In this document: positions 1-64,000 of the stretch, piece by piece | Layout of the letters: the number at the start of each line of letters is the position of its first letter | How positions within the stretch are numbered: the first letter of the stretch is position 1 | DNA from: Bretschneidera sinensis | Lineage: Eukaryota; Streptophyta; Magnoliopsida; Brassicales; Akaniaceae | Reading direction: 5' to 3' | DNA length: 64,000 bases | NCBI GenBank assembly: GCA_023935145.1 | Contig: CM043705.1 | Coordinates: 52,956,084-53,020,083 of the forward strand | Position numbers and translations under genes: made by a program | Notes under the pieces: model-generated | The model's database searches: none | Seen by the model: the letters and a program-made list of their open reading frames with translations, nothing else | Told to the model about the DNA's origin: nothing

Positions 1-657
1 ATTCAGTTGTATAGATTGATTGTTAAACATTGTTTATGATTTACTCTTTGATTAAATAAGAAGGATTTGAATTCATGTGATAGCTGCAATTTATGTTATT
101 CTTCTCTTAGATTTTCTTAATCCAGTTATCACATTCTTCTTCTCCATATAAGTCTAGTCAAGCTTTTCTTATATCAAAGCTATTAGATGCAATTAATTTC
201 GGTAAATCTATCTTATAGGTTTGTCCATTACTGCAGTATTATTATTGAAATATATTGTCGCTTCTTGATAATTTATAAGATAGATCTTGTGTGTTTGAAT
301 TGGAATTAAGGAATAATTTATAGCAATTACATTAGCATATTTATGTGCTTTGATTGAATATTTACCAATTGCTTGTTTTGGATATGAAACTAGTAATTGA
401 GATAAAACATTTGAGTTAAGATAGGAATAAAGCAACAAACTTAGGAAGGATTCCTGGAACCTTGTTATTTCTTTATTGAATTCTTCATCATATTTTCACA
501 ACTCTCTTATATAATTTCATTCGTAAAACTCAAATTTTCTTATTTGAACTTTATCGTTTAGTGTTTAAGGTTTACACTTTCTCTTGTAGTTCGCTTTCCT
601 CGTGGGATCGACACCTCAGCTATACAATATAATCGCGTGTTAGTTTGAGTGTTATCA
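1..657 (+). repeat. Right end of an Athila-1-family LTR (partial)
   Basis: This segment aligns along its length with the last ~617 bp of the LTR at 48332-49665; base 1 corresponds to about 49049. It ends in the same terminal sequence (GTGTTATCA here, GTGTAATCA there). The next bases, CCACC (658-662), are the likely target-site duplication, because retroelement sequence of another family starts immediately afterwards. The body of this element and its other LTR lie left of the window. No coding sequence is present. Confidence 0.85.
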
Positions 658-915
658 CCACCCCAGATGGAGCGTTCCTTGTTATAAGGAACTGTAGTAC
701 AGAATCAGAGGCAAGCATGATCTGTTGCTTCTGTAGCTCAGAAGAATATTGGTGGGACCCATAGATTTGGGGGATAGTATGTGGGAACTGGAAGTTATGG
801 TAAATGTGGGAGTGTACTACCTAGATGATGTGATAACGTGATAAAAATACTAGAACATGTTATAGATGTAATCTGATAAGATATTTATCCCAGAATTGTT
901 CTAATTTGAGGTGCA

Positions 916-1245
916 TTGTATGTAGAAAAGGTGGATATATCAATGTTGGTTAATCCTAGTGCAACCTATTCTTTTGCATCCAATGTATTTATGAAGTTTA
1001 TTGATGCATGTATTAGTCCTTTTATGCATAATAGTATTGTTGAAGTTTCCACTAGAGATAGAGTGATAATCATAAATGTTTACAAGGGTTGTGTGATTCG
1101 TATCAGTGATAAAGAATTTGAAGTTGATTTATTACCTTTGAATATGATAGATTTTCATTTGATTTTGGGAATGAATTGGTTGTCGATGTATTACGTCTGG
1201 GTTGATTGTTCCAGAAAGAACATAGTGTTCAAGATATGGACATGA
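916..1245 (+). pseudogene. Retropepsin-like protease of the Tekay-like element
   Basis: About 110 codons stay open and match the Ty3/gypsy aspartic protease: an active-site loop followed by a GxxFEVDL-like strand and the LGMNWLS motif near the C-terminus. The expected catalytic loop D-P-G-A-T-H-S-F reads N-P-S-A-T-Y-S-F here (from about residue 13). The catalytic Asp is Asn and the Gly is Ser, so it cannot be active. Both changes fit G-to-A transitions on this strand, the class expected from deamination of methylated cytosine on the other strand. It is flanked by remnants of gag (upstream) and reverse transcriptase (downstream). Confidence 0.75.
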
Positions 1246-1474
1246 GGAGTGTAACTTTTAGGGAGAACATAAGATACTCTCGAACTATCTTATTTTCCTC
1301 TGACTACTAGCAGATGGTTGAAGAAGGGTTGTGAGGAGTATTTGGCATACATAATGGATTCTAAAAAGGAAAATAGTGTTGAAAGATTATTCTAATGTAT
1401 TTCTTGATGAATTGTCTAGTTGTCTCCCAGTAGGGAGATCAAATTCTCTATTGATATGATACCAGGTTCATCAC

Positions 1475-2700
1475 ATATATCTATAGCACCCTACAGAGTG
1501 ATACTCACTGAGTTGAGAGAATTGAAAGTTCAGCTTTAAGGGTTTTTATATAAACAATTTATTCGACCAAGTGTGTCACCATGGGGAGCCCTTGTATTAT
1601 TTGTAAAGAAGAAAGATAGAATGATGATATGGTGTATAGATTACAAACAGCCGAATAAGATCACCATTAAGACCAAATATCCTTTACCCAGAATAAATGA
1701 TTTATTTAAGAAGTTGCAAGGAGCAAGGTATTTTCTAATATAAACCTGAGATCAGGTTATCACCCATTTGAGAATAAAAGAAAGAAATGTGTCTAAGACT
1801 GCTTTTAGGACACATTATGGTCATAAGTTTCTTGTGATGCCATTCGGGTTGACTAATGCTCCAGCAACATTCATGGACTTGATAAATAAAATGTTAAACT
1901 ATTTCTTGATATTTTTGTGGTTGTGTTCATTAATGATATCTTGGTGTATTCCAAGACTAAGGAATAACATGTAAAATATTTAGAGAGTGTGTTGGAGATT
2001 TTGAGGAGAGAGAGATTGTATGTAAAATTTTCTAAATATAAGTTTTGGTTGAATAAAGTAACTTTCTTAGAACATGTAATATCTAGAGATGGTATAACAG
2101 TTGATCCACAAAAGGTAGAGACAATGTTGAGTTGGAAGAAACCAACTAATGTAACTGAGATTAGAATCTTCTTGGGGTTAGTTGGATTTTTATAGAAGAT
2201 TCATTCAAATTTTTTTTATTATTGCCATACTTTTGACTAGATTGATCAGGGAAGAGGTAAAATTTGTAGGGTCTAGAGAGTGTGAGAAAAATTTCCAATT
2301 ACTAAAGGAGAAATTGACTATAACTCTAGTATTGGTACTTCCTTTTGTGATGAGGGATTTGTGGTGAATAGTGATACATTCCATCAAGAGTTGAGATGTG
2401 TGTTGATGCAACATGGGAAGGTAGTGACATATGCTTCTAGGCAATAGAAGAATCATGAAAGAAATTACCTTATCCATGACTTAGAATTAGCTACCATAGT
2501 GTTTGCTTTAAAAATTTGGAGACATCATTTGTATGGAGCCACTTATGAGATATTTATTGATCACAAGAGTTTGATATACTTAAATACCTAGAGAGAGTTG
2601 AATTTGAGACAAGGGCGGTGGATGGAGTTGATTAGTGACTATGATTGTAAAATTCACTAGCATCTAGGAAAAGTGAAGGTGGTAACTGATACATTGAGTA
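1475..2700 (+). pseudogene. Reverse transcriptase and RNase H of the Tekay-like element
   Basis: Translated pieces in shifting frames follow the Ty3/gypsy reverse transcriptase order: [14 protein letters not shown] (about 1573-1615), [12 protein letters not shown] (about 1839-1875), and FINDILVYS (about 1915-1945). The catalytic FxDD box reads FIND, so the first Asp is Asn. LGLVGFYRRFI follows near 2175-2205. RNase H remnants ([23 protein letters not shown]) occupy about 2440-2580. There are several in-frame stops and at least three frameshifts. It would have copied element RNA into cDNA; this copy is inactive. Confidence 0.75.
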
Positions 2701-2759
2701 GAGACTCTATAGAAGGATTAACTGTTATTGAGAGTCATATTATGAAATTGATGACAGAT

Positions 2760-3990
2760 TTAAGAGAGATAAGAATGAAGTTGAGTATCAGTGATAGAAG
2801 ATCATTGTTAGCAAACATGGTTATACAGTCATCTATAGTAGAATGCTTGTTAGAGATGCAAGGTAGAGATAAGAGATAGAAAAGATTAAGTAGGAAGTCC
2901 TTAGTAAAAAACAATATGAGTTAAAAATTAGAGATGATGGTATTTTGATATCGAAACATAGAAATTGTGTTTCCAATGATGTTGAGATGAAAAAAGAGAT
3001 ATTAAGAGAGGCATACAGTTCAGTGTATTCGATGCACCTGGGTAACAATTAAATGTATAGAGGATTGAGACAAAATTACTAGAGGTCAGGATTAAAGAGG
3101 GAGGTAGCTAAATATATTTCTAGATATTTGGTTTATCAGCAAGTGAAGTCAGAGAATAAACATCATACATGCTTATTATAGCCTTTTCCAGTGCTTGAAT
3201 AGCCATGAGAGAATGTGAGTATAAATTTTGTTTCTGGATTTCCCCTTACCCAGAGAGATTTTGATGTTGTGTAGGTGATTGTAGATATATTATCTAAACC
3301 ATCTCATTTTTGTCTTATTAAACTACTTGGAGTCCTGAAAAGTTGGTTGAACTGTATGTAGCTAAGATTGCATAAAGCGCCTTTGAGAATTGTATCAGAT
3401 AGAAATGCTAGATTTACATCTTGGTTTTTGGAAAGGCTTTCAAAAAAACAATCCACGAGTACGTAGTTACAATTTAGTACAACTTTTCACCCTCAAACAG
3501 ATGATCATACAGAAAGGATTATTAGAGTACTAGAAGATATGTTAAGGGCAAATGTGATATTCTCAGTAAGTTGGGATGCTTACTTGCCATTAATTGAATT
3601 TGCTTATAAAAATCAAAATCAATCTAGTATTGAGATTTCAACAGGAAAGGAAAGTTGAGTCCAAAATATGTGGGACCCTATGAGGTTGTTGAGGAAGTTG
3701 GGCTAGCCGTGTATAGCCTGGAATTGCCTCCAAAGTTGAAGCAATTACACAAATTGTTTCATGTTTCACTTTTGATAAAGTGTTTACATGATGAATCTCA
3801 TAATATTTCGAGCCAAGCTGTAGAAATTAAGGAAGGTTTGACCTTTATACAAGTACCAATGAGAAATTTAGATAAAAAAGAACAAGCTTTGTGTAATGAA
3901 ATAATTCAAATTGTTCAAGTTTTGTGGCGGAACAAAGATATTGAAGAAATTACGTGAGAATGTGAATCAACTATGAAGATATATTATCTG
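2760..3990 (+). pseudogene. Integrase and chromodomain-like tail of the Tekay-like element
   Basis: Remnants of the HHCC zinc region (about 3000-3130), the catalytic core with RIVSDRNARFTSWF (near 3385-3430) and FHPQTDxxTER (near 3488-3520) are visible between stops. From 3655 an open stretch of 100 codons begins SPKYVGPYEVVEEVG and contains KLHxLFHVSLL. It ends with a domain containing LDKKEQALxNE and VLWRNKDIEE, the C-terminal tail seen in Tekay/Del chromoviruses. The coding sequence ends shortly before the polypurine-rich segment at 4040. Confidence 0.75.
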
Positions 3991-4053
3991 CAGTTCTTTC
4001 TTGAGTTAGGTAAGGAAATTTCGAGGACGAAATTTTTCTAAGGTGGGTAGAAT

Positions 4054-4421
4054 TGTAATACCCGTGATCTTAGAGTATGGGTAAAGAAGTAAATTGATAA
4101 ATACGATATGGAATTAAAATAATATATATGTGAAAGATTTATTATTGAATAAAATAATTCTTTTGAAAAAAAAAATTTGAAGCGTCTAGAAGGACAAAGG
4201 AAAAAGAAAAAGAAAATATTTGTAAAAATTCATGCATAATATGTTGTATATACTATTTAATTAAGATCTGAATGATGTAACTCCCCTGTTGAGGGTTGAG
4301 GATTTATGTATGTAAATCATTCAGTTGTTTTTTTTATATTATTGCATATATGTGTCGTGTTAGGATTTCAAAAAGTGACAACACTATCTCGGGGGTGGCC
4401 AACCTGGGATGGGTTGTTACA
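4054..4421 (+). repeat. Right LTR of the Tekay-like element (internally deleted)
   Basis: Starts TGTAATACCC and ends GGTTGTTACA, matching on the opposite strand the outer ends of the 2.6-kb LTRs at 34662-37249 and 41531-44142. Only about 370 bp remain, so roughly 2.2 kb of the LTR interior is missing. The 30 bp before it (GAAATTTCGAGGACGAAATT) also occur next to the left LTR of the nested copy (near 37270). The SIRE-like copia resumes at 4422. Confidence 0.85.
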
Positions 4422-4487
4422 CATGCATATTTAAGAAATCCTTGAATCTTCAATAATTATTATCTTAGGATCATGCATCATCAACAT

Positions 4488-4862
4488 GTCTACAATTATA
4501 GAGCACCTTATAATGCTAAGATAGTATGGGTCCCTAAAGGAACCGTATTTTTTAGGACTAACCCTAAAGGACCCAAGAATTTTTGGGTAACTAAAAGTGA
4601 AATTGTATATTCTTGTGTAATATAGATATGTCTCCACACCAAGAAAAAAGGTAACTATTGGTACCTTGATAGTGGATGCTTAAAGCACATGACCGGTGAT
4701 CAAATCTTGTTCAAGGAGCTAATTCTAAAGGATGGAGGACACATCACCATTGGAGACAATACAAAAATAAAGATCATTGGGTATGGCAAAGTTGGTAATA
4801 ATTTCTTAACTATTGATCATGTGTTATATGTGCAAGGCTTTAAGCCAAATTTTCTTACTTGA
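4488..4862 (+). pseudogene. Gag tail and protease start of the SIRE-like copia
   Basis: The reading frame near 4488-4620 contains a KIVWVPKG..NPKGPKxFWV segment like that between gag and protease in Sireviruses. After a frame change it continues with WYLDSGCLKHMTGD (about 4657-4700), the copia protease active site with the D-S-G triad intact, followed by GGHITIGDN and IDHVLYVxGxKxNFLT. A stop follows at about 4861. The piece is N-terminally incomplete because the element is interrupted at 4421/4422. Confidence 0.7.
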
Positions 4863-4949
4863 CAAAAGCAACAAAGTCATATTTTAAACCTCTTATTGTC
4901 TAGTTATAGACATCAAAAGTAATAAGATCAAGTTTGTTGGCCATAGACG

Positions 4950-4952
<3 letters not shown>

Positions 4953-5022
<70 letters not shown>
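4953..5022. repeat. (AT)n microsatellite
   Basis: About 35 uninterrupted AT units within the protease-integrase junction of the SIRE-like copia. It breaks the coding sequence and is a late expansion inside dead sequence. Confidence 0.97.
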
Positions 5023-5027
<5 letters not shown>

Positions 5028-5790
5028 CCAAAAATCTTTGTTAAATGGGAAAAGTTTCAAAAATCAAATTTGAAAAAGATAAGGTGTGTGATGCTTGTCA
5101 AATGGGAAAGTAAACATGAATTTTTTTTTAAATCAAAAAATATAGTCTCGACTACTAGACCATTGAAACTTTTGCATATTGACTTGTTTGGTCCAATAAG
5201 TACTATTAATCTTGGTGGCCATCAATATACTCTTGTTATTGTTGATGATTATTCAAGATATATCTTTGTTATTTTTATTACTCATAAGGATGAAGCATAC
5301 AAAGGATTTGTGAACTTTTGTAAAAGGTTCAAAATGAAAAAGGAATTTTTATTTCAAGTATTAGAAGTGATCATAGAAAAGAATTTGAAACTAAAGTTTT
5401 TCAAATTTTTTGTGATGAAAATGGAATTGATCACAACTTTTCAGCACCTATAACTCCTCAACAAAATGGAGTTGTTGAGAGGAAAATTAAAGTTCTATGA
5501 GAATTTGCTAGAACAATGCTTTGTGAAAATAGTTTGCCAAAATACTTTTGGATGGAAGCTGTAAACCCTTCTTGCTATGTTTTAAATAGAGTTTTAATTA
5601 AGCCTATGCTTGACAAAACCCCATATGAGTTATAGAAAGGTAGAAAGCCTAATATCTCTTATTTTCGTGCTTTTGGCTGCAAGTGTTTCATCTTAAATAA
5701 CAATAAAACAACTTTAGGTAAATTTAAATCCAAGAACGATGAAGAAATATTCTTAGGATATTCAACCTCTACTAAAGTGTATAGAGTCTT
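5028..5790 (+). pseudogene. Integrase of the SIRE-like copia
   Basis: The pre-integrase zinc segment reads CDACQMGK near 5090-5110. The catalytic core follows: LLHIDLFGPI..INLGGHQYTLVIVDDYSRY (about 5167-5260) carries the first two acidic residues of the DDE set. After frameshifts, HNFSAPITPQQNGVVERK (about 5430-5485) carries the catalytic Glu. ARTMLCENSLPKYFWMEAVN and the CKCFILNN segment extend to about 5700. At least two frameshifts and several stops are present. Confidence 0.75.
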
Positions 5791-7670
5791 TAACAAAAGA
5801 ACTCTAGTGGTTGAAGAATCTGTACATGTTGCCTTCGATGAGTCTAACCCAATTAGTAGTAGAGTGGTTTTGTTTAATAATGATATAGATTTTATTCCAA
5901 GAATGGAAACAATTACTCCCATTGTTGACCTGAAGGAGAGCCAACCTAAAACAAGTCAAGAGGTAGATGCTCTTAATCTTGATCAACCATCTACAAGTCA
6001 ACAAGATGATAGTCTTCCCAAAGATTGGAGGTATGTGAATTATCATCCAATCGATCAAGTGATTGGTGATCCTTCACAAGGGGTAAAAACTCGATCCTCT
6101 ATTAGAAATATTTAATTGTGTAGCTTATTTATCTCAAGTAGAACCCAAGACTTTTGTAGAAGTTGAAAACGATGTTGATTAGATAAATGCTATGCAAGAA
6201 GAATTAAATAAATTTGAAAGAAACGAAGTATGGAATCTAGTTCCTAAACCGAATAATCACACTATAATAGGAACTAAATGGGTATATAGAAAAAAAATGG
6301 ATGAAAATGGAATAGTAACTAGGAACAAGGCTAGGCTAGTTGCTAAGGGATATAATCAAGAAGAAGGAATAGATTTTAATGAGACCTATGCTCCATTAGC
6401 TAGATTAGAAGCCATTCGTATGTTATTGGCTTTTGCATGTTTCAAAAAATTTAAGCTATTTCAAATGGATGTAAAAAGTACATTTTTAAATAGTTTAATA
6501 GAAGAAGAGGTGCATGTTGAACAATCTCTTGGATTTGAAAATCCTAGTCTTCCAAACTATGTTTATAAGATTTCTAAAGCTCTCTATGGGTTGAAGAAAG
6601 CTCCAAAAGCATGGTATGAAAGACTAAGTAAGTTTTTGCTTGAAAATTGTTTTACAAGAAGAAAAATTGACACAACTCTTTTCATAAAAACTCATAAAAA
6701 TGACACACTACTAGTCCAAATATATGTTGATGATATTATATTTGGTGCTACTAATGAATCTATGTGTCAAGTGTGTGTATGTAAGGTGAATTTGAAATGA
6801 GCATGATGTGAGAACTTACCTACTTTCTTGGACTTCAAATCAAATAGTTGAAAGAAGGCATCTTCATTAATCAATCAAAGTATACCAAAGACCTATTAAA
6901 GAGGTTCAGGATGGAAAGCTCAAAGTCAATTGCACTCCTATGAGAACTTCTACAAAATTTGACTTAGATGAGAAATGTAAGTGTGTAGATACTAAAACTT
7001 ATAGAAGTATGATAGGAGCTTTACTTTATCTAACTGCAAGTATACCTGATATAATGTTTAGTGTATGCATGTGTGCTAAATTTCAAGCTAATCCTAAGGA
7101 ATCACATATAATTGCGGTAAAAAGAATCCTTAGATATCTACAAGGAACTCAAAACCTAGGGTTATGGTATTCTAGAAAATCAACTTTTGAGCTTGTAGGA
7201 TATTCATATGCTGAGTTTGTAGGTTGTGGGCTAGATAGAAAAAGCACCACTTGTACATGCCAATATTTAGGTGCAATGTTAACCTTTTGGTTTTTAAGAA
7301 ACAAAATTCGATTGTACTATCAACCGCAGAAGCGGAATATGTAGCAGCCGGAAGTTGTTATGCACAAGTGTTGTGGATGAAACAACAATTAGAAGACTAT
7401 GACATGAACTTTAGAGATATACCAATTTATTGTGATAACACTAGTGCTATCAAATGGACCAAAAACCCTATTCAGCATTCTAGAACCAAACACTTAGAAA
7501 TTAGACATCACTTCATAAGAGACCATGCTCAAAAGGGTGATATTAGACTAGAATTCATTCTTTTAAAAGATCAAATAACTGATATTCTTACTAAACCCTT
7601 AAGTGAAAATAGCTTTTACAATATTAGATTATTGATGGGCTTGAAAGACTATGATAAAATGTATGTTTGA
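5777..7670 (+). pseudogene. Reverse transcriptase and RNase H of the SIRE-like copia
   Basis: An acidic linker (5777-6115) leads to a frameshift. The best-preserved part is 6192-6800, about 200 open codons with EVWNLVPKP, GTKWVYRKKMDENG, RNKARLVAKGYNQEEGIDFNETYAPLARLE, QMDVKSTFLN (first catalytic Asp) and IYVDDIIFGAT (YVDD box). After another break, 6940-7344 carries YRSMIGALLYLTASIPDI, and 7251-7670 carries STAEAEYVAAG, YCDNTSAI and KHLEIRHHFIRD of RNase H, ending about ten residues after LLMGL. This is one of the least degraded pol regions in the window, but it still has at least three breaks. Confidence 0.85.
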
Positions 7671-7809
7671 TTACATCAATATTCATCATATGCATATTTA
7701 ACATCTAGTGAATGAGTATTTACACTTATTTAATATGTCTTTCACTCAAGATGCATAGATAAACAATTTTGTGCTAAAATTCCAAGTTAGTGCTCAAAAT
7801 TTTAAGTAC

Positions 7810-8075
7810 CTAGTCAACTAGTAGCATGACCCCAGTCGACTGGTATCCCATTACCCATTTTACCAGTCGACTAGTACAAGCATCCAGTTGATTGGTACTA
7901 CAAGACATTGTTTGGAGCCGAAAATTTGAAATTTTGGTGGCCTACCTAGTCGACTAGTATGAGACATACAGTCAACTGATGTCTCTCTGCTAGTTTACCC
8001 AGTCGACTGGTATGTCAAAAAATCCTCAAAATGAAGAAGGACCCAGTTGACTGGTACCCTAACCCAATCGACTGG
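7810..8075. repeat. Palindrome array, SIRE copy A (CCAGTCGACTGG family)
   Basis: Nine copies of a 12-bp palindrome or its decayed forms: 7810-7821, 7832-7843, 7863-7874, 7884-7895, 7946-7957, 7969-7978 (core only), 7999-8010, 8043-8054, 8064-8075. The consensus is CCAGTCGACTGG, usually followed by TA. Variants mostly change the central CG to TG or CA, as expected from methylated-CpG decay. The array lies between pol (ends 7670) and the extra ORF (starts 8299). The same word is repeated in the LTR at 10831-11035. Confidence 0.9.
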
Positions 8076-8298
8076 TATCGTGATTCTATAAATAGTCTCT
8101 TCAAATTTTTCACTTTTCACTCCATTTTAAAAAACCTTAAGCTTTCTCTCTCTAGAAAATTGTTAATTTTAGCCCAAAATCTCTCAAATTCACTCCATAG
8201 AACCTTCAATCATACCTCAAATCACCTCATTTTAAAATTTTTACTGTTGAAAACTCCATATTTCCCCAAATCTCTCTTTAAAATGATTTTTCACTAAA

Positions 8299-9690
8299 AT
8301 GGCTAAGAGAATATGCTTAAAACCCACTATTGTTGGACCTCACGCGCCTACAAGGCATCGTTCTAAGAAGTTCTCGACATCGGATACTAAGGCGAAGACT
8401 GAGCTCGATGACTCGCTCTTTTAGAGCCCCACCGCTAAGAGCAAGTATAATTCTGTAATACGCAACAAGAATATCATAACGGGTAGATTCGTTGATTTTG
8501 ATTCTTTCTGTCATACAAATTTTGATATATTACCTGTTTTCGAGGCTATTCACTTGACACCACTTATCAAGATTCACCAGAAATTTTACCCTCTCTTCAT
8601 TCACCAGTTCTACGCCAACCTGGTGAAACCAAGTCTACTGGCTCTTCGATTCAAGACCAGTTTAGTGGGGGTAGAATTCGAGGTGAACACTGACCTCCTG
8701 GTCAGCATACTGAGGATCCCCGTGGAAAGGGTCCAATGGAGTCTGGATAGATGGCCAGAAAACTTTGATTATGAGGAGGCGAGCCAGATTTTTAGGGGTA
8801 ACCCTAACTATATTTTTAGGCCCACTACATTGCACCAATGAATTGACATGCCCCTCAACTCAAAGCTGTTCAATCTTATTATGAGTTGGACTATCCACCC
8901 GAGACTCGGGAGTCAGGGTTATCTATCTAAGATAGATGTGGTATTGATTTGGTGTCTCAAAACTGGACACCATTTCAATATCTACCCCCTATTTCTTGCT
9001 AACATGATTAATGGCAAAGTGAGTGACTCTGGGTACCTCCCATACAGGATGTTCGTCACCTTGATCCTCTAGTATTTCCATATCCCTCTACCAGCCTCAG
9101 AGGCTCAGGACATCAACCCCAAAGACATCATAAATGCCCATCGACTCAAAACTGTTCAATCTCATTGTGATTTGGATCATCCACCCGATACTCAGGAGTC
9201 GGGACTATCTATCTAAGATAGATGTTGTCTCAAAACTGGACATCATTTATATATCTACCCCCTACTGCTCGCTAACATGATTAATGGCAAAGCGAGTGAC
9301 TATGAGTGCCTCCTATACGGGATGTTCATCACCTTGATCCTCCAGTATTTCCATGTCCCTCCACTTGCCTCAGAGGCTTAGGACATCGGCCCTAATGACA
9401 TCATAAATGTCTATTCTCTAAAGAAGATGGGGAATATGATCTGAGAGGGTATGATCTATTCCAAGGCTGGGAGGAACATTCGATTCGGAGATAATGACAG
9501 CAGTGAGGAGGACGAAGAGGTTCCTGATGATGCAACTCCTCCCTCTACCATAGACATTAACCCTAGTCCATAGCATGCTAGATATGGTGGCTCTAGCGGG
9601 TGTCAGGCCGGATATAAGGATTTACTACAGGCTGTTGTGAGCCTCCAGCTGTCCATGCAATCAAGCTTCCAAAGCTTGAGCTCTTAAGTC
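8299..9690 (+). pseudogene. ORF3 of the SIRE-like copia (plant transposon protein-like)
   Basis: An ATG at 8299 opens MAKRICLKPTIVG..., a basic N-terminus. A stop follows after about 35 codons (near 8422), then the frame continues to about 8841 with KFYPLFIHQFYANL and SLVGVEFEVNTDLLVSILRIP. This FYANL...V.G...I...L pattern recurs in the ORF3 products of Athila-1 (30205-31334) and Athila-2 (20279-21410), which I relate to the 'putative plant transposon protein' family. The middle (8853-9413) is an imperfect tandem duplication. An acidic stretch (DNDSSEEDEEVPDD, near 9500) precedes a C-terminal coiled-coil-like part. The role is not established; in copia elements an ORF at this position has been called env-like. 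Confidence 0.6.
8853..9413 (+). repeat. ~280-bp tandem duplication inside SIRE ORF3
   Basis: Positions 8853-9138 and 9139-9413 are diverged copies of one unit. Both begin with (G)ACTCAAA(G/A)CTGTTCAATCT, contain CTATCTATCTAAGATAGATG and CTAACATGATTAATGGCAAA, and end with GACATCATAAATG. The second copy lacks about 12 bp (the ATTTGGT region). The duplication repeats the central part of the ORF3 protein. Confidence 0.85.
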
Positions 9691-10230
9691 GATCACATAC
9701 GTTGAGACTTACGCATACTGCGAGACGATTCCGAGTTGCGCCGAGAGCACACAAAGGGCTCTCTGGTTTAGATTTGGGATCTTCTTCATGACGACTTCGA
9801 ATCCCCCACTCGGTGAGATCTTAGTTTTAGTATTTAGATTACCATTGTACAACTCTTAGATGTTTAGCACAAACATTCATTTTCTTTGTATTACATTCAT
9901 GTATTGTACTCATACAACTCTCTAGAAAGCTCATAATGATTGGATATATCTAGATATTTGCATTGTTTTACATATTTAGACTTTAGCTCATATATATATG
10001 CCACTTTTATGCTATATGATTGCTTGGTTTGAACCATTTGTGCTCATCTATATGCTTTATATGGTAACACTTATGTGCAAACTTCTGTTTCTTGTCGGGA
10101 AGTCTTCCCAATTTCGAATCATGCCTAATTTTTTTATACAAGTTTTTTTTTCCTTATCTTCATGACTATGGTGTTTAAATTTCTTATTTTTCAAGTTTAC
10201 ATCCCTTTTTTTATTTTTGTCAAAACAAGG

Positions 10231-10516
10231 GAGAAAAATGAGAAAAATCAAGTAAAAGAGAAAACTGTATGTAAACTTGGAATAAAGCATAAATTTAAGG
10301 GGAGCATTGCTCTGAACATGTTGATAAATGTATTATAGACTTGTACTGCTTGGTTAGGTTGATATAACTGTATTTAAACTACATTTGAATGCTTAACAAA
10401 TTAGTTTTTATCAAAAAAACAGAGGAGACTATACCCAAAGTTTTCTAAAAACCAACACTTAGCTTTTAAAACTGTTTTTTTCTCCTTGGTTTTGTCATCA
10501 TAAAAAACGGGGAGAT
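10231..10516 (+). other. Polypurine tracts before the SIRE 3' LTR
   Basis: Purine-rich words precede the LTR: AGGGAGAAAAATGAGAAAAA near 10229, AAGGGGAGCA near 10298, and AAAAACGGGGAGA at about 10503-10515, immediately before the LTR start. The last is the expected primer for plus-strand DNA synthesis. Multiple such tracts are a described feature of Sireviruses. Confidence 0.6.
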
Positions 10517-10830
10517 TGCTTACCCATATTTAATTTTAATAATGACAAAACACTACTCTAATTGCACTAGTAGTTTTATCTAAGTGTTTAAGCGGTAAAA
10601 TCATTCAGTACAGAAACAGGATGCAAAAACTAAACGTGATTCAGACACCAAAACAAGCCAGAAGATCTAGAATAGGCATTAAGGTAATTGAAACAATTAT
10701 GAATCTCTTATGTTCAATAACATAGCTTGATATGTAGCTCAATTTAAAGACTATAACAAAACTAAAAAACATAAAAAGTTTCTAAGTCAAAAACTGTTTT
10801 TTGAAAAGGAAAACTGGGTTGAAAGACAAC

Positions 10831-11035
10831 CCAGTCGACTGGGTTGAAAGACAACCCAGTCGACTGGGTCCTTATACTAGTCGACTGGGATATGGAACAG
10901 AAAGTTCCTAGTCGACTTGTGCTGAGGAGCCAATCAACTAGTAACTTCACCCAGTCGACTGGTACTCTCTCTAAGCCTAAAAGTGAATATTTTTCACTTG
11001 ACCCAGTCGACTGATACAAGGACCTAGTCGACTGG
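10831..11035. repeat. Palindrome array, SIRE LTR (CCAGTCGACTGG family)
   Basis: Eight copies of the word also found at 7810-8075: 10831-10842, 10856-10867, 10877-10888, 10908-10919, 10930-10941, 10951-10962, 11003-11014, 11024-11035. The array ends about 95 bp before the TATA-like box at 11131, placing it in the upstream promoter region of the LTR. Confidence 0.9.
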
Positions 11036-11130
11036 TAATTCGAAAAATATGACTGTTTAAGATGCAAGACTTAAGAATTTAATGCCTCAAACCTACCAAG
11101 TCAGTTTCAAACAATCATATTGATTCAAGG

Positions 11131-11140
11131 CTATATAAAC
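11131..11140 (+). promoter_or_regulatory. TATA-like box of the SIRE LTR
   Basis: CTATATAAAC lies downstream of the palindrome array, in a suitable position for the LTR's RNA polymerase II promoter. Confidence 0.5.
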
Positions 11141-11749
11141 CCACTTCAATGAGCATTTTTTAAGAAAAAAGAACACATTCAATTCACAAGATAGCTCATT
11201 AATTCTCAAAATCTTTGAAAATTTTATTATTGAGCCATTCTTCAAGCTTGTTCTTGAAAGAGAGATATTGTTCATTTGTAAAAGCACTTATTACTATCTC
11301 TCTACCATTTACTTTACATCAAATTCCATTTATTGTAAAGGGAAAGAGTTAGTGCAACTCTTAGAGTGTTTAGGATTAAATACTTCATTGTAGCTTTCGT
11401 AAGGAAGATATCAGTTGTGAGGTTTGTGCAACACCTGTTAAGTTGCAAGACTAAAGGTTTTAGTGGATTGCTTTAAGGAGGTTCCTTAAAGAGAGTGGAC
11501 ATAGGGTCGAAGAGATTTTGATATTGTCGAACCGCTATAAACGGAGTTTGCATATTCTCTTCCTTAAACTCCTTTACTTTCAAGCATATTATTTGATTGT
11601 GTGATTTGTGTATTTAATTGTTTAAAAAATTGCAAGTTAATTAGCAAAATTTCTTAAAACCCAATTCAACCCTTTTTGGGTTTGAACCTTGGTTTACACC
11701 TATTAATAGAAGTCTTGATCATAAAATCTTGTTAAAACCTAATACGAAA

Positions 11750-14370
11750 CCAGCAAAGGTGAAACCATATAGATATCCTCATTTTCAAACAAATGAAATT
11801 GAGAAAATAGTGGAAGACATGCTTCATAATGGCCTAATCTAGCATAGTACTAGTGCATACAGCTCACATGTCCTCTTGGTCAAAAATAAGGATGGTACAT
11901 AGAGGTTTTGTATAGACTATAGAGCTTTAAATGCAGTCACTATCAAGGATTCTTTCCCTATACCTACTGTAGATGAGCTAAGTGGAGCAACTATATTCTC
12001 TAAGCTTGATCTTAGATCAGGATATCACCAAATTAGAATGTACCATGAAGACATACACAAAACTGCATTTAGAACCCATCATGGCCATTTTGAGTTTGTA
12101 GTCATGCCATTTGGCCTCATTAATGCCCCTTCAACCTTTCAAGCCACCGTGAATCAAACTTTTCAAGCATTTCTTAGGAAGTTTGTTATCATATTCTTTG
12201 ATGATATTTTGGTCTATAGTAGCTCTCTTAAAGATCAACTCATACACCTAGGACAAGTACTACAATGCTTACAAGACCAACAATTCTTTGCCAAGAGGAG
12301 TAAATGCACATTTGGTAGAGATTCTGTGGCCTACTTAGGTCATGTCATATCAGTACAAGGAGTTCAACAAGAAGAAAGAATAGTAGTGGATATGTTGAAT
12401 TGGCCACCACCTTCAAATCAGAAAAGTATGAGAGGATTCCTAGGCCTTACAGGTTATTAGAAGAGATTCATTAAGGGTTATGCTACAATAGCTGGTCCTT
12501 TAACTGATTTATTAAAAAATGATGGGTTCTTATGGACAGCAGCCATTCAAAATGCCTTTCAATATCTTAAAGAAGCAATGACCAAAGCTTTAGTTTTAGC
12601 CTTGCCAAATTTTTCTAAACCTTTTACAGTGGAAACAAATGCTTCAAGCGCATGTATTGGTGTTATTCCATTACAAGATGGTCATTCATTTGCTTACTTT
12701 AGTAAGAAACTGAACCCAAAGATGAGACCAGCTTCTACATATGTGAGAGAGTTGTATGCCATCACTTATGCAGTGCTCAAATGGAGACAATACCTGTTGG
12801 TTTCTCACTTTACCATCCTCATTGATCATAAAAGCTTGAAACATCTCATGGAACAAGTTATACAAACTCCATAACAACAACACTACATTACAAAATTGTT
12901 TGGGTTCAGGTACTACATAACATACAAACCAGAAGTGGAGAACACTACTATAGATGCCCTCTCAAGACTACACAATGAACCTGAGTATATCAAGGAGCTA
13001 ATGGTTTTATTCATATCCTCTTTTTACTTGAAGAAATTAAACAAGAGCATCAATCTCATCAAGATAATCTTACTATTTTACAATCCATTGAACAGAAACC
13101 CCAAGAAATGTTACACTAGTCCATCAGATGGAATCATATACTACAAAAACAAGTTGTATTTAGGTGAATCATCTATGCTCAAGGACCTTTTATTACAAGA
13201 ATTTTATTACAGCCCTACTAGAGGTCATTTTGGAATTCAAAGAACTTACCTAAAATCAGCTGCCAACTTTCATTGGAAGAATATCATAAGGGATGTTCAT
13301 GCCATTGTCTCTAACTGTTACATTTGTCAACAACACAAGAGCCCAACTACTGTCCCTTTTGGTTTACTACAACCTTTGCCTATTCCACAACAGATTTTTG
13401 AAAGCATTTTTATGGATTTTGTAACTCATTTACCACCCTCTAAAGGCTTTACGGTGAGACTAGTGAGGGTTGACAGATTGTCCAAATATACCCATTTTGC
13501 AGCTCTTCCCACATCCTACAATGTTACAAAGGTAGATTCAGTCTTTATGCTCACTGTTTGTAAACTACATGGCTTCTAAAGATCCATTGTAAGTTATAGA
13601 GACAATGTTTTTCTCAGTAACTTTTGGCAAGAGCTCTTTAAACTACATGGTACTCAACTCCAAGTGAGTTCCTCTTATCACCCTCAATCTGACGGCCAGA
13701 CAGAGGTGGTTAATAGATGCCTAGAAATGTATTTGAGGAGCTTTGTTTTTGACACACCTCATAAATGGGTTTCTTTCCTACGATGGGTAGAGTGGAACTA
13801 TAACACTTTTCACCATTCAGTTATAGCAATGACACATTTTGCTGTTGTATATGGAAGACTACCTCCTTTTATACCAGCCTATAGTAGAGGTTCCACTTTT
13901 TTATAAGCCCTTGATCAGGACTTAGGCAACAAAGAAGAAATTCTACACCAATTGAAACAACATCTCCTTTAAGCTCAACACATAATGAAATTTGTATACG
14001 ATCAACACAGAACTGAACTACATTTTAATGTTGATGATCTAGTAATGGTCAAGCTCCAACCCTACAGGCAAAATACATTAGCTAATAAAAAGTCCAATAA
14101 GCTTTCTAAAAAATTTATGGCCCCCTTCCAGTGGAGAAAAGGATTGGACAAGTTTCCTATAAGCTTGAACTCCCACCAACTTCTAAAATTCATCCTATTT
14201 TTCATATCATTAAATTGAAACCCTTTAAGAGACCATCTACTTTGATCCCTATAGCTTCCCTTCCACCTTACAACAAGGATAACAAACCTCATTACCTTCC
14301 CATGGAAATTGTTGGAGAAAGAACTGTCAAAAGGAAGGGAGAATGGATTCAACAATGGTTGATTTAGTGG
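11750..14370 (+). pseudogene. Pol of gypsy-B (RT, RNase H, integrase)
   Basis: Reverse transcriptase: VLLVKNKDGT near 11873, [35 protein letters not shown] (about 11998-12040), then 12038-12460 open with [13 protein letters not shown] and the FFDDILVYS active-site box. RNase H: VETNASSACIG (12630), where the usual Asp is Asn, then YxKKLNPKMR, ELYAITYAV and LIDHKSLKHL. Integrase: 12896-13579 with the HHCC zinc segment (GHFGIQRTYLK ... CYICQQHK) and ESIFMDFVTHLP. Then 13664-13906 carries SSYHPQSDGQTEVVNRCLEMYLR with the catalytic Glu. A C-terminal segment follows (13985-14370). Several single stops and frameshifts separate these blocks. Confidence 0.85.
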
Positions 14371-14474
14371 CATGATCAGTTAGAGGAGGTATCCCAGGAA
14401 GATTGTACAGAGTTTTTAAAACTTTACCCTACACATCACTTTGAGGACGAGGTGTTTTTCAAATAAGGAGGTAA

Positions 14475-14600
14475 TGATAGTAACAGAGAAAGCAAGGAAC
14501 AAGTATAGTTTAGCAAAGAGAGGGAAGGGATAACAACAGGAAGAGAAGAACTACAAGATTGTGAAGAAGAAGGATATAAAGGTAATAGCATCAGGAGTAC
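14475..14600 (+). repeat. Gypsy-B right LTR, first piece
   Basis: Follows a purine-rich stretch (AAATAAGGAGG, 14461-14471) and starts TGATAGTAAC. It stops at 14600 with AGTAC, the left copy of the duplication flanking Athila-1. The LTR continues at 49671. Confidence 0.7.
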
Positions 14601-15562
14601 TGATGAGAGTCATAAAATGCATCTTAATAGTATTTATTTGTTAGTGTTTTAGGGTTTATTTAGGGCTGAATTACACATTTATGCCTTAATAATTCTAAAG
14701 TATCATTCTTGGTTCATTGACTTATTTCGATGCATTTTCAGGTATTTTGGGTTTAAAAGATATGGAAAAGCTAACGTTGCTTAAAGCACAAAGATTCTAT
14801 GCATATTGTAATGAAGGAATGGTTTCGGAAGGACAAAATGAAGAGAACTCTATTTCTAGGGTTCCATGCTGTGGTAAGCCAAAGTTTGAGCCGCGACCAC
14901 CAAAAACCATTAGCTTCTAAGCTAGAGGCTGGAATCATGTTGTGCACCGCGGCCTGGACCAGTGTGCGCCATGGCCTCCAGAGCCTCTACAAAGCCAGGA
15001 TCCAGGGTGGCGCCACGATGAGGAAAAGCTGAGCCGCGGCGCGAGCGCGATCCCCTGTTTCTATTTCATGACTTTATTAGGGCTTTAATGACATTTTTTG
15101 ACCCAAAAATACCCTTGAACCTTTTGGGGTATTAATAGAACACTTAGGTTTGATTGAAAGGCAGGTTGGAATTAGGAGAGCAACCATATTCTTCTCCATT
15201 TTAGGTGATCAAGCATGAGCCTACTGTCCAACTAATCTCCAAGCAAGGCAAAATGATGAATTCCTAGGTGCAGTTGTTCTTATTTCTATTCTTGATTCAG
15301 TTGTATGGATTTATTGTTAAACGTTGCTTATGATTTACTCTTTGATTAAGTAAGAATGAGATGATTTCCTCTTAATCCGATCTTTCTCCTCCATATAAGT
15401 CTAGTCAAGCTCTTCTTATGTTAAGTTGTTAGATGTGATTGATTTCGGTAGATTCATCTTATAGATTTGTCCATTATTGCGGTATTGTTATTGAACTATA
15501 TTGTCGTTTCTTGATAATCTATAAGATAGGTCACATGTACTTGAATCTGAATTAATGAGTAA
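14601..15562 (+). repeat. Athila-1 left LTR (3' truncated)
   Basis: Matches 48332 to about 49320 of the right LTR. It ends near 15562 at GAATTAATGAGTAATG, where the right LTR continues for a further ~345 bp. A deletion joined it directly to gag coding sequence. It contains a CCGCGG-type motif cluster (14888-15049). Confidence 0.9.
14888..15049. repeat. CCGCGG-motif cluster in Athila-1 left LTR
   Basis: GC-rich words in otherwise AT-rich sequence: GAGCCGCGACCACC (from 14888), TGTGCACCGCGGCCTGG (14941-14957), GTGTGCGCCATGGCCTCC (14962-14979), GGTGGCGCCACGAT (15006-15019) and GAGCCGCGGCGCGAGCGCG (15031-15049). They approximate a 16-bp palindrome GTGCGCCGCGGCGCAC. The right LTR has the matching cluster at about 48600-48800. 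Confidence 0.75.
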
Positions 15563-16480
15563 TGCTACATGGGGTAGATCATGTACTTAAGGATTGTCTA
15601 GCCTATTTTGAGATGAAGGGAGAGTGTAATGCTTTAGGTATACCCTTTAGGAAACCATACTCACCCTACTCTAACACCTACAATCTCAGTTGGAAGAATC
15701 ACCCTAATTTTAGTTGGAGATCTGATCTACAACCTCCTGCCCACTCTAGTACCCAATGGAAACCAGAAGCAACTTTATTTAATACACCACAACAAACCTT
15801 ACCTTTGTAAGATGTTTTTAAGTCATTTTTGCAGGTACATGCTAAGAGTGTGGAAAAGCAAGGCAAGATAAATCTATGGTTGCTTAAGGATCAACAAAGG
15901 ATCAAAGAGGAACAAAAGGTGATAAAGAGCTATCTCACCAAATTGACTAGTTTCTTGACGATTCAAGAGCAATGTCATTTTCCTTCGCAGCCACAACCTA
16001 ATCCAAGGGGACAACATATAGCACAAACCTCCGATCTTGACAATCAAAATGTTAAAAAGGTTAATACCATGATTACTCGCAGCGGTAAGAAAATTGATGG
16101 ACCCACTCTACCATCAAACTTAATTCCTAACACCGTGAGCCACAAGGATGAAGCCCCCAAGGAACAAGATACCTATAGTGATTCTTTACCAGTGTATTTC
16201 CCTCAAGCACTCCTTAAACCTAAAGACAGAAATTTAGCATTAAAAGGTAAGATTCTTGAACAACTTCAGCATATCAAAATTAACCTTCCTCTTCTTCATG
16301 TCATAAAACAGGTTCCCAACTATGCTGAAGTCATTAAAGATCTATGCACACTCAAGATGAGGCACAATGTGAAGAAGACGACATTCTTAACAGAGCAAGC
16401 AAGTGTGGTAATTGATAGTAAGACACCGCCCAAATATAAAGATCCAGGCTGTCCAACAGTGGCTTGCCAAATTAGAAACA
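15563..16480 (+). pseudogene. Gag C-terminal part of Athila-1
   Basis: Opens inside a zinc-knuckle-like segment. The His and last Cys (DHVLKDC) remain but the first two Cys are gone, removed by the deletion that also took the LTR end and most of gag. YSNTYNLSWKNHPNFSWRSD matches the equivalent Athila-2 stretch (YANTYNPGWWNHPKFSW, near 24700). After a stop at about 15808 the frame resumes at 15829 with a helical KEEQKVIKSYLTKLTSFL part, a QPQPNPRGQ linker and HIKINLPLLHVIKQVPNYAEVIKDLC, which leads into protease. Confidence 0.8.
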
Positions 16481-16567
16481 AATCTTGTGGCCAAGAATTG
16501 TTAGATTTGGGGGCCAAACTAGAAACAAATCTTGTGGCCAAGCATTACTAGATTTGGGGGCTAGTGT
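16474..16567 (+). repeat. 47-bp tandem duplication across the protease active site
   Basis: The unit starting AGAAACAAATCTTGTGGCCA occurs at 16474 and again at 16521, each followed by TTAGATTTGGGGGC or CTAGATTTGGGGGC. A 47-bp unit is not a multiple of three, so the duplication shifts the frame. The first copy encodes LLDLGAK, the second LLDLGAS, each carrying the active-site loop. Confidence 0.9.
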
Positions 16568-16886
16568 GAACCTCATGCCATACTCAATTTACATGCAACT
16601 CGACCTAGGTGAGATCAAACCCACTTCCGTGGTACTTCAACTAGCGGATCGATCGGTAAGAAAACTAAGAGGTATTGTGGAAGATGTTTTATTACAAATT
16701 GACAAATTCTATTATCCTGTTGACTTTTTGGTTTTAGATACCATTTATATTGTGAATATGAAGTCAAAAATTCCTTTGATACTTGGAAAACCATTCCTTG
16801 CCACCACCAAAGCCCTCATTAATTGTAGGAATGGCCTAATGACACTATCATTTGGAAATATGACTCTAGAGGTGAATGTTTTTTGA
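16485..16886 (+). pseudogene. Athila-1 protease
   Basis: Contains ALLDLGASVNLMPYS, the Athila form of the retropepsin active-site loop. Then TSVVLQLADRSVRKLRGIVEDVLLQ, FYYPVDFLVLDT and PLILGKPFLATTKALI, the second conserved loop and flap-strand region. These match the Athila-2 protease at 22281-23219 block for block. It would cleave the Gag-Pol polyprotein. The 47-bp duplication just upstream puts it out of frame with gag. Confidence 0.85.
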
Positions 16887-16931
16887 GTCTCAAGGCAGCC
16901 ACATAAAGATGATAAGTGTTTTGATACTTAC

Positions 16932-18022
16932 ATGATCGATGAGCTTATTTTGGAGGATGAGTACATTAAAGATAATTCTAACTCTTTGGAATTCCTTCCT
17001 AATAATTTTGATTTTGATGATTCTTCCATTTATCCCCATGCCGTTAATGTTGTTGATGTTTTTGATAAGTCATATGGATTTATGAAGAAATCATGGCAAC
17101 TATGCTTTGAGGAGTTGCCAAAAGAAAGGGAGGCACCCAAACCCTCTTCAGAGAAGACACCAACACTTAACTTAGCTTCGCAACCCAAAGGACTCAAACA
17201 TGTTTTTTAGGCCCAGGTGATACCTTTATGGTTATTATTTCCTCCGAACTTAGTGATGTGCAATGTGATCAATTGTTGAATTTGTTAAGAGAACATAAAT
17301 CTGCATTAGGTTGGACTATGGCTGACATAAAAGGTGTTAGCCCCTTAATTTATTCCCATAGAATTTATCTAGAATAAGGAGCTAACCCTCGTAGAGACCC
17401 ACAAAGAAGGCTAAATCCAACTATGAAAGAGGCAGTTAAGAAAGAAGTCTTAAAACTGTTGGATGCAGGAATTATATATCCAATATCGGATAGTAAGTGG
17501 GTTAATCCAGCCCAAGTAGTTTCTAAGAAAGCCGGGGTGGCCGTGGTAGAAAATGAAAAGGGAGTGTTAGTACCAACTAAGGTAGTGACCCGATGGCGTA
17601 TGTGCATAGATTATAGGAAACTTAATTCAGCCACTCAGAAAGACCATTTTCCTCTTCTATTCATAGATCAAACTTTAGAATGGGTGGTTGGTCATCCTTT
17701 TTATTGTATTTTAGATGGGTATTCGGGATACTACCAAATAGGAATTTCCTTAGAGGATCAAGAGAAGACCACATTTACTTATCCTTTTGGTACTTTTGCT
17801 TTTCGAAGAATGCCCTTTGGTTTGTGTAATGCACCGGCTACTTTTCAAAGATACATGATGAGTATTTTCAGTGACATGGTTGAAAAATGTGTGGAAGTGT
17901 ATATGGATGATTTAACCGTGTTTGGAACTTTTTTTTATTCATGTTTATCTAATTTGAAAAATGTTTTTGTGCAGGTGTGAAGAGAAAAGGCTTGTGCTTA
18001 ATTGGGAGAAATGTCATTTTAT
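16932..18022 (+). pseudogene. Athila-1 pol, first part (linker and RT palm)
   Basis: An acidic linker (16932-17210) leads, after one frame break, to reverse transcriptase. Open codons 17423-17980 contain EVLKLLDAGIIYPISDSKWVNPAQVV, RWRMCIDYRKLNSATQKDHFPL, LDGYSGYYQIG, MPFGLCNAPATFQRYMMSIF and the YMDD catalytic box (VYMDDLTVFG, about 17898-17928). The frame is lost just before the insertion. The sequence is interrupted at 18027/18028 by Athila-2 and continues at 27346, where CHFMV joins SSGIVLGH across the gap. Confidence 0.9.
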
Positions 18023-18027
18023 GGTGT

Positions 18028-18931
18028 TGTTGCACGATTATTTACCTAAATTAATAAGTAAATGATCATACTTATTTTACTTGCAAGTGCACAAGGTCAA
18101 TGGTAGTACAGTGTGCAAATGCGAGATCATCTCCACAGCAATTGGTAAATTTTGATTTAGAATTAGTTTCTCAAAATAAAAAGAGATAGAAATAAATGTT
18201 AAGTGTGAATTAATAATGATAAGAACATGCATACGTTGATCAGACACACGCATATGAGGAATTTAAATAAAAATAGGCATTAATCAATTAAAGAATCATA
18301 ACATGGCTATTCGCAAAGGCAATCAATGAATATATATGTGAAAAAGCATAATTAGGGCTTCAATCGAGCCCTATAAGAGTTTAGTTACACATTTTAAGTA
18401 AACTAAACATCATAATCATAACTAAACTAGAACAGAAAAATAAAACCTGAAGAATGTTGAGGAGATGAGTCGTCAATTCCTCTCCAGAGCTTACAACTTC
18501 AAGTTAAAAACCAAAGGTGTGTTTTTTGTGTTTTGCAAGGCTATATATAGGGCTCTAAGGGTGCCCCGAAACCCTAATTCCCAATTTAATGTCTGGAGAC
18601 TTCTTTCTAATTCTGGCTCTGCCGCCTCTGGTGCGTGTGCACTCGATCGCATGAGTCTACGCTCGAGCGCATATGTGCGCTCGAGCCTTCTAAGTGTGAG
18701 CTCGTGTGCCAGTGCGCTCGATCACAACGGAGGTATTCTCGAGCGCACCTTGCTTGGTTTGCAGATCTTCACTTTTTATTCCTTAGAGCTCCAAAATGTC
18801 TTCTTTTTGTCAAAGCCCTATGAAAAACACATAAAACACGAAAATGAAGTAGAATCTACTAAAATAGATAAACAAATAGCCTAACAAGCATAAATTAAGG
18901 GGCTTAAATATGACTATTTAAGAACTTATCA
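18028..18931 (-). repeat. Athila-2 3' LTR
   Basis: On + it reads TGTTGCACGATT ... AACTTATCA. It matches 26112-27340 except for lacking about 347 bp (26313-26659 there). Length 904 bp. It contains GTGCGCTCGAGCGCAC-type motifs (18634-18749) and a TATA-like word (CTATATATAG, 18541-18550). Confidence 0.9.
18634..18749. repeat. CTCGAG-palindrome cluster, Athila-2 3' LTR
   Basis: GTGCACTCGATCGCAT (about 18637), GCTCGAGCGCATATGTGCGCTCGAG (18661-18685), GAGCTCGTGTGC, GTGCGCTCGATCAC and CTCGAGCGCACC (to about 18749). They approximate the perfect 16-bp palindrome GTGCGCTCGAGCGCAC. Confidence 0.85.
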
Positions 18932-18943
18932 TACCCCCAAACT
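18932..18943 (-). other. Polypurine tract of Athila-2
   Basis: On the minus strand AGTTTGGGGGTA directly precedes the 3' LTR, the usual Athila polypurine tract that primes plus-strand synthesis. Confidence 0.8.
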
Positions 18944-20278
18944 TACATATTGCTAGTCTCTTAGAAATACAAAACGAAAGACTATATCAAAAAAAAATTA
19001 AAGATAAATTCATTCTTCATGATAAAAAAAAAAAATTGGGTTGCACATAAAACCATGATGACCATTCATGAGTAATCTTATAATAAAAACACATTTTTGT
19101 AGTGAATAAGGATTTTAAAAGTTCATGTTACTTACCTAAGGTTGGCTTAAGGCATCGCAAGTTTGATTTGGTGTGTGGTGAATTAGTACATAAAAGATGG
19201 AACTTCCAAATAATTTTAATGTATAGTGTTTCGGTGTCCAAACCTTCATCGAATTCCTTATCAGATAGAACAAAAATGGCATAGTTTTTTTACTTCTTTT
19301 CTTTTTCTTTCATCATGAGATTTTTGCCATGTTGAGTTCCATTAAGCTTTCTAATTGACCCTTGTAGCAAGTGTTTAGTCAATGACTCCCAAACCAGATG
19401 GTTTTAGGGCATTAGGTGTAAAGACACCCCTGAGGACTTACTAACTCGAGTAAAAAAGGCTATGGAACTAACAGGTCTTAATGCTACCAAGTGAAATTCT
19501 CACCTTTTGACGTGAACACTCACTACTTACTGAGGCAAGAGGTCCAATTACTCAGTAGAAAGTTTATTTAATGATCATTAGAAGCATTTTATTTTTTTCT
19601 TTTGCATGATAAACATTTTTTTCTTTATTTTTCTATGCCAAAGTGTTCTTCTAACAAGTTATCCGATTACAGTTAGGTCATGGAAACATATATATAAAAA
19701 TTAAATGTCATATCCCACACAATTGTGTGCTAATGTGCTTGTGTTAGTCATAGATCAAACTTGTGAATTCTTAAGTGCCTTGAGGTAGGTAATTTAAACT
19801 TTTAAAATTCCTATTACTACGCTATGTGTTCTAGATTTTAAGCTTACTAATGAAGTTTTATCATATTTGCTTTAAATCAGCTAAAATTTTCAACACAAAA
19901 TGATCATGTATTTATCTTTAAAACAAAAATTTTGGGACATAGTGTGTGCATATGTGTGCAAGTGTCTCTCTCTACCCCAAAACTTAATATACACATTATC
20001 CCCAATGTGTGTGTGATATAGAAAGATCTGACTTGGGAGATGGAGAACTAGACTGCTTGTATTGCTCGTAGCACGCCCCTAAACTTGAACTGGATGCACG
20101 CACTAAGTTCCTGACGAAGAAAAAAAAACGTTGTGCCAGAAAATAAGAAATATGGAAAATAAACTACTAAATGAACATAAATAAGAAAAGAAAAATACTA
20201 TAATAAAAAGGATATGCAGTGGGGTGCCTCTTATGAGTGCTAAGTTTTACGTCTTCAGCCAGACAAGGTATCCTCTCA
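18944..20278. other. Athila-2 3' noncoding segment
   Basis: AT-rich sequence between ORF3 and the polypurine tract. I see no conserved coding motif; short open stretches here are not supported. It is typical of the long 3' noncoding region of Athila elements. Confidence 0.6.
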
Positions 20279-21410
20279 TTACTGGTCATCAGGTGGTGTA
20301 ATCGAAGAAGTACTGGGTGCGGGAGGTAGGCAATCAGGAATGGCTTGTAGCATCGCCTCCTGTCGTGCAAAATGCGCCTCTAAACCATCTATCCACTGAT
20401 GGATCAGACAGGTCGCCTCTTTGTCATCCCGGTGAATATCGGAGAGCTCGCACCGAAAGAAAGACGGCTCCTCAAGAAGGAGCTGATACTCAGTGGACCC
20501 CATGTCTGGCTGGTCCTCTTCGCATGTAGAGCTCACTGTCGGGTTCTCGGCATCCGTCGAATCGTCCATCATAGTCTCAGCCATAGGAATATGCATTCGG
20601 TGTTATCGAGGCATGTGGGACTGACTGAGGCTCCACTGTACCCTCTCAAAGAAATGATGGTCGCTGACTGGTCCATTTATTAAGGAGCGCCTAATCCCCT
20701 TATTCTTGAAGATGTGACTGAGCAAAAAGGGGAAAGGGAGCCCCCATGTATTAGCTATGGAGGTCTGACGACTATATACATGATCCCATAACTTATGTAT
20801 CTGACTCCATATGATGGCTGGGATGAAGTACCAGTGACCCCGATAGAAGGCATAGAGGGCCTGTAGGAACTGATCCCACCTCCAAGTCTTGTGCCCCAAG
20901 GGGTACACATTACGCCGAAAGACGGAGTCAATGAACCACAAACGGGGGGCAACTTCGACCGGCTCCCTTCATTGTTGTGCCGGTTCACATACTGGCCCGC
21001 ACACATGTCCTCGATAATGTAGAGCAGAGGAAACGGGTCTGGCTGCTCCGCCATATGGTTGTCTTCTGAGAGGGACTCATCACAGCAGTGCAAGGAAGTG
21101 ACGATATCAGCAGTGGTCAGCTCTATAAATCTGCCCTGGACTGATGATGATAGAATCTCTGGTCGAGTGTAGTCATAGGTTAGGTTCTCGTAGAAGCTGA
21201 CCACGAATCGGGTGTATGCCATCGAATAGATCGGCTTGAACAATCGCTTGAGACCCTGGGCTTTGAACTCTTGGACTACCCATCTTGTGGTGTCCAAGCT
21301 CTTGAATTCTTCATCTATGTTAACATAGTCTCGAACAGGATGTCACGCTGCTCGAAACTCGGTCGGGTGGACTGGGAGCGACTGCTGAAGGCTTGGGAAC
21401 TGGAGGCCAT
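20279..21410 (-). pseudogene. ORF3 of Athila-2 (plant transposon protein-like)
   Basis: On the minus strand an ATG at 21410 opens MASSSQAFSSRSQST, Ser-rich. A one-base shift near 21315 leads to DTTRWVVQEFKAQGLKRLFKPIY and FVVSFYENL ... SSVQGRFIELTTADIVTSL. This matches the FYxN...V.G...I...L core of the other two ORF3 proteins. After another shift near 20945 it continues with WFIDSVFRRNVYPLGHKTWRWDQFLQALY and a C-terminal part with IHQWIDGLEAHFARQEAML (likely helical) ending PPAPSTSSITPPDDQ. Palindrome clusters lie immediately upstream (21446-21527 and 21985-22089). Role unproven; see findings. Confidence 0.65.
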
Positions 21411-21445
21411 CTGCTTTAGGTATTCTGGTGTAGCTTCTGGTGTAA

Positions 21446-21527
21446 GTGCACTCGATCATAGTTGAATGTGCACTCGATCGCATTGAGTGATGTGTGCGCG
21501 AGCACAAAGGCCTATCGCTCGATCGCA
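21446..21527. repeat. CTCGAG/CTCGATCG motif cluster upstream of Athila-2 ORF3
   Basis: GTGCACTCGATCAT (21446-21459), GTGCACTCGATCGCAT (21469-21484), GTGTGCGCGAGCAC (21492-21505) and CGCTCGATCGCAC (21515-21527): four diverged copies of the LTR palindrome just 5' of the ORF3 start. Confidence 0.8.
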
Positions 21528-21984
21528 CTCATTTAGGCAATTGATCGAACAGTTGATGTGCAACAGAAACTTAAAGCTATAGCAAACACTCGAACGCGAT
21601 CCCAACCACCTATAGACATGAAACCAATCATTCAATCACACAAGATAAACATATAATAGTATCAAAATGTAAATGAAAAACCCGTGTGTGATGGTGTGCA
21701 AGTAAGTAGAACAAAATAGGGTTTTTGCATACCGTGTTTTGACTTATGTAGAGAGTGGTTGTGTAATTGAAAAAGGAGGGGGTTTTGTGTTGGTGGTAGG
21801 GTTGTTGCGGTGGTGAGGTAGGGATGGTGTGGAGAGCCGGAGGTGAGGGGGAGGTTTGAAATAGATTTAGTGTAGGGTGAGGGCAAGTACGATAGACAAG
21901 AATAAAGAGTGCGCTAAAGCGTAAGGTGAGGAAAATGACTTTGTGAGTGAAGTGTGAATAAAAGCCCTCACGTGCCTTCTCTGC

Positions 21985-22089
21985 CTCGAGTGCACTCGAG
22001 CGTATGGTGAAATGCGCTCAATCGCACTTGAGGGGGAGGTGTGCGCTTGCGCGCTCTAGAGTGCAGGGTGAGGGTGCGCTCGAGCACAC
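21985..22089. repeat. Second CTCGAG motif cluster between protease and ORF3 of Athila-2
   Basis: CTCGAGTGCACTCGAGCG (21985-22002), ATGCGCTCAATCGCAC (about 22012-22027), GTGTGCGCTTGCGCGCTC (from 22040) and GTGCGCTCGAGCACAC (about 22074-22089). Confidence 0.85.
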
Positions 22090-22280
22090 TGTGTTGTGGG
22101 CATAGGACAACACAGTATGTATAGAAAAATTAAAACTTACAAAGATTGAAATATTAAATCTAAAACAATACAACCTTATCGTACTTTAGTGGCCTCAATA
22201 CCACTAACCTTGATAGAGGCACGTGAGCTATAGTTACGAAAATAGAAATTGCTCAAGCGCTCTCTATAATAGCTTCAGAG

Positions 22281-23219
22281 CTACTTCTTTTTAAGGAGGC
22301 ACTTAGATCCCACATATGGTGGTTTAAGTGCCCTAAACAGTTGTTTCATCTCTAATTCTGGTCCCTGGATAATAGGAGAGAGAAAAGTAATATTAGTGGG
22401 CTCAGGAGGTTCAATTGGAGGACTATGCTTACATGGAGGCATTGGTGTGTCCTTAAAGGGGTGCATGGCTTTATTGATGTCTTTAATCACATTGTCATCT
22501 TCTGGTTCGATATCTAATCTTGGGACACCATGGTTGAGGGTAGTCTCCAATGGATCACTGTGATGGACTTGAAAAACTTTCTCCACAACACCTTGCATCA
22601 AACTTACATCAGAATATTCATTATCATCTTTGGTTGACTTTAATGTATTAAATATTTTGAATTCTATCTCCTTATCATTTACCTTCATAGTGACAATGCC
22701 CTTTTTTACATTAATATTTGTGTCAGCAGTTATCATAAAAGGTCTTCCTAAGATGATGGGTAGAGGCAATGGCATAGTACATTCTTTCATATCTAATACA
22801 ATAAAATCAACAGGTAAAATAAATTTACCTACTTTTACCAAGACATCCTTGAGAATACCTCTTGGTCGTTTGATGCTTCTGTCAGCCAGTCGCAAAGTGA
22901 TGGAGGTTGGTTGAAGTTTCCCCAAGCCCAGTGTCTCGAATACACTGTATGGTAGCAGATTGACACTTGCTCCTAGATCCAATAGTGCATGCTCGAATAG
23001 CTGGTCAACTAGCCTGCAAAAAATAGTAAAACTACCCAGATCTTTTTGCTTTGGGGGTAGTTTTCTTAATAGCACAACACTTACCTCTTCAGTTAAGGCT
23101 ATTGTCTCATGTGCCTGAAACTTCCTTTTGTTAGTGCAACAATCCTTCAAAAATTTAGCATATGCAGGAATTTGTTTAATTGCATCTAATAAAGGAATGT
23201 TTATTTCCACTTTTTTCAA
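22281..23219 (-). pseudogene. Athila-2 protease
   Basis: About 312 open codons on the minus strand, the longest uninterrupted reading frame in the repeat region. It begins KKVEINIPLLDAIKQIPAYAKFLKDCC, then ALLDLGASVNLLPYS (active-site loop), ITLRLADRSIKRPRGILKDVLVKVG, LPVDFIVLDM and LPIILGRPFMITADTNI, all matching the Athila-1 protease. It ends with a Pro-rich tail and RALKPPYVGSKCLLKKK, where reverse transcriptase would normally follow. Its upstream connection to gag is cut by the solo copia LTR at 23238-24126. Confidence 0.85.
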
Positions 23220-23237
23220 AGTTTCGAAAATGTCAAT

Positions 23238-24126
23238 TGTTGGAAATCACCTTAACAAGATGCTCAGGTGGTGATCTTCCAAACATTCAAGTCTAGAATG
23301 ACTTGTAAAGAAAAGATACAGCAACCAAAGCAAGAAAGAAAAGAAGACAAGCAATTGTTATCGAGGTTCGGCAATAGCCTACGTCCCCGTTAGTTCCTCT
23401 GAACTCTCTGCACTAAATCAATGGTTCTTTACAATCTAGCAACCCTCTTCAATAAACCTCAAGTTCTTGAAGAAACCAAGAAGAGAAGAAAGAATATGAT
23501 AAGAACTATTACACTGCTCTCTATCAAATCTATACTACTCTCTCTTTACAACCAGCCTCACTACAATGAGTCCCTCTTGTATTTTGTGTCTTTGCACTCT
23601 CACACAATTCTCTCTTGTATGTCTGTCACTCTTTACAATTGATATCAAATTATGTCACAATGTTAATAAGAATAAAGCTAGGTGACCCTTTATATAGTGC
23701 ACCAACTTCTTGTCCAATCTTGAGAGTTAATCTCCACCTTTAGATCTTGATGACCACTCAACCATGGCCCTTGATCAATCCTTAGTGATCCTATGCATTT
23801 TGGACATATCTCCACGCACTTAACAGAGGCTGAATCAAATGGACTATGTGTGCCTTCAAGGTGCGGCTTGAAACAAGGCACACTTGCTGCCACTCTGTGA
23901 GCCATGGCCTAGGGTAGGGTGCGTCACGGCTTGGCCTTCCTCTAGTATTCCTTCATGTTGTGTGCTGCGGCCTGGACAAAGCTGGGCCGCGGCCTGACTT
24001 GATGCACATATTTTTCAGCTTGTGTGCTTAGGGGCACACACTAGTGTGCCTACCTTTTCCTTGCTCCAAGGTGCCGCGCACACTTGTGTGCACTTCTTTA
24101 ACATGCTGAAATTTATTTTTCCAACC
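23238..24126 (-). repeat. Solo copia LTR inserted in Athila-2
   Basis: On the minus strand this ~890-bp sequence matches the Tork-like copia LTRs at 31659-32488 and 45939-46867, including TATATAAAG (here 23688-23696) and the AGGCTATTGCCGAACCTCG region (near 23365). It starts TGTTGGAAATC on + and ends TTCCAACC, the expected TG..CA inverted ends with the final A changed to C. Flanks TCAAT (23233-23237) and TTGAT (24127-24131) agree at three of five bases, so the duplication is uncertain. No copia internal sequence remains, so it is a solo LTR, formed by LTR-LTR recombination. Confidence 0.8.
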
Positions 24127-24131
24127 TTGAT

Positions 24132-25670
24132 TTAGACATTAACCTTGTTTAAACCATGTTTAAACCTTAGAAAAATATCAACATCAATTAGTTTAGTCTC
24201 TTTGTTAGGCTTTACTAACCTTTGAGGAAAGGGTGGAGGTGCATTTACCTTCTCCATCTCACTTACCTTAGATGTGGATGCTTTGTCTGGAGATGTTTGT
24301 GTAGGCTTATCGACACCTATGATTTTTCCACTTCTTAGGGTTGTCACAACATTCAATTGCTGGTGTCCTCTTGGATTAGGTATGGGTTGGGCTGGAAGCT
24401 CTTCTTGCTTTCTACTACTCAGTTCATTGGCCAATTGTCCCATTTTTACCTCTAATCCTTGAATGACTTGATCACGTTTTGCAGTGGTTTGTCTCATCTC
24501 AGTCCGAAATTTTCTTGTTTCTTCCATGAACTATTCGTGTGAAGTCATCAGCTGTTGGTGTTGAGATACCAATTGCTGGTGCTGAGTTGCCATTTGCCTC
24601 ACAAGACTCTCGAGGTCACTCTTCTTGGGTTCGGTAATAGATTGGGCTACTAGTTGGAAGTTTCTTTGCTACCCTTGACCATTCTAATTGTTGCTCCAAG
24701 AAAATTTTGGGTGATTCCACCATCCAGGGTTATAGGTGTTTGCATAAGCATTGTTCTTTGGCGGATAGTTGTTTGGTCCCATAAATTTTTCTTGCTCATG
24801 GTTTGTAGATGAATACAAGGGACATGTATCAGTGTTATGATCAAATTGGGAACATATCGCACATACTTGGAGTGGTGTAGCTGGTGGATTAGGTGATGTA
24901 TTTTGAGCGGCCATGGCTTTAACTAGCAGATTTAGTTTCCTCTCCACAGCAGCTATTTGGGTAGAAGATCCTCCATTTAGGTTTACCTCATATATACCTT
25001 TGCTCTTGATTACATGTCTACCTCGAGAGGAGAATTGCTGGGTATGTTCACTTAAGGTCTAGAAGAGCTCCATGGCTTCTTCGCTGCTTTTCTCCATCAG
25101 CACTCCTCCACAACTTGAATCCATAATACTTTTATTAGTATCACTTAAACCTTCATAGAAAGCTTGTATCAGTTCATCCTGAGGTAGGTTGTGATGAGGG
25201 CATTTGAATAGCAACTCGTTGAAGTGTCCCCATGCCTCAAAGAGTAGGTCTCCATCCTTTTGTTGGAAAGACTGAATCTCCTTCCTCATTTGCCTCGTCT
25301 TTTGGGCTGGGAAAAACTTCCTTAAGAATTTGCTGGCCAACTCCTCCCAAGTGTGGATAGAAACTATAGGCAATGAATTATACCACAGTTTAGTATTATC
25401 TTCCAAGGAAGAAAGGAAAAGAATTAACCTGATTCTTTCTTGGTCTAAGCCTCGGATGTGCTAGAACTTGTAGAGATCGAAGAACTCTCGAAGGTGCAAG
25501 TGTGGATTCTCATTAGGTGTCCCCCTAAAGTGAGTCAGTGCACTGAGTATCTACGAAGATATGTAGTAGTTGTTTTCCACCTCAGGTTGATAAGCAATGC
25601 AAGACAGTTGATCGAGGTTCCGTGGGATGAAGGATTGCTTCATCGGTCTTCGCTTATGAGGTTGTTGGTT
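24132..25670 (-). pseudogene. Gag of Athila-2
   Basis: Reading down the minus strand: RNLDQLSCIAYQPEVENNYY (about 25620), NENPHLHLREFFDLYKF (near 25500), RIRLILFLSSLEDNTKLWYNSLP, WEELASKFLRKFFPAQKTRQMRKEIQSFQQKDGDLLFEAWGHFNELLFKCPHH and LIQAFYEGL, the capsid-like retrotransposon gag domain (25059-25460). Then CAICSQFDHNTDTC, a CxxC...H...C zinc knuckle (near 24860). A coiled-coil-like segment with a QPIPNPRG linker (24132-24527) precedes the solo-LTR insertion. Stops and frameshifts separate the blocks. Confidence 0.8.
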
Positions 25671-26087
25671 TTCTAACTATTCTGCCATCGGTGCTCCTTC
25701 CTCAATTTCTTCTTCTACCTCTTCAGAGTTATCTCTAAGCCTTTGTCAGATGGTCTGCTTAAGCTCGGGATCGAGGGGAAAGAACGTTGGATGTCTAGAT
25801 CGAAGCCTGTGCATGAATCGGTAACAGTTGCTTTAGTGCAGCAGTTCAACACTGCTGCCCGGATAGCTCTCTGCCTCAAGTGCACTCCATCGCACGTGGT
25901 ACAGAGGGTTCTGCTGGAGTGCCTGAAACAGAAAATAAAAAGGAAAAATATTAGGTTTTGGATTAAACAAAAATAAAGGTAAAAACTTAAAATTTGTGAT
26001 TGTTAATAAAAATAAAACAGAATAAATAATTAAAACTCAAAACTACTAAACTAAACGTAAATAATCCTAGAAATAATTTTAGTGCAA

Positions 26088-26105
26088 TCCCCGGCAACAG
26101 CGCTA
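26088..26105 (-). other. Athila-2 primer binding site (tRNA-Asp type)
   Basis: On the minus strand TAGCGCTGTTGCCGGGGA lies seven bases inside the 5' LTR. It differs at two positions from TGGCGCCGTTGCCGGGGA, the known Athila primer site complementary to the tRNA-Asp 3' end. Confidence 0.85.
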
Positions 26106-26111
26106 AAAACT

Positions 26112-27340
26112 CGTTGCACGATTATCTACCTAAATTAATAAGAAAATAATCATACTTGTTTTACTTGCAAGTGCACAAGGTCAATGGTAGCATAGTATGC
26201 AAGTGCGAGATCATCTCCACAGGGATTGGTAAATTTTGATTTAGAATTAGTTTCTCAAAATAAAAAGAGATATAAATAAACGTTGAGTGTGAATTAATAA
26301 TGATAGGAACATAGAGCTGTGATATCCACCACTAATTACACTTTCCCACTAAATAAGGTGCCAATGCTCTAGCCCTACTATGAATACCTAAGGGCTTGGT
26401 CCACACCTTAGGCTATTTATCTCCCTAAGCAACAAGTTAAGCATGATGTATACTCCAACTCTTTTCTTTCTTAAGGGATTCAGCATGGGTGTATACTGAG
26501 TTGTTCCTTAAGAGAACATAAGGGTTGTGGAGATCGACAACCACACGGGACCTAGGGCTTGGTCCGCTCCCGGTTTCCCATGTTGATTAACCCAAGAATC
26601 TAGCGTGAATTTCTTTTGTTACTATTGTTGAACCCAGGACTCAGTCATCCATACCACATGCATACATTGATCAAACACACACATATGAGAAATTTAAATA
26701 AAAACAGGCATTAATCAATTAAAGAATCATAACATGGCTATTCGCAAAGGCAATCAATGAATATATATGTGAAAAAGCATAATTAGGGCTTTAATCGAGT
26801 CCTATAAGAGTTTAGTTACATATGTTAAGTAAACTAAACATCATAATCATAACTAAACTAGAACAGAAAAATAAAACCCGAAGAATGCTGAGAAGACGAG
26901 TCGTCAATTCCTCTCTAAAGTTTACAACTTTAAGTTAAAAACCAAAAGTGTATTTTCTGTGTTTTACAAGGCTATATATAGGGCTCTAAGGGTGCCCCAA
27001 AACCCTAATTTCCAATTTAAGGTCTGGAGACTTCTTTCCAATTCTGGCTTTGTCGCCTCTGGTGCGTGTGCACTCGATCGCATAAGTCTGCACTCGAGTG
27101 CATACGTGCGCTCGAACCTTCTAAGTGTGTGCCTGTACGCTTGATCACAAGGGAGGTGCGCTCGAGCACACCTTGCTAGTTTTACAGATCTTCACTTTTT
27201 ATTCCTTAGAGCTCCAAAATGTCTTCTTTTTGTCAAAGCCCTATGAAAAACACATAAAACACGAAAATGAAGTAGAATATACTAAAATAGATAAACAAAG
27301 AGCCTAACAAGCGTAAATATGACTATTTAAGCACTTATTA
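26112..27340 (-). repeat. Athila-2 5' LTR
   Basis: On + it begins CGTTGCACGATT (first T changed to C) and ends AGCACTTATTA (CA changed to TA). Length 1229 bp. It holds 347 bp (26313-26659) absent from the other LTR, bounded by the repeated word ACAT. It contains the CTCGAG motif cluster at 27064-27170. Confidence 0.9.
27064..27170. repeat. CTCGAG-palindrome cluster, Athila-2 5' LTR
   Basis: GTGTGCACTCGATCGCAT (about 27066-27083), CACTCGAGTGCATACGTGCG followed by CTCGAAC (27091-27117) and GGTGCGCTCGAGCACA (27155-27170). It is the equivalent of 18634-18749 in the other LTR. Confidence 0.85.
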
Positions 27341-27345
27341 GATGT

Positions 27346-29392
27346 CCTCTGGAATAGTCTTGGGTCATATAGTGTCCGAAAAGGGGATAGAAGTGGATAA
27401 ATCGAAAATTGAATTGATCTCTAAACTACCCACTCCTAAGAATATTAAAGATGTTAGGTCTCTCTTAGGGCATGCCGGGTTTTATAGAAGGTTTATTCAA
27501 AATTTTAGTGCTACCTGTAGACCCTTATGTAAACTTTTGAAGAAGAATACTGAGTTTAAGTGGAGCCCCAAATGTGAGCAAGCCTTCAGGACACTTATCT
27601 CTAAGCTTACAACCGCCCCTATTATGCAATCACCGAACTTTACTTGCCTTTTGAGATTATGTGTGATGCTAGTGACTATGTTGTAGGAGCTGTTTTAGGA
27701 CAAAGAAGGGAGGGAAAACCATTTGTTGTTTATTATGCTAGTAGAACCTTAAATCATTCTCAAATGATGTACACCACAACCGAGAAAGAATTACTAGCAG
27801 TAGTATTCGCATTGGATAAATTTCGCTCTTACTTAATTGGTTTGCCTATCATTATATTCACAGATCATTATGCCCTTAAATTTCTTTTCTAAAAAATGGA
27901 TGCTAAAGCCCATTTGATACGTTGGATTTTGCTTTTGCAGGAATTTGACTTGACCATCAAAGACAAGAAGGGGGTGGAAAGTGTTGTAGTGGATCATCTA
28001 TCTCGCTTGGAATTTAAGAATGATGCTGACATTTTGCCCATTCGAGAAGCTTTTCCGGATGAGAACTTATTTTCTGTCCTTGATCACACACCATGGTATG
28101 CCGACATTGCAAACTACTTGGTTTCCTGTCAAGTCCCATCTACATGGAGTGCACAAGATAAGTGTAAATTTTTGGCTGAGGTAAAGAATTTTTATTGAAA
28201 TGACCCTTATCTTTTTAAATATTGCCCCAAACAAATAATAAGAAGATGCATTCCAGATATGGAAGTTGATAGTGTGTTAACTTTTTGTCATACGTATGCT
28301 TGTGGTGGCCACTTTTCTATTAAAAAGACAGCCGTAAAAATTTTGCAATGTGGTTTTTATTGGCCTACTTTATTCAAGGATACTAATAAGTTTTGTCGAT
28401 CATGTGAAGGATGTCAAAGGTTAGGTTCATTGTCTCGTCATCATATGATGCCTCTCAACTCGATCTTAGTGGTGGAAATCTTTGATTGTTGGGAGATCGA
28501 TTTTATGGGACCATTTCTACCTTCTTTTGGGTATACTTACATTTTGCTTGCCGTTGATTATATTTCTAAATAGGTTGAAGCAATACCCTGCCGCACTAAT
28601 GATAATACAGTTGTTGTTAAATTTCTAAAAGATCATATCTTATCTAAGTACGGTACTCCTCGTGCTATAATTATTGATCAAGGGTCACATTTTTGTAACC
28701 GTTCTTTTGAGAGTTTAATGCGCACATATGGAGTCACCCATAAGGTTTCTACAGCTTATCATCCACAAACCAATGGCCAAGCGGAACTAGCAAATAGGGA
28801 GATTAAGCAAATACTTGAGAAAACGGTAAATCTCAATCGAAAAGATTGGTCTTTGCGCCTATCAGATGCACTTTGGGCGTACCGGACAGCATACAAGACG
28901 GTTCTTGGAGTATTTCCTTATCGGTTGGTATTCGGTAAAGCATGTCACTTGCCAGTAGAACTTGAGCACATACCATATTGGGCTATTCGGAATTTTAACT
29001 ATGACTTGAAGATGTCCGGTGAGGAGAGGAAAATGCAACTTTGTGAACTTGCGGAGTTGAGGGATGATGCATATGATAATGCTAAGGACTTAAAGTCAAG
29101 AATGAAAGTGGTGCATGATCAGAAAATACTCCGGAAAAATTTTGAACAAGGTAATGGAGTTTTTCTTTATGACTTGCAGTTACATTTCCATCTGGGAAAA
29201 TTACGATCACGACGGAAGGAACCTTATGTTGTGAAGAGTGTTTTTCCCGATGGAGTAGTTGAGGTTGAAGATCCTTCTGACGGTCGTGCATTTCGAGTTA
29301 ATGGCCAAAGGTTGAAGCTCTACTTGGAACATGAACGTGTTAAAGATAGCCCCGAAGAGATCTCTTTGGTGGCTCCAATTTATGCTTCTTAA
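27346..29392 (+). pseudogene. Athila-1 pol, second part (RT end, RNase H, integrase)
   Basis: Resumes the reverse transcriptase with SSGIVLGHIVSEKGIEVDKSKIELI and SLLGHAGFYRRFIQNFS. RNase H (27644-28000) has MCDASDYVVGAVLGQR, TTTEKELLAVVFALDKFRSYL and FTDHYALKFL with its acidic residues present. Integrase has the HHCC zinc segment (CHTYACGGHFSIKKT ... CRSCEGC, about 28285-28420), DFMGPF (28500), [11 protein letters not shown] (about 28668) and [26 protein letters not shown] (28718-29392) with the catalytic Glu. It ends with the [17 protein letters not shown] tail. Breaks: a frameshift near 27640, a stop at 27892, a stop near 28197, and TAG replacing the Trp codon at 28571-28573. Confidence 0.9.
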
Positions 29393-29605
29393 TCGGGTAC
29401 TTTCGTTCCATTGTACATTAGTTTTAATTTTGTTAAGTCTTTGTTAATTTTAGAATTTTTGTTTTAAGTTAAGTCTATCTTAATTTTAATTTCTGGTTTG
29501 ATTTAATTTTAGTTTTTAGTTTTAGATTTATTTTTATTAATTTGGTTTACATTTTTATACCCATTTTATTTGTTTGTTTCAGCCTATCAATTTTTTCTCT
29601 CCATT

Positions 29606-29830
29606 GGGTGCCGCGACCCAAGCCCTTAAGCCTAACCCAATCCAAAAAATTTTCTTTCCATTGGGGGCCGCGGCCCAACCGAGCTCACCTCGCCCCATAG
29701 CAGCCCATCAGAAGCCCAGCCCAGGTCGCGCTGCGCCCCAGCCCATCTCATGCCGTAGTGCATAGCAAGGCACATTTGGGGTTTAGGTCTTCACACCGCG
29801 GCGCAAGTAAGTGTGAGCCGCGGCGCACAC
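29606..29830. repeat. CCGCGG-motif cluster upstream of Athila-1 ORF3
   Basis: GGGTGCCGCGACCC (about 29606-29619), GGGGGCCGCGGCCC (about 29664-29677), CACACCGCGGCGCAAG (29792-29807) and GTGTGAGCCGCGGCGCACAC (29811-29830), with further GC-rich words between them. They resemble the LTR words at 14888-15049 and lie between pol and ORF3. Confidence 0.75.
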
Positions 29831-30204
29831 CCGTGACCTACACTTTAAAAAGGCCATTTTCCCTCTTCTTCTTCATTTTCCTTTGAAAACAAACAGCCCC
29901 TTTTCTACTCTCTCTCATCCTTTCTCCAAATCTATCCTTGCCTATCTACTTTTTCTCTTTCTTTCTTGATTCTAACACAATTCTTTGAGAAATTTCTCAC
30001 TTATATTGCAGATTTTGCTGAAAATTTCTCCAAAAATCTTGGTTCTAAGAGGATTTTGGGATTTCAAGAGGATTTCAAGTTTGTGGGTGTTCTCTCCAAC
30101 TTTGGGCATCAAGTAAGATCAATTTCCTTCTCTTTGTTGTGGACTTGTGATATTTGAGTGGTTGCATTTAATTTAGTTCTCTTGTCTTAGAACAGTTTGT
30201 TCAA

Positions 30205-31334
30205 ATGGCACCTAAAACTAAGAGACAAAGGGGAAAACAAGCTCAAGAGTATGATGAGAGTAAATTTGTTACTTACAATGCTAGTGAGAGGTATGTTAGT
30301 TTGATGCATGCTAGGAGACTCATTCCTGAAAGAGGTTTAACTATCACAGAGAGGGGAAACCCAACTTTGTTTAAAATGATTACTGATAGGAAGTGGGGTG
30401 CATTTGGGAGACAACCACCTAATTCCATTATTAATGTGGTTAGAGAGTTTTATGGCAATGCGGAAGAGCATAAAAATCGCAAAGTGATGGTTAGAGGAAA
30501 AATAGTTTCCTTTGACAGTGCATCTATTAATGGATTTTATGGGCTACCCGACATTGAGAATAATGAATATATGGCTTATCTGTCCAATGTTGACTATGAT
30601 ACGGTTTGTAATACACTCTGTATCCCAGGCACGACTTGAAAGATGTCGGGTGGTAATCCTAAGACCTTGCCAGGTACTTCTCTGACTGTGAATGCTCGGG
30701 TTTAGCAATACTTTGTGTGTCAAAAGATGATGCCTGCTACACATTATAGCAATGTTACTGTTGAGAGGGTTGTTCTTATATATGTTATTTTGATGGGTAT
30801 GACGATTGACGTGGGTCAAATAATGTTTAATTCTATCATCCACACTGTGAGACAAAAGCTTGGTCTACACTTTCCCTCTTTGATTGCCCAATTATACATC
30901 CGATCTGGTGTCCAGTATTGTAGTGATGAGGAAGCGCAGCACCCCAAGAAGCCTATAGATGATGGAATGCTCAATGTGATTAAGGTAACAAGGTCGCAAG
31001 CTCCAGGAGAGGGAGCAGTGGTTGCTGCCCCCCTCCACCTCCTAGGTCTCTGACTATTGCAAAGCAGGTTGAGCGTTTAAAGATTCGATTAGATGAGCAT
31101 CAAAAATTCTTACAGGATAGGTTTGATCATCATGAACGATTCTTAGCCAGGCAAGCAGACTATCAAGTGGGGGTTTACTCTTCTTTTGGTCAGATGTACC
31201 AACACCTTACCTCCACCACCGGTTGTGATATAGGTCATTTTCCCACCTTGCCACCCTATCCGGATTCATCTTTTGATCCAGCTCCAGAGGAGGATGAAGA
31301 AGAGGAAGAGGAAGATGATGACATAGAGGATTAG
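30205..31334 (+). pseudogene. ORF3 of Athila-1 (plant transposon protein-like)
   Basis: ATG at 30205 opens MAPKTKRQRGKQAQEYDESKF, a basic N-terminus that could act in nuclear localisation. The core reads RKWGAFGRQPPNSIINVVREFYGNA ... VMVRGKIVSFDSASINGFYGLP, the FYxN...V.G...I pattern shared with the SIRE and Athila-2 ORF3 proteins. In-frame TGA (about 30637) and TAG (about 30703) and a frameshift near 31035 in a Pro run break it. Downstream parts give LTIAKQVERLKIRLDEHQKFLQDRFDHHERFL (coiled coil) and an acidic end PEEDEEEEEEDDDIED. The order core, coiled coil, acidic tail is seen. In Athila elements an ORF here has been called env-like, but I see no signal peptide or membrane segment. Confidence 0.65.
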
Positions 31335-31710
31335 CCTTTAGGTTGTCTTTTTTTTTGTTTCATTTTATGTTATTATCGGATGACCATATTAACTTTTATA
31401 TCAGATTAACTTTTTGTTATCTTTATTTTTCATACTTTATTTTTCATTTTTAGTTATTTATTTAGTTTTGATGTGCTAACCTAACATTCCGTGGGAATCT
31501 TAATGTTACATCGTAGTTTCGTTCTTTTTGTTTGTTTTGTTCTATGTTAGAGATCAAAATTTCAAAAAGAGGAACAGTATGGAGTTCGAATGGTTGTGCA
31601 CAATTTTCGGCTTCCTTACACTTTTGGTTAAAAAGGGAGTTTCCTTTACTTTTGCTTTTGTTAGAGTTTGTCAAAGGATTAAACAGGAGAAGAAGTCAGC
31701 TTCAGATATA

Positions 31711-31846
31711 GTTGTGCGCCGCGGCCTCCAATAAGGGATGCAAAATGGAGAAAACCTGGAGGAGGTGTACGCCATGGCTCAGCCTCCCCCACGCCGCAAC
31801 GCCCAGAAAGGTTGAGGAGGGTGCCCTGGTCCGTGCCGCGGCCTTG
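31711..31846. repeat. CCGCGG-motif cluster in the copia LTR
   Basis: GTTGTGCGCCGCGGCCTCC (31711-31729), GGTGTACGCCATGGCTC (31764-31780), CCACGCCGCAACGCCC (near 31789) and TCCGTGCCGCGGCCTTG (31830-31846). The same type of words occurs in the right LTR (about 45992-46144), in the solo LTR (about 23900-24085), and in the unrelated Athila-1 LTR. Confidence 0.8.
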
Positions 31847-32027
31847 CCTGATCCAAGCCTCAGCACGAGGCACACCTGATGATTTTGTTTCAGCATTTTA
31901 AATGATGTCGTGAGGCATGTTCAAAATGCACAAGATCACTTAAAATTGATTGAGGGTTATGGTTGATTGGTCCTCAAGATCTAAGGGTGAATATTGACCC
32001 TCAAGATTGGTCAAGAAGTTGGTGCAC

Positions 32028-32036
32028 TATATAAAG
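32028..32036 (+). promoter_or_regulatory. TATA box of the Tork-like copia LTR
   Basis: TATATAAAG is conserved in all three LTR copies of this family (32028-32036, 46371-46379, and 23688-23696 on minus). Confidence 0.65.
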
Positions 32037-32489
32037 GGTCACCTAGCTTCAAAGAGGTGTATGTGATACAAGTGGAAATACAAGTGTGAGGAATAACTTG
32101 TGATTGAAAGTGAGATCATTGTAAAGGCTGGTAGTTTAAAAAGAGATAGTAGAATAGAAAGGGGATTCAAGGGCTTATAAGGGGAATTTTTTTGAGAAAA
32201 TTCCAGGGTTAGTTCTTATCACTTTCTTTTACTTCTTCTTCTTTGGTTCTTCAAGAACTTGAGTTTCTTGGAGAGTATTGTTGTATTTGTAAAGAACCAT
32301 TGATTTAGTGCAAAGAGTTCAGAGGAACTCATGGGGACGTAGGCTATTGCCGAACCTCGGTAACAATTATTGTGTCCTTTCCTTTCTTTGATTTCTATTT
32401 CTGTTTCCAGTTCATCTTTACAAGTCATTCTAGACTTAAGTGTTTTGAAGATCACCACCTGGGCATCATTGAGGGTGGTTTCCCAATAA

Positions 32490-32501
32490 TGGTATCAGAG
32501 C
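32490..32501 (+). other. Primer binding site (tRNA-iMet type)
   Basis: TGGTATCAGAGC one base inside the left LTR is the standard plant copia minus-strand primer site. Confidence 0.9.
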
Positions 32502-32779
32502 TGGAGCAGCTGGGTATCAGAGCAAGAACAGAAGGTATCGGAGCAAGACTCTAAGAATCAAATGTCAACTTCTTGGGTGATTCAAGAATGGAGTAGAGAT
32601 CAATATTTGATCGTGTTCTTAAGGTGATACAAGAAAGGAGTAAAGATCAAGATTTGATCGTGTTCTTAAGGGTGATTCAAGAACGGTATTGAGATCAATT
32701 TTCGATTGTGTTCTTGAGGTTTAGAAGAAGTTAGAAAACAATTGTGGGTGCTGCATAAATAAGGGATCTTCTCCACAAG

Positions 32780-33660
32780 ATGGGTTCAAATTTCATTGTT
32801 GAGAAGTTTAATGGAAAAGAAGACTTTTCCCTTTGGAAGCGGAAGATCAAGGCTGTTCTTATGCAATAAAAGGTGGACTTGGCTATTAGAGAAAATGACA
32901 CTTTTCCAGCAAGTATCACGAAAGTCCAGCGGAATCAGATGAAGAAGATGGCATACAACACCATCTTCTTGCACATGTCAGATAGTGTCACAAGGAAGTG
33001 TGGAGGCTCGGAAGATCCAGCTGTAATTTGGAAGAAACTAGATAAGTTATTTCTTACCAAGACTCTCCCTAATAAGATGTATCTTCGTAAACGAATCTTT
33101 GCTTTTAAAATGGATCCTAATAAAGAGTTGCAAGATAATCTTGATGCCAAGATGAGGAGTGCATCAAGTGGAGAAGGGTTGTTCGTTAAAAAAAGGCCAG
33201 TAACTCGGTATGGCAGTAACATACATGGCTACTACCAGGTCAGAGGTAGAGGAAAAATCCATGGGAGAGTACACAACAACATACATGGCTACTACCGGGA
33301 TAGAGGTAGAGAAGAAAGCTATGGGAGAGTGCACAACAACATACATAGCTAATACCGGGACAGAGGTAGAGGAGAAAGCCATGGGAGAGTGCACAGCAAC
33401 ATACATGGCTACTATCGGGACAGAGGTAGAGGAGAAAGCCATAGGAGAACGCACAGTAACATACATGCCTACTACCGAGATAGAGGTAGAGGAGAAAGCC
33501 ATGGGAGATGCTTCTACTGCCATAAAGAGGGTCATTTCAAGAAATATTACAAGGAGAAGATGAGGGATGAGGGAAGAAGCCATACCAAGGATAGAGAGGC
33601 TTCAGTTACCAAGGAAGAACAGCAAGATGATGATGTTCTTGTTGTGTGCTCAAGTGTGAG
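32780..33660 (+). pseudogene. Gag of the Tork-like copia
   Basis: ATG at 32780 opens MGSNFIVEKFNGKEDFSLWKRK. A TAA at about 32867-32869 stands where a Gln codon is expected (LMQ-stop-KVDLAI). Then SVTRKCGGSEDPAVIWKKLDKLFLTKTLPNKMYLRKRIF, the copia gag core. A 60-bp tandem repeat (33218-33510) expands the region before the zinc knuckle, which reads CFYCHKEGHFKKYY. The last Cys of CxxCxxxxHxxxxC is Tyr, one transition. Ends with a Lys/Glu-rich stretch leading to protease. Confidence 0.85.
33218..33510 (+). repeat. 60-bp coding minisatellite in copia gag
   Basis: Units start with AACATACATGGCTAC or close variants at 33218, 33278, 33338, 33398 and 33458 (the last slightly short). The 60-bp period keeps frame, so each unit adds about 20 residues rich in Arg, Gly and Tyr (core GYYRDRGR) to the nucleic-acid-binding part of Gag. 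Confidence 0.95.
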
Positions 33661-33691
33661 AAAGGGGTAAGAAGGCAGCAGGAAATAGATC

Positions 33692-34661
33692 TTGGATACT
33701 GGGTGCACTCATCACATGTGCCTTCACCGGGATTGGTTTAAGAATTTCAAGGAAACCGATGATGGAAAAGTTTTCCTGGGGAATAAAACTTCTTACCAAG
33801 TGAGGGGGATAGGAGACACCCAGTTGAGGATGTTTGATGGAATGATAAGGTTGCTGCGAAATGTGAGGTATCTTCCGGATTTGAGAAGAAACTTGATCTC
33901 ATTGGGGCAGCTGGATTCCATGGGGTACATATACAAAGTAGAGGGAGGAAAGATCAAGGTAACTAAGGGATCTTTGGTAGTGATCAAAGCAGCAATGAAG
34001 GATGGTCTCTATGAGATGATCGGAGACACGAAGATCAAGGATCAAGCAGCAAGCTTGAAGGCTGATATGGATAAGGCAGCCCTTTGGCATACTCGCTGGG
34101 GACACATGAGCGAAAAGGTCCTACAAGTTCTCAGCAATGATGGTCTACTTGGTGGTGACAAAGTAGAGAAACATGATTTCTGCGAGTGTTTCATTCTTAG
34201 GAAGCAACACTGGGTTACCTTCAACACTGGAGTGCACAAGTCTAAGGGCATTCTTGACTACATTCATGCGAACCTTTGGGGACCAGTAAGAATACCAACA
34301 CAGGGAGGTAATCTTTACTTTCTGTCTTTAATTGATGATTATTCAAGAAATGTTTGGGTTTATTTGCTTAAAAATAAATTAGATATTTTGAATAAATTAG
34401 TGGTGTGGAAAAAGCTGGTAGAGACTCAAACAGGCAGGGTAGATAAGGTGTTAAGAACCGATAATAACATAGAATATTTTTAACAAAGAACTTGATCAAT
34501 TCTGTAAGTTAAATGGCATTCTAAGACATAGAACGGTTATGAAAACCCCTCAGCAAAATGGAGTTGCTGAGAGGATGAATAAGACCCTTATGGAAAAGGT
34601 TAGGTGCATGTTAATAGGATCCGGATTACCCAAATGTTTTTGGGGGAAAATGGTATCTACT
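33692..34661 (+). pseudogene. Protease and integrase N-half of the Tork-like copia
   Basis: Protease: LDTGCTHHMCLHRDWF (active site), VRGIGDTQLRMFDGMIRLLRNVRYLPDLRRNLISLGQLD. Integrase: ALWHTRWGHMSEKVLQVL with the zinc segment CECFILRKQ (the usual second CxxC is altered), LDYIHANLWGPV, FLSLIDDYSRNVWVYLLKNK, VLRTDNNIEYF, then, after a stop and frame change near 34481, TPQQNGVAERMNKTLMEKVRCMLIGSGLPKCFWG. The Asp, Asp and Glu of the catalytic set are visible. The sequence is cut at 34661/34662 by the Tekay-like element and resumes at 44148. Confidence 0.87.
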
Positions 34662-35545
34662 TGTAATGACCCATCCCAGGTTAGCCACCCCGAAACGGTG
34701 TCATCGCATTTTGAGAATCCTAGCACGACACATATATACAACAATAAAAATAAATATCACCAAATGAACTTTACATCAATCCATAAAATACGTGAAGATT
34801 TACAAATAAATTTTTCATTTTATTTTCTCATCAGTCTAAGGATGCTGACACCTACGCAGCTTACAGAAAATGATTTCTTCTGAACCTCAACTCACCAAAC
34901 TATTTGCCAAGCCTGCTACCTGAAAATCATTGTACAATGAGAGGTGAGCTTCACAAGCTGAGTGAATTAAATTTACTAAAAGTATTCTAAATCCCATAAA
35001 TAGTCCTTTAATATTTTATTTTTTACTTTTTTTCACATAACCTGATAACAACTTTCTACCATCATTACAGATATCATAAGATTTTTTTTTTTATCAATCT
35101 CTCATTCTCAATCATTGGTCCACCTTAAGACCATCAATTATCTCATAATTACCTCGTAATGAGGTTCACATCATAAAGTCTACCATTTAGATAAGTCTTA
35201 TCACCATATTGTCTCTTTCTATGAGACTCAACCATCTATAATTAAATTCACAATAATATGCCACATCTCAGCATTTCAATAATCTCATCATCATAGCTGT
35301 CTCTTTTTATGAGACTCAGCCATCATACACTACAATATACACATCTCAGCTTTTCGATAATATTTTCATCATAACTGTCTCTTTCTGTGAGACTCAATCA
35401 TCTGTAATTATTTTCATGATGATAAATCGCACCTCAGCATTTCAATCATGCAGCAATAATTAAAACACATATCAGCATTTCAACAATACAGTAATAATTA
35501 AAACAGATACAAATGCATGAATGATTATGATGGGAACGTCTTCCC

Positions 35546-35800
35546 ACCTGTCGACAGGTTGTTATTATCTTAGACCGACTGCCCTCCCGGTTCTTTTGTT
35601 CTCATTAGACCTGCTGCCTTCCAGGTTCTATCATTCTCATAAGACCGGCTGCCTTCTCGGTTCTTTCATTCTCATAAGACCGGCTGCCTTCCCGGTTTTT
35701 TCCAGCATATACCAGTTGTCACGGTGTTCTCTTTTAATTCCAGCATATACCGACTGTCACGGTTATTTCATTAGACCAGCTGCCTTCCCGGTTCTTTCGG
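35546..35800. repeat. Dyad-motif tandem repeats in the Tekay-like LTR
   Basis: Begins with a perfect 14-bp palindrome ACCTGTCGACAGGT (35546-35559). Then units of about 35 bp carry ACCGGCTGCCTTCCCGGT, whose arms ACCGG and CCGGT are inverted, followed by units with TACCGACTGTCACGGT-like dyads. The right LTR has the diverged counterpart at about 42418-42670. Confidence 0.8.
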
Positions 35801-36885
35801 TTATATTATTAAATGCATATGCACATGAACAATGATATGAAATATGCATACAAACAGTAATATAAAAACAATATAAAAATTCAAACCACTTAAATTGGCT
35901 ATCCTGATTATCTAAAAATTTATATAACAAAGTTTCTTTCAAATACCTCACATCCAATCATCCTAATTTTTACCAAATTATATAAAACAATTTCTACTAA
36001 ATTCTTCTCTTCCCAGATCACATCAAATAATCCATTAAAGTCTATCAAGATCCACTAAATTTCATCTCAAATCATCCATCAAAATTTGTCAAGATTCACT
36101 AAAATTCGTCTCAAATCACATTAACTCATCCATCAAAACTTATCAATATCCACTAAAATTAATCTCATCATAATTCGTATTAAAACATCAATATATCTCA
36201 TCAATAATTTATTTATTGGTTTTTATTCTCAAATAAACTTATGATTTCAGAAAAAATATCATTTCTCATCGAAAAATATTTCTACATGACCAAATTTCCT
36301 ATCATACCCATAAATCAATTTTTCATCTATCACCCAAGCATACTTTAAAGATTAAATTTAATATTATCACCAAATAATTGATTTTTTATTTAGACAACTT
36401 AAAGTAAATCCAACTCACCCCGGAGCACTTAAAGCTACCCGTGGGTCACCATCTCGTCTTTCCTAGTCTTCTTAGAAATTTCTCCCGTTGTAGATAGTCA
36501 ACACCTGACATAATATTTGTATTAAGTTTCTAATCATTTCTTAAATTCATCGTAAACCACTCCCTATGAAAATTCTCACTTTGAGCTCCAAAAATTTTAT
36601 ATATGCTAAAAATTCAAAAATAAATATTATACCATTACCTTATAATACTGATAGCTTCTCATGATCCTCTATGAAATTCCATAGAAAATTTCTTCAAAAG
36701 TTTGCTCTTTCGACTTTTCTTTGGGTCTCCAAGTGTTTTGAGAATACAAGAATTTGAAGAAAGAAACTGAACGATTTCGTTCAGTTTATACATATATGCA
36801 TATATAGGAAGAGTGAGCTGCCCCTTCTCCACCTAACTTTCAATTTTGTTCTAAAAAAAAACCTCCACGTTTTAGTCTTCAGCAG

Positions 36886-36908
36886 CCCCCCCCCCCCCCC
36901 CCCCCCCC
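36886..36908. repeat. Poly-C run (23 C) in the left Tekay LTR
   Basis: The matching place in the right LTR (about 43800-43811) reads GCCCACCCCACC, so the run expanded in one copy, or is a sequencing/assembly effect. Confidence 0.85.
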
Positions 36909-37249
36909 ACCTAACTCTCTCAATTTTTTTTTTTTTTAAAAAAAGCCTCCACTAAAAGATAATGGTGGAAGCATGATTTCCACTACCCATTTTTTAACAA
37001 AACTTTTTTTCTTTCTTTTTCTTTCTTTTTCTTATTTTCCTTCTTTTCATTCTTCTGGACCTGGACGTTTAACGTCCAGTTTTTTTTTATTATTCACTAT
37101 TCACGATTTACTATTCATATTTTATTCACGCTTTTTTTTTTAGAATTATTTCATTCAATACTAATCCTTCGCATAAATATATATTTAAATTTCATGACAT
37201 ATTTATCAAATTACTTCTTTACCCTTAATTCACGAATACAGGTATTACA

Positions 37250-40200
37250 ATTCTACCCATCTTACAAAAATTTCGTCCTCGAAATTTCTTTACTTTACTA
37301 AATAATCCTTCTTCATACTTGTCTTACGCTTTCATGAAATCTCTTCAACATCCTTATTCCGCCACCGAACTTTACACTAGTGAAATTATTCTTTTACCCA
37401 AGACTTACTCTCTTTGTCCAAAATTCTCACTGGTACTTGTATATAAGTCTAATCTTTCAGAATTTCTATAACTTTGCTCAAAATATCATGTAAACACTTT
37501 CTTAAAAGTGAAACATGAAATACATTATATAAATATTTTAATTCTGGAGGCAAATTCAGGTTGCTCACAACTAATCCAACTTTTTCAACGACCTCATAGG
37601 GTCCCACATACTTCGGATTCAACTTTCCTTTTCTGTTTAAATCTCAATACGCCTTTTCATTAAGATATTTTTCACTATACCCAATCACCTACTTGAGACT
37701 CAAGAGGTCTACTCTAGGCTGCTTTACGATTCTCTTTAACAAATTTAATCCTTTAAGCTGTTAACTCATTGATTGATGGACCAGATATATTTTTCACTCT
37801 CATTTCTTCCCAACATATAAGATTTCTACACTTCTTATCATACAATGTCTCAATGGGTGCCATCCCAATACAAATTTGATACCAATTATTATAAAAAACT
37901 TTAATCAATGGCATATAAGCATCTCAATTTACTGAGAAATTCATCACATTTTTCCTTAGCATATCTTCTAGTATATATAAAAAAAAATCCAATATGAGCA
38001 TAAAAATTATATTAAATTACCACTGTGTACCCGTGGTTTTCTGAAATCCTTTCCCAATATAGCATCTCTATTTGACACTATGACCAATAGTACTTCATAC
38101 AACCTCACAATCTCAGCTACATCCCTCTTCCATCTTAACCATCAGAATTTCGGTCTCAATCATGAGTACATCTTATTGTTACTTAGTTGCATCGAATCTA
38201 CATCATCATGTACCTTTCTCATTACCCCTTCTCTTAACTTTGCATTATTTGGAACACAATTTCCAAGTTCCAATACTAAAATACTCTCACTTCAATTTTA
38301 AACTCATTTTACTTTCTAATAAGCACTCAATGCTTAATCTTTTTCTATCTTTTTATCTCTACCTTGCATTTCTAAAACATTTCATTATGGATGACTGTAC
38401 AACCATATTTATTAACCATGATCCTCTATCACTAATATTCAACTTCATTATTTATCAATAATTTCATATAAGGACTCCCAATAGTAGTTAACTTTCTTGT
38501 AAACTTTCTACTCAATGTATCAATTATCATCTTCGCATTTTCTAGATGATAGTGAATTGTATAATCATCGTTACTAATCAACTTCATCTACCATCTTTAC
38601 CTCCAATTCAACTCCCTATGGTTAGGTAAGTATGTCCAACTTTTATAACCTATGACTATCTCACAAGTGGCTCCATACATATGATATCTCCACTATTTAA
38701 AGTAAACACTATAGTAGCCAACTCTAAGTCATGAGTAGGGAAATTTCTTATCATAAATCCTCAATTGCCTAGAAGTATAGCCCACAACTTTTCTATGTTA
38801 TATATATCCCAATCAGTGCTGTGACGTATCACTATACACCATAAATCCTTCATCACCAGAAGGAAAACATCAATACTGGAGCTGTAGTCAATGTTTCCTT
38901 TTATGTAATTGTAAATTTTTCTCATACTTCATTCACTATATAAATCTCACTTTTTCCCTGGTCAGTCTATTCAACCGTATTTCAATAATAAAAATTTATG
39001 AAAGGACCTTCTATAGTAGCCCACTAATCCCAAAAAGATTCTAATCTCAGTTATATTAGTTGGTTTCTCCCAACTTAACATTGTCTCTACTTTTTATAGA
39101 TCATCTGTTATGCCTTCCCGACATTACATGTTCCAAGAAAGTTATTTCTTTCTGTCAATCCCTCACGCTTAGAGAATTTACATCATACCACCTCTTTCTC
39201 CTCAAAGTCTCCCACACAATTTCTAAATGTTTTACTTGCTCTTTCGTAGTCTTAAATATACCAAGATTTATCGATGAACACAACCACAAGATTATCAAGA
39301 AATAGTTCAAATATTTTATTCCTCCAGTCCATGAATGTTTCTGGAATATTATTCAATCCAAATATCATCACAAGAAACTTATGACTATAACATGCCATAA
39401 GAACAATCTTAGGCACGTCTCCCTTCTTTATCTTCAATTGATGATAATCTGATTTCAGATTTATCTTAGAAAACACTTTCACTCCTTGCAACTGCTCAAA
39501 CAATTCATTTATCTTGGGTAAAATATATTTGTTTTTATTCCAACTATCTGTAGTCTATACATACTCCTATCATTCCATCTTTCTCTTTCATGAACAACAC
39601 ATGGGCTTCCCCAAATACATTAAGTCTGATAAATTGATTATAAAAAAAAATCGTAAAATGATACGTTCAACTCTCTCAATTCAGCTGATATCATTCTGTA
39701 GGGTGCTATTAAATATATGTGGTGATCCTGGTATCACATCAATAGAGGATTTAATCTCTCTACTGGGATGCAACCTAGGCAACTCATCAAGAATTACATT
39801 AGAATATTCTTTCATCACTAAGATTTTTTTCCTATTTTCCTTTTTTAAATTCATTATGTATGCCAAGTACTTCTTACAACCCTTCTTCGACTATCTTCTA
39901 GTGGTCAAAGCAAAATAAAATAGTTCGAGAGTGTTTTATGTTCTTTCTGAAGGTTACACTCCTCATGTCCACATCTTGAACACTACCTTCTTTTTGGAAC
40001 AATCAATCATATTCAAAGAATATAAATCAACTTCAGATTTTCTATTGCTGATACGAATCACACAACTCTTGTAAACATTTATGATTATCACTCCATCTTT
40101 AGTGAAAACTTCAAAAATATATTTGCATCAAAGGATTAACACATACTTCAATAGACTTTATATGAATACTGGATGCAAAAGAATGGGTTGTATCAAGATC

Positions 40201-41510
40201 AACCAACATTGGCAAGTCCATTTTCTCTACACATAAAGCACCTCAAATTTTGAAAATTCTAGGATAAATATCTTATCTGAATATAATTATACTAAACTTT
40301 TATATCCCAATCATACATCAAATTGCCACTTTCACTTGGTGGCATACTTAATTCCTCTACCATGACTTCCAGTTCCCATAATCTATCTTCTAAATCTAAG
40401 GGTCCCACCAATATTGATCTGTGCTACATAAGCAACAGATCTTGTTTGCCTCTGACTCTGTACTACAGTTCTCTGTAACAAAGAACGCCTCATTTGGGGT
40501 GGTCTTTCACCCTGTACACTCATACTACCACTAACTCTATAACCTTTATGTCTAAGGCTCTTTAACCACTATTTCTCTTTCCCTTAAACTCTATCACATT
40601 TCTCTCAATCTGAAATGATATATCCACCAATCTAACATGATTTATATGCCTCATGTAAGATAATTTCGATCAAGCCTTAAAACATAGTTCATCTTTGAAC
40701 CTCTTACACTTCTTCTCCTCTTGGTCTACAATTTTTTGGTACAACCATTGATAAAACCGAAAATCTACTATCATACCGAGCCACAGTTAACACATTTACC
40801 TCAAATAAATAATATCTCTATCTTGTTGAGCTCTAAAGATATAAGAAAAACTTCTTTAAACCTATTTCAGATTAAGGGTCTATCAATATTTGTACTTAGT
40901 TTGGGAGGAATATCCTTCCATTATTCACAAAACATCTCTTTCTAACTCAACGACGTAAAGGCAATCATCTGTTGTAAAATACTAAATAATGTCTCCACAT
41001 ATTGCTCCGAAACTTAAGCGTAAAAGAATTCATAGATCCTTTAAACAACAAAGCATTTAGCTTAATTATATCTCCCTACATCTTATGCATAAATTCACTT
41101 TTCCCTTTTTTTTTTGTATCTATCATTACTGGATTAACAACATCAGGCATTACTCTAGTCTGCTTATCAAGTCTATGCTATAAGTTATCCACTCGATCAT
41201 CTAATACATTCATTTTCTCAAAAGCATGAGTAAGAGTTTATTTTAGCTAATCTCTTTCAACTTCAGATTCTCTTGTACCTCAATTATATTACTAATATCA
41301 ATATTATTATCAACACGTTCCCTTCTAGGAACCACAGATTCAGACTCAACAGCGACTTATCAAAATATTGTGGGCCTACCACGCCCTCTTAAATCAACAA
41401 TTCTAACTCTAGCTCTATCGCGTCCACGTGTCATCCTCAGACCGTTCATTATAATTTACTTTAATCTTCCACTTTCTTACTTTTTATGCAATCTACAGAA
41501 TCATACAACC
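37250..41510 (-). pseudogene. Decayed gag-pol of the nested Tekay-like element
   Basis: On the minus strand only short recognisable pieces remain. Gag tail matches near 40430-40510. A reverse transcriptase approach region carries SSIDVIPGSPHIFN (39681-39866). A reverse transcriptase core carries KINLKSDYHQLKIKKGDVPK and FGLNNIPETFMD (39252-39503). An integrase tail near 37560-37630 carries the YVGPYEVVEKV-like segment, and a WRNKDVEE tail lies near 37340. Stops occur every few tens of codons. The order is that of an ordinary Tekay-like element, so this is decay rather than replacement. Confidence 0.75.
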
Positions 41511-41526
41511 TAATGCTTTGATACCA
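41511..41526 (-). other. Primer binding site of the nested Tekay-like element
   Basis: On the minus strand TGGTATCAAAGCATTA lies just inside the right LTR, a tRNA-Met-type primer site. It fixes the minus orientation. Confidence 0.8.
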
Positions 41527-41530
41527 AAAT

Positions 41531-44142
41531 TGTAACGACCCATCCCAGGTTGGCCATCCCAAAACGGTGTCATCACATTTTGAGAATCTCAGCACGACAC
41601 ATATATGCAACAATAAAAATAAATATCACCAAAAGAACTTTACATCAATCCATAAAATGCATGAAGATTTACAAATAAATTTTTCATTTTATTTTCTCAT
41701 CAGTCTGAGGATGCTGACACGTACACAACTTACAGAAAATGATTTCTTCAAAACCTCAACTCACCAAACTATTTGCCAAGCCTGCTACCTGAAAATCATT
41801 GTACAATGAGGGGTGAGCTTCACAAGCTCAGTGAATTAAATTTACTAAAAGTATTCCAAATCCCATAAATGGTCCTTTAATATTTAATATTTTATTTTTT
41901 TTTCACATAACCTGATAATAACTTTCTACTATCATTACAGATATCATAAGATTTTTTTTTTTATCAATCTCTCCTTGTCAATCATTGGTCCACCTTAAGA
42001 CCATCAATTATCTCATAATTACCTCGTAATGAGGTTCACATCATAAAGTCTACCATTTAGATAAGTCTTATCACCATACTGTCTCTTTCTATGAGACTCA
42101 ACCATCTATAATTAAATTCACAATAATATGCCACATCTCATCATTTCAATAATCTCATCATCATAGCTGCCTCTTTTTATGAGACTCAGCCATCATACAC
42201 GACAATATACACATCTCAGCTTTTCGATAATATTTTCATCATAACTGTCTCTTTCTGTGAGACTCAATCATCTGTAATTATTTTCACGATGATAAATCAC
42301 ACCTCAGCATTTCAATCATGCAGCAATAATTAAAACACATCTCAGCATTTCAGTAATGTAGCAATAATTAAAACAGATGCAAATGCATGAATGATTATGA
42401 TGGGAACATCTTCCCATCTGTTGACAGGTTGTTATTATCTTAGGCCGGCTGTCCTCCCGGTTCTTTTATTCTCATTAGACCGGCTACCTTCCAGATTCTA
42501 TCATTCTCATAAGACCGACTACCTTCCCGGTTCTTTCCAGCATATACCAGCTATCACGGTTTTCTCTTTTAATTCCAGCATATACCGGCTGTCACAGTTT
42601 TCTCTTTTAATTCTAGCATATACCGGCTGTCACGGTTATTTCATTAGACTGGCAGTCTTCCCGGTTCTTTCGGTTATATTATTAAATGCATATGCACATG
42701 AACAATGATATGAAATATGCATATAAACAGTAATATAAAAACAATATAAAAATTCAAACCACTTAAATTGGCTATCCTGATTATCCAAAAATTTATATAA
42801 CAAAGTTTCTTTCAAATACCTCACATCCAATCATCCTGATTTTTATCAAATTATATAAAAAAATTTCTACTAAATTCTTCTCTTCCCAGATCACATCAAA
42901 TAATCCATTAAATTCTGTCAAGATTCACTAAATTTCATCACAAATCATCCATCAAAATTTGTCAAGATTCACTAAAATTCATCTCAAACCATCCATCAAA
43001 ATTTGTCAAGATTCACTAAAATTCATCTCAAATCACATCAACTCATCCATCAAAACTTATCAATATCCACTAAAATTCATCTCATCATAATTCGTATTAA
43101 AACATCAATATATCTCATCAATAATTTATTTATTAGTTTTTATTCTCAAATAAACTTATGATTTCCAAAAAATATCATTTCTCACCGAAAAATATTTCTA
43201 CATGACCAAATTTCCAATCATACCCATAAATCAATTTTTCATCTATCACCCAAGCATACTTTAATAATTAAATTTAATATTATCACCAAATAATTGATTT
43301 TTTATTTAGACTACTTAAAGTAAATCCAACTCACCCCGGAGCACTTAAAGCTACCCGTGGGTCACCATCTTATCTTTCCCAGTATTCTCAGAAATTTCTC
43401 CCGTTGTAGATAGCCAACACCGGACGTAATATTTGTATTAAATTTCTAATCATTTCTTAAATTCATTGTAAACCACTCCTTATGAAAATTCCCACTTTGA
43501 GCTCCGGAAATTTTATATATGCTAAAAATTAAAAAATAAATATTATGCTATTACCTTATAATATTGATAGCTTCTCATGATCCTCTATGAAATTCCGTAG
43601 AAAATTCCTTCAAAATTTTGCTCTTTTGACTTTTCTTTGGGTCTCCAAGTGTTTTGAGAATACAAGAATTTGAAGAAAGAAACTGAACGATTTTGTTCAG
43701 TTTATACATATATGCATATATAGGAAGAGTGAGCTGCCCCTTCTCCACCTAACTTTCAATTTTGTTCTAAAAAAAAACCTCCATGTTTTAGTCTTTAGCA
43801 GCCCACCCCACCTAACTCTCTCATTTTTTTTTTTTTAAAAAAAACCTCCACTAAAAGATAATGGTGGAAGCATGATTTCCACTACCCATTTTTTAACAAA
43901 ACTCATTTTCTTTCTTTTTCCTTTTTTCTTCTTCTTTTCCTTCTTTTTATTCTTCTGCACCTAGATGTTTAATGTCCATTTTTTTACTATTCACGATTTA
44001 CTATTCATATTTTACTATTCACACTTTTTTTTTTAGAATTATTTCATTCAATACTAATCCTTCGCATAAATATATATTTAATATTCATGACATATTTATC
44101 AAATTACTTCTTTACCCTTAATTCATGAATACAGGTATTACA
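41531..44142 (-). repeat. Tekay-like 5' LTR (right copy)
   Basis: 2612 bp. Starts TGTAACGACCC and ends GGTATTACA on +. In a sampled stretch of about 130 bp (41560-41690 against 34690-34820) I count about nine differences, mostly C/T or G/A. Confidence 0.93.
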
Positions 44143-44147
44143 CTACT

Positions 44148-44579
44148 GCTGCATATTTGGTTAATAGATCACACTCTAGGATTATGGACCTTAAGACTCC
44201 CGATGAGAAGTGGAGTGGTAAACCCCCTGAGTTGGACAACCTTAGAACTTTTGGGTGTGTTGCGTATGCAAATCAAAAGGATGATAAGCTTAGCCCAAGG
44301 TCTAGAAAATGTGTGTTTCTAGGATATGGGGAAGGGGCTAAAGGGTATAGATTGTGGTCCTTAGAGCAAAAAGGAATGAAACTCATAATAAGTAGGGATG
44401 CTATTTTTAATGAATTATTATTTCCCTATTTGAAGAAAACTAACCCTGCAGGGGCTAGTGAGCAAACCAGTCTGGAATTTGTGGAGCATCGCATCAAGGA
44501 AAATTTAGTTCAAGTAGAGCAAGGAAGGCAAAAGGGTTCGGACCAGGTAGAGCCCATTAATGAAGGCCATGCTTAGGAT
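44148..44579 (+). pseudogene. Integrase C-part of the Tork-like copia
   Basis: Continues the integrase after the Tekay insertion with AAYLVNRS, TPDEKWSGKPPELDNLRTFGCVAY and RSRKCVFLGYGEGAKGYRLW, the typical C-terminal integrase segment of Tnt1-like copia. It then enters the acidic linker before reverse transcriptase and stops at about 44575. Confidence 0.85.
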
Positions 44580-44759
44580 ACTCAAGAAAAGGCTGAACTG
44601 AAAGAAGATGACGCAGCAAGTCAGAATGACTACCAGCTCACAAGGGACTGGGGAAAGAGGGTGGTTAGACCACCTTTGGGATAAGGTTTTGCGGCTGTGG
44701 ATGCAGCAGCTCCATGGATAGAATGAGGGATAAGTGAACAAGAGACTTATATTGATGCC

Positions 44760-45860
44760 ATGGGATGTAAGGATTCGTCAAGAAGGAAGCTAGCTATGGA
44801 AGAAGAAATGGATTCTTTGAGGAAGAACGGCTCTTGGGAATTGGTGCACATTCCAGGAAAACAGAGAGTTATGGATTGTAAGTGCACTTACAAGATCAAA
44901 GATGGGAACCCTCCAGGGGACAAAGTCCGAGACAAGGCTAGGTTTGTGACAAATAGGTTCACGCAAAGAGATGACATAGATTTCACAGAAACCTTCTCAC
45001 CTGGACACAAGGTGGATAAAGTAGTGATTATCCTCATCTATGTTGATGATATGTTGTGTGTTGATAATAGCAGGGAGAGGATGGAAAGGTTGAGATCTCA
45101 ACTCAGTGAAGAGTTCGAGAAGAATGATCTTGGCCTTGCACAAAATATCTTTGGGATGAGAAGAATTCGGGAAAGGGAGAGAAACAGGTTGAAGGTTTCG
45201 CGGTCTTCCTACATAGAAAATGTGTTGTATGAGTTTTCTATGGAATATAGTAAACCAGTGAAGATTCCCTTTGCTAGTCATTTCAAGTTCTCTAGTGAAC
45301 AATGTCCTGGAACGAATGAGGAGAAGAAGGAAATGGAAAAAGTCCCTTACTCTAGTGCGGTTGGATCAGTCATGTCCATAATGATAAGCACTAGACCCGA
45401 CATTTCTCAGGCAATTAGAGTTCTCAGCAGGTTTATGAGTAATCCCGGAAAAGAGCTTTGGCTTGGGATGAAGTGGGCGCTGAGGTATGTGAAGGCTCGA
45501 TTGCAGCCGGTGGTAGCACTCTCAACAACCAGGGCAGAGTACATAGCGGCAACAGAAGCCATTAAGGAGGCTATATGGTGTAAAGGGTTGTTAGACAAGT
45601 GAAATGTCCTAAAAGAGCAGGTAGTGGTGTCTTCGGATAGCCAAAGTGCATGGCACTTGTGTAGGAACCCAGTGTTCCATGAGATGACTAAGCATATGAA
45701 TGTTCAGTATCATTTCATTCAGAAAAATGTTACGAAATGATGCATTCATGTGGACAAAGTCGCAACGGAAGAAAGTCCTGCAGATTTAGGCACCAAAGTT
45801 CTACATCTAAGTAAGTTCAATCATTGCCTTGGACTCCTTAGAATTGGAGTCGGTTGATAT
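44760..45860 (+). pseudogene. Reverse transcriptase-RNase H of the Tork-like copia, internally deleted
   Basis: Open 44760-45602 (280 codons). It starts with the usual EEEMDSLRKNGSWELV, CKCTYKIKDG and RFTQRDDIDFTETFSPG, then jumps directly to IILIYVDDMLCVD (YVDD). About 120 residues with the first catalytic Asp segment of the palm are missing (join near 45005-45030). It runs on through NDLGLAQNIFGMRR, KVPYSSAVGSVMSIMISTRPDISQA and KWALRYV, then jumps to VALSTTRAEYIAATEAIKEAIW. About 60 residues of RNase H are absent (join near 45490-45505). After a stop, SSDSQSAWHL and HEMTKHMNVQYHFI extend to about 45860. Both deletions keep the frame. Confidence 0.85.
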
Positions 45861-45938
45861 GGTGACTCAAGTTGAGTTTGGATCCTAAGTTCTCTGCACA
45901 ATGGGTTCGGGTTTAATTGCTTAGACAAAGGTAGAGAT

Positions 45939-46867
45939 TGTTGGAGTTTGTCAAAGGATTAAACAGGAGAATAAGTCAGCTTTAGATACAGTTGTGCACC
46001 ACGGCCCAGGAGGTGTGCGCCGCGGCCTCCAGCAAGGGATGCAAAATGGAAAAGACTTGGAGGAGGTGTGCATTGCGGCTCAGCCTCCCCCACACCACGG
46101 CTCCCAAAAAGGATGAAGAGGGTGCCCTGGTCCGCGCCGCGGCCTAACCTGATCCAAGCCTCAGCATGAAGCACCAAGCCTAAGCACGCCCTGATCCAAG
46201 CCTCAGCACGAGGCATACCTGATGCTTTTGTTTTAGTATTTTAAATGATGTCGTGAGGCATGTTTAAAATGCACAGGATCACTTAGAATTGATTAAGGGT
46301 TATGGTTGATTGGTCCTCAAAATCTAAGGGTGGATATTGACCCTTAAGATTGGTCAAGAAGTTTGTGCACTATATAAAGGGTCACCTAGCTTCAAAAATG
46401 TGTATGTGATACAAGTGGAAACACAAGTTTGAGAAATAACTTGTGATTGAAAGTGAAATCAATTGTAAGAGTGCAAAGACACAAAACAAGAGAGACTCAT
46501 TGTAAAGGCTGGTTGTTTAGAAAGAGATAGTAGAATAGAAAGGGGATTCAAGGGTTTGTAAGGAGAATTTTCTTGGGAAAATTCCAGGGTTAGTTCTTAT
46601 CACTTTCTTTTACTTCTTCTTCTTTGGTTCTTCAAGAACTTGAGTTTCTTGGAGAGGGTTATTGTATTTATAAATAACCATTGATTTAGTGCAGAGATTT
46701 CAGAGGAACTCACGGGTACGTAGGCTATTGCCGAACCTTGATAACAATTGTTATGTCCTTTCCTTTCTTTGATTTTTGTTTCTATTTCCGATTCTTCTTT
46801 ACAAGTCATTCTAGACTTGGGTGTTTGGAAGATCACTACCTAGGCCTCTCCAAGGTGATTTCCAATA
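45939..46867 (+). repeat. Right LTR of the Tork-like copia
   Basis: 929 bp, TGTTGGAG...CCAATA. About 100 bp longer than the left LTR, partly because the AGCACGCCCTGATCCAAGCC region is duplicated (46150-46210). TATA box at 46371-46379. Followed by GCTTT at 46868-46872. Confidence 0.92.
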
Positions 46868-46872
46868 GCTTT

Positions 46873-48331
46873 TACATTGAGGACAATGCTTATCTTAAGT
46901 TAGGGGTGGAGGAAACACATTTCTTATTCCATACCATTGAATTGTTTGGTGTCACTTTCCCTTTGTAGTTTTAATTTGTTTGTTAGGATAAACTGTTAAA
47001 AAAAATTTATATATATATATATATATATAAATATTGTTTGTTCCTGGTATGCTTTGTGTTAGCCTTGGAGTTAATTTACATGTCAATGATATGAGTTTAA
47101 TTAAGATAGCATATAGCGTTTAGAAGAAGTTAAATCTTGCTTCGGTTTGAGAATAATTTTAAGTGTCGATCTTCATTTGGTTTGAGACTCTGGTTTGCGG
47201 TAAGATTGCATGATTAGTCTAAAACATTTAGAGAAGTTTTATGTGCACCTTTTTGTTAATACATTTGTGGTCTCGACAAGCTCTAGAACTTATTTGATAA
47301 TCACTTGAGGTGAAATCCTAGAATGCACACTACTTAGGATATGATGTAGGCCATCTTTGGACCGTTTGAGCCCTTCAACCTTACCCTTGTTATATTTATC
47401 ACTAGTTACCTGTTTGAGTCTTTTTCTTTAAAAAAAAATTTTAAGCCTTGTTTCTTTCGATAGCCCATTTACTTACCTCTATGAGCCAAAAAATATTTTA
47501 TATTTACCTTTCTTTTAAGGGAACTTAGTTTATACACATTTGTTGAGAAGCACTTAAGAGGAGTAAGGAGGGAAAAATATATATAAAAAAAAATCACTAC
47601 CACAATCCAAGTACATTAAAGGAGATAGGTTGGGGGTTGTGGAAAAGAGTTAAAAAATGAAAACGGAGGTGAATGGTTATGTGCTAAAAAAAATAAAGAA
47701 GTGAAATTTGGGCAAAGAAAGAAGAAAAAAATGGTGAATTATTGAGAGAAATGCTCAAAAAATGGTTGAATGAGTTGGGTGTTGAAGTAAAGTTATCTAG
47801 TGCTTAAAGTGATTGTGTTTAAATTAAGAGACTGGGTTCTTTTACTTATTTAATCCTTCCCGTTCTTTCTTGACCTTTACCTTAGCCTAACGTTACAAGT
47901 CTATTAAAAACCTAATGATCCGATGTAGTGTGATTTTTCTACATTAGAGGAGAGTGATTTGAAAAGTGAGACTATAGAGTTTGATTTGTGATTGATGTCA
48001 TGCAATTTAATACGTTTTTAGAGGCCAAGACTTATATTCATGAATGTTGTGCATAAAATCATCCGGGTGTTTGGATTAATGGTTTGTGGTAAGATAGATG
48101 TTAAGAGTCGATAATGATTTTGAGGTTGATGTTTGGATTGTTTTTGGACTTGGGTGGTATTTAATGATTCTATGTGTTGTGTGTTGTTTGCGATTTTTGA
48201 GACAAAAAGTTGAATTACTCTTGGATTAATGTTAACATTACTTTATTTTGTTTTGATTTCGAATATAGAATTCATTTCATATCTTTTTCGCTTGAATTGC
48301 TAGGGACTAGCAATAAGCTAGTTGGGGGTTA
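46873..48331 (+). other. Athila-1 3' noncoding segment
   Basis: Continues Athila-1 after the copia insertion with TACATTGAGGACAATGCTTA, a sequence usual between ORF3 and the LTR of Athila elements. It runs AT-rich without coding motifs to GCTAGTTGGGGGTTA, the polypurine tract, at 48317-48331. Confidence 0.75.
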
Positions 48332-49665
48332 TGATGAGAGCCATAAAATGCATCTTAATAGTATTTATTTGTTAGCATTTTAGGGTTGATTTAGGGCTGA
48401 ATTACACATTTATATCTTAATAATTCTAAAGTGTCATTCTTGGTTCATTGACTTATTTCGATGCATTTTCAGGTATTTTAGGTTTAAAAGAGATGGAAAA
48501 GCTAACATTGCTTAAAGCACGAAGATTCTATGCATATTGTAGTGAAGGAATGGTTTCGGAAAGATAAAATGAAGATAAACCCATTTCTAGGGTTCCATGC
48601 TGCGGCGAGCCAAGGTTTGAGCCGCGACCACCAGAAACCATTAGCTTCTGAGCTAGAGGACCATTAGCTTCTAAGCTAGAGGCTGGTATCAGGCTGTGCA
48701 CCGCGGCCTGGACCAGTGTGCACCACGACCACCAGAGCCTCTACAAAGCCAGGATCCAGGGTGGCGTCGCGGCGAGGAAAGGCTGAGCCGCAGTGCAAGC
48801 GCGATCCCCTGTTTTTGTTTCACGACTTTATTAGGGCTTTACTGACATTTTTTTACCCGAAAATACCCTTGAACCTTTTGGGGTATTAATAGAACACTTA
48901 GGTTTGATTGAAAGGGAGGTTGGAATTAGGAGAGCAACCATATTCTTCTCCATTTTAGGTGATCAAGCATGAGCCTAATGTCCAACTAATCTCCAAGCAA
49001 GGCAAAATAATAAATCCCTAGGTGTAGTTGTTCTTATTTCTATTCTTGATTCAGTTGTATGGATTCATTGTTAAACATTACTTACGATTTACTCTTTGAT
49101 TAAGTAAGAATGAGATGATTTCCTCTTAATCCGGTGATTGCATCTTTCTCCTCCATATAAGTCTAGTCAAGCTCTTCTTATGTCAAGTTGTTAGATGTGA
49201 TTGATTTCAGTAGATTCATCTTATAGATTTGTCCATTACTACGGTATTGTTATTGAACTATATTGTCGTTTCTTGATAATCTATAAGATAGGTCATGTGT
49301 GCTTGAATCGGAATTAAAGAGTATTTTGTAGCAATTACATTAGGATGTTTATGTGCTTTGATTGAATATTTATCGATTGCTTGTTTGGGATGTGAAACTA
49401 GCAATCGAGATAAAACTATTGAGTCAATATAGGGATAAGGCAACGAACTTAGGAAGGATTCCTGGAACCTTCTTATTTCTTTATTGAATCCTTCGTCATA
49501 TTTTCACAACTCTCTCATATAGTTTCATTCATAAAACAAAGATTCACTCATTTGAATTTCATCGTTTCGTGTTAAGGTTTACACTTTCTCTTGTAGTTCA
49601 TTTTTCCTTGTGGGATCGACACCTCATCCATACACAATAATCGCATGTTAGTTTAAGTGTAATCA
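48332..49665 (+). repeat. Athila-1 right LTR
   Basis: 1334 bp, TGATGAGAG...GTAATCA, complete. It contains the CCGCGG-type cluster (CTGTGCACCGCGGCCTGG at 48694-48711, GTGGCGTCGCGGCG at 48761-48774) and a small tandem duplication of CCATTAGCTTCTxAGCTAGAG (48638-48681). Followed by AGTAC (49666-49670). Confidence 0.93.
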
Positions 49666-49670
49666 AGTAC

Positions 49671-50006
49671 TAGAGCTAAAAGACTTCCCAACAGACTTCA
49701 AGACTACCAACTGTGAGATCAAAACAATTAGAGTTGTTAAAGGTTGTTAGAACAGTTAGTAAGCTGTAACTGACTAACTGAGTCTTGATTCTTGCAGTAT
49801 GCAAGTGACTATAAATAGACTTGTAAATGCAATACTTGGGAATAAGAATGAAATCAATTTCTTTTCAACTTGTTTTCTCTCTTCTTTCCTTTATTGCTCA
49901 GCAATAATTATGGAGTTATCATTGGACTCAAAGCAATGATTGAGCTGTGTTAGTACCACTCTCATATATTCTTCACCACTATTATTTTAGAATCTAACTA
50001 GTATCA
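49671..50006 (+). repeat. Gypsy-B right LTR, second piece
   Basis: Resumes after Athila-1. It contains TATAAATAG at 49810-49818 (LTR promoter) and ends CTAACTAGTATCA. With 14475-14600 it makes an LTR of about 460 bp starting TGATAG and ending TATCA. The right boundary rests on the TG..CA rule, as the other LTR is off-window. Confidence 0.65.
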
Positions 50007-50794
50007 ACTGCTATAAATAAAATAAAAAATAAAAAAAGTATCAACATTATTCAAGGTGTTCATTCTCTTGTAGATTTTAGTGATTTTTGCTTAATTTTAT
50101 CATGTGGGTTTACAGACCTTTCATTTTATCAACGTCCATCGACAAAATTAATTTATTTTTTAGTGTCTCCATGATTAAAAGCTTCATGTATCTCATTAAA
50201 CATACTAGCATCTCAATGCACGTTAAAGCACGTGTTGATCTGCTCTTCTATCGGATTAAACAACCTTACATCTCAATACACACTATACGCGCGTGTTGAG
50301 ATGCTAGTTATTAATTACAGAAAAATTTGAAATTATTCATTAATTTAGGAAATGCAAAAAAAATTAACTCTATGGATTAGTAGGAAGTGGATACTATGTA
50401 ACTACTTAGGTGGTTATTCCAGATAAGTGGTTTTTGAAACGAGTAATGTGTAACTGCTTAGGTGGTTAATGTAGATAAGTAGTTCTTGAAATAAAAAGTT
50501 GTTATTGATTAGGCAAACATGGATGATTAGTTTTATACTTCTATACCTGATAACACAATAAATCTATATTTATGCGGTGGTATTTTTAACATTCCCAAAA
50601 GAATGACACCAAAAGAATGCCCGGCTTTATTAATAGTATTAATAAATTTCTTAAAGTTATACTCTTTCTGAGTTGATGTCAATTCAATTTTTCTTTTTTT
50701 TTTCTTTAGGATTCGTTCGTTATCAATCTCTTGCAATTTACTCTTCCCTTCTTTCAGGATGAGTTTTCTTTTGAAACATTATTTTTTACTTTAA

Positions 50795-50922
50795 CGTTGT
50801 GATTGGTAGCATGGAATTAAAGTTTGGAATTGGAATTGAGGTGGAATCATATATTTTTTCAACATTAAAATAATTGAAAAAGACCATAATTCCACCTCAA
50901 TTCTATACAACTAAACGTAGCG
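50795..50922. mobile_element. MITE-like element, TAA target duplication
   Basis: Imperfect inverted ends: CGTTGTGATTGGTAGC at the left against CGCTACGTTTAGTTG at the right on the opposite strand. A stronger inner pair, AATTGAGGTGGAAT (near 50840) and ATTCCACCTCAATT (near 50889), would make a hairpin. Flanked by TAA on both sides (50792-50794, 50923-50925). Three-base TAA/TTA duplications suggest the PIF/Harbinger (Tourist) class. Confidence 0.65.
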
Positions 50923-52450
50923 TAAGCTTCATTTGACTAAAAATCATATTTTTGAGATTCGTTCTATTTGTCATACTATACACATTTATATGATAATTTA
51001 AGCATAAGTTTATTTTCTAATTATTTATTTGTTGAGGAAAAAAAAAATGAGACCAACTTCATAAATTAATTAGGGACTTTCAATCTATTTTCTTGTTTAC
51101 ATTTAGCATTGTTTTTCCTACAGGTTACCGTTTGAAATGTTAAAGGAGAAGGCCTTTATCAGAATCTTAAAAGAAGTTATTTTGCATTACATAAAAAGTT
51201 TCACTTTTCGTTTGAGCTTTCAAGTATGCAAATTTTGAAGAGAAAAGGCTTAAGTACAATAGCTGCCGACTGTTTCTTTTTTGTTTGTATTCTTCCTCTA
51301 TGCCACCATCACATCTGTCACATATTCAAATGGGTTTCGAGGTAAACAATAATCCTTAATTTCCCTACAAATGTGCAAATTAAATGTATTCACATTTTGT
51401 TTGTTTGTTTATTATTATGATAAATCAAATCAAATATGGAGTATTACACCGTAAAAAAAATAATATATATTGGTTGGATTAAACTTGCAGGGAAAAAATA
51501 ATTCAAATTTGATCATGACCTAAACGAGAATATGTTTTTGTTTTCCTTGGTGTTTTTCTTTTTCTCTCATAATGCCGTTTATCTTTGGTCTTTAAATTAA
51601 GGTATAAACATTTAATTAACCATTTTAAAAAATCTGTAATTTTTAAGTTTAAATTTTTGGATGGTTTGAAATTTTAGAGTCGAGTAAATTTTCATACCAA
51701 CAACTCTTTTAAAAATAAAATAAATTGTTTTGGTATTGATTGGATGAGAATATCATAGCTTGGATTCATCGTTATAGTAAAAAAATCTCAAAAAATTTTC
51801 AAACCACGTAAAAAATATTCATTGATTATCCCAAGTCTCAAATAATGCATAAATGAGCATATCATGTATAATATATTTTTTTAAAATTAAAATGATAGAC
51901 TTAGAAATTTGTGTTCTTCTGATGAGCGAAAAGGTTTTGGATTCATAATTTTAAACTTAGAAGAGATTAAAACGTTATCTATGGAGAAGAGATTTGATGC
52001 TTTTGTTTTTGAACCAACAAGAAACAATTCTTTAATGGATGCATATAAGCTAATCCATTCAAGTAAATGTTATTTGAGAAAGGCTTATAAGAAGGCTAAG
52101 AAATTCATGGCCAGGGAGAGTTAATTAACATGACGGGTACCGTACGTAACATGTATCCTTGATTTGGAATCAAACATGTTCATATTTCGCAGACATTAAT
52201 TAGAAGTATTGAGTATTTTATCTTAGTGTTTATGTATTAAATTAAAATAATTAAAGTACTAAAAGTAAAATAATTTTATTTAAAATAAATTTATAATTTA
52301 ATTATTTTTGTTAAGCATATGAAGATATTACAGTAAAATTTCAATCCTCTCACTCTAAGAAAAAACTTTAAAATACAAAACAATTAAAAAATTAAAATAA
52401 AATTAATTTGAGCTTAAAATTTTCACTGTTGGGTCCACCTGTTATTTTAT

Positions 52451-52498
52451 ATCCCAAATTTAGATAATGGGCTTATATCCCAAATTTAGATAGTGGGC
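52451..52498. repeat. Short direct repeat upstream of the chorismate mutase gene
   Basis: TATCCCAAATTTAGATA followed by (A/G)TGGGC occurs twice in tandem (period about 28 bp), roughly 200 bp before the start codon. Confidence 0.85.
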
Positions 52499-52682
52499 CA
52501 TATGTGAGAGGACGAATTTTACCCTGAACATGTAATAATTTATCGAGAGCAGTGAGCAATACACTTGAACGCTAGACGGTACTGAAAAATTTATCCAAAA
52601 CTACTAACTCCATTATCTTTTTGAGTCCTTGTCGCAGGATCCCTGATTCGATTTCCTTCGTCACGCTTCACATTCAGTGCCC

Positions 52683-55600
52683 ATGGAGTCAAAGCTACTG
52701 GAGTCTGTTTTTGCTTCCATTTTAAACCCCAAAGCCGCAAAATCTCCAAGACCCACTTCGCATTTCACCTTCAAAACCACCATCAAATGTCTAAAATCAA
52801 GTTCTGGTGCAAATGGATATCGCTCCCTTCAAGTTTCTTCATCTTCTCCTATCAGGTAATCAATCTATAAGATTTATTCACAAACCATATCAAATGCGCT
52901 ATTTTCAGGTACCTCGGGGGTGGGGGGATTCAGGGCATTGTAGTTTCTATGTGATTATTTTGCCCATTTATTTGAGAATTCATCTCACATCGTTATATAT
53001 TGATAAATTGCCTGATTTTTTTCTTAAAAAAAGTTGTGGGTTTGTAACATGTATCATTTTACATATGTATACAACAACAATGCAAAATCTTGGACCATTC
53101 TGCATATTGATGGTAAAAGGAGTAACAAGAGAAACATGGAAAGAATGAGTTGGCATTTAAGATGCAGTTTATTTCTACATGAAATGCACATATAAAATCA
53201 AAGTCGTACCTATACATGGAAGAATAATTTATATGGCAATTATCGTATGCACTGAACTAGACATTGACTAGTTGTACAAGGCAACAACGAGCTAGTTGGG
53301 AAAGGGATGGATTTTGGAAAAGTAAAGAGTTAAACTCGCTTTCTATATAAATTTTACCTTTTAGAAAGCAGTTCCTAGAAAAAAGAAAAATTGATAGTAG
53401 TTGATAAATTTAGGACCTTTTTGTTCCAAGTGTGTTTCTGCATAGTTTCAAATGAAGTCATTTGGCTCATTCAATTATATAGGCTGCTTTGCCTCTGGCG
53501 GGAGTTATTCCTGAATATAGTGAGATAAGGAAGCTTTCAACCCTACATTGTGATCTCCACAAGGGACCTATGTCGGAAGGAAAAATAAACTGACTCATTG
53601 ACTGATTTTCACTTCTGGGGCGATGGTGATTTATGCTTGTTCAGGATGAAACTTTCCTTACTCGTTTGATGCTTGAGTTATGTGAAAAATTCTTTTACTG
53701 TTTGATAAGTTGCAAGTAAATCAAGTAAAAGATATGGAATTCAGCATGTTAAATATATTCAATCTATTTGGGTTTCAAACAAAAGTTGCAAACAGTTTGG
53801 ACTAAGATCAACTCAACCTAAATGCTTATACAAACTTGTTGGGTCTGTTATATGAACCAAATCACAAGAATCTAGTGGAAACATGACAGCAGGCAGTCTG
53901 GAATGCATCCTTGCACACTTATTTTTTTTATAGAAGGCATGTTCAATGCTTGCTTAAACCTATACAATATGCATTCAACTTTTTTCACTCAGATATTCGA
54001 AGAAGCAAAGGGTGGACGAGAGTGAGAGCTTGACTCTCGACAGGATAAGACATTCTTTAATTCGACAAGAGGATAGCATAATATTTGGCCTTTTGGAGAG
54101 AGCTAAGTATTGTTATAATGCGGACACATATGACCATGATGCATTCTCCATGGAAGGTTTTCGTGGCTCTTTGGTTGAGTTAATGGTCAGAGAAACTGAA
54201 AAGCTCCATGCACAGGTTATCTCATTTCGAGGAGAGAAAAAAAATAGTTAAAAAGAAAAAAGAAGCTACTAGAATCATTTCTAATTGGTTTTTATTTGCA
54301 AATTAGGTGGGCAGGTACAAGAGTCCAGATGAGCATCCTTTCTTCCCAGCACACTTACCAGAACCAATGCTTCCACCTTTGCAGTACCCACAGGTAATTG
54401 CTAATATATGGAATGCTATTTCTCCCTCTCCAACATACATAAATTCCAATTTTCTTGATAAACAAGCTTCTGATGGACTTTGTCATTTCTTTAAAACAGT
54501 GACAAATAGATGCTGGATCACTCCATAGAAATAATTAGGTTCTTCAAACCTGTGCATACTCTAGGAATGAACTTAGGAATTGAGTCCTATGCTTTCGTCA
54601 ATTTCAAGTTGTTTTGCTGTCACATATGACTCATGGCTCCACTTTCAATTTCTTCTTCTCAATGACTCAACTCAGTTCGTTTTGCTTCATGTCTTTTAGA
54701 TTTGAAAATAGTAGTATACTGGCAATTATCCTTCCTTTGTCCAGGTTTTAGACCAGTTGTTCAGTACTTGAGGCAAACAGGACACAAGCCTGTAAATAAA
54801 GGAGGTAAATGGTTTTCTACTGCATCTTGAACAGACAATTTGGTGCTGTAAAGGAGACCTCAGTAAAGTAAATCGATCAAATGGAAACTCTAATTGCCAC
54901 AGAAAACAGATTCCACTCTCTGAAAAATATACTATGTTTAAGTAAGAGATATTGTAGCCATTCGATTTTATTGGACATCTATGTCGTAGGAAACAAAGGG
55001 TTAGATTTTATATGTGTGCATTTCTCTATTTAATATTTGCTGTTCAGTTGACAAAGTAGTGAAAGTTCATCTTGGTGCACACAGCTGAATTTTGCATTAC
55101 AGTTTTAGATTTTGAGCAACCTGTAAATTTAATAGCATTTTGAGTTGTATTTTTTTTTTAACCAAATGCCAATATTTTATGCCTGCCTGTGTCATTGGTT
55201 GATCTTATCATGTTATCTGCAGTTACTATCTATCTTTTGCAATATTGTCATATGAATTAGGAAATATGAATAAGACTAGCCCATGACTTATAATACCATT
55301 TGATTGGATAATGAACATGTCTCGGAATATAATTATTTTATACCATTTGTTACGCTGAGTTATATCTCCTTTAACTGATTTTTTTTTTTTCTTCTGATAT
55401 GAAATTAGGTTTTGCATCACTGTGCCGATTCAATTAATATAAACAATAAAATCTGGAACATGTACTTTAGAGATCTTCTCCCAAGATTAGTCAAACCCGG
55501 AGATGATGGTAATTCCGGATCAGCTGCTGTTTGTGACACAATTTGTTTGCAGGTATATGATCGGCTGATCTTTTCAAAATATGAACTACTCTCACTTAAC

Positions 55601-56964
55601 TTGTACAGTAAGATTGGCATATATCAATATGATGCTAAAGATTTGGGCTTCTCCTACTGTTTGATTCTTTTTTTTTTGGGGAGGGGGGAGAGAGAGAGAG
55701 GGGAGAGGGGAATAGCTTTCAATTTATCGTCAGAAAATTATTAATCATGAACATGTTAGGAAAAAAGGTATGACATATTGGTTGTGGTTAAGTTGTCATC
55801 GTCTACTCTCTTTTGTATACTTAATTTAAATTATTTAAAGATGCTACTTTATTTGATGAAAATGCTGCTGAAATAGTCTGTCGCTTTAAGTAGGTGACAA
55901 AATATGCTGTTCCTGTTTATTATTGAATGCTGCGTAGCATTCCTTCTTGTCCTATCCCAAATTTGATAAATAACCCCCTCAATGAAGGACGCCTAAAACA
56001 ATGGCTTTCAACCTCAGTAATTGTCCATAAAATGTTTAGAATTTTATCCATGTTTCAGAGGGCTTAAAGACTATTTTTCAGTATATTTATGTAAAACTAC
56101 GTACACACAGAATACATTCCTCATTCCCACATCCCACCATAAGTTGACCTTACAATTATGTAAAACCCATTATTGTCTAATTGACAATGTATTTGGGGAT
56201 ATTCCTGTTCTAGGAAGTTTGAAGTTTGGCTGCTAAATCTAACTGAAATGCATTAGAAATCCCTCACGTGAAATCCATCAAGCTTTGTCTTGCCTCTGAG
56301 CTCAAGATAGTACTGTATGCCATGAATGAAGTCCTTAATTACATCTTGACTAACTTATTGGTTAAACTAATTTGAAAGTTGTGCAGCTGTTCTTATCTTC
56401 ATGGGTTGATTCCAACAACCAACGATTAAAACTGAGGCTTCCGCGTGGTGTTCCTCTGGATAGTATTCTTGTGTAGAAACCTTGGGACTTATGTGTACAG
56501 TTGGACTCTTTTGCAGGCACTTTCAAAGAGAATTCACTATGGAAAATTTGTAGCGGAGGTTAAATTTCGGGAATCCCGCGCTTTCTACGAAGCAGCCATA
56601 AGAGTGCAAGTAAAGTTCCTCCTATGCTCATGTTTCGTTTCATCATTTCTTTTACGTTCCACATAAGCTATTTCATGCTTGCAATGGACTTTCACACATT
56701 GACATCTTGTTCGGGGTCTTGCAGGACACAGCGCGACTGATGGAGCTGCTGACATATGAGACAGTGGAAGCAGCAATCAAGAAGAGAGTAGAGATGAAAA
56801 CCAAGACATTTGGCCAAGAGGTAAGGATTAACAAGGAAGGAGATGATGCGGCTGATCCTGTTTACAAAATCACGCCAAGTTTAGTTGCAAATCTATATGG
56901 GGATTGGATCATGCCTCTGACAAAGGATGTTCAGGTTGAATACTTGTTGAGAAGGCTGGATTGA
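52683..56964 (+). CDS. Chorismate mutase (plastid-type), six exons
   Basis: Converts chorismate to prephenate, the first committed step towards phenylalanine and tyrosine. Exons: 52683-52855, 53993-54215, 54307-54393, 55409-55552, 56517-56609, 56725-56964; all introns are GT-AG and phases agree, giving 319 residues. Residues 1 to about 60 are Ser/Lys-rich, few acids, like a plastid transit peptide; the mature part begins near RVDESESLTLDRIR (64-77). Catalytic residues expected from the yeast enzyme are present: Arg82 in SLIRQEDSI and Arg214/Lys225 in SKRIHYGKFVAEVKF. YKSPDEHPFFP (exon 3), LLPRLVKPGDDGNSGSA (exon 4) and the ending MPLTKDVQVEYLLRRLD are hallmark segments. Start chosen at the first ATG in frame (CCCATGG context). 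The presence of a transit-like leader suggests the plastid, CM1-like form, regulated by aromatic amino acids; cytosolic CM2 types lack it. Confidence 0.95.
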
Positions 56965-58494
56965 CATGAAGATCACAGTTTTGCTTCTTGTTCCCCATGG
57001 GAAACATGGATTATAACTAGCAAATTATAGTGCAAACTTGTTTTAGGATCAACAATATTCAGTCTGCAAGGGCAGGTTTGCATTGTTAATCTCTTAGAAT
57101 TAAAGATTAAAATAACTAATTTGTCAGTCAAATTTAGAAGACCCAGTTTCTATCTTGAAGCAGTGGAAGTAAAATACATGCAATGATAAATGATTGAAAT
57201 AGAATGCTAGAAAGCATGTGTTAGCAAGCTCGTCTGTGTACAAGAGAGAGCTGCGTGTGACTGCATTGACATTTTGAGAAGTTCCTTCCAAGAAAAGAAG
57301 TCATTATGAACCTTCTGAGCTGGAAAATGCGTAGCTTTAACCCCACCATGTGCTTTAGCATCTTCTGATCATCAAATTAAGCGTAAATGTTAAGCTTTTG
57401 CCTATAAAGGATAAAATTGAGATTTTTTTATTCTGAAAATAAAAATGAGGAGATCGATCTTCGATCTTCCCTTTACTTTTATCATCTTTTTTACTTAGCA
57501 AAACCTTGTAGTATAACTTGGTCAAGCATTCTAGTAAGCATAGTAAAGTTAATATTTTCAGTCCACCTACCAACATATGTGAACTCAAAATTGTAACTTT
57601 CACAAATCAAATATAACCTTTGAATTGTTAATGCATCCAATTTTATTGATGTTCTTCTTCCTGTGACAGACAAAATTTAGATTGTTTGAAAAGTTTGAAA
57701 ATGTTTAGGACCCGTTTGATTTAGTTGCAGCATTAGTCAAAAGTGATTTTAAAATAATTTTTGATAAAAACAACTCTTATAGTTATAATTGTTTAATACT
57801 TTCTAAAATTGTAAAAAATAAAAAATAAATAAATAAAATCAGTTAATTACCTCATTTGTCCATTTTAACACAAATTTAAGTTTTTAAAGTCTTTTTTAAG
57901 TTACTAATTCTGTTTAAAAACCATTTTTTTAAGAATATTTGTCTTTCGCAAAGCAAATATAATTAAAGGTATATTTAAATTATCATTTAAATTAATTTAC
58001 TTTAAGTTAATTTAAATAATAATTCAAACATGACATAAATAGTTCTACTTACTTTATAATTTACCCATAGATTTTTCAAAATATTACAAATCCAAGCAAT
58101 TACGAAGAAGGATGCAACTTCAATGGGTTCAAAACTTAAATTCCGTGGGATCTTTGCTCTGTTCAAAATTCAAAACTGCCTGATGATGAACAGATCACTA
58201 CTTGGGCGTACAAAGCACAGTAAATCCTGCGGAAATGCGGTAGATCAGCATCTCACCATGCGGCAAATTACAAAAGCACCCTTAACCAAATACTTTAATT
58301 CCTGTTTCGTCAAGAAATGTGTACCGCCGCTTTTTTTCTCTGTACAGCTGGCTGCATGTTTGTCTCTACTCTCTCTCTTTAGATTGAGATTTGGCAAAGT
58401 GGGTTAGTACTATTGTCTCTTCATTGCTGTACTCACTCGAAAAGGAGTGAATTTTAGAGAGAGATAAAGGAAGCTCCAGGGAGAGAAAGGGGAG
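56965..58494. other. Intergenic region between chorismate mutase and DUF538 genes
   Basis: Holds the 3' untranslated region of the chorismate mutase gene and the promoter and 5' leader of the next gene. A purine-rich leader (AGAGAGAGATAAAGGAAG) lies just before 58495. A possible MITE spans about 57709-58037 (GACCCGTTTGATTTA at the left, ATTCAAACATGAC at the right, imperfect inverted ends); I could not define its duplication. No other gene is supported. Confidence 0.5.
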
Positions 58495-61120
58495 ATGGAG
58501 AAAGCACTGACAAAAGTGAGTAGCTTAAAGGTTGGTGGCTTATGGATCTCAAAGAAAGCTAAGGAGGAGTTCTCTAACATCAGTGAAGACATCACCGTAT
58601 GTATTAGATTTTGCTTCTTGTTCAGTTCAATGTTAGTACTTTCTTTGTTGTTCATGGGTCTTTTGCTTTACCTTGTGTTATTGCTTGTCTCTGTTTTTTC
58701 TATCTGGTTTAGGTGATAGTTTTCATCATGAATTATGTAATGTGGCTTGATTGAGTGATACCCACTTGATGATTTTCTGTCAATATTGTATTGGTGGTCT
58801 AGAATTGCCAGTAGAATGTGAGATCTGTGGATTTAGCAAGGAGAATGAAATTGGAGATGGGTTTTTTTGAGATGAATGGAAATAGATTAAAGGAATAGAA
58901 CAATTATGCTATAATGGGAAACCCATATACTACGATGGCTTTTTGGTTATTCCTTAATTTCTTTTCTTGTTAGGCTTGTATCTGCCGATTCTGCCCCAAT
59001 TAGGTCTTCTTGGTATTGCCGTTTCTTCAAGTCCATGTGATTTTGCTTATCCTCTTGGTAATTTTCAACTAATCTTGCATCATTAGATGTGTAATTGAAT
59101 AATGAAACTGAGAGAGAAAAAGAGGAGAAAATAGACATAGGCTCCACTTGGTTCTCTGGAGATAAAAAAAAAAGGGCGTGATAGGAAAAATTTTAGTGAA
59201 TTGAGTTGAAACGGATTTTGGCATGCATTTTGCAAAATTTCCTTTCCTCTTCCTCCTTTCGCAGCACAATTGAGATTTACAAATATTAGATTTTGTAATT
59301 AGAGCTTAAATTTTTGTGTGGGCTCGATCTCAATTTTTTAAATTGTTTTTAATTTATATAAGCTCTATTTAGTTCATACAATGAGCATGCTATACCTAGC
59401 CAGAAAAAGGTTAATCATGTGTATTTCGTGATGATCTGAGACTCAGCATTAGCAATTCTTGCTCCAGTAAATAAAGTAACAGTGCGTCATAATACTGTAA
59501 TGCCAAAGACAAACTCAACTAATTAAATGTGAAAATAATTCTAGCTTCATTCTTGCTGCATTATACATTTTTTCTAATCAGTAAAAGAAAAACTTCATTA
59601 AAAGGCACCAAGGGGGGAAACTCTGCACTATACAACTTAACTTTTTACATGCTTATGTCTATTAGAGCTAAGGGCCATTGAAGGTTCATATGCTTTTTCT
59701 TAAGCTAATTTCACATGTATGGAATAATATCCTTAACGTGAAAGCTACCTTTGTGATCTAGATGTTGTTTTGAGCGTTAAAGACGATATGTTATAGAAAA
59801 GATGCACGAACCAGTCTTTTCCTTCCGGTGTTCAAATTATATTTCTCTATACTCATATTTTGCAGGGCAAATTCTTATATGAGAATCAAATCTGTTAAAA
59901 CATACCATTCTTAACCTCTGGTTCTCATTATCTATGAGGCGTGAAAAGGGCATGTAGAAAATTTGTAAAATGTCAGTTTTACCAAATTAGTGTATGTTGC
60001 TAAATGGTCTAGATAATACTTTTTTTTTGAATTATAGCAGAGCCAGTAAAACTACTGTTATATAATCTGTCATATCAATGAACTGAAAAGTTGTCTGGTA
60101 GAAAAGTATTGATATCCATTTCTAAGCTTATTATAGTCTCTCCTTTTGTTCGTATTTAATAGTTCCTTGAGAATTTTCCTAGAAGGAAAAGATAATTTTG
60201 TCAATTGAGATACTATTTGGGGTAATTGTAGGGGTATTTGTGGATATAATTGATCGTAGTACTCCCCTGGTTTTCTTACAGCTTCCTTCCTATTTCAGAC
60301 TTTCTCGAGCACTGTTGAAGAGAAGGCTAAATGGATTTTCAATAAACTGAAAGGTGCAGATCTATATTCTACATTACTGTGCTTATTTTAGTTAGAGCAT
60401 GCTCAAGGAAATAACTGATTACACACAAGACCCACCCTTATTCATGCTCTTGAGGTGCTTTACACGCTTACCTGCTCTAATTTTCATTGCATTAACTCCC
60501 TGTGAATTTAGCTGAGACCCGTCATTTCTACATGCTTCCTTTATGTTAAGGCCCCCCTTTTAAGGTGATAGTTGTACTTTAGACAAAACATAACTTAGTT
60601 TTGAGTAATTTGATCGAGTCATGATGCTTTTGCCCATCTTGAGTAATTTTCTTAACTTATATTTTTGGGCCGAAGAATCATCAAAGAGACATTCTTACTA
60701 ACGACAGTACGTTTGCCTCTGTGTTTTCTCCTCCATATAGGAAAGCCAGAGAAAGGCTTAACAGATCTCCTTCGAGAGTACAACTTACCACCAGGTGTCT
60801 TTCCCCAAAACATAATCTGCTATGAATTTGATGAATCGAAGAGCAAGCTTATTGTGTACTTGCCCTCTGCATGTGAAGTTACCTTCAAGGATTCTTCCAT
60901 TATAAGGTATGCAACCCGTGTAAAAGGAATTCTACTTAAAGGAAAACTCATGGCCATAGAGGGAATGAAGACGAAGGTGTTAGCATGGGTTAAGGTCACA
61001 AACGTGACTGTTGAGAGCTACAAGTCTGATACGGTATGGTTTACAGCCGGCATGAAGAAGTCAAGGCCGAAGGACTCTTATGAGACGCCTCATTATGCTG
61101 TCAAAATCAAAGAATTTTGA
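58495..61120 (+). CDS. DUF538 family protein, three exons
   Basis: Exons: 58495-58596, 60299-60353, 60741-61120, GT-AG introns (about 1.7 kb and 0.39 kb), 178 residues. Exon 1 gives MEKALTKVSSLKVGGLWISKKAKEEFSNISEDIT; exon 2 TFSSTVEEKAKWIFNKLKG. Exon 3 holds the DUF538 domain: GLTDLLREYNLPPGVFPQNI, CYEFDESKSKLIVYLPSACEV, IRYATRVKGILLKGKLMAIEGMKTKVL and a C-terminal VWFTAGMKKSRPKDSYETPHYAVKIKEF. This resembles the single-domain Arabidopsis At5g01610-type protein (about 170 residues). There is no signal peptide, unlike many DUF538 proteins. Biochemical function of the family is not established. The long first intron (58597-60298) shows no coding content. Confidence 0.93.
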
Positions 61121-61708
61121 GTGCAGGTTCTTCATCACCAACTCATCTTCAGCCGAAGTTAGAAGACCTGAATCATTAGTAGTTTTTGACCGAGTAGGCA
61201 TTGTTATGGTCTTTTCTTATCGAACAAAAACAAAAGCATCAATATCATGCTTTATTGTCCAAAATTGAAAATTCAGTTGCTTATAGGGCAGCTAACAGTA
61301 GTTATCTTGAATTTGATGATGCAATGCTAGAAACATGTTTCCAAACCTGTGTTTAGTGGTAGCTGTTATGGGTTGCAGGAAGCAATTAATGAATGACTAA
61401 GAAATTCTACCCAAAAAAAGATGACCAAGAAATAAAATCATGAAACTTCAAATGTAAAATACACCCATGTGTTTATATGAAAAATCTGTATTGCTGCTCC
61501 AATAAATTAATAAATAAACTTTCAATTCCTCTCCATATATTAAAGTGGTGTTACCAAATTAAAACCAGAAAACTAAGGATGATATCTGGCTATTCAGTAC
61601 AAATTATTACAAATACACAAAAATGAAAATCTGATTTGCCTATAAATTGATTAAAATTGAGGGTGTCAGAAATCCAGGCTTCCTAACTTTCATCATTTGC
61701 TTGTGAAA

Positions 61709-64000
61709 TCAGAGTGAAACTCCAGTTGATTCATGAACGATCTCATATATGGATATAACATTCTCAATACTCAACAGGAAAATGATGCACCATTCTGAGA
61801 GATCTGACCGTCTATTTTGGATAACTTCTTGAAGGAAATGAATATTGTGCTGCAAAGAAAAGACATATAGTCCAAATCAGATTCATGAATTTATCACTAC
61901 AAACAAAAGATATAAATATATCATAATTATTCACAAGAACCGAGTCGCATCCTCCTTTCTTTTTTATTTTTCTTCCAACCAACTAAATTGGTAGGGTAGC
62001 TGTTAAACCAATATAATTAGTTCATTCTTCATAGATTCTTTTATTATGTTATCAGAATAAATGTTTTTTTTGCAGAAAACTCAACATAAGAACTTGAGGG
62101 TACTTGTGTGAAAAATAGTCTTATAGTACTTACGACAGCATCTCAATCATGCACTCTTGAAAATTCAACAGGAACCAAATCAATCATATGTTAATAAGTG
62201 ATAGACGAAATTAGATAAGTACCTCTACAAATTTTAGTTTAAAATCAAGATTCCCAAAGCGTTGTGTGACCTCATACTCCTCCCGAAGGTACTCATATAT
62301 TTGAGCATATTTTGCATCTCTCCAAGCAATTTCAGATCTGGATGGCAAAAGAATAATAAGAAATAAGAGGACTGAGAGACAAACTTATGAACCTAATTCA
62401 TGCATTTAAATCGAGGTGCTCAAATGTTTTATGATAATCAACTTAATTAGATGCATTGTTGGTTTGTTTTGATATTGGTTCTGTAATGTCATTGCAGAAA
62501 CAGGGAAGAAGTTGACTTTTAAACCCACGAACTTTCAGTAAGCAGAGGCAAGCTCCATGAGCTGAGTTCTTAATTTACACCTGAAGGCAAGCTTGTCACA
62601 TAAACCAAAATATGCCAGGCTTCACTCAAGGGATGGACACATGCTTGAAATGCCATATGAAACAAGCCCAAGAAATAGTAGCAATACCTCTCAAAAAGAC
62701 CAACTTTGAGAATTACATCAGCTAAATTGGAATTAGCCTTCCCAACAAGTTGAAGGAGCTTTGTCCTATCCATTGTGAAAGTTCCAGTTTTCTCCATTGC
62801 ACGATTTATACCTGCAAACTCTTCAACCATACCATCGACCTAACCGAGAGAGGAAGAGAGAAATCATTTTAAATTTGAAATTTAGTTTCTACTGAAACTA
62901 CTTCAGAAAATAACATGCTATTTCAGGCAATGCCATGATTACTAGCACTGAACAACATGAATGCTTATGCAAAAGTGGTTCGAGTACAAAAGTTTGGAAT
63001 GCACACTAAGGTTGCATGCAAGCAACCCAATGCCTTCTTCTCTACTAAAAAGCTTGCAATACTAAATCGTGAAAAAAAAAAGTTGAGGAAATTGTGCGAA
63101 GATCTTACCTGTGACACAAAGTAATCCAAAGCAATGCTTTGCCCAAGCACGCTTCCAATAATGCGAATGCTATCAGTATCTAAAGCTTTAAGAACAAGGT
63201 AGTCTGGTCCCCCCTGCATATCCTCAACCAACAGAGGCTTCTCCTTCAGAGCATAATCTGATATGAGCATCAAAAGCCAAACAGAAAATTAGTTCCATAT
63301 TCACTTAAAAACTTATTTTAAAATACAATGGAATTTAGGAATGGTATAAATTCAAGAACAGGCAGAGGAAAATATGGAATATCAACGATCATAAAACTAG
63401 ATAATACTTATCTGTATCATTTTCAATATTGTTATAGAAAATATATAATGAACAAAAAGAAAGAAAACAGATTTATTATTTCTCTATATATAGATTTTGA
63501 TCAAAATTTTAATACTATTGTTGGCACATGGAAACATGCTTAGACAGATTGCTTATTACAGTCATTTGAGATCTTAAAACAAAGACACTGAGCAATTATG
63601 CTTTAATTAATACCATTCATGATTGAAATGGTTGCTTACTTCAGAACTTGATGACTATATAAACCAATATCTAATCCCAATCCCCATTGACTCAACCACT
63701 AACTAGATTTCATGGAGCACAAATAATAACATGCCAACTATAACATAACTCCAACATTTCAATTATTTTCCGTGTATCCGTGCAACATTTAGCTGCCTAC
63801 ACATTATAAGGGAATAGGGTCCCAGTCACCCAATGTCACAATTCTAAAGAGTGAGGTGCAGACAGCACCAGTAAAATTACCTATACAAGCACCAATCACA
63901 CACCAGTAAGCAAGGGACAAATTTGAGGAAACTAATGAGAAGGGGAAGGAATTTTTTGTCACCTTTACCACCAATACTCCCCATACAAACTGTTTTAGGG
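61709..64000 (-). CDS. DUF155 protein, RETARDED ROOT GROWTH-LIKE type (3' part)
   Basis: Minus-strand exons visible: 64000-63963 (continues off-window), 63257-63109, 62839-62688, 62337-62223, 61849-61709 with stop TGA at 61711-61709; GT-AG introns and matching phases. About 197 C-terminal residues are visible. They give DYALKEKPLLVEDMQGGPDYLVLKALDTDSIRIIGSVLGQSIALDYFVSQ, MVEEFAGINRAMEKTGTFTMDRTKLLQLVGKANSNLADVILKVGLFER, EIAWRDAKYAQIYEYLREEYEVTQRFGNLDFKLKFVEHNIHFLQEVIQNRRSDLSEW and a hydrophobic C-terminal helix CIIFLLSIENVISIYEIV. This is the DUF155 domain (yeast Rmd1 family), with the usual single membrane anchor at the end. The plant relatives RRG and RRL are reported as mitochondrial. The gene is convergent with the DUF538 gene, 588 bp apart. 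Confidence 0.9.

Follow-up and report, generated by a model that had tools for sequence, protein, structure and literature searches.

In the genome of Bretschneidera sinensis, arrays of short, mostly palindromic words lie in the LTRs of Athila and Sirevirus-like retrotransposons and again upstream of their ORF3, and among the loci examined the words are specific to ORF3 clades. The best reading of ORF3 and its arrays together is that ORF3 encodes a VANC-like, clade-specific regulator acting on the arrays at the LTR and the ORF3 promoter, with DNA binding and an epigenetic effect putative; we hold this to be somewhat more probable than its opposite. VANC proteins, encoded by VANDAL (MULE) transposons, are described as binding short repeated motifs and causing loss of methylation (available text of PMC5735166 and PMC10398659). 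The observations come from a 64,000-nucleotide stretch of contig CM043705.1, hereafter the window, and from a survey of the genome.

Nested LTR elements in the window

The window contains nested LTR elements, namely a Sirevirus-like copia, Athila-2, Athila-1 and a further copia (31659-46867), whose boundaries were placed by visual reading of BLAST pairs, direct repeats and sites resembling primer sites. Athila-1 here denotes the minus-strand element at 18029-27340, whose word has a TCGA centre, and Athila-2 the plus-strand element with CCGCGG; an earlier, sequence-only reading of this DNA possibly numbered them the other way round. Athila-2 extends from a 5' LTR (14601..15561, plus strand, degenerate CCGCGG sites at 14872-15048) to a 3' LTR (48332..49665, plus strand, sites at 48597-48800) preceded by a polypurine stretch, the ends of both being uncertain. 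Athila-1 is inserted within the Athila-2 reverse transcriptase, a piece of which lies at 17423..17980 (plus strand; RVT_1, E=3.2e-18), and the nested copia lies farther downstream in Athila-2.

The left LTR of Athila-1 (18029..18931, minus strand) contains an array at 18637-18748 with TATATA 87 bp beyond it in the sense of transcription, and the right LTR (26113..27340, minus strand) contains an array at 27068-27171. In the nested copia, CCGCGG sites are found at 31714-31842 in the 5' LTR (31659..32488, plus strand) and at 45994-46143 in the 3' LTR (45939..46867, plus strand). Identical 5 bases flank its outer ends, as judged by eye, and the stretch at 32490 is one that we take to be primer-site-like. 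A lone LTR-like copy of this element sits inside Athila-1 (23240..24060, limits approximate, minus strand; sites at 23964-23993). The Sirevirus-like copia is marked by a reverse transcriptase piece at 6192..6800 (plus strand; RVT_2, E=2.8e-56). From its sequence it appears to follow the Sirevirus layout, with a copia pol, an ENV-like ORF and palindromic repeats in the LTR and before ENV; purine stretches resembling Sirevirus PPT octamers were recognized by eye.

Palindrome arrays in LTRs and upstream of ORF3

The sequence-only reading had proposed that each of three LTR families carries its own CG-centred palindrome both in the LTR and upstream of ORF3. A blind comparison of the most enriched palindromes in these two places bore this out for two of them. 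In the Sirevirus-like copia the word is CCAGTCGACTGG in both, with 7 copies in each, and in Athila-1 it is GCGCTCGAGCGC, with 7 copies in the two LTRs and 6 before ORF3. The Athila-2 word was not recovered by this comparison; it has GC at its centre, flanked on either side by a CG, and CG-centring fails for some clades of the survey as well.

The pre-ORF3 array of the Sirevirus-like copia (7812..8075, plus strand) consists of CAGTCGACTG-like sites and is followed by TATAAA at 8087..8092 (plus strand), which begins 22 bp past the start of the last site. The same word makes up the LTR array (10831..11035, plus strand; LTR start at about 10518 by eye), beyond which is a TATA-like box at 11132..11139 (plus strand). 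The array sites can also be given as AGTCGACT, in the LTR as well. The GCGCTCGAGCGC sites before the Athila-1 ORF3 form two groups (21468..22089, minus strand), and no TATA pattern was found after them. The CCGCGG sites before the Athila-2 ORF3 (29609..29828, plus strand) precede a TATA-like CTTTAAAAAG at 29843.

Within the 64-kb window, GTGCGCNNNNGCGCAC has 31 matches with up to 3 mismatches (1.98 expected) and CCAGTCGACTGG has 16 with up to 2 (0.81 expected). At least 4 copies per 400 bp are reached by 27 of 3864 palindromic 12-mers, and by none in any of 4 simulated sequences; 16 of the 27 belong to an AT repeat at 4.6-5 kb, 1 is another AT-rich word, and the remaining 10 are words and variants of the Sirevirus-like copia and Athila-1 arrays. 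Chance or GC-richness as the source of the arrays is ruled out by the simulated sequences and the survey controls.

Arrays precede TATA-like boxes in most window clusters and in the Sirevirus-like loci, as they would if they were sites for host transcription factors, serving the promoters of the LTR and of ORF3 while ORF3 itself did something unrelated. We consider this explanation unlikely, although it deserves to be weighed at several points below.

Spacing and TATA phasing at Sirevirus-like loci

In all ten Sirevirus-like loci examined, hand-picked from 150 scored and many of them chosen for long open frames, CAGTCGACTG is the top word, with 3 to 11 copies. The last site starts 22 bp before the TATA in 11/11 loci, the window included. 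Among the 79 site spacings of up to 75 bp, 59 are 21, 22 or 31, and the distinct spacings are periodic near 10 bp (P 0.009, simple simulation), though these copies are related and the spacings are not independent events. The LTR array of the window copia, which keeps part of the spacings and has its next TATA pattern farther away, 107 bp past the last site, was excluded from these statistics. The helical spacing and the fixed TATA distance suggest, at the level of sequence, a protein bound to one face of the helix at a putative promoter.

The same two features favour a protein on duplex DNA over the notion that the palindromes are RNA or DNA hairpins or small-RNA hot spots, as those of maize Sireviruses are described in the available text of PMC10760457 and PMC5311732. 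The imperfect palindrome of the largest PF20167-type subclade examined (below) also argues against this notion, which we judge very improbable.

ORF3 clades and their words across the genome

The sequence-only reading had called for a genome-wide survey pairing ORF3 clades with words, and we carried it out in part. First-look ORF3 candidates in the 1.21 Gb genome numbered 9379 (PF20167-type), 7745 (Athila-1-type) and 6536 (Sirevirus-like), and 150 of each were scored; ORF3 copies with open frames are present in the genome. The PF20167-type sample (n=51) comprised the best 30 of 150 scored, 20 hand-picked for different profile ends and the window Athila-2. The Athila-1-type sample (n=30) comprised 29 of the best 30 of 150 scored and the window Athila-1, entered as W_Ath1 in place of L046, which is the window itself (L012-L015 were unused). 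Because best-scored loci were chosen, high-scoring copies are over-represented. The upstream region was 1500 bp per locus.

A palindromic 10-mer was enriched upstream at p<1e-5 in 38/81 loci, compared with 3/81 for letter-shuffled words and 1/59 for downstream flanks. The word CGCTCGAGCG occurs at 28/30 Athila-1-type loci vs 3/51 of the PF20167 type, and CGCCTAGGCG at 29/51 PF20167-type loci vs 0/30 of the Athila-1 type. The largest of the 13 PF20167-type subclades (27 loci; 25 in the hexamer-rank and TATA analysis, as sub5) has CGCCTAGGCG in 25/27, and another, of 3 loci, has GTGCGCGCAC in 3/3. Four subclades have CCGCGG-type words within their best two, the single locus L079 carries the Athila-1 word, and the remaining subclades have weak words; L085 and the window Athila-2 yielded no enriched word at the survey setting. 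Thus ORF3 clades have their own upstream words, and a short motif peculiar to the family recurs in the element's noncoding DNA as in VANC systems, though not for every subclade or locus. Nor is the word always a palindrome: the copies inspected in the largest subclade repeat GCCCAGGCGCAC in tandem, which misses palindromic symmetry by one base. Over the whole genome there are 2170 occurrences of GTGCGCNNNNGCGCAC vs 7 of its reversed control. A TATA-like pattern follows the array in only 7/30 Athila-1-type loci.

The half-sites GTGCGC/GCGCAC had been proposed as common to the Athila-1 and Athila-2 words. In three groups GTGCGC takes ranks 2, 9 and 11 out of 2080 hexamers, and in a further six its rank lies between 39 and 1814, so that a shared half-site is true for part of the clades; for Athila-2 itself its basis is one nearly complete copy at 29813-29828. 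Viral contigs, scanned with an ORF3 piece, with a word and with an alignment, gave nothing useful, the 11 word loci having one site each, and a scan of genome contigs was likewise unproductive.

Words that track the ORF3 clade within one genome would be unexpected for one common host factor. They could also arise by inheritance with the element and no functional pairing, since loci within a clade are copies and the survey counts ignore descent. Against this, copy number varies within a clade (3 to 11 sites) while the word stays constant, and in two elements one word is shared by the LTR and the pre-ORF3 region; we regard mere co-inheritance as highly unlikely.

A copia that shares the Athila-2 word

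As a correction to the sequence-only reading, the array at 31714 belongs to the LTR of the nested copia (31659-32488); Athila-2's own LTRs (near 14601 and 48332) carry degenerate CCGCGG sites. All 17 sites matching GCCGCGGC with at most one mismatch in the 64 kb fall within Athila-2 LTRs or its pre-ORF3 region, or within LTRs of the nested-copia family. The nested copia apparently lacks ORF3, with only 336 bp between its last pol piece and the LTR. When window pieces of at least 25 aa were searched with profiles, nothing turned up in it apart from one weak match (E 0.028) at 32490-32624. This sharing blurs the third pairing, that of Athila-2, and is a point in favour of a host factor. The sequence-only reading had named equal motif density in related elements without ORF3 as evidence against itself, and this is partly what the window contains.

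Sireviruses offer a parallel. In the available text of PMC2829016, 4 of the 13 Sireviruses with repeats have them in the LTR although they lack ENV, six ENV-bearing ones are without repeats, and Bousios 2010 suggests nuclear factors, all as a host factor would have it. In contrast, linker arrays are present in 9/9 of those 13 with ENV vs 0/4 without (p 0.0014), which speaks against a host factor. The VANC6 motif, moreover, is reported in AT9TSD1, an unrelated element whose methylation is lost in VANC6 lines (available text of PMC5735166 and PMC10398659), so that a shared motif is not in itself a refutation of a pairing of protein and word.

ORF3 proteins and their predicted fold

ORF3 is broken in the Sirevirus-like copia (8299..9684, plus strand; pieces at 8287-8421, 8425-8838, 8842-9069 and others) and in Athila-2 (30205..31331, plus strand), and is present as frameshifted pieces in Athila-1 (20282..21455, minus strand). 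Two Athila-2 pieces match PF20167 (Transposase_32) with scores of 58.6 and 51.3, above the curated cut-off of 45. Below it, and from fragments, are two collinear copia pieces (13.2 and 14.7; E 0.083 and 0.029) and one Athila-1 piece (16.9), two other Athila-1 pieces having no match. The Athila-1 relatives P0025, P0026 and P0030 match PF20167 below the cut-off with E 1e-6 to 2e-4, and the copia ORF3 matches an Athila-1-type profile at E 0.0033. The earlier claim of related ORF3 proteins in three families therefore holds in that all three elements contain related pieces, weakly so for copia.

For two predicted ORF3 models, built from overlapping MSAs of PF20167-type relatives, the top match is the VANC21-DNA structure (PDB 9lnj), and both align with the same stretch of VANC21. 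These relatives are thus predicted to share the fold of the crystallised DNA-bound part of VANC21, which backs by modelling a likeness to VANC that had been offered in principle and counts against a host factor. Foldseek alone with the first model and sequence searches of the PDB gave nothing useful. The 22 members of A2 have matches to 13 families at E<=10, and DUF1985 is not one of them, in a search whose HMMER filters drop most weak matches.

The traditional label of the gene is env-like (available text of PMC11728184 and PMC2829016), and ORF3 could accordingly be an envelope or movement protein beside unrelated GC-rich promoter islands. By a simple hydropathy scale, with many fragments, a 19-residue window exceeds 1.6 in only 2/30 relatives and stays below in 28/30; basic N-termini are common, and the predicted fold is VANC-like. 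We find this role extremely unlikely; it and RNA hairpins, as main roles, were set aside by argument.

A candidate self-recognition system

As a VANC-like regulator, ORF3 of Athila and Sirevirus-like elements would be a probably nuclear and dimeric protein that binds a clade-specific short word repeated upstream of the LTR promoter and of a putative ORF3 promoter. The bound protein may prevent or remove methylation, as VANC does, activate directly, or do both, and so keep the two promoters open; at its own promoter this may amount to positive autoregulation. Between clades, word and protein would change together. A broader proposal, to which we give slightly less than even credence, is that the env-like gene of Athila and Sireviruses is a VANC-fold, operator-binding regulator, that two LTR superfamilies run clade-specific self-recognising anti-silencing switches through operators in helical phase, placed both at the LTR and at a promoter for ORF3 within the element, and that ORF3-less elements poach by copying the word.

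VANC motifs likewise are short, repeated in the element's own noncoding DNA and different between related families (available text of PMC5735166 and PMC10398659). Unlike VANC, ORF3 sits in LTR retrotransposons (RVT_2 in copia, RVT_1 in Athila-2) and not in MULEs, and belongs to PF20167 with no DUF1985 match; its putative words are CG-containing and mostly palindromic, in arrays at the LTR and before ORF3. Bousios 2010 described palindromic repeats that lie both in the LTRs of Sireviruses and ahead of ENV, with a TATA box near, and in the available text ENV is not proposed as their binder (PMC2829016). The present work extends that pattern to Athila, with clade-specific words in one genome and a predicted VANC-like fold. 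The sunflower Athila aORF(+) shares PF20167, a 3' position and a predicted NLS, and the available text (PMC11728184) gives neither a paired DNA word nor a VANC match. Retand ORFs with a TRP28 domain also lie between pol and the 3' LTR, with DNA binding and a regulatory role suggested; unlike ORF3 they are antisense, of another domain and lineage, and have no paired word in the available text (PMC11963269). In the literature searched, outside which most subscription journals lay, no paper was found that pairs ORF3 with these words or with VANC.

If correct, the VANC-like reading would give the gene traditionally labelled env-like a function open to testing, connect VANC-like proteins with the LTR retrotransposons occupying so much of large plant genomes, and explain the presence of palindromes which in small-RNA studies are regarded as structured hot spots. 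The available text of a 2026 sunflower paper leaves open whether Athila ORFs shape element methylation (PMC12844716).

The plant mobile domain proteins MAIN and MAIL1 are described as carrying a TE-related domain and as linked to silencing and a promoter 'DOWN' motif. Their hairpin-helix motif presumably resembles that of ORF3. Unlike the proposed regulator they act in silencing, not against it, and no search here matched them. Of the 14 sites in the Sirevirus-like arrays whose flanks are intact, 11 have CG and the remaining 3 have CA or TG. A change of CG to CA or TG is the usual mark of methylated-C decay.

Additional features of the ORF3 elements and the window

In the Athila-1 copy, a minus-strand LTR element, the protease piece and ORF3, the 'env-like' gene, both lie within window positions 20282-23219. 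They are only ~0.8 kb apart in this copy, so RT/INT cannot fit between them; ORF3 and its array are nevertheless still present.

Among the surveyed genomic loci, the upstream parts (the 1500 bp before ORF3) of the largest PF20167-type subclade, seen among loci L016-L045, carry a near-palindromic word in tandem that finishes with GCGCAC. A TATTTAA pattern was also found upstream in 25/25 loci, a count that covers 25 of the subclade's 27 loci, and 395-aa open frames are numerous in this group. A Sirevirus-like ORF3 match elsewhere in the genome (G000:C4:31977588-31977998) lies in an open frame of 3590 aa with two internal TGA codons, which is unusual for an ORF3 locus.

The nested copia, which seems to lack ORF3, contains a tandem repeat with a 60-bp unit (window 33218-33517) and a 2.6-kb direct pair of 91.5% identity (34661-37249 and 41530-44142), between whose members lies an inverted relative of window 657-4181. 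The DUF538 piece on the plus strand at 60665-61120 (E 8.7e-29) is an ordinary fragment resembling a host gene.
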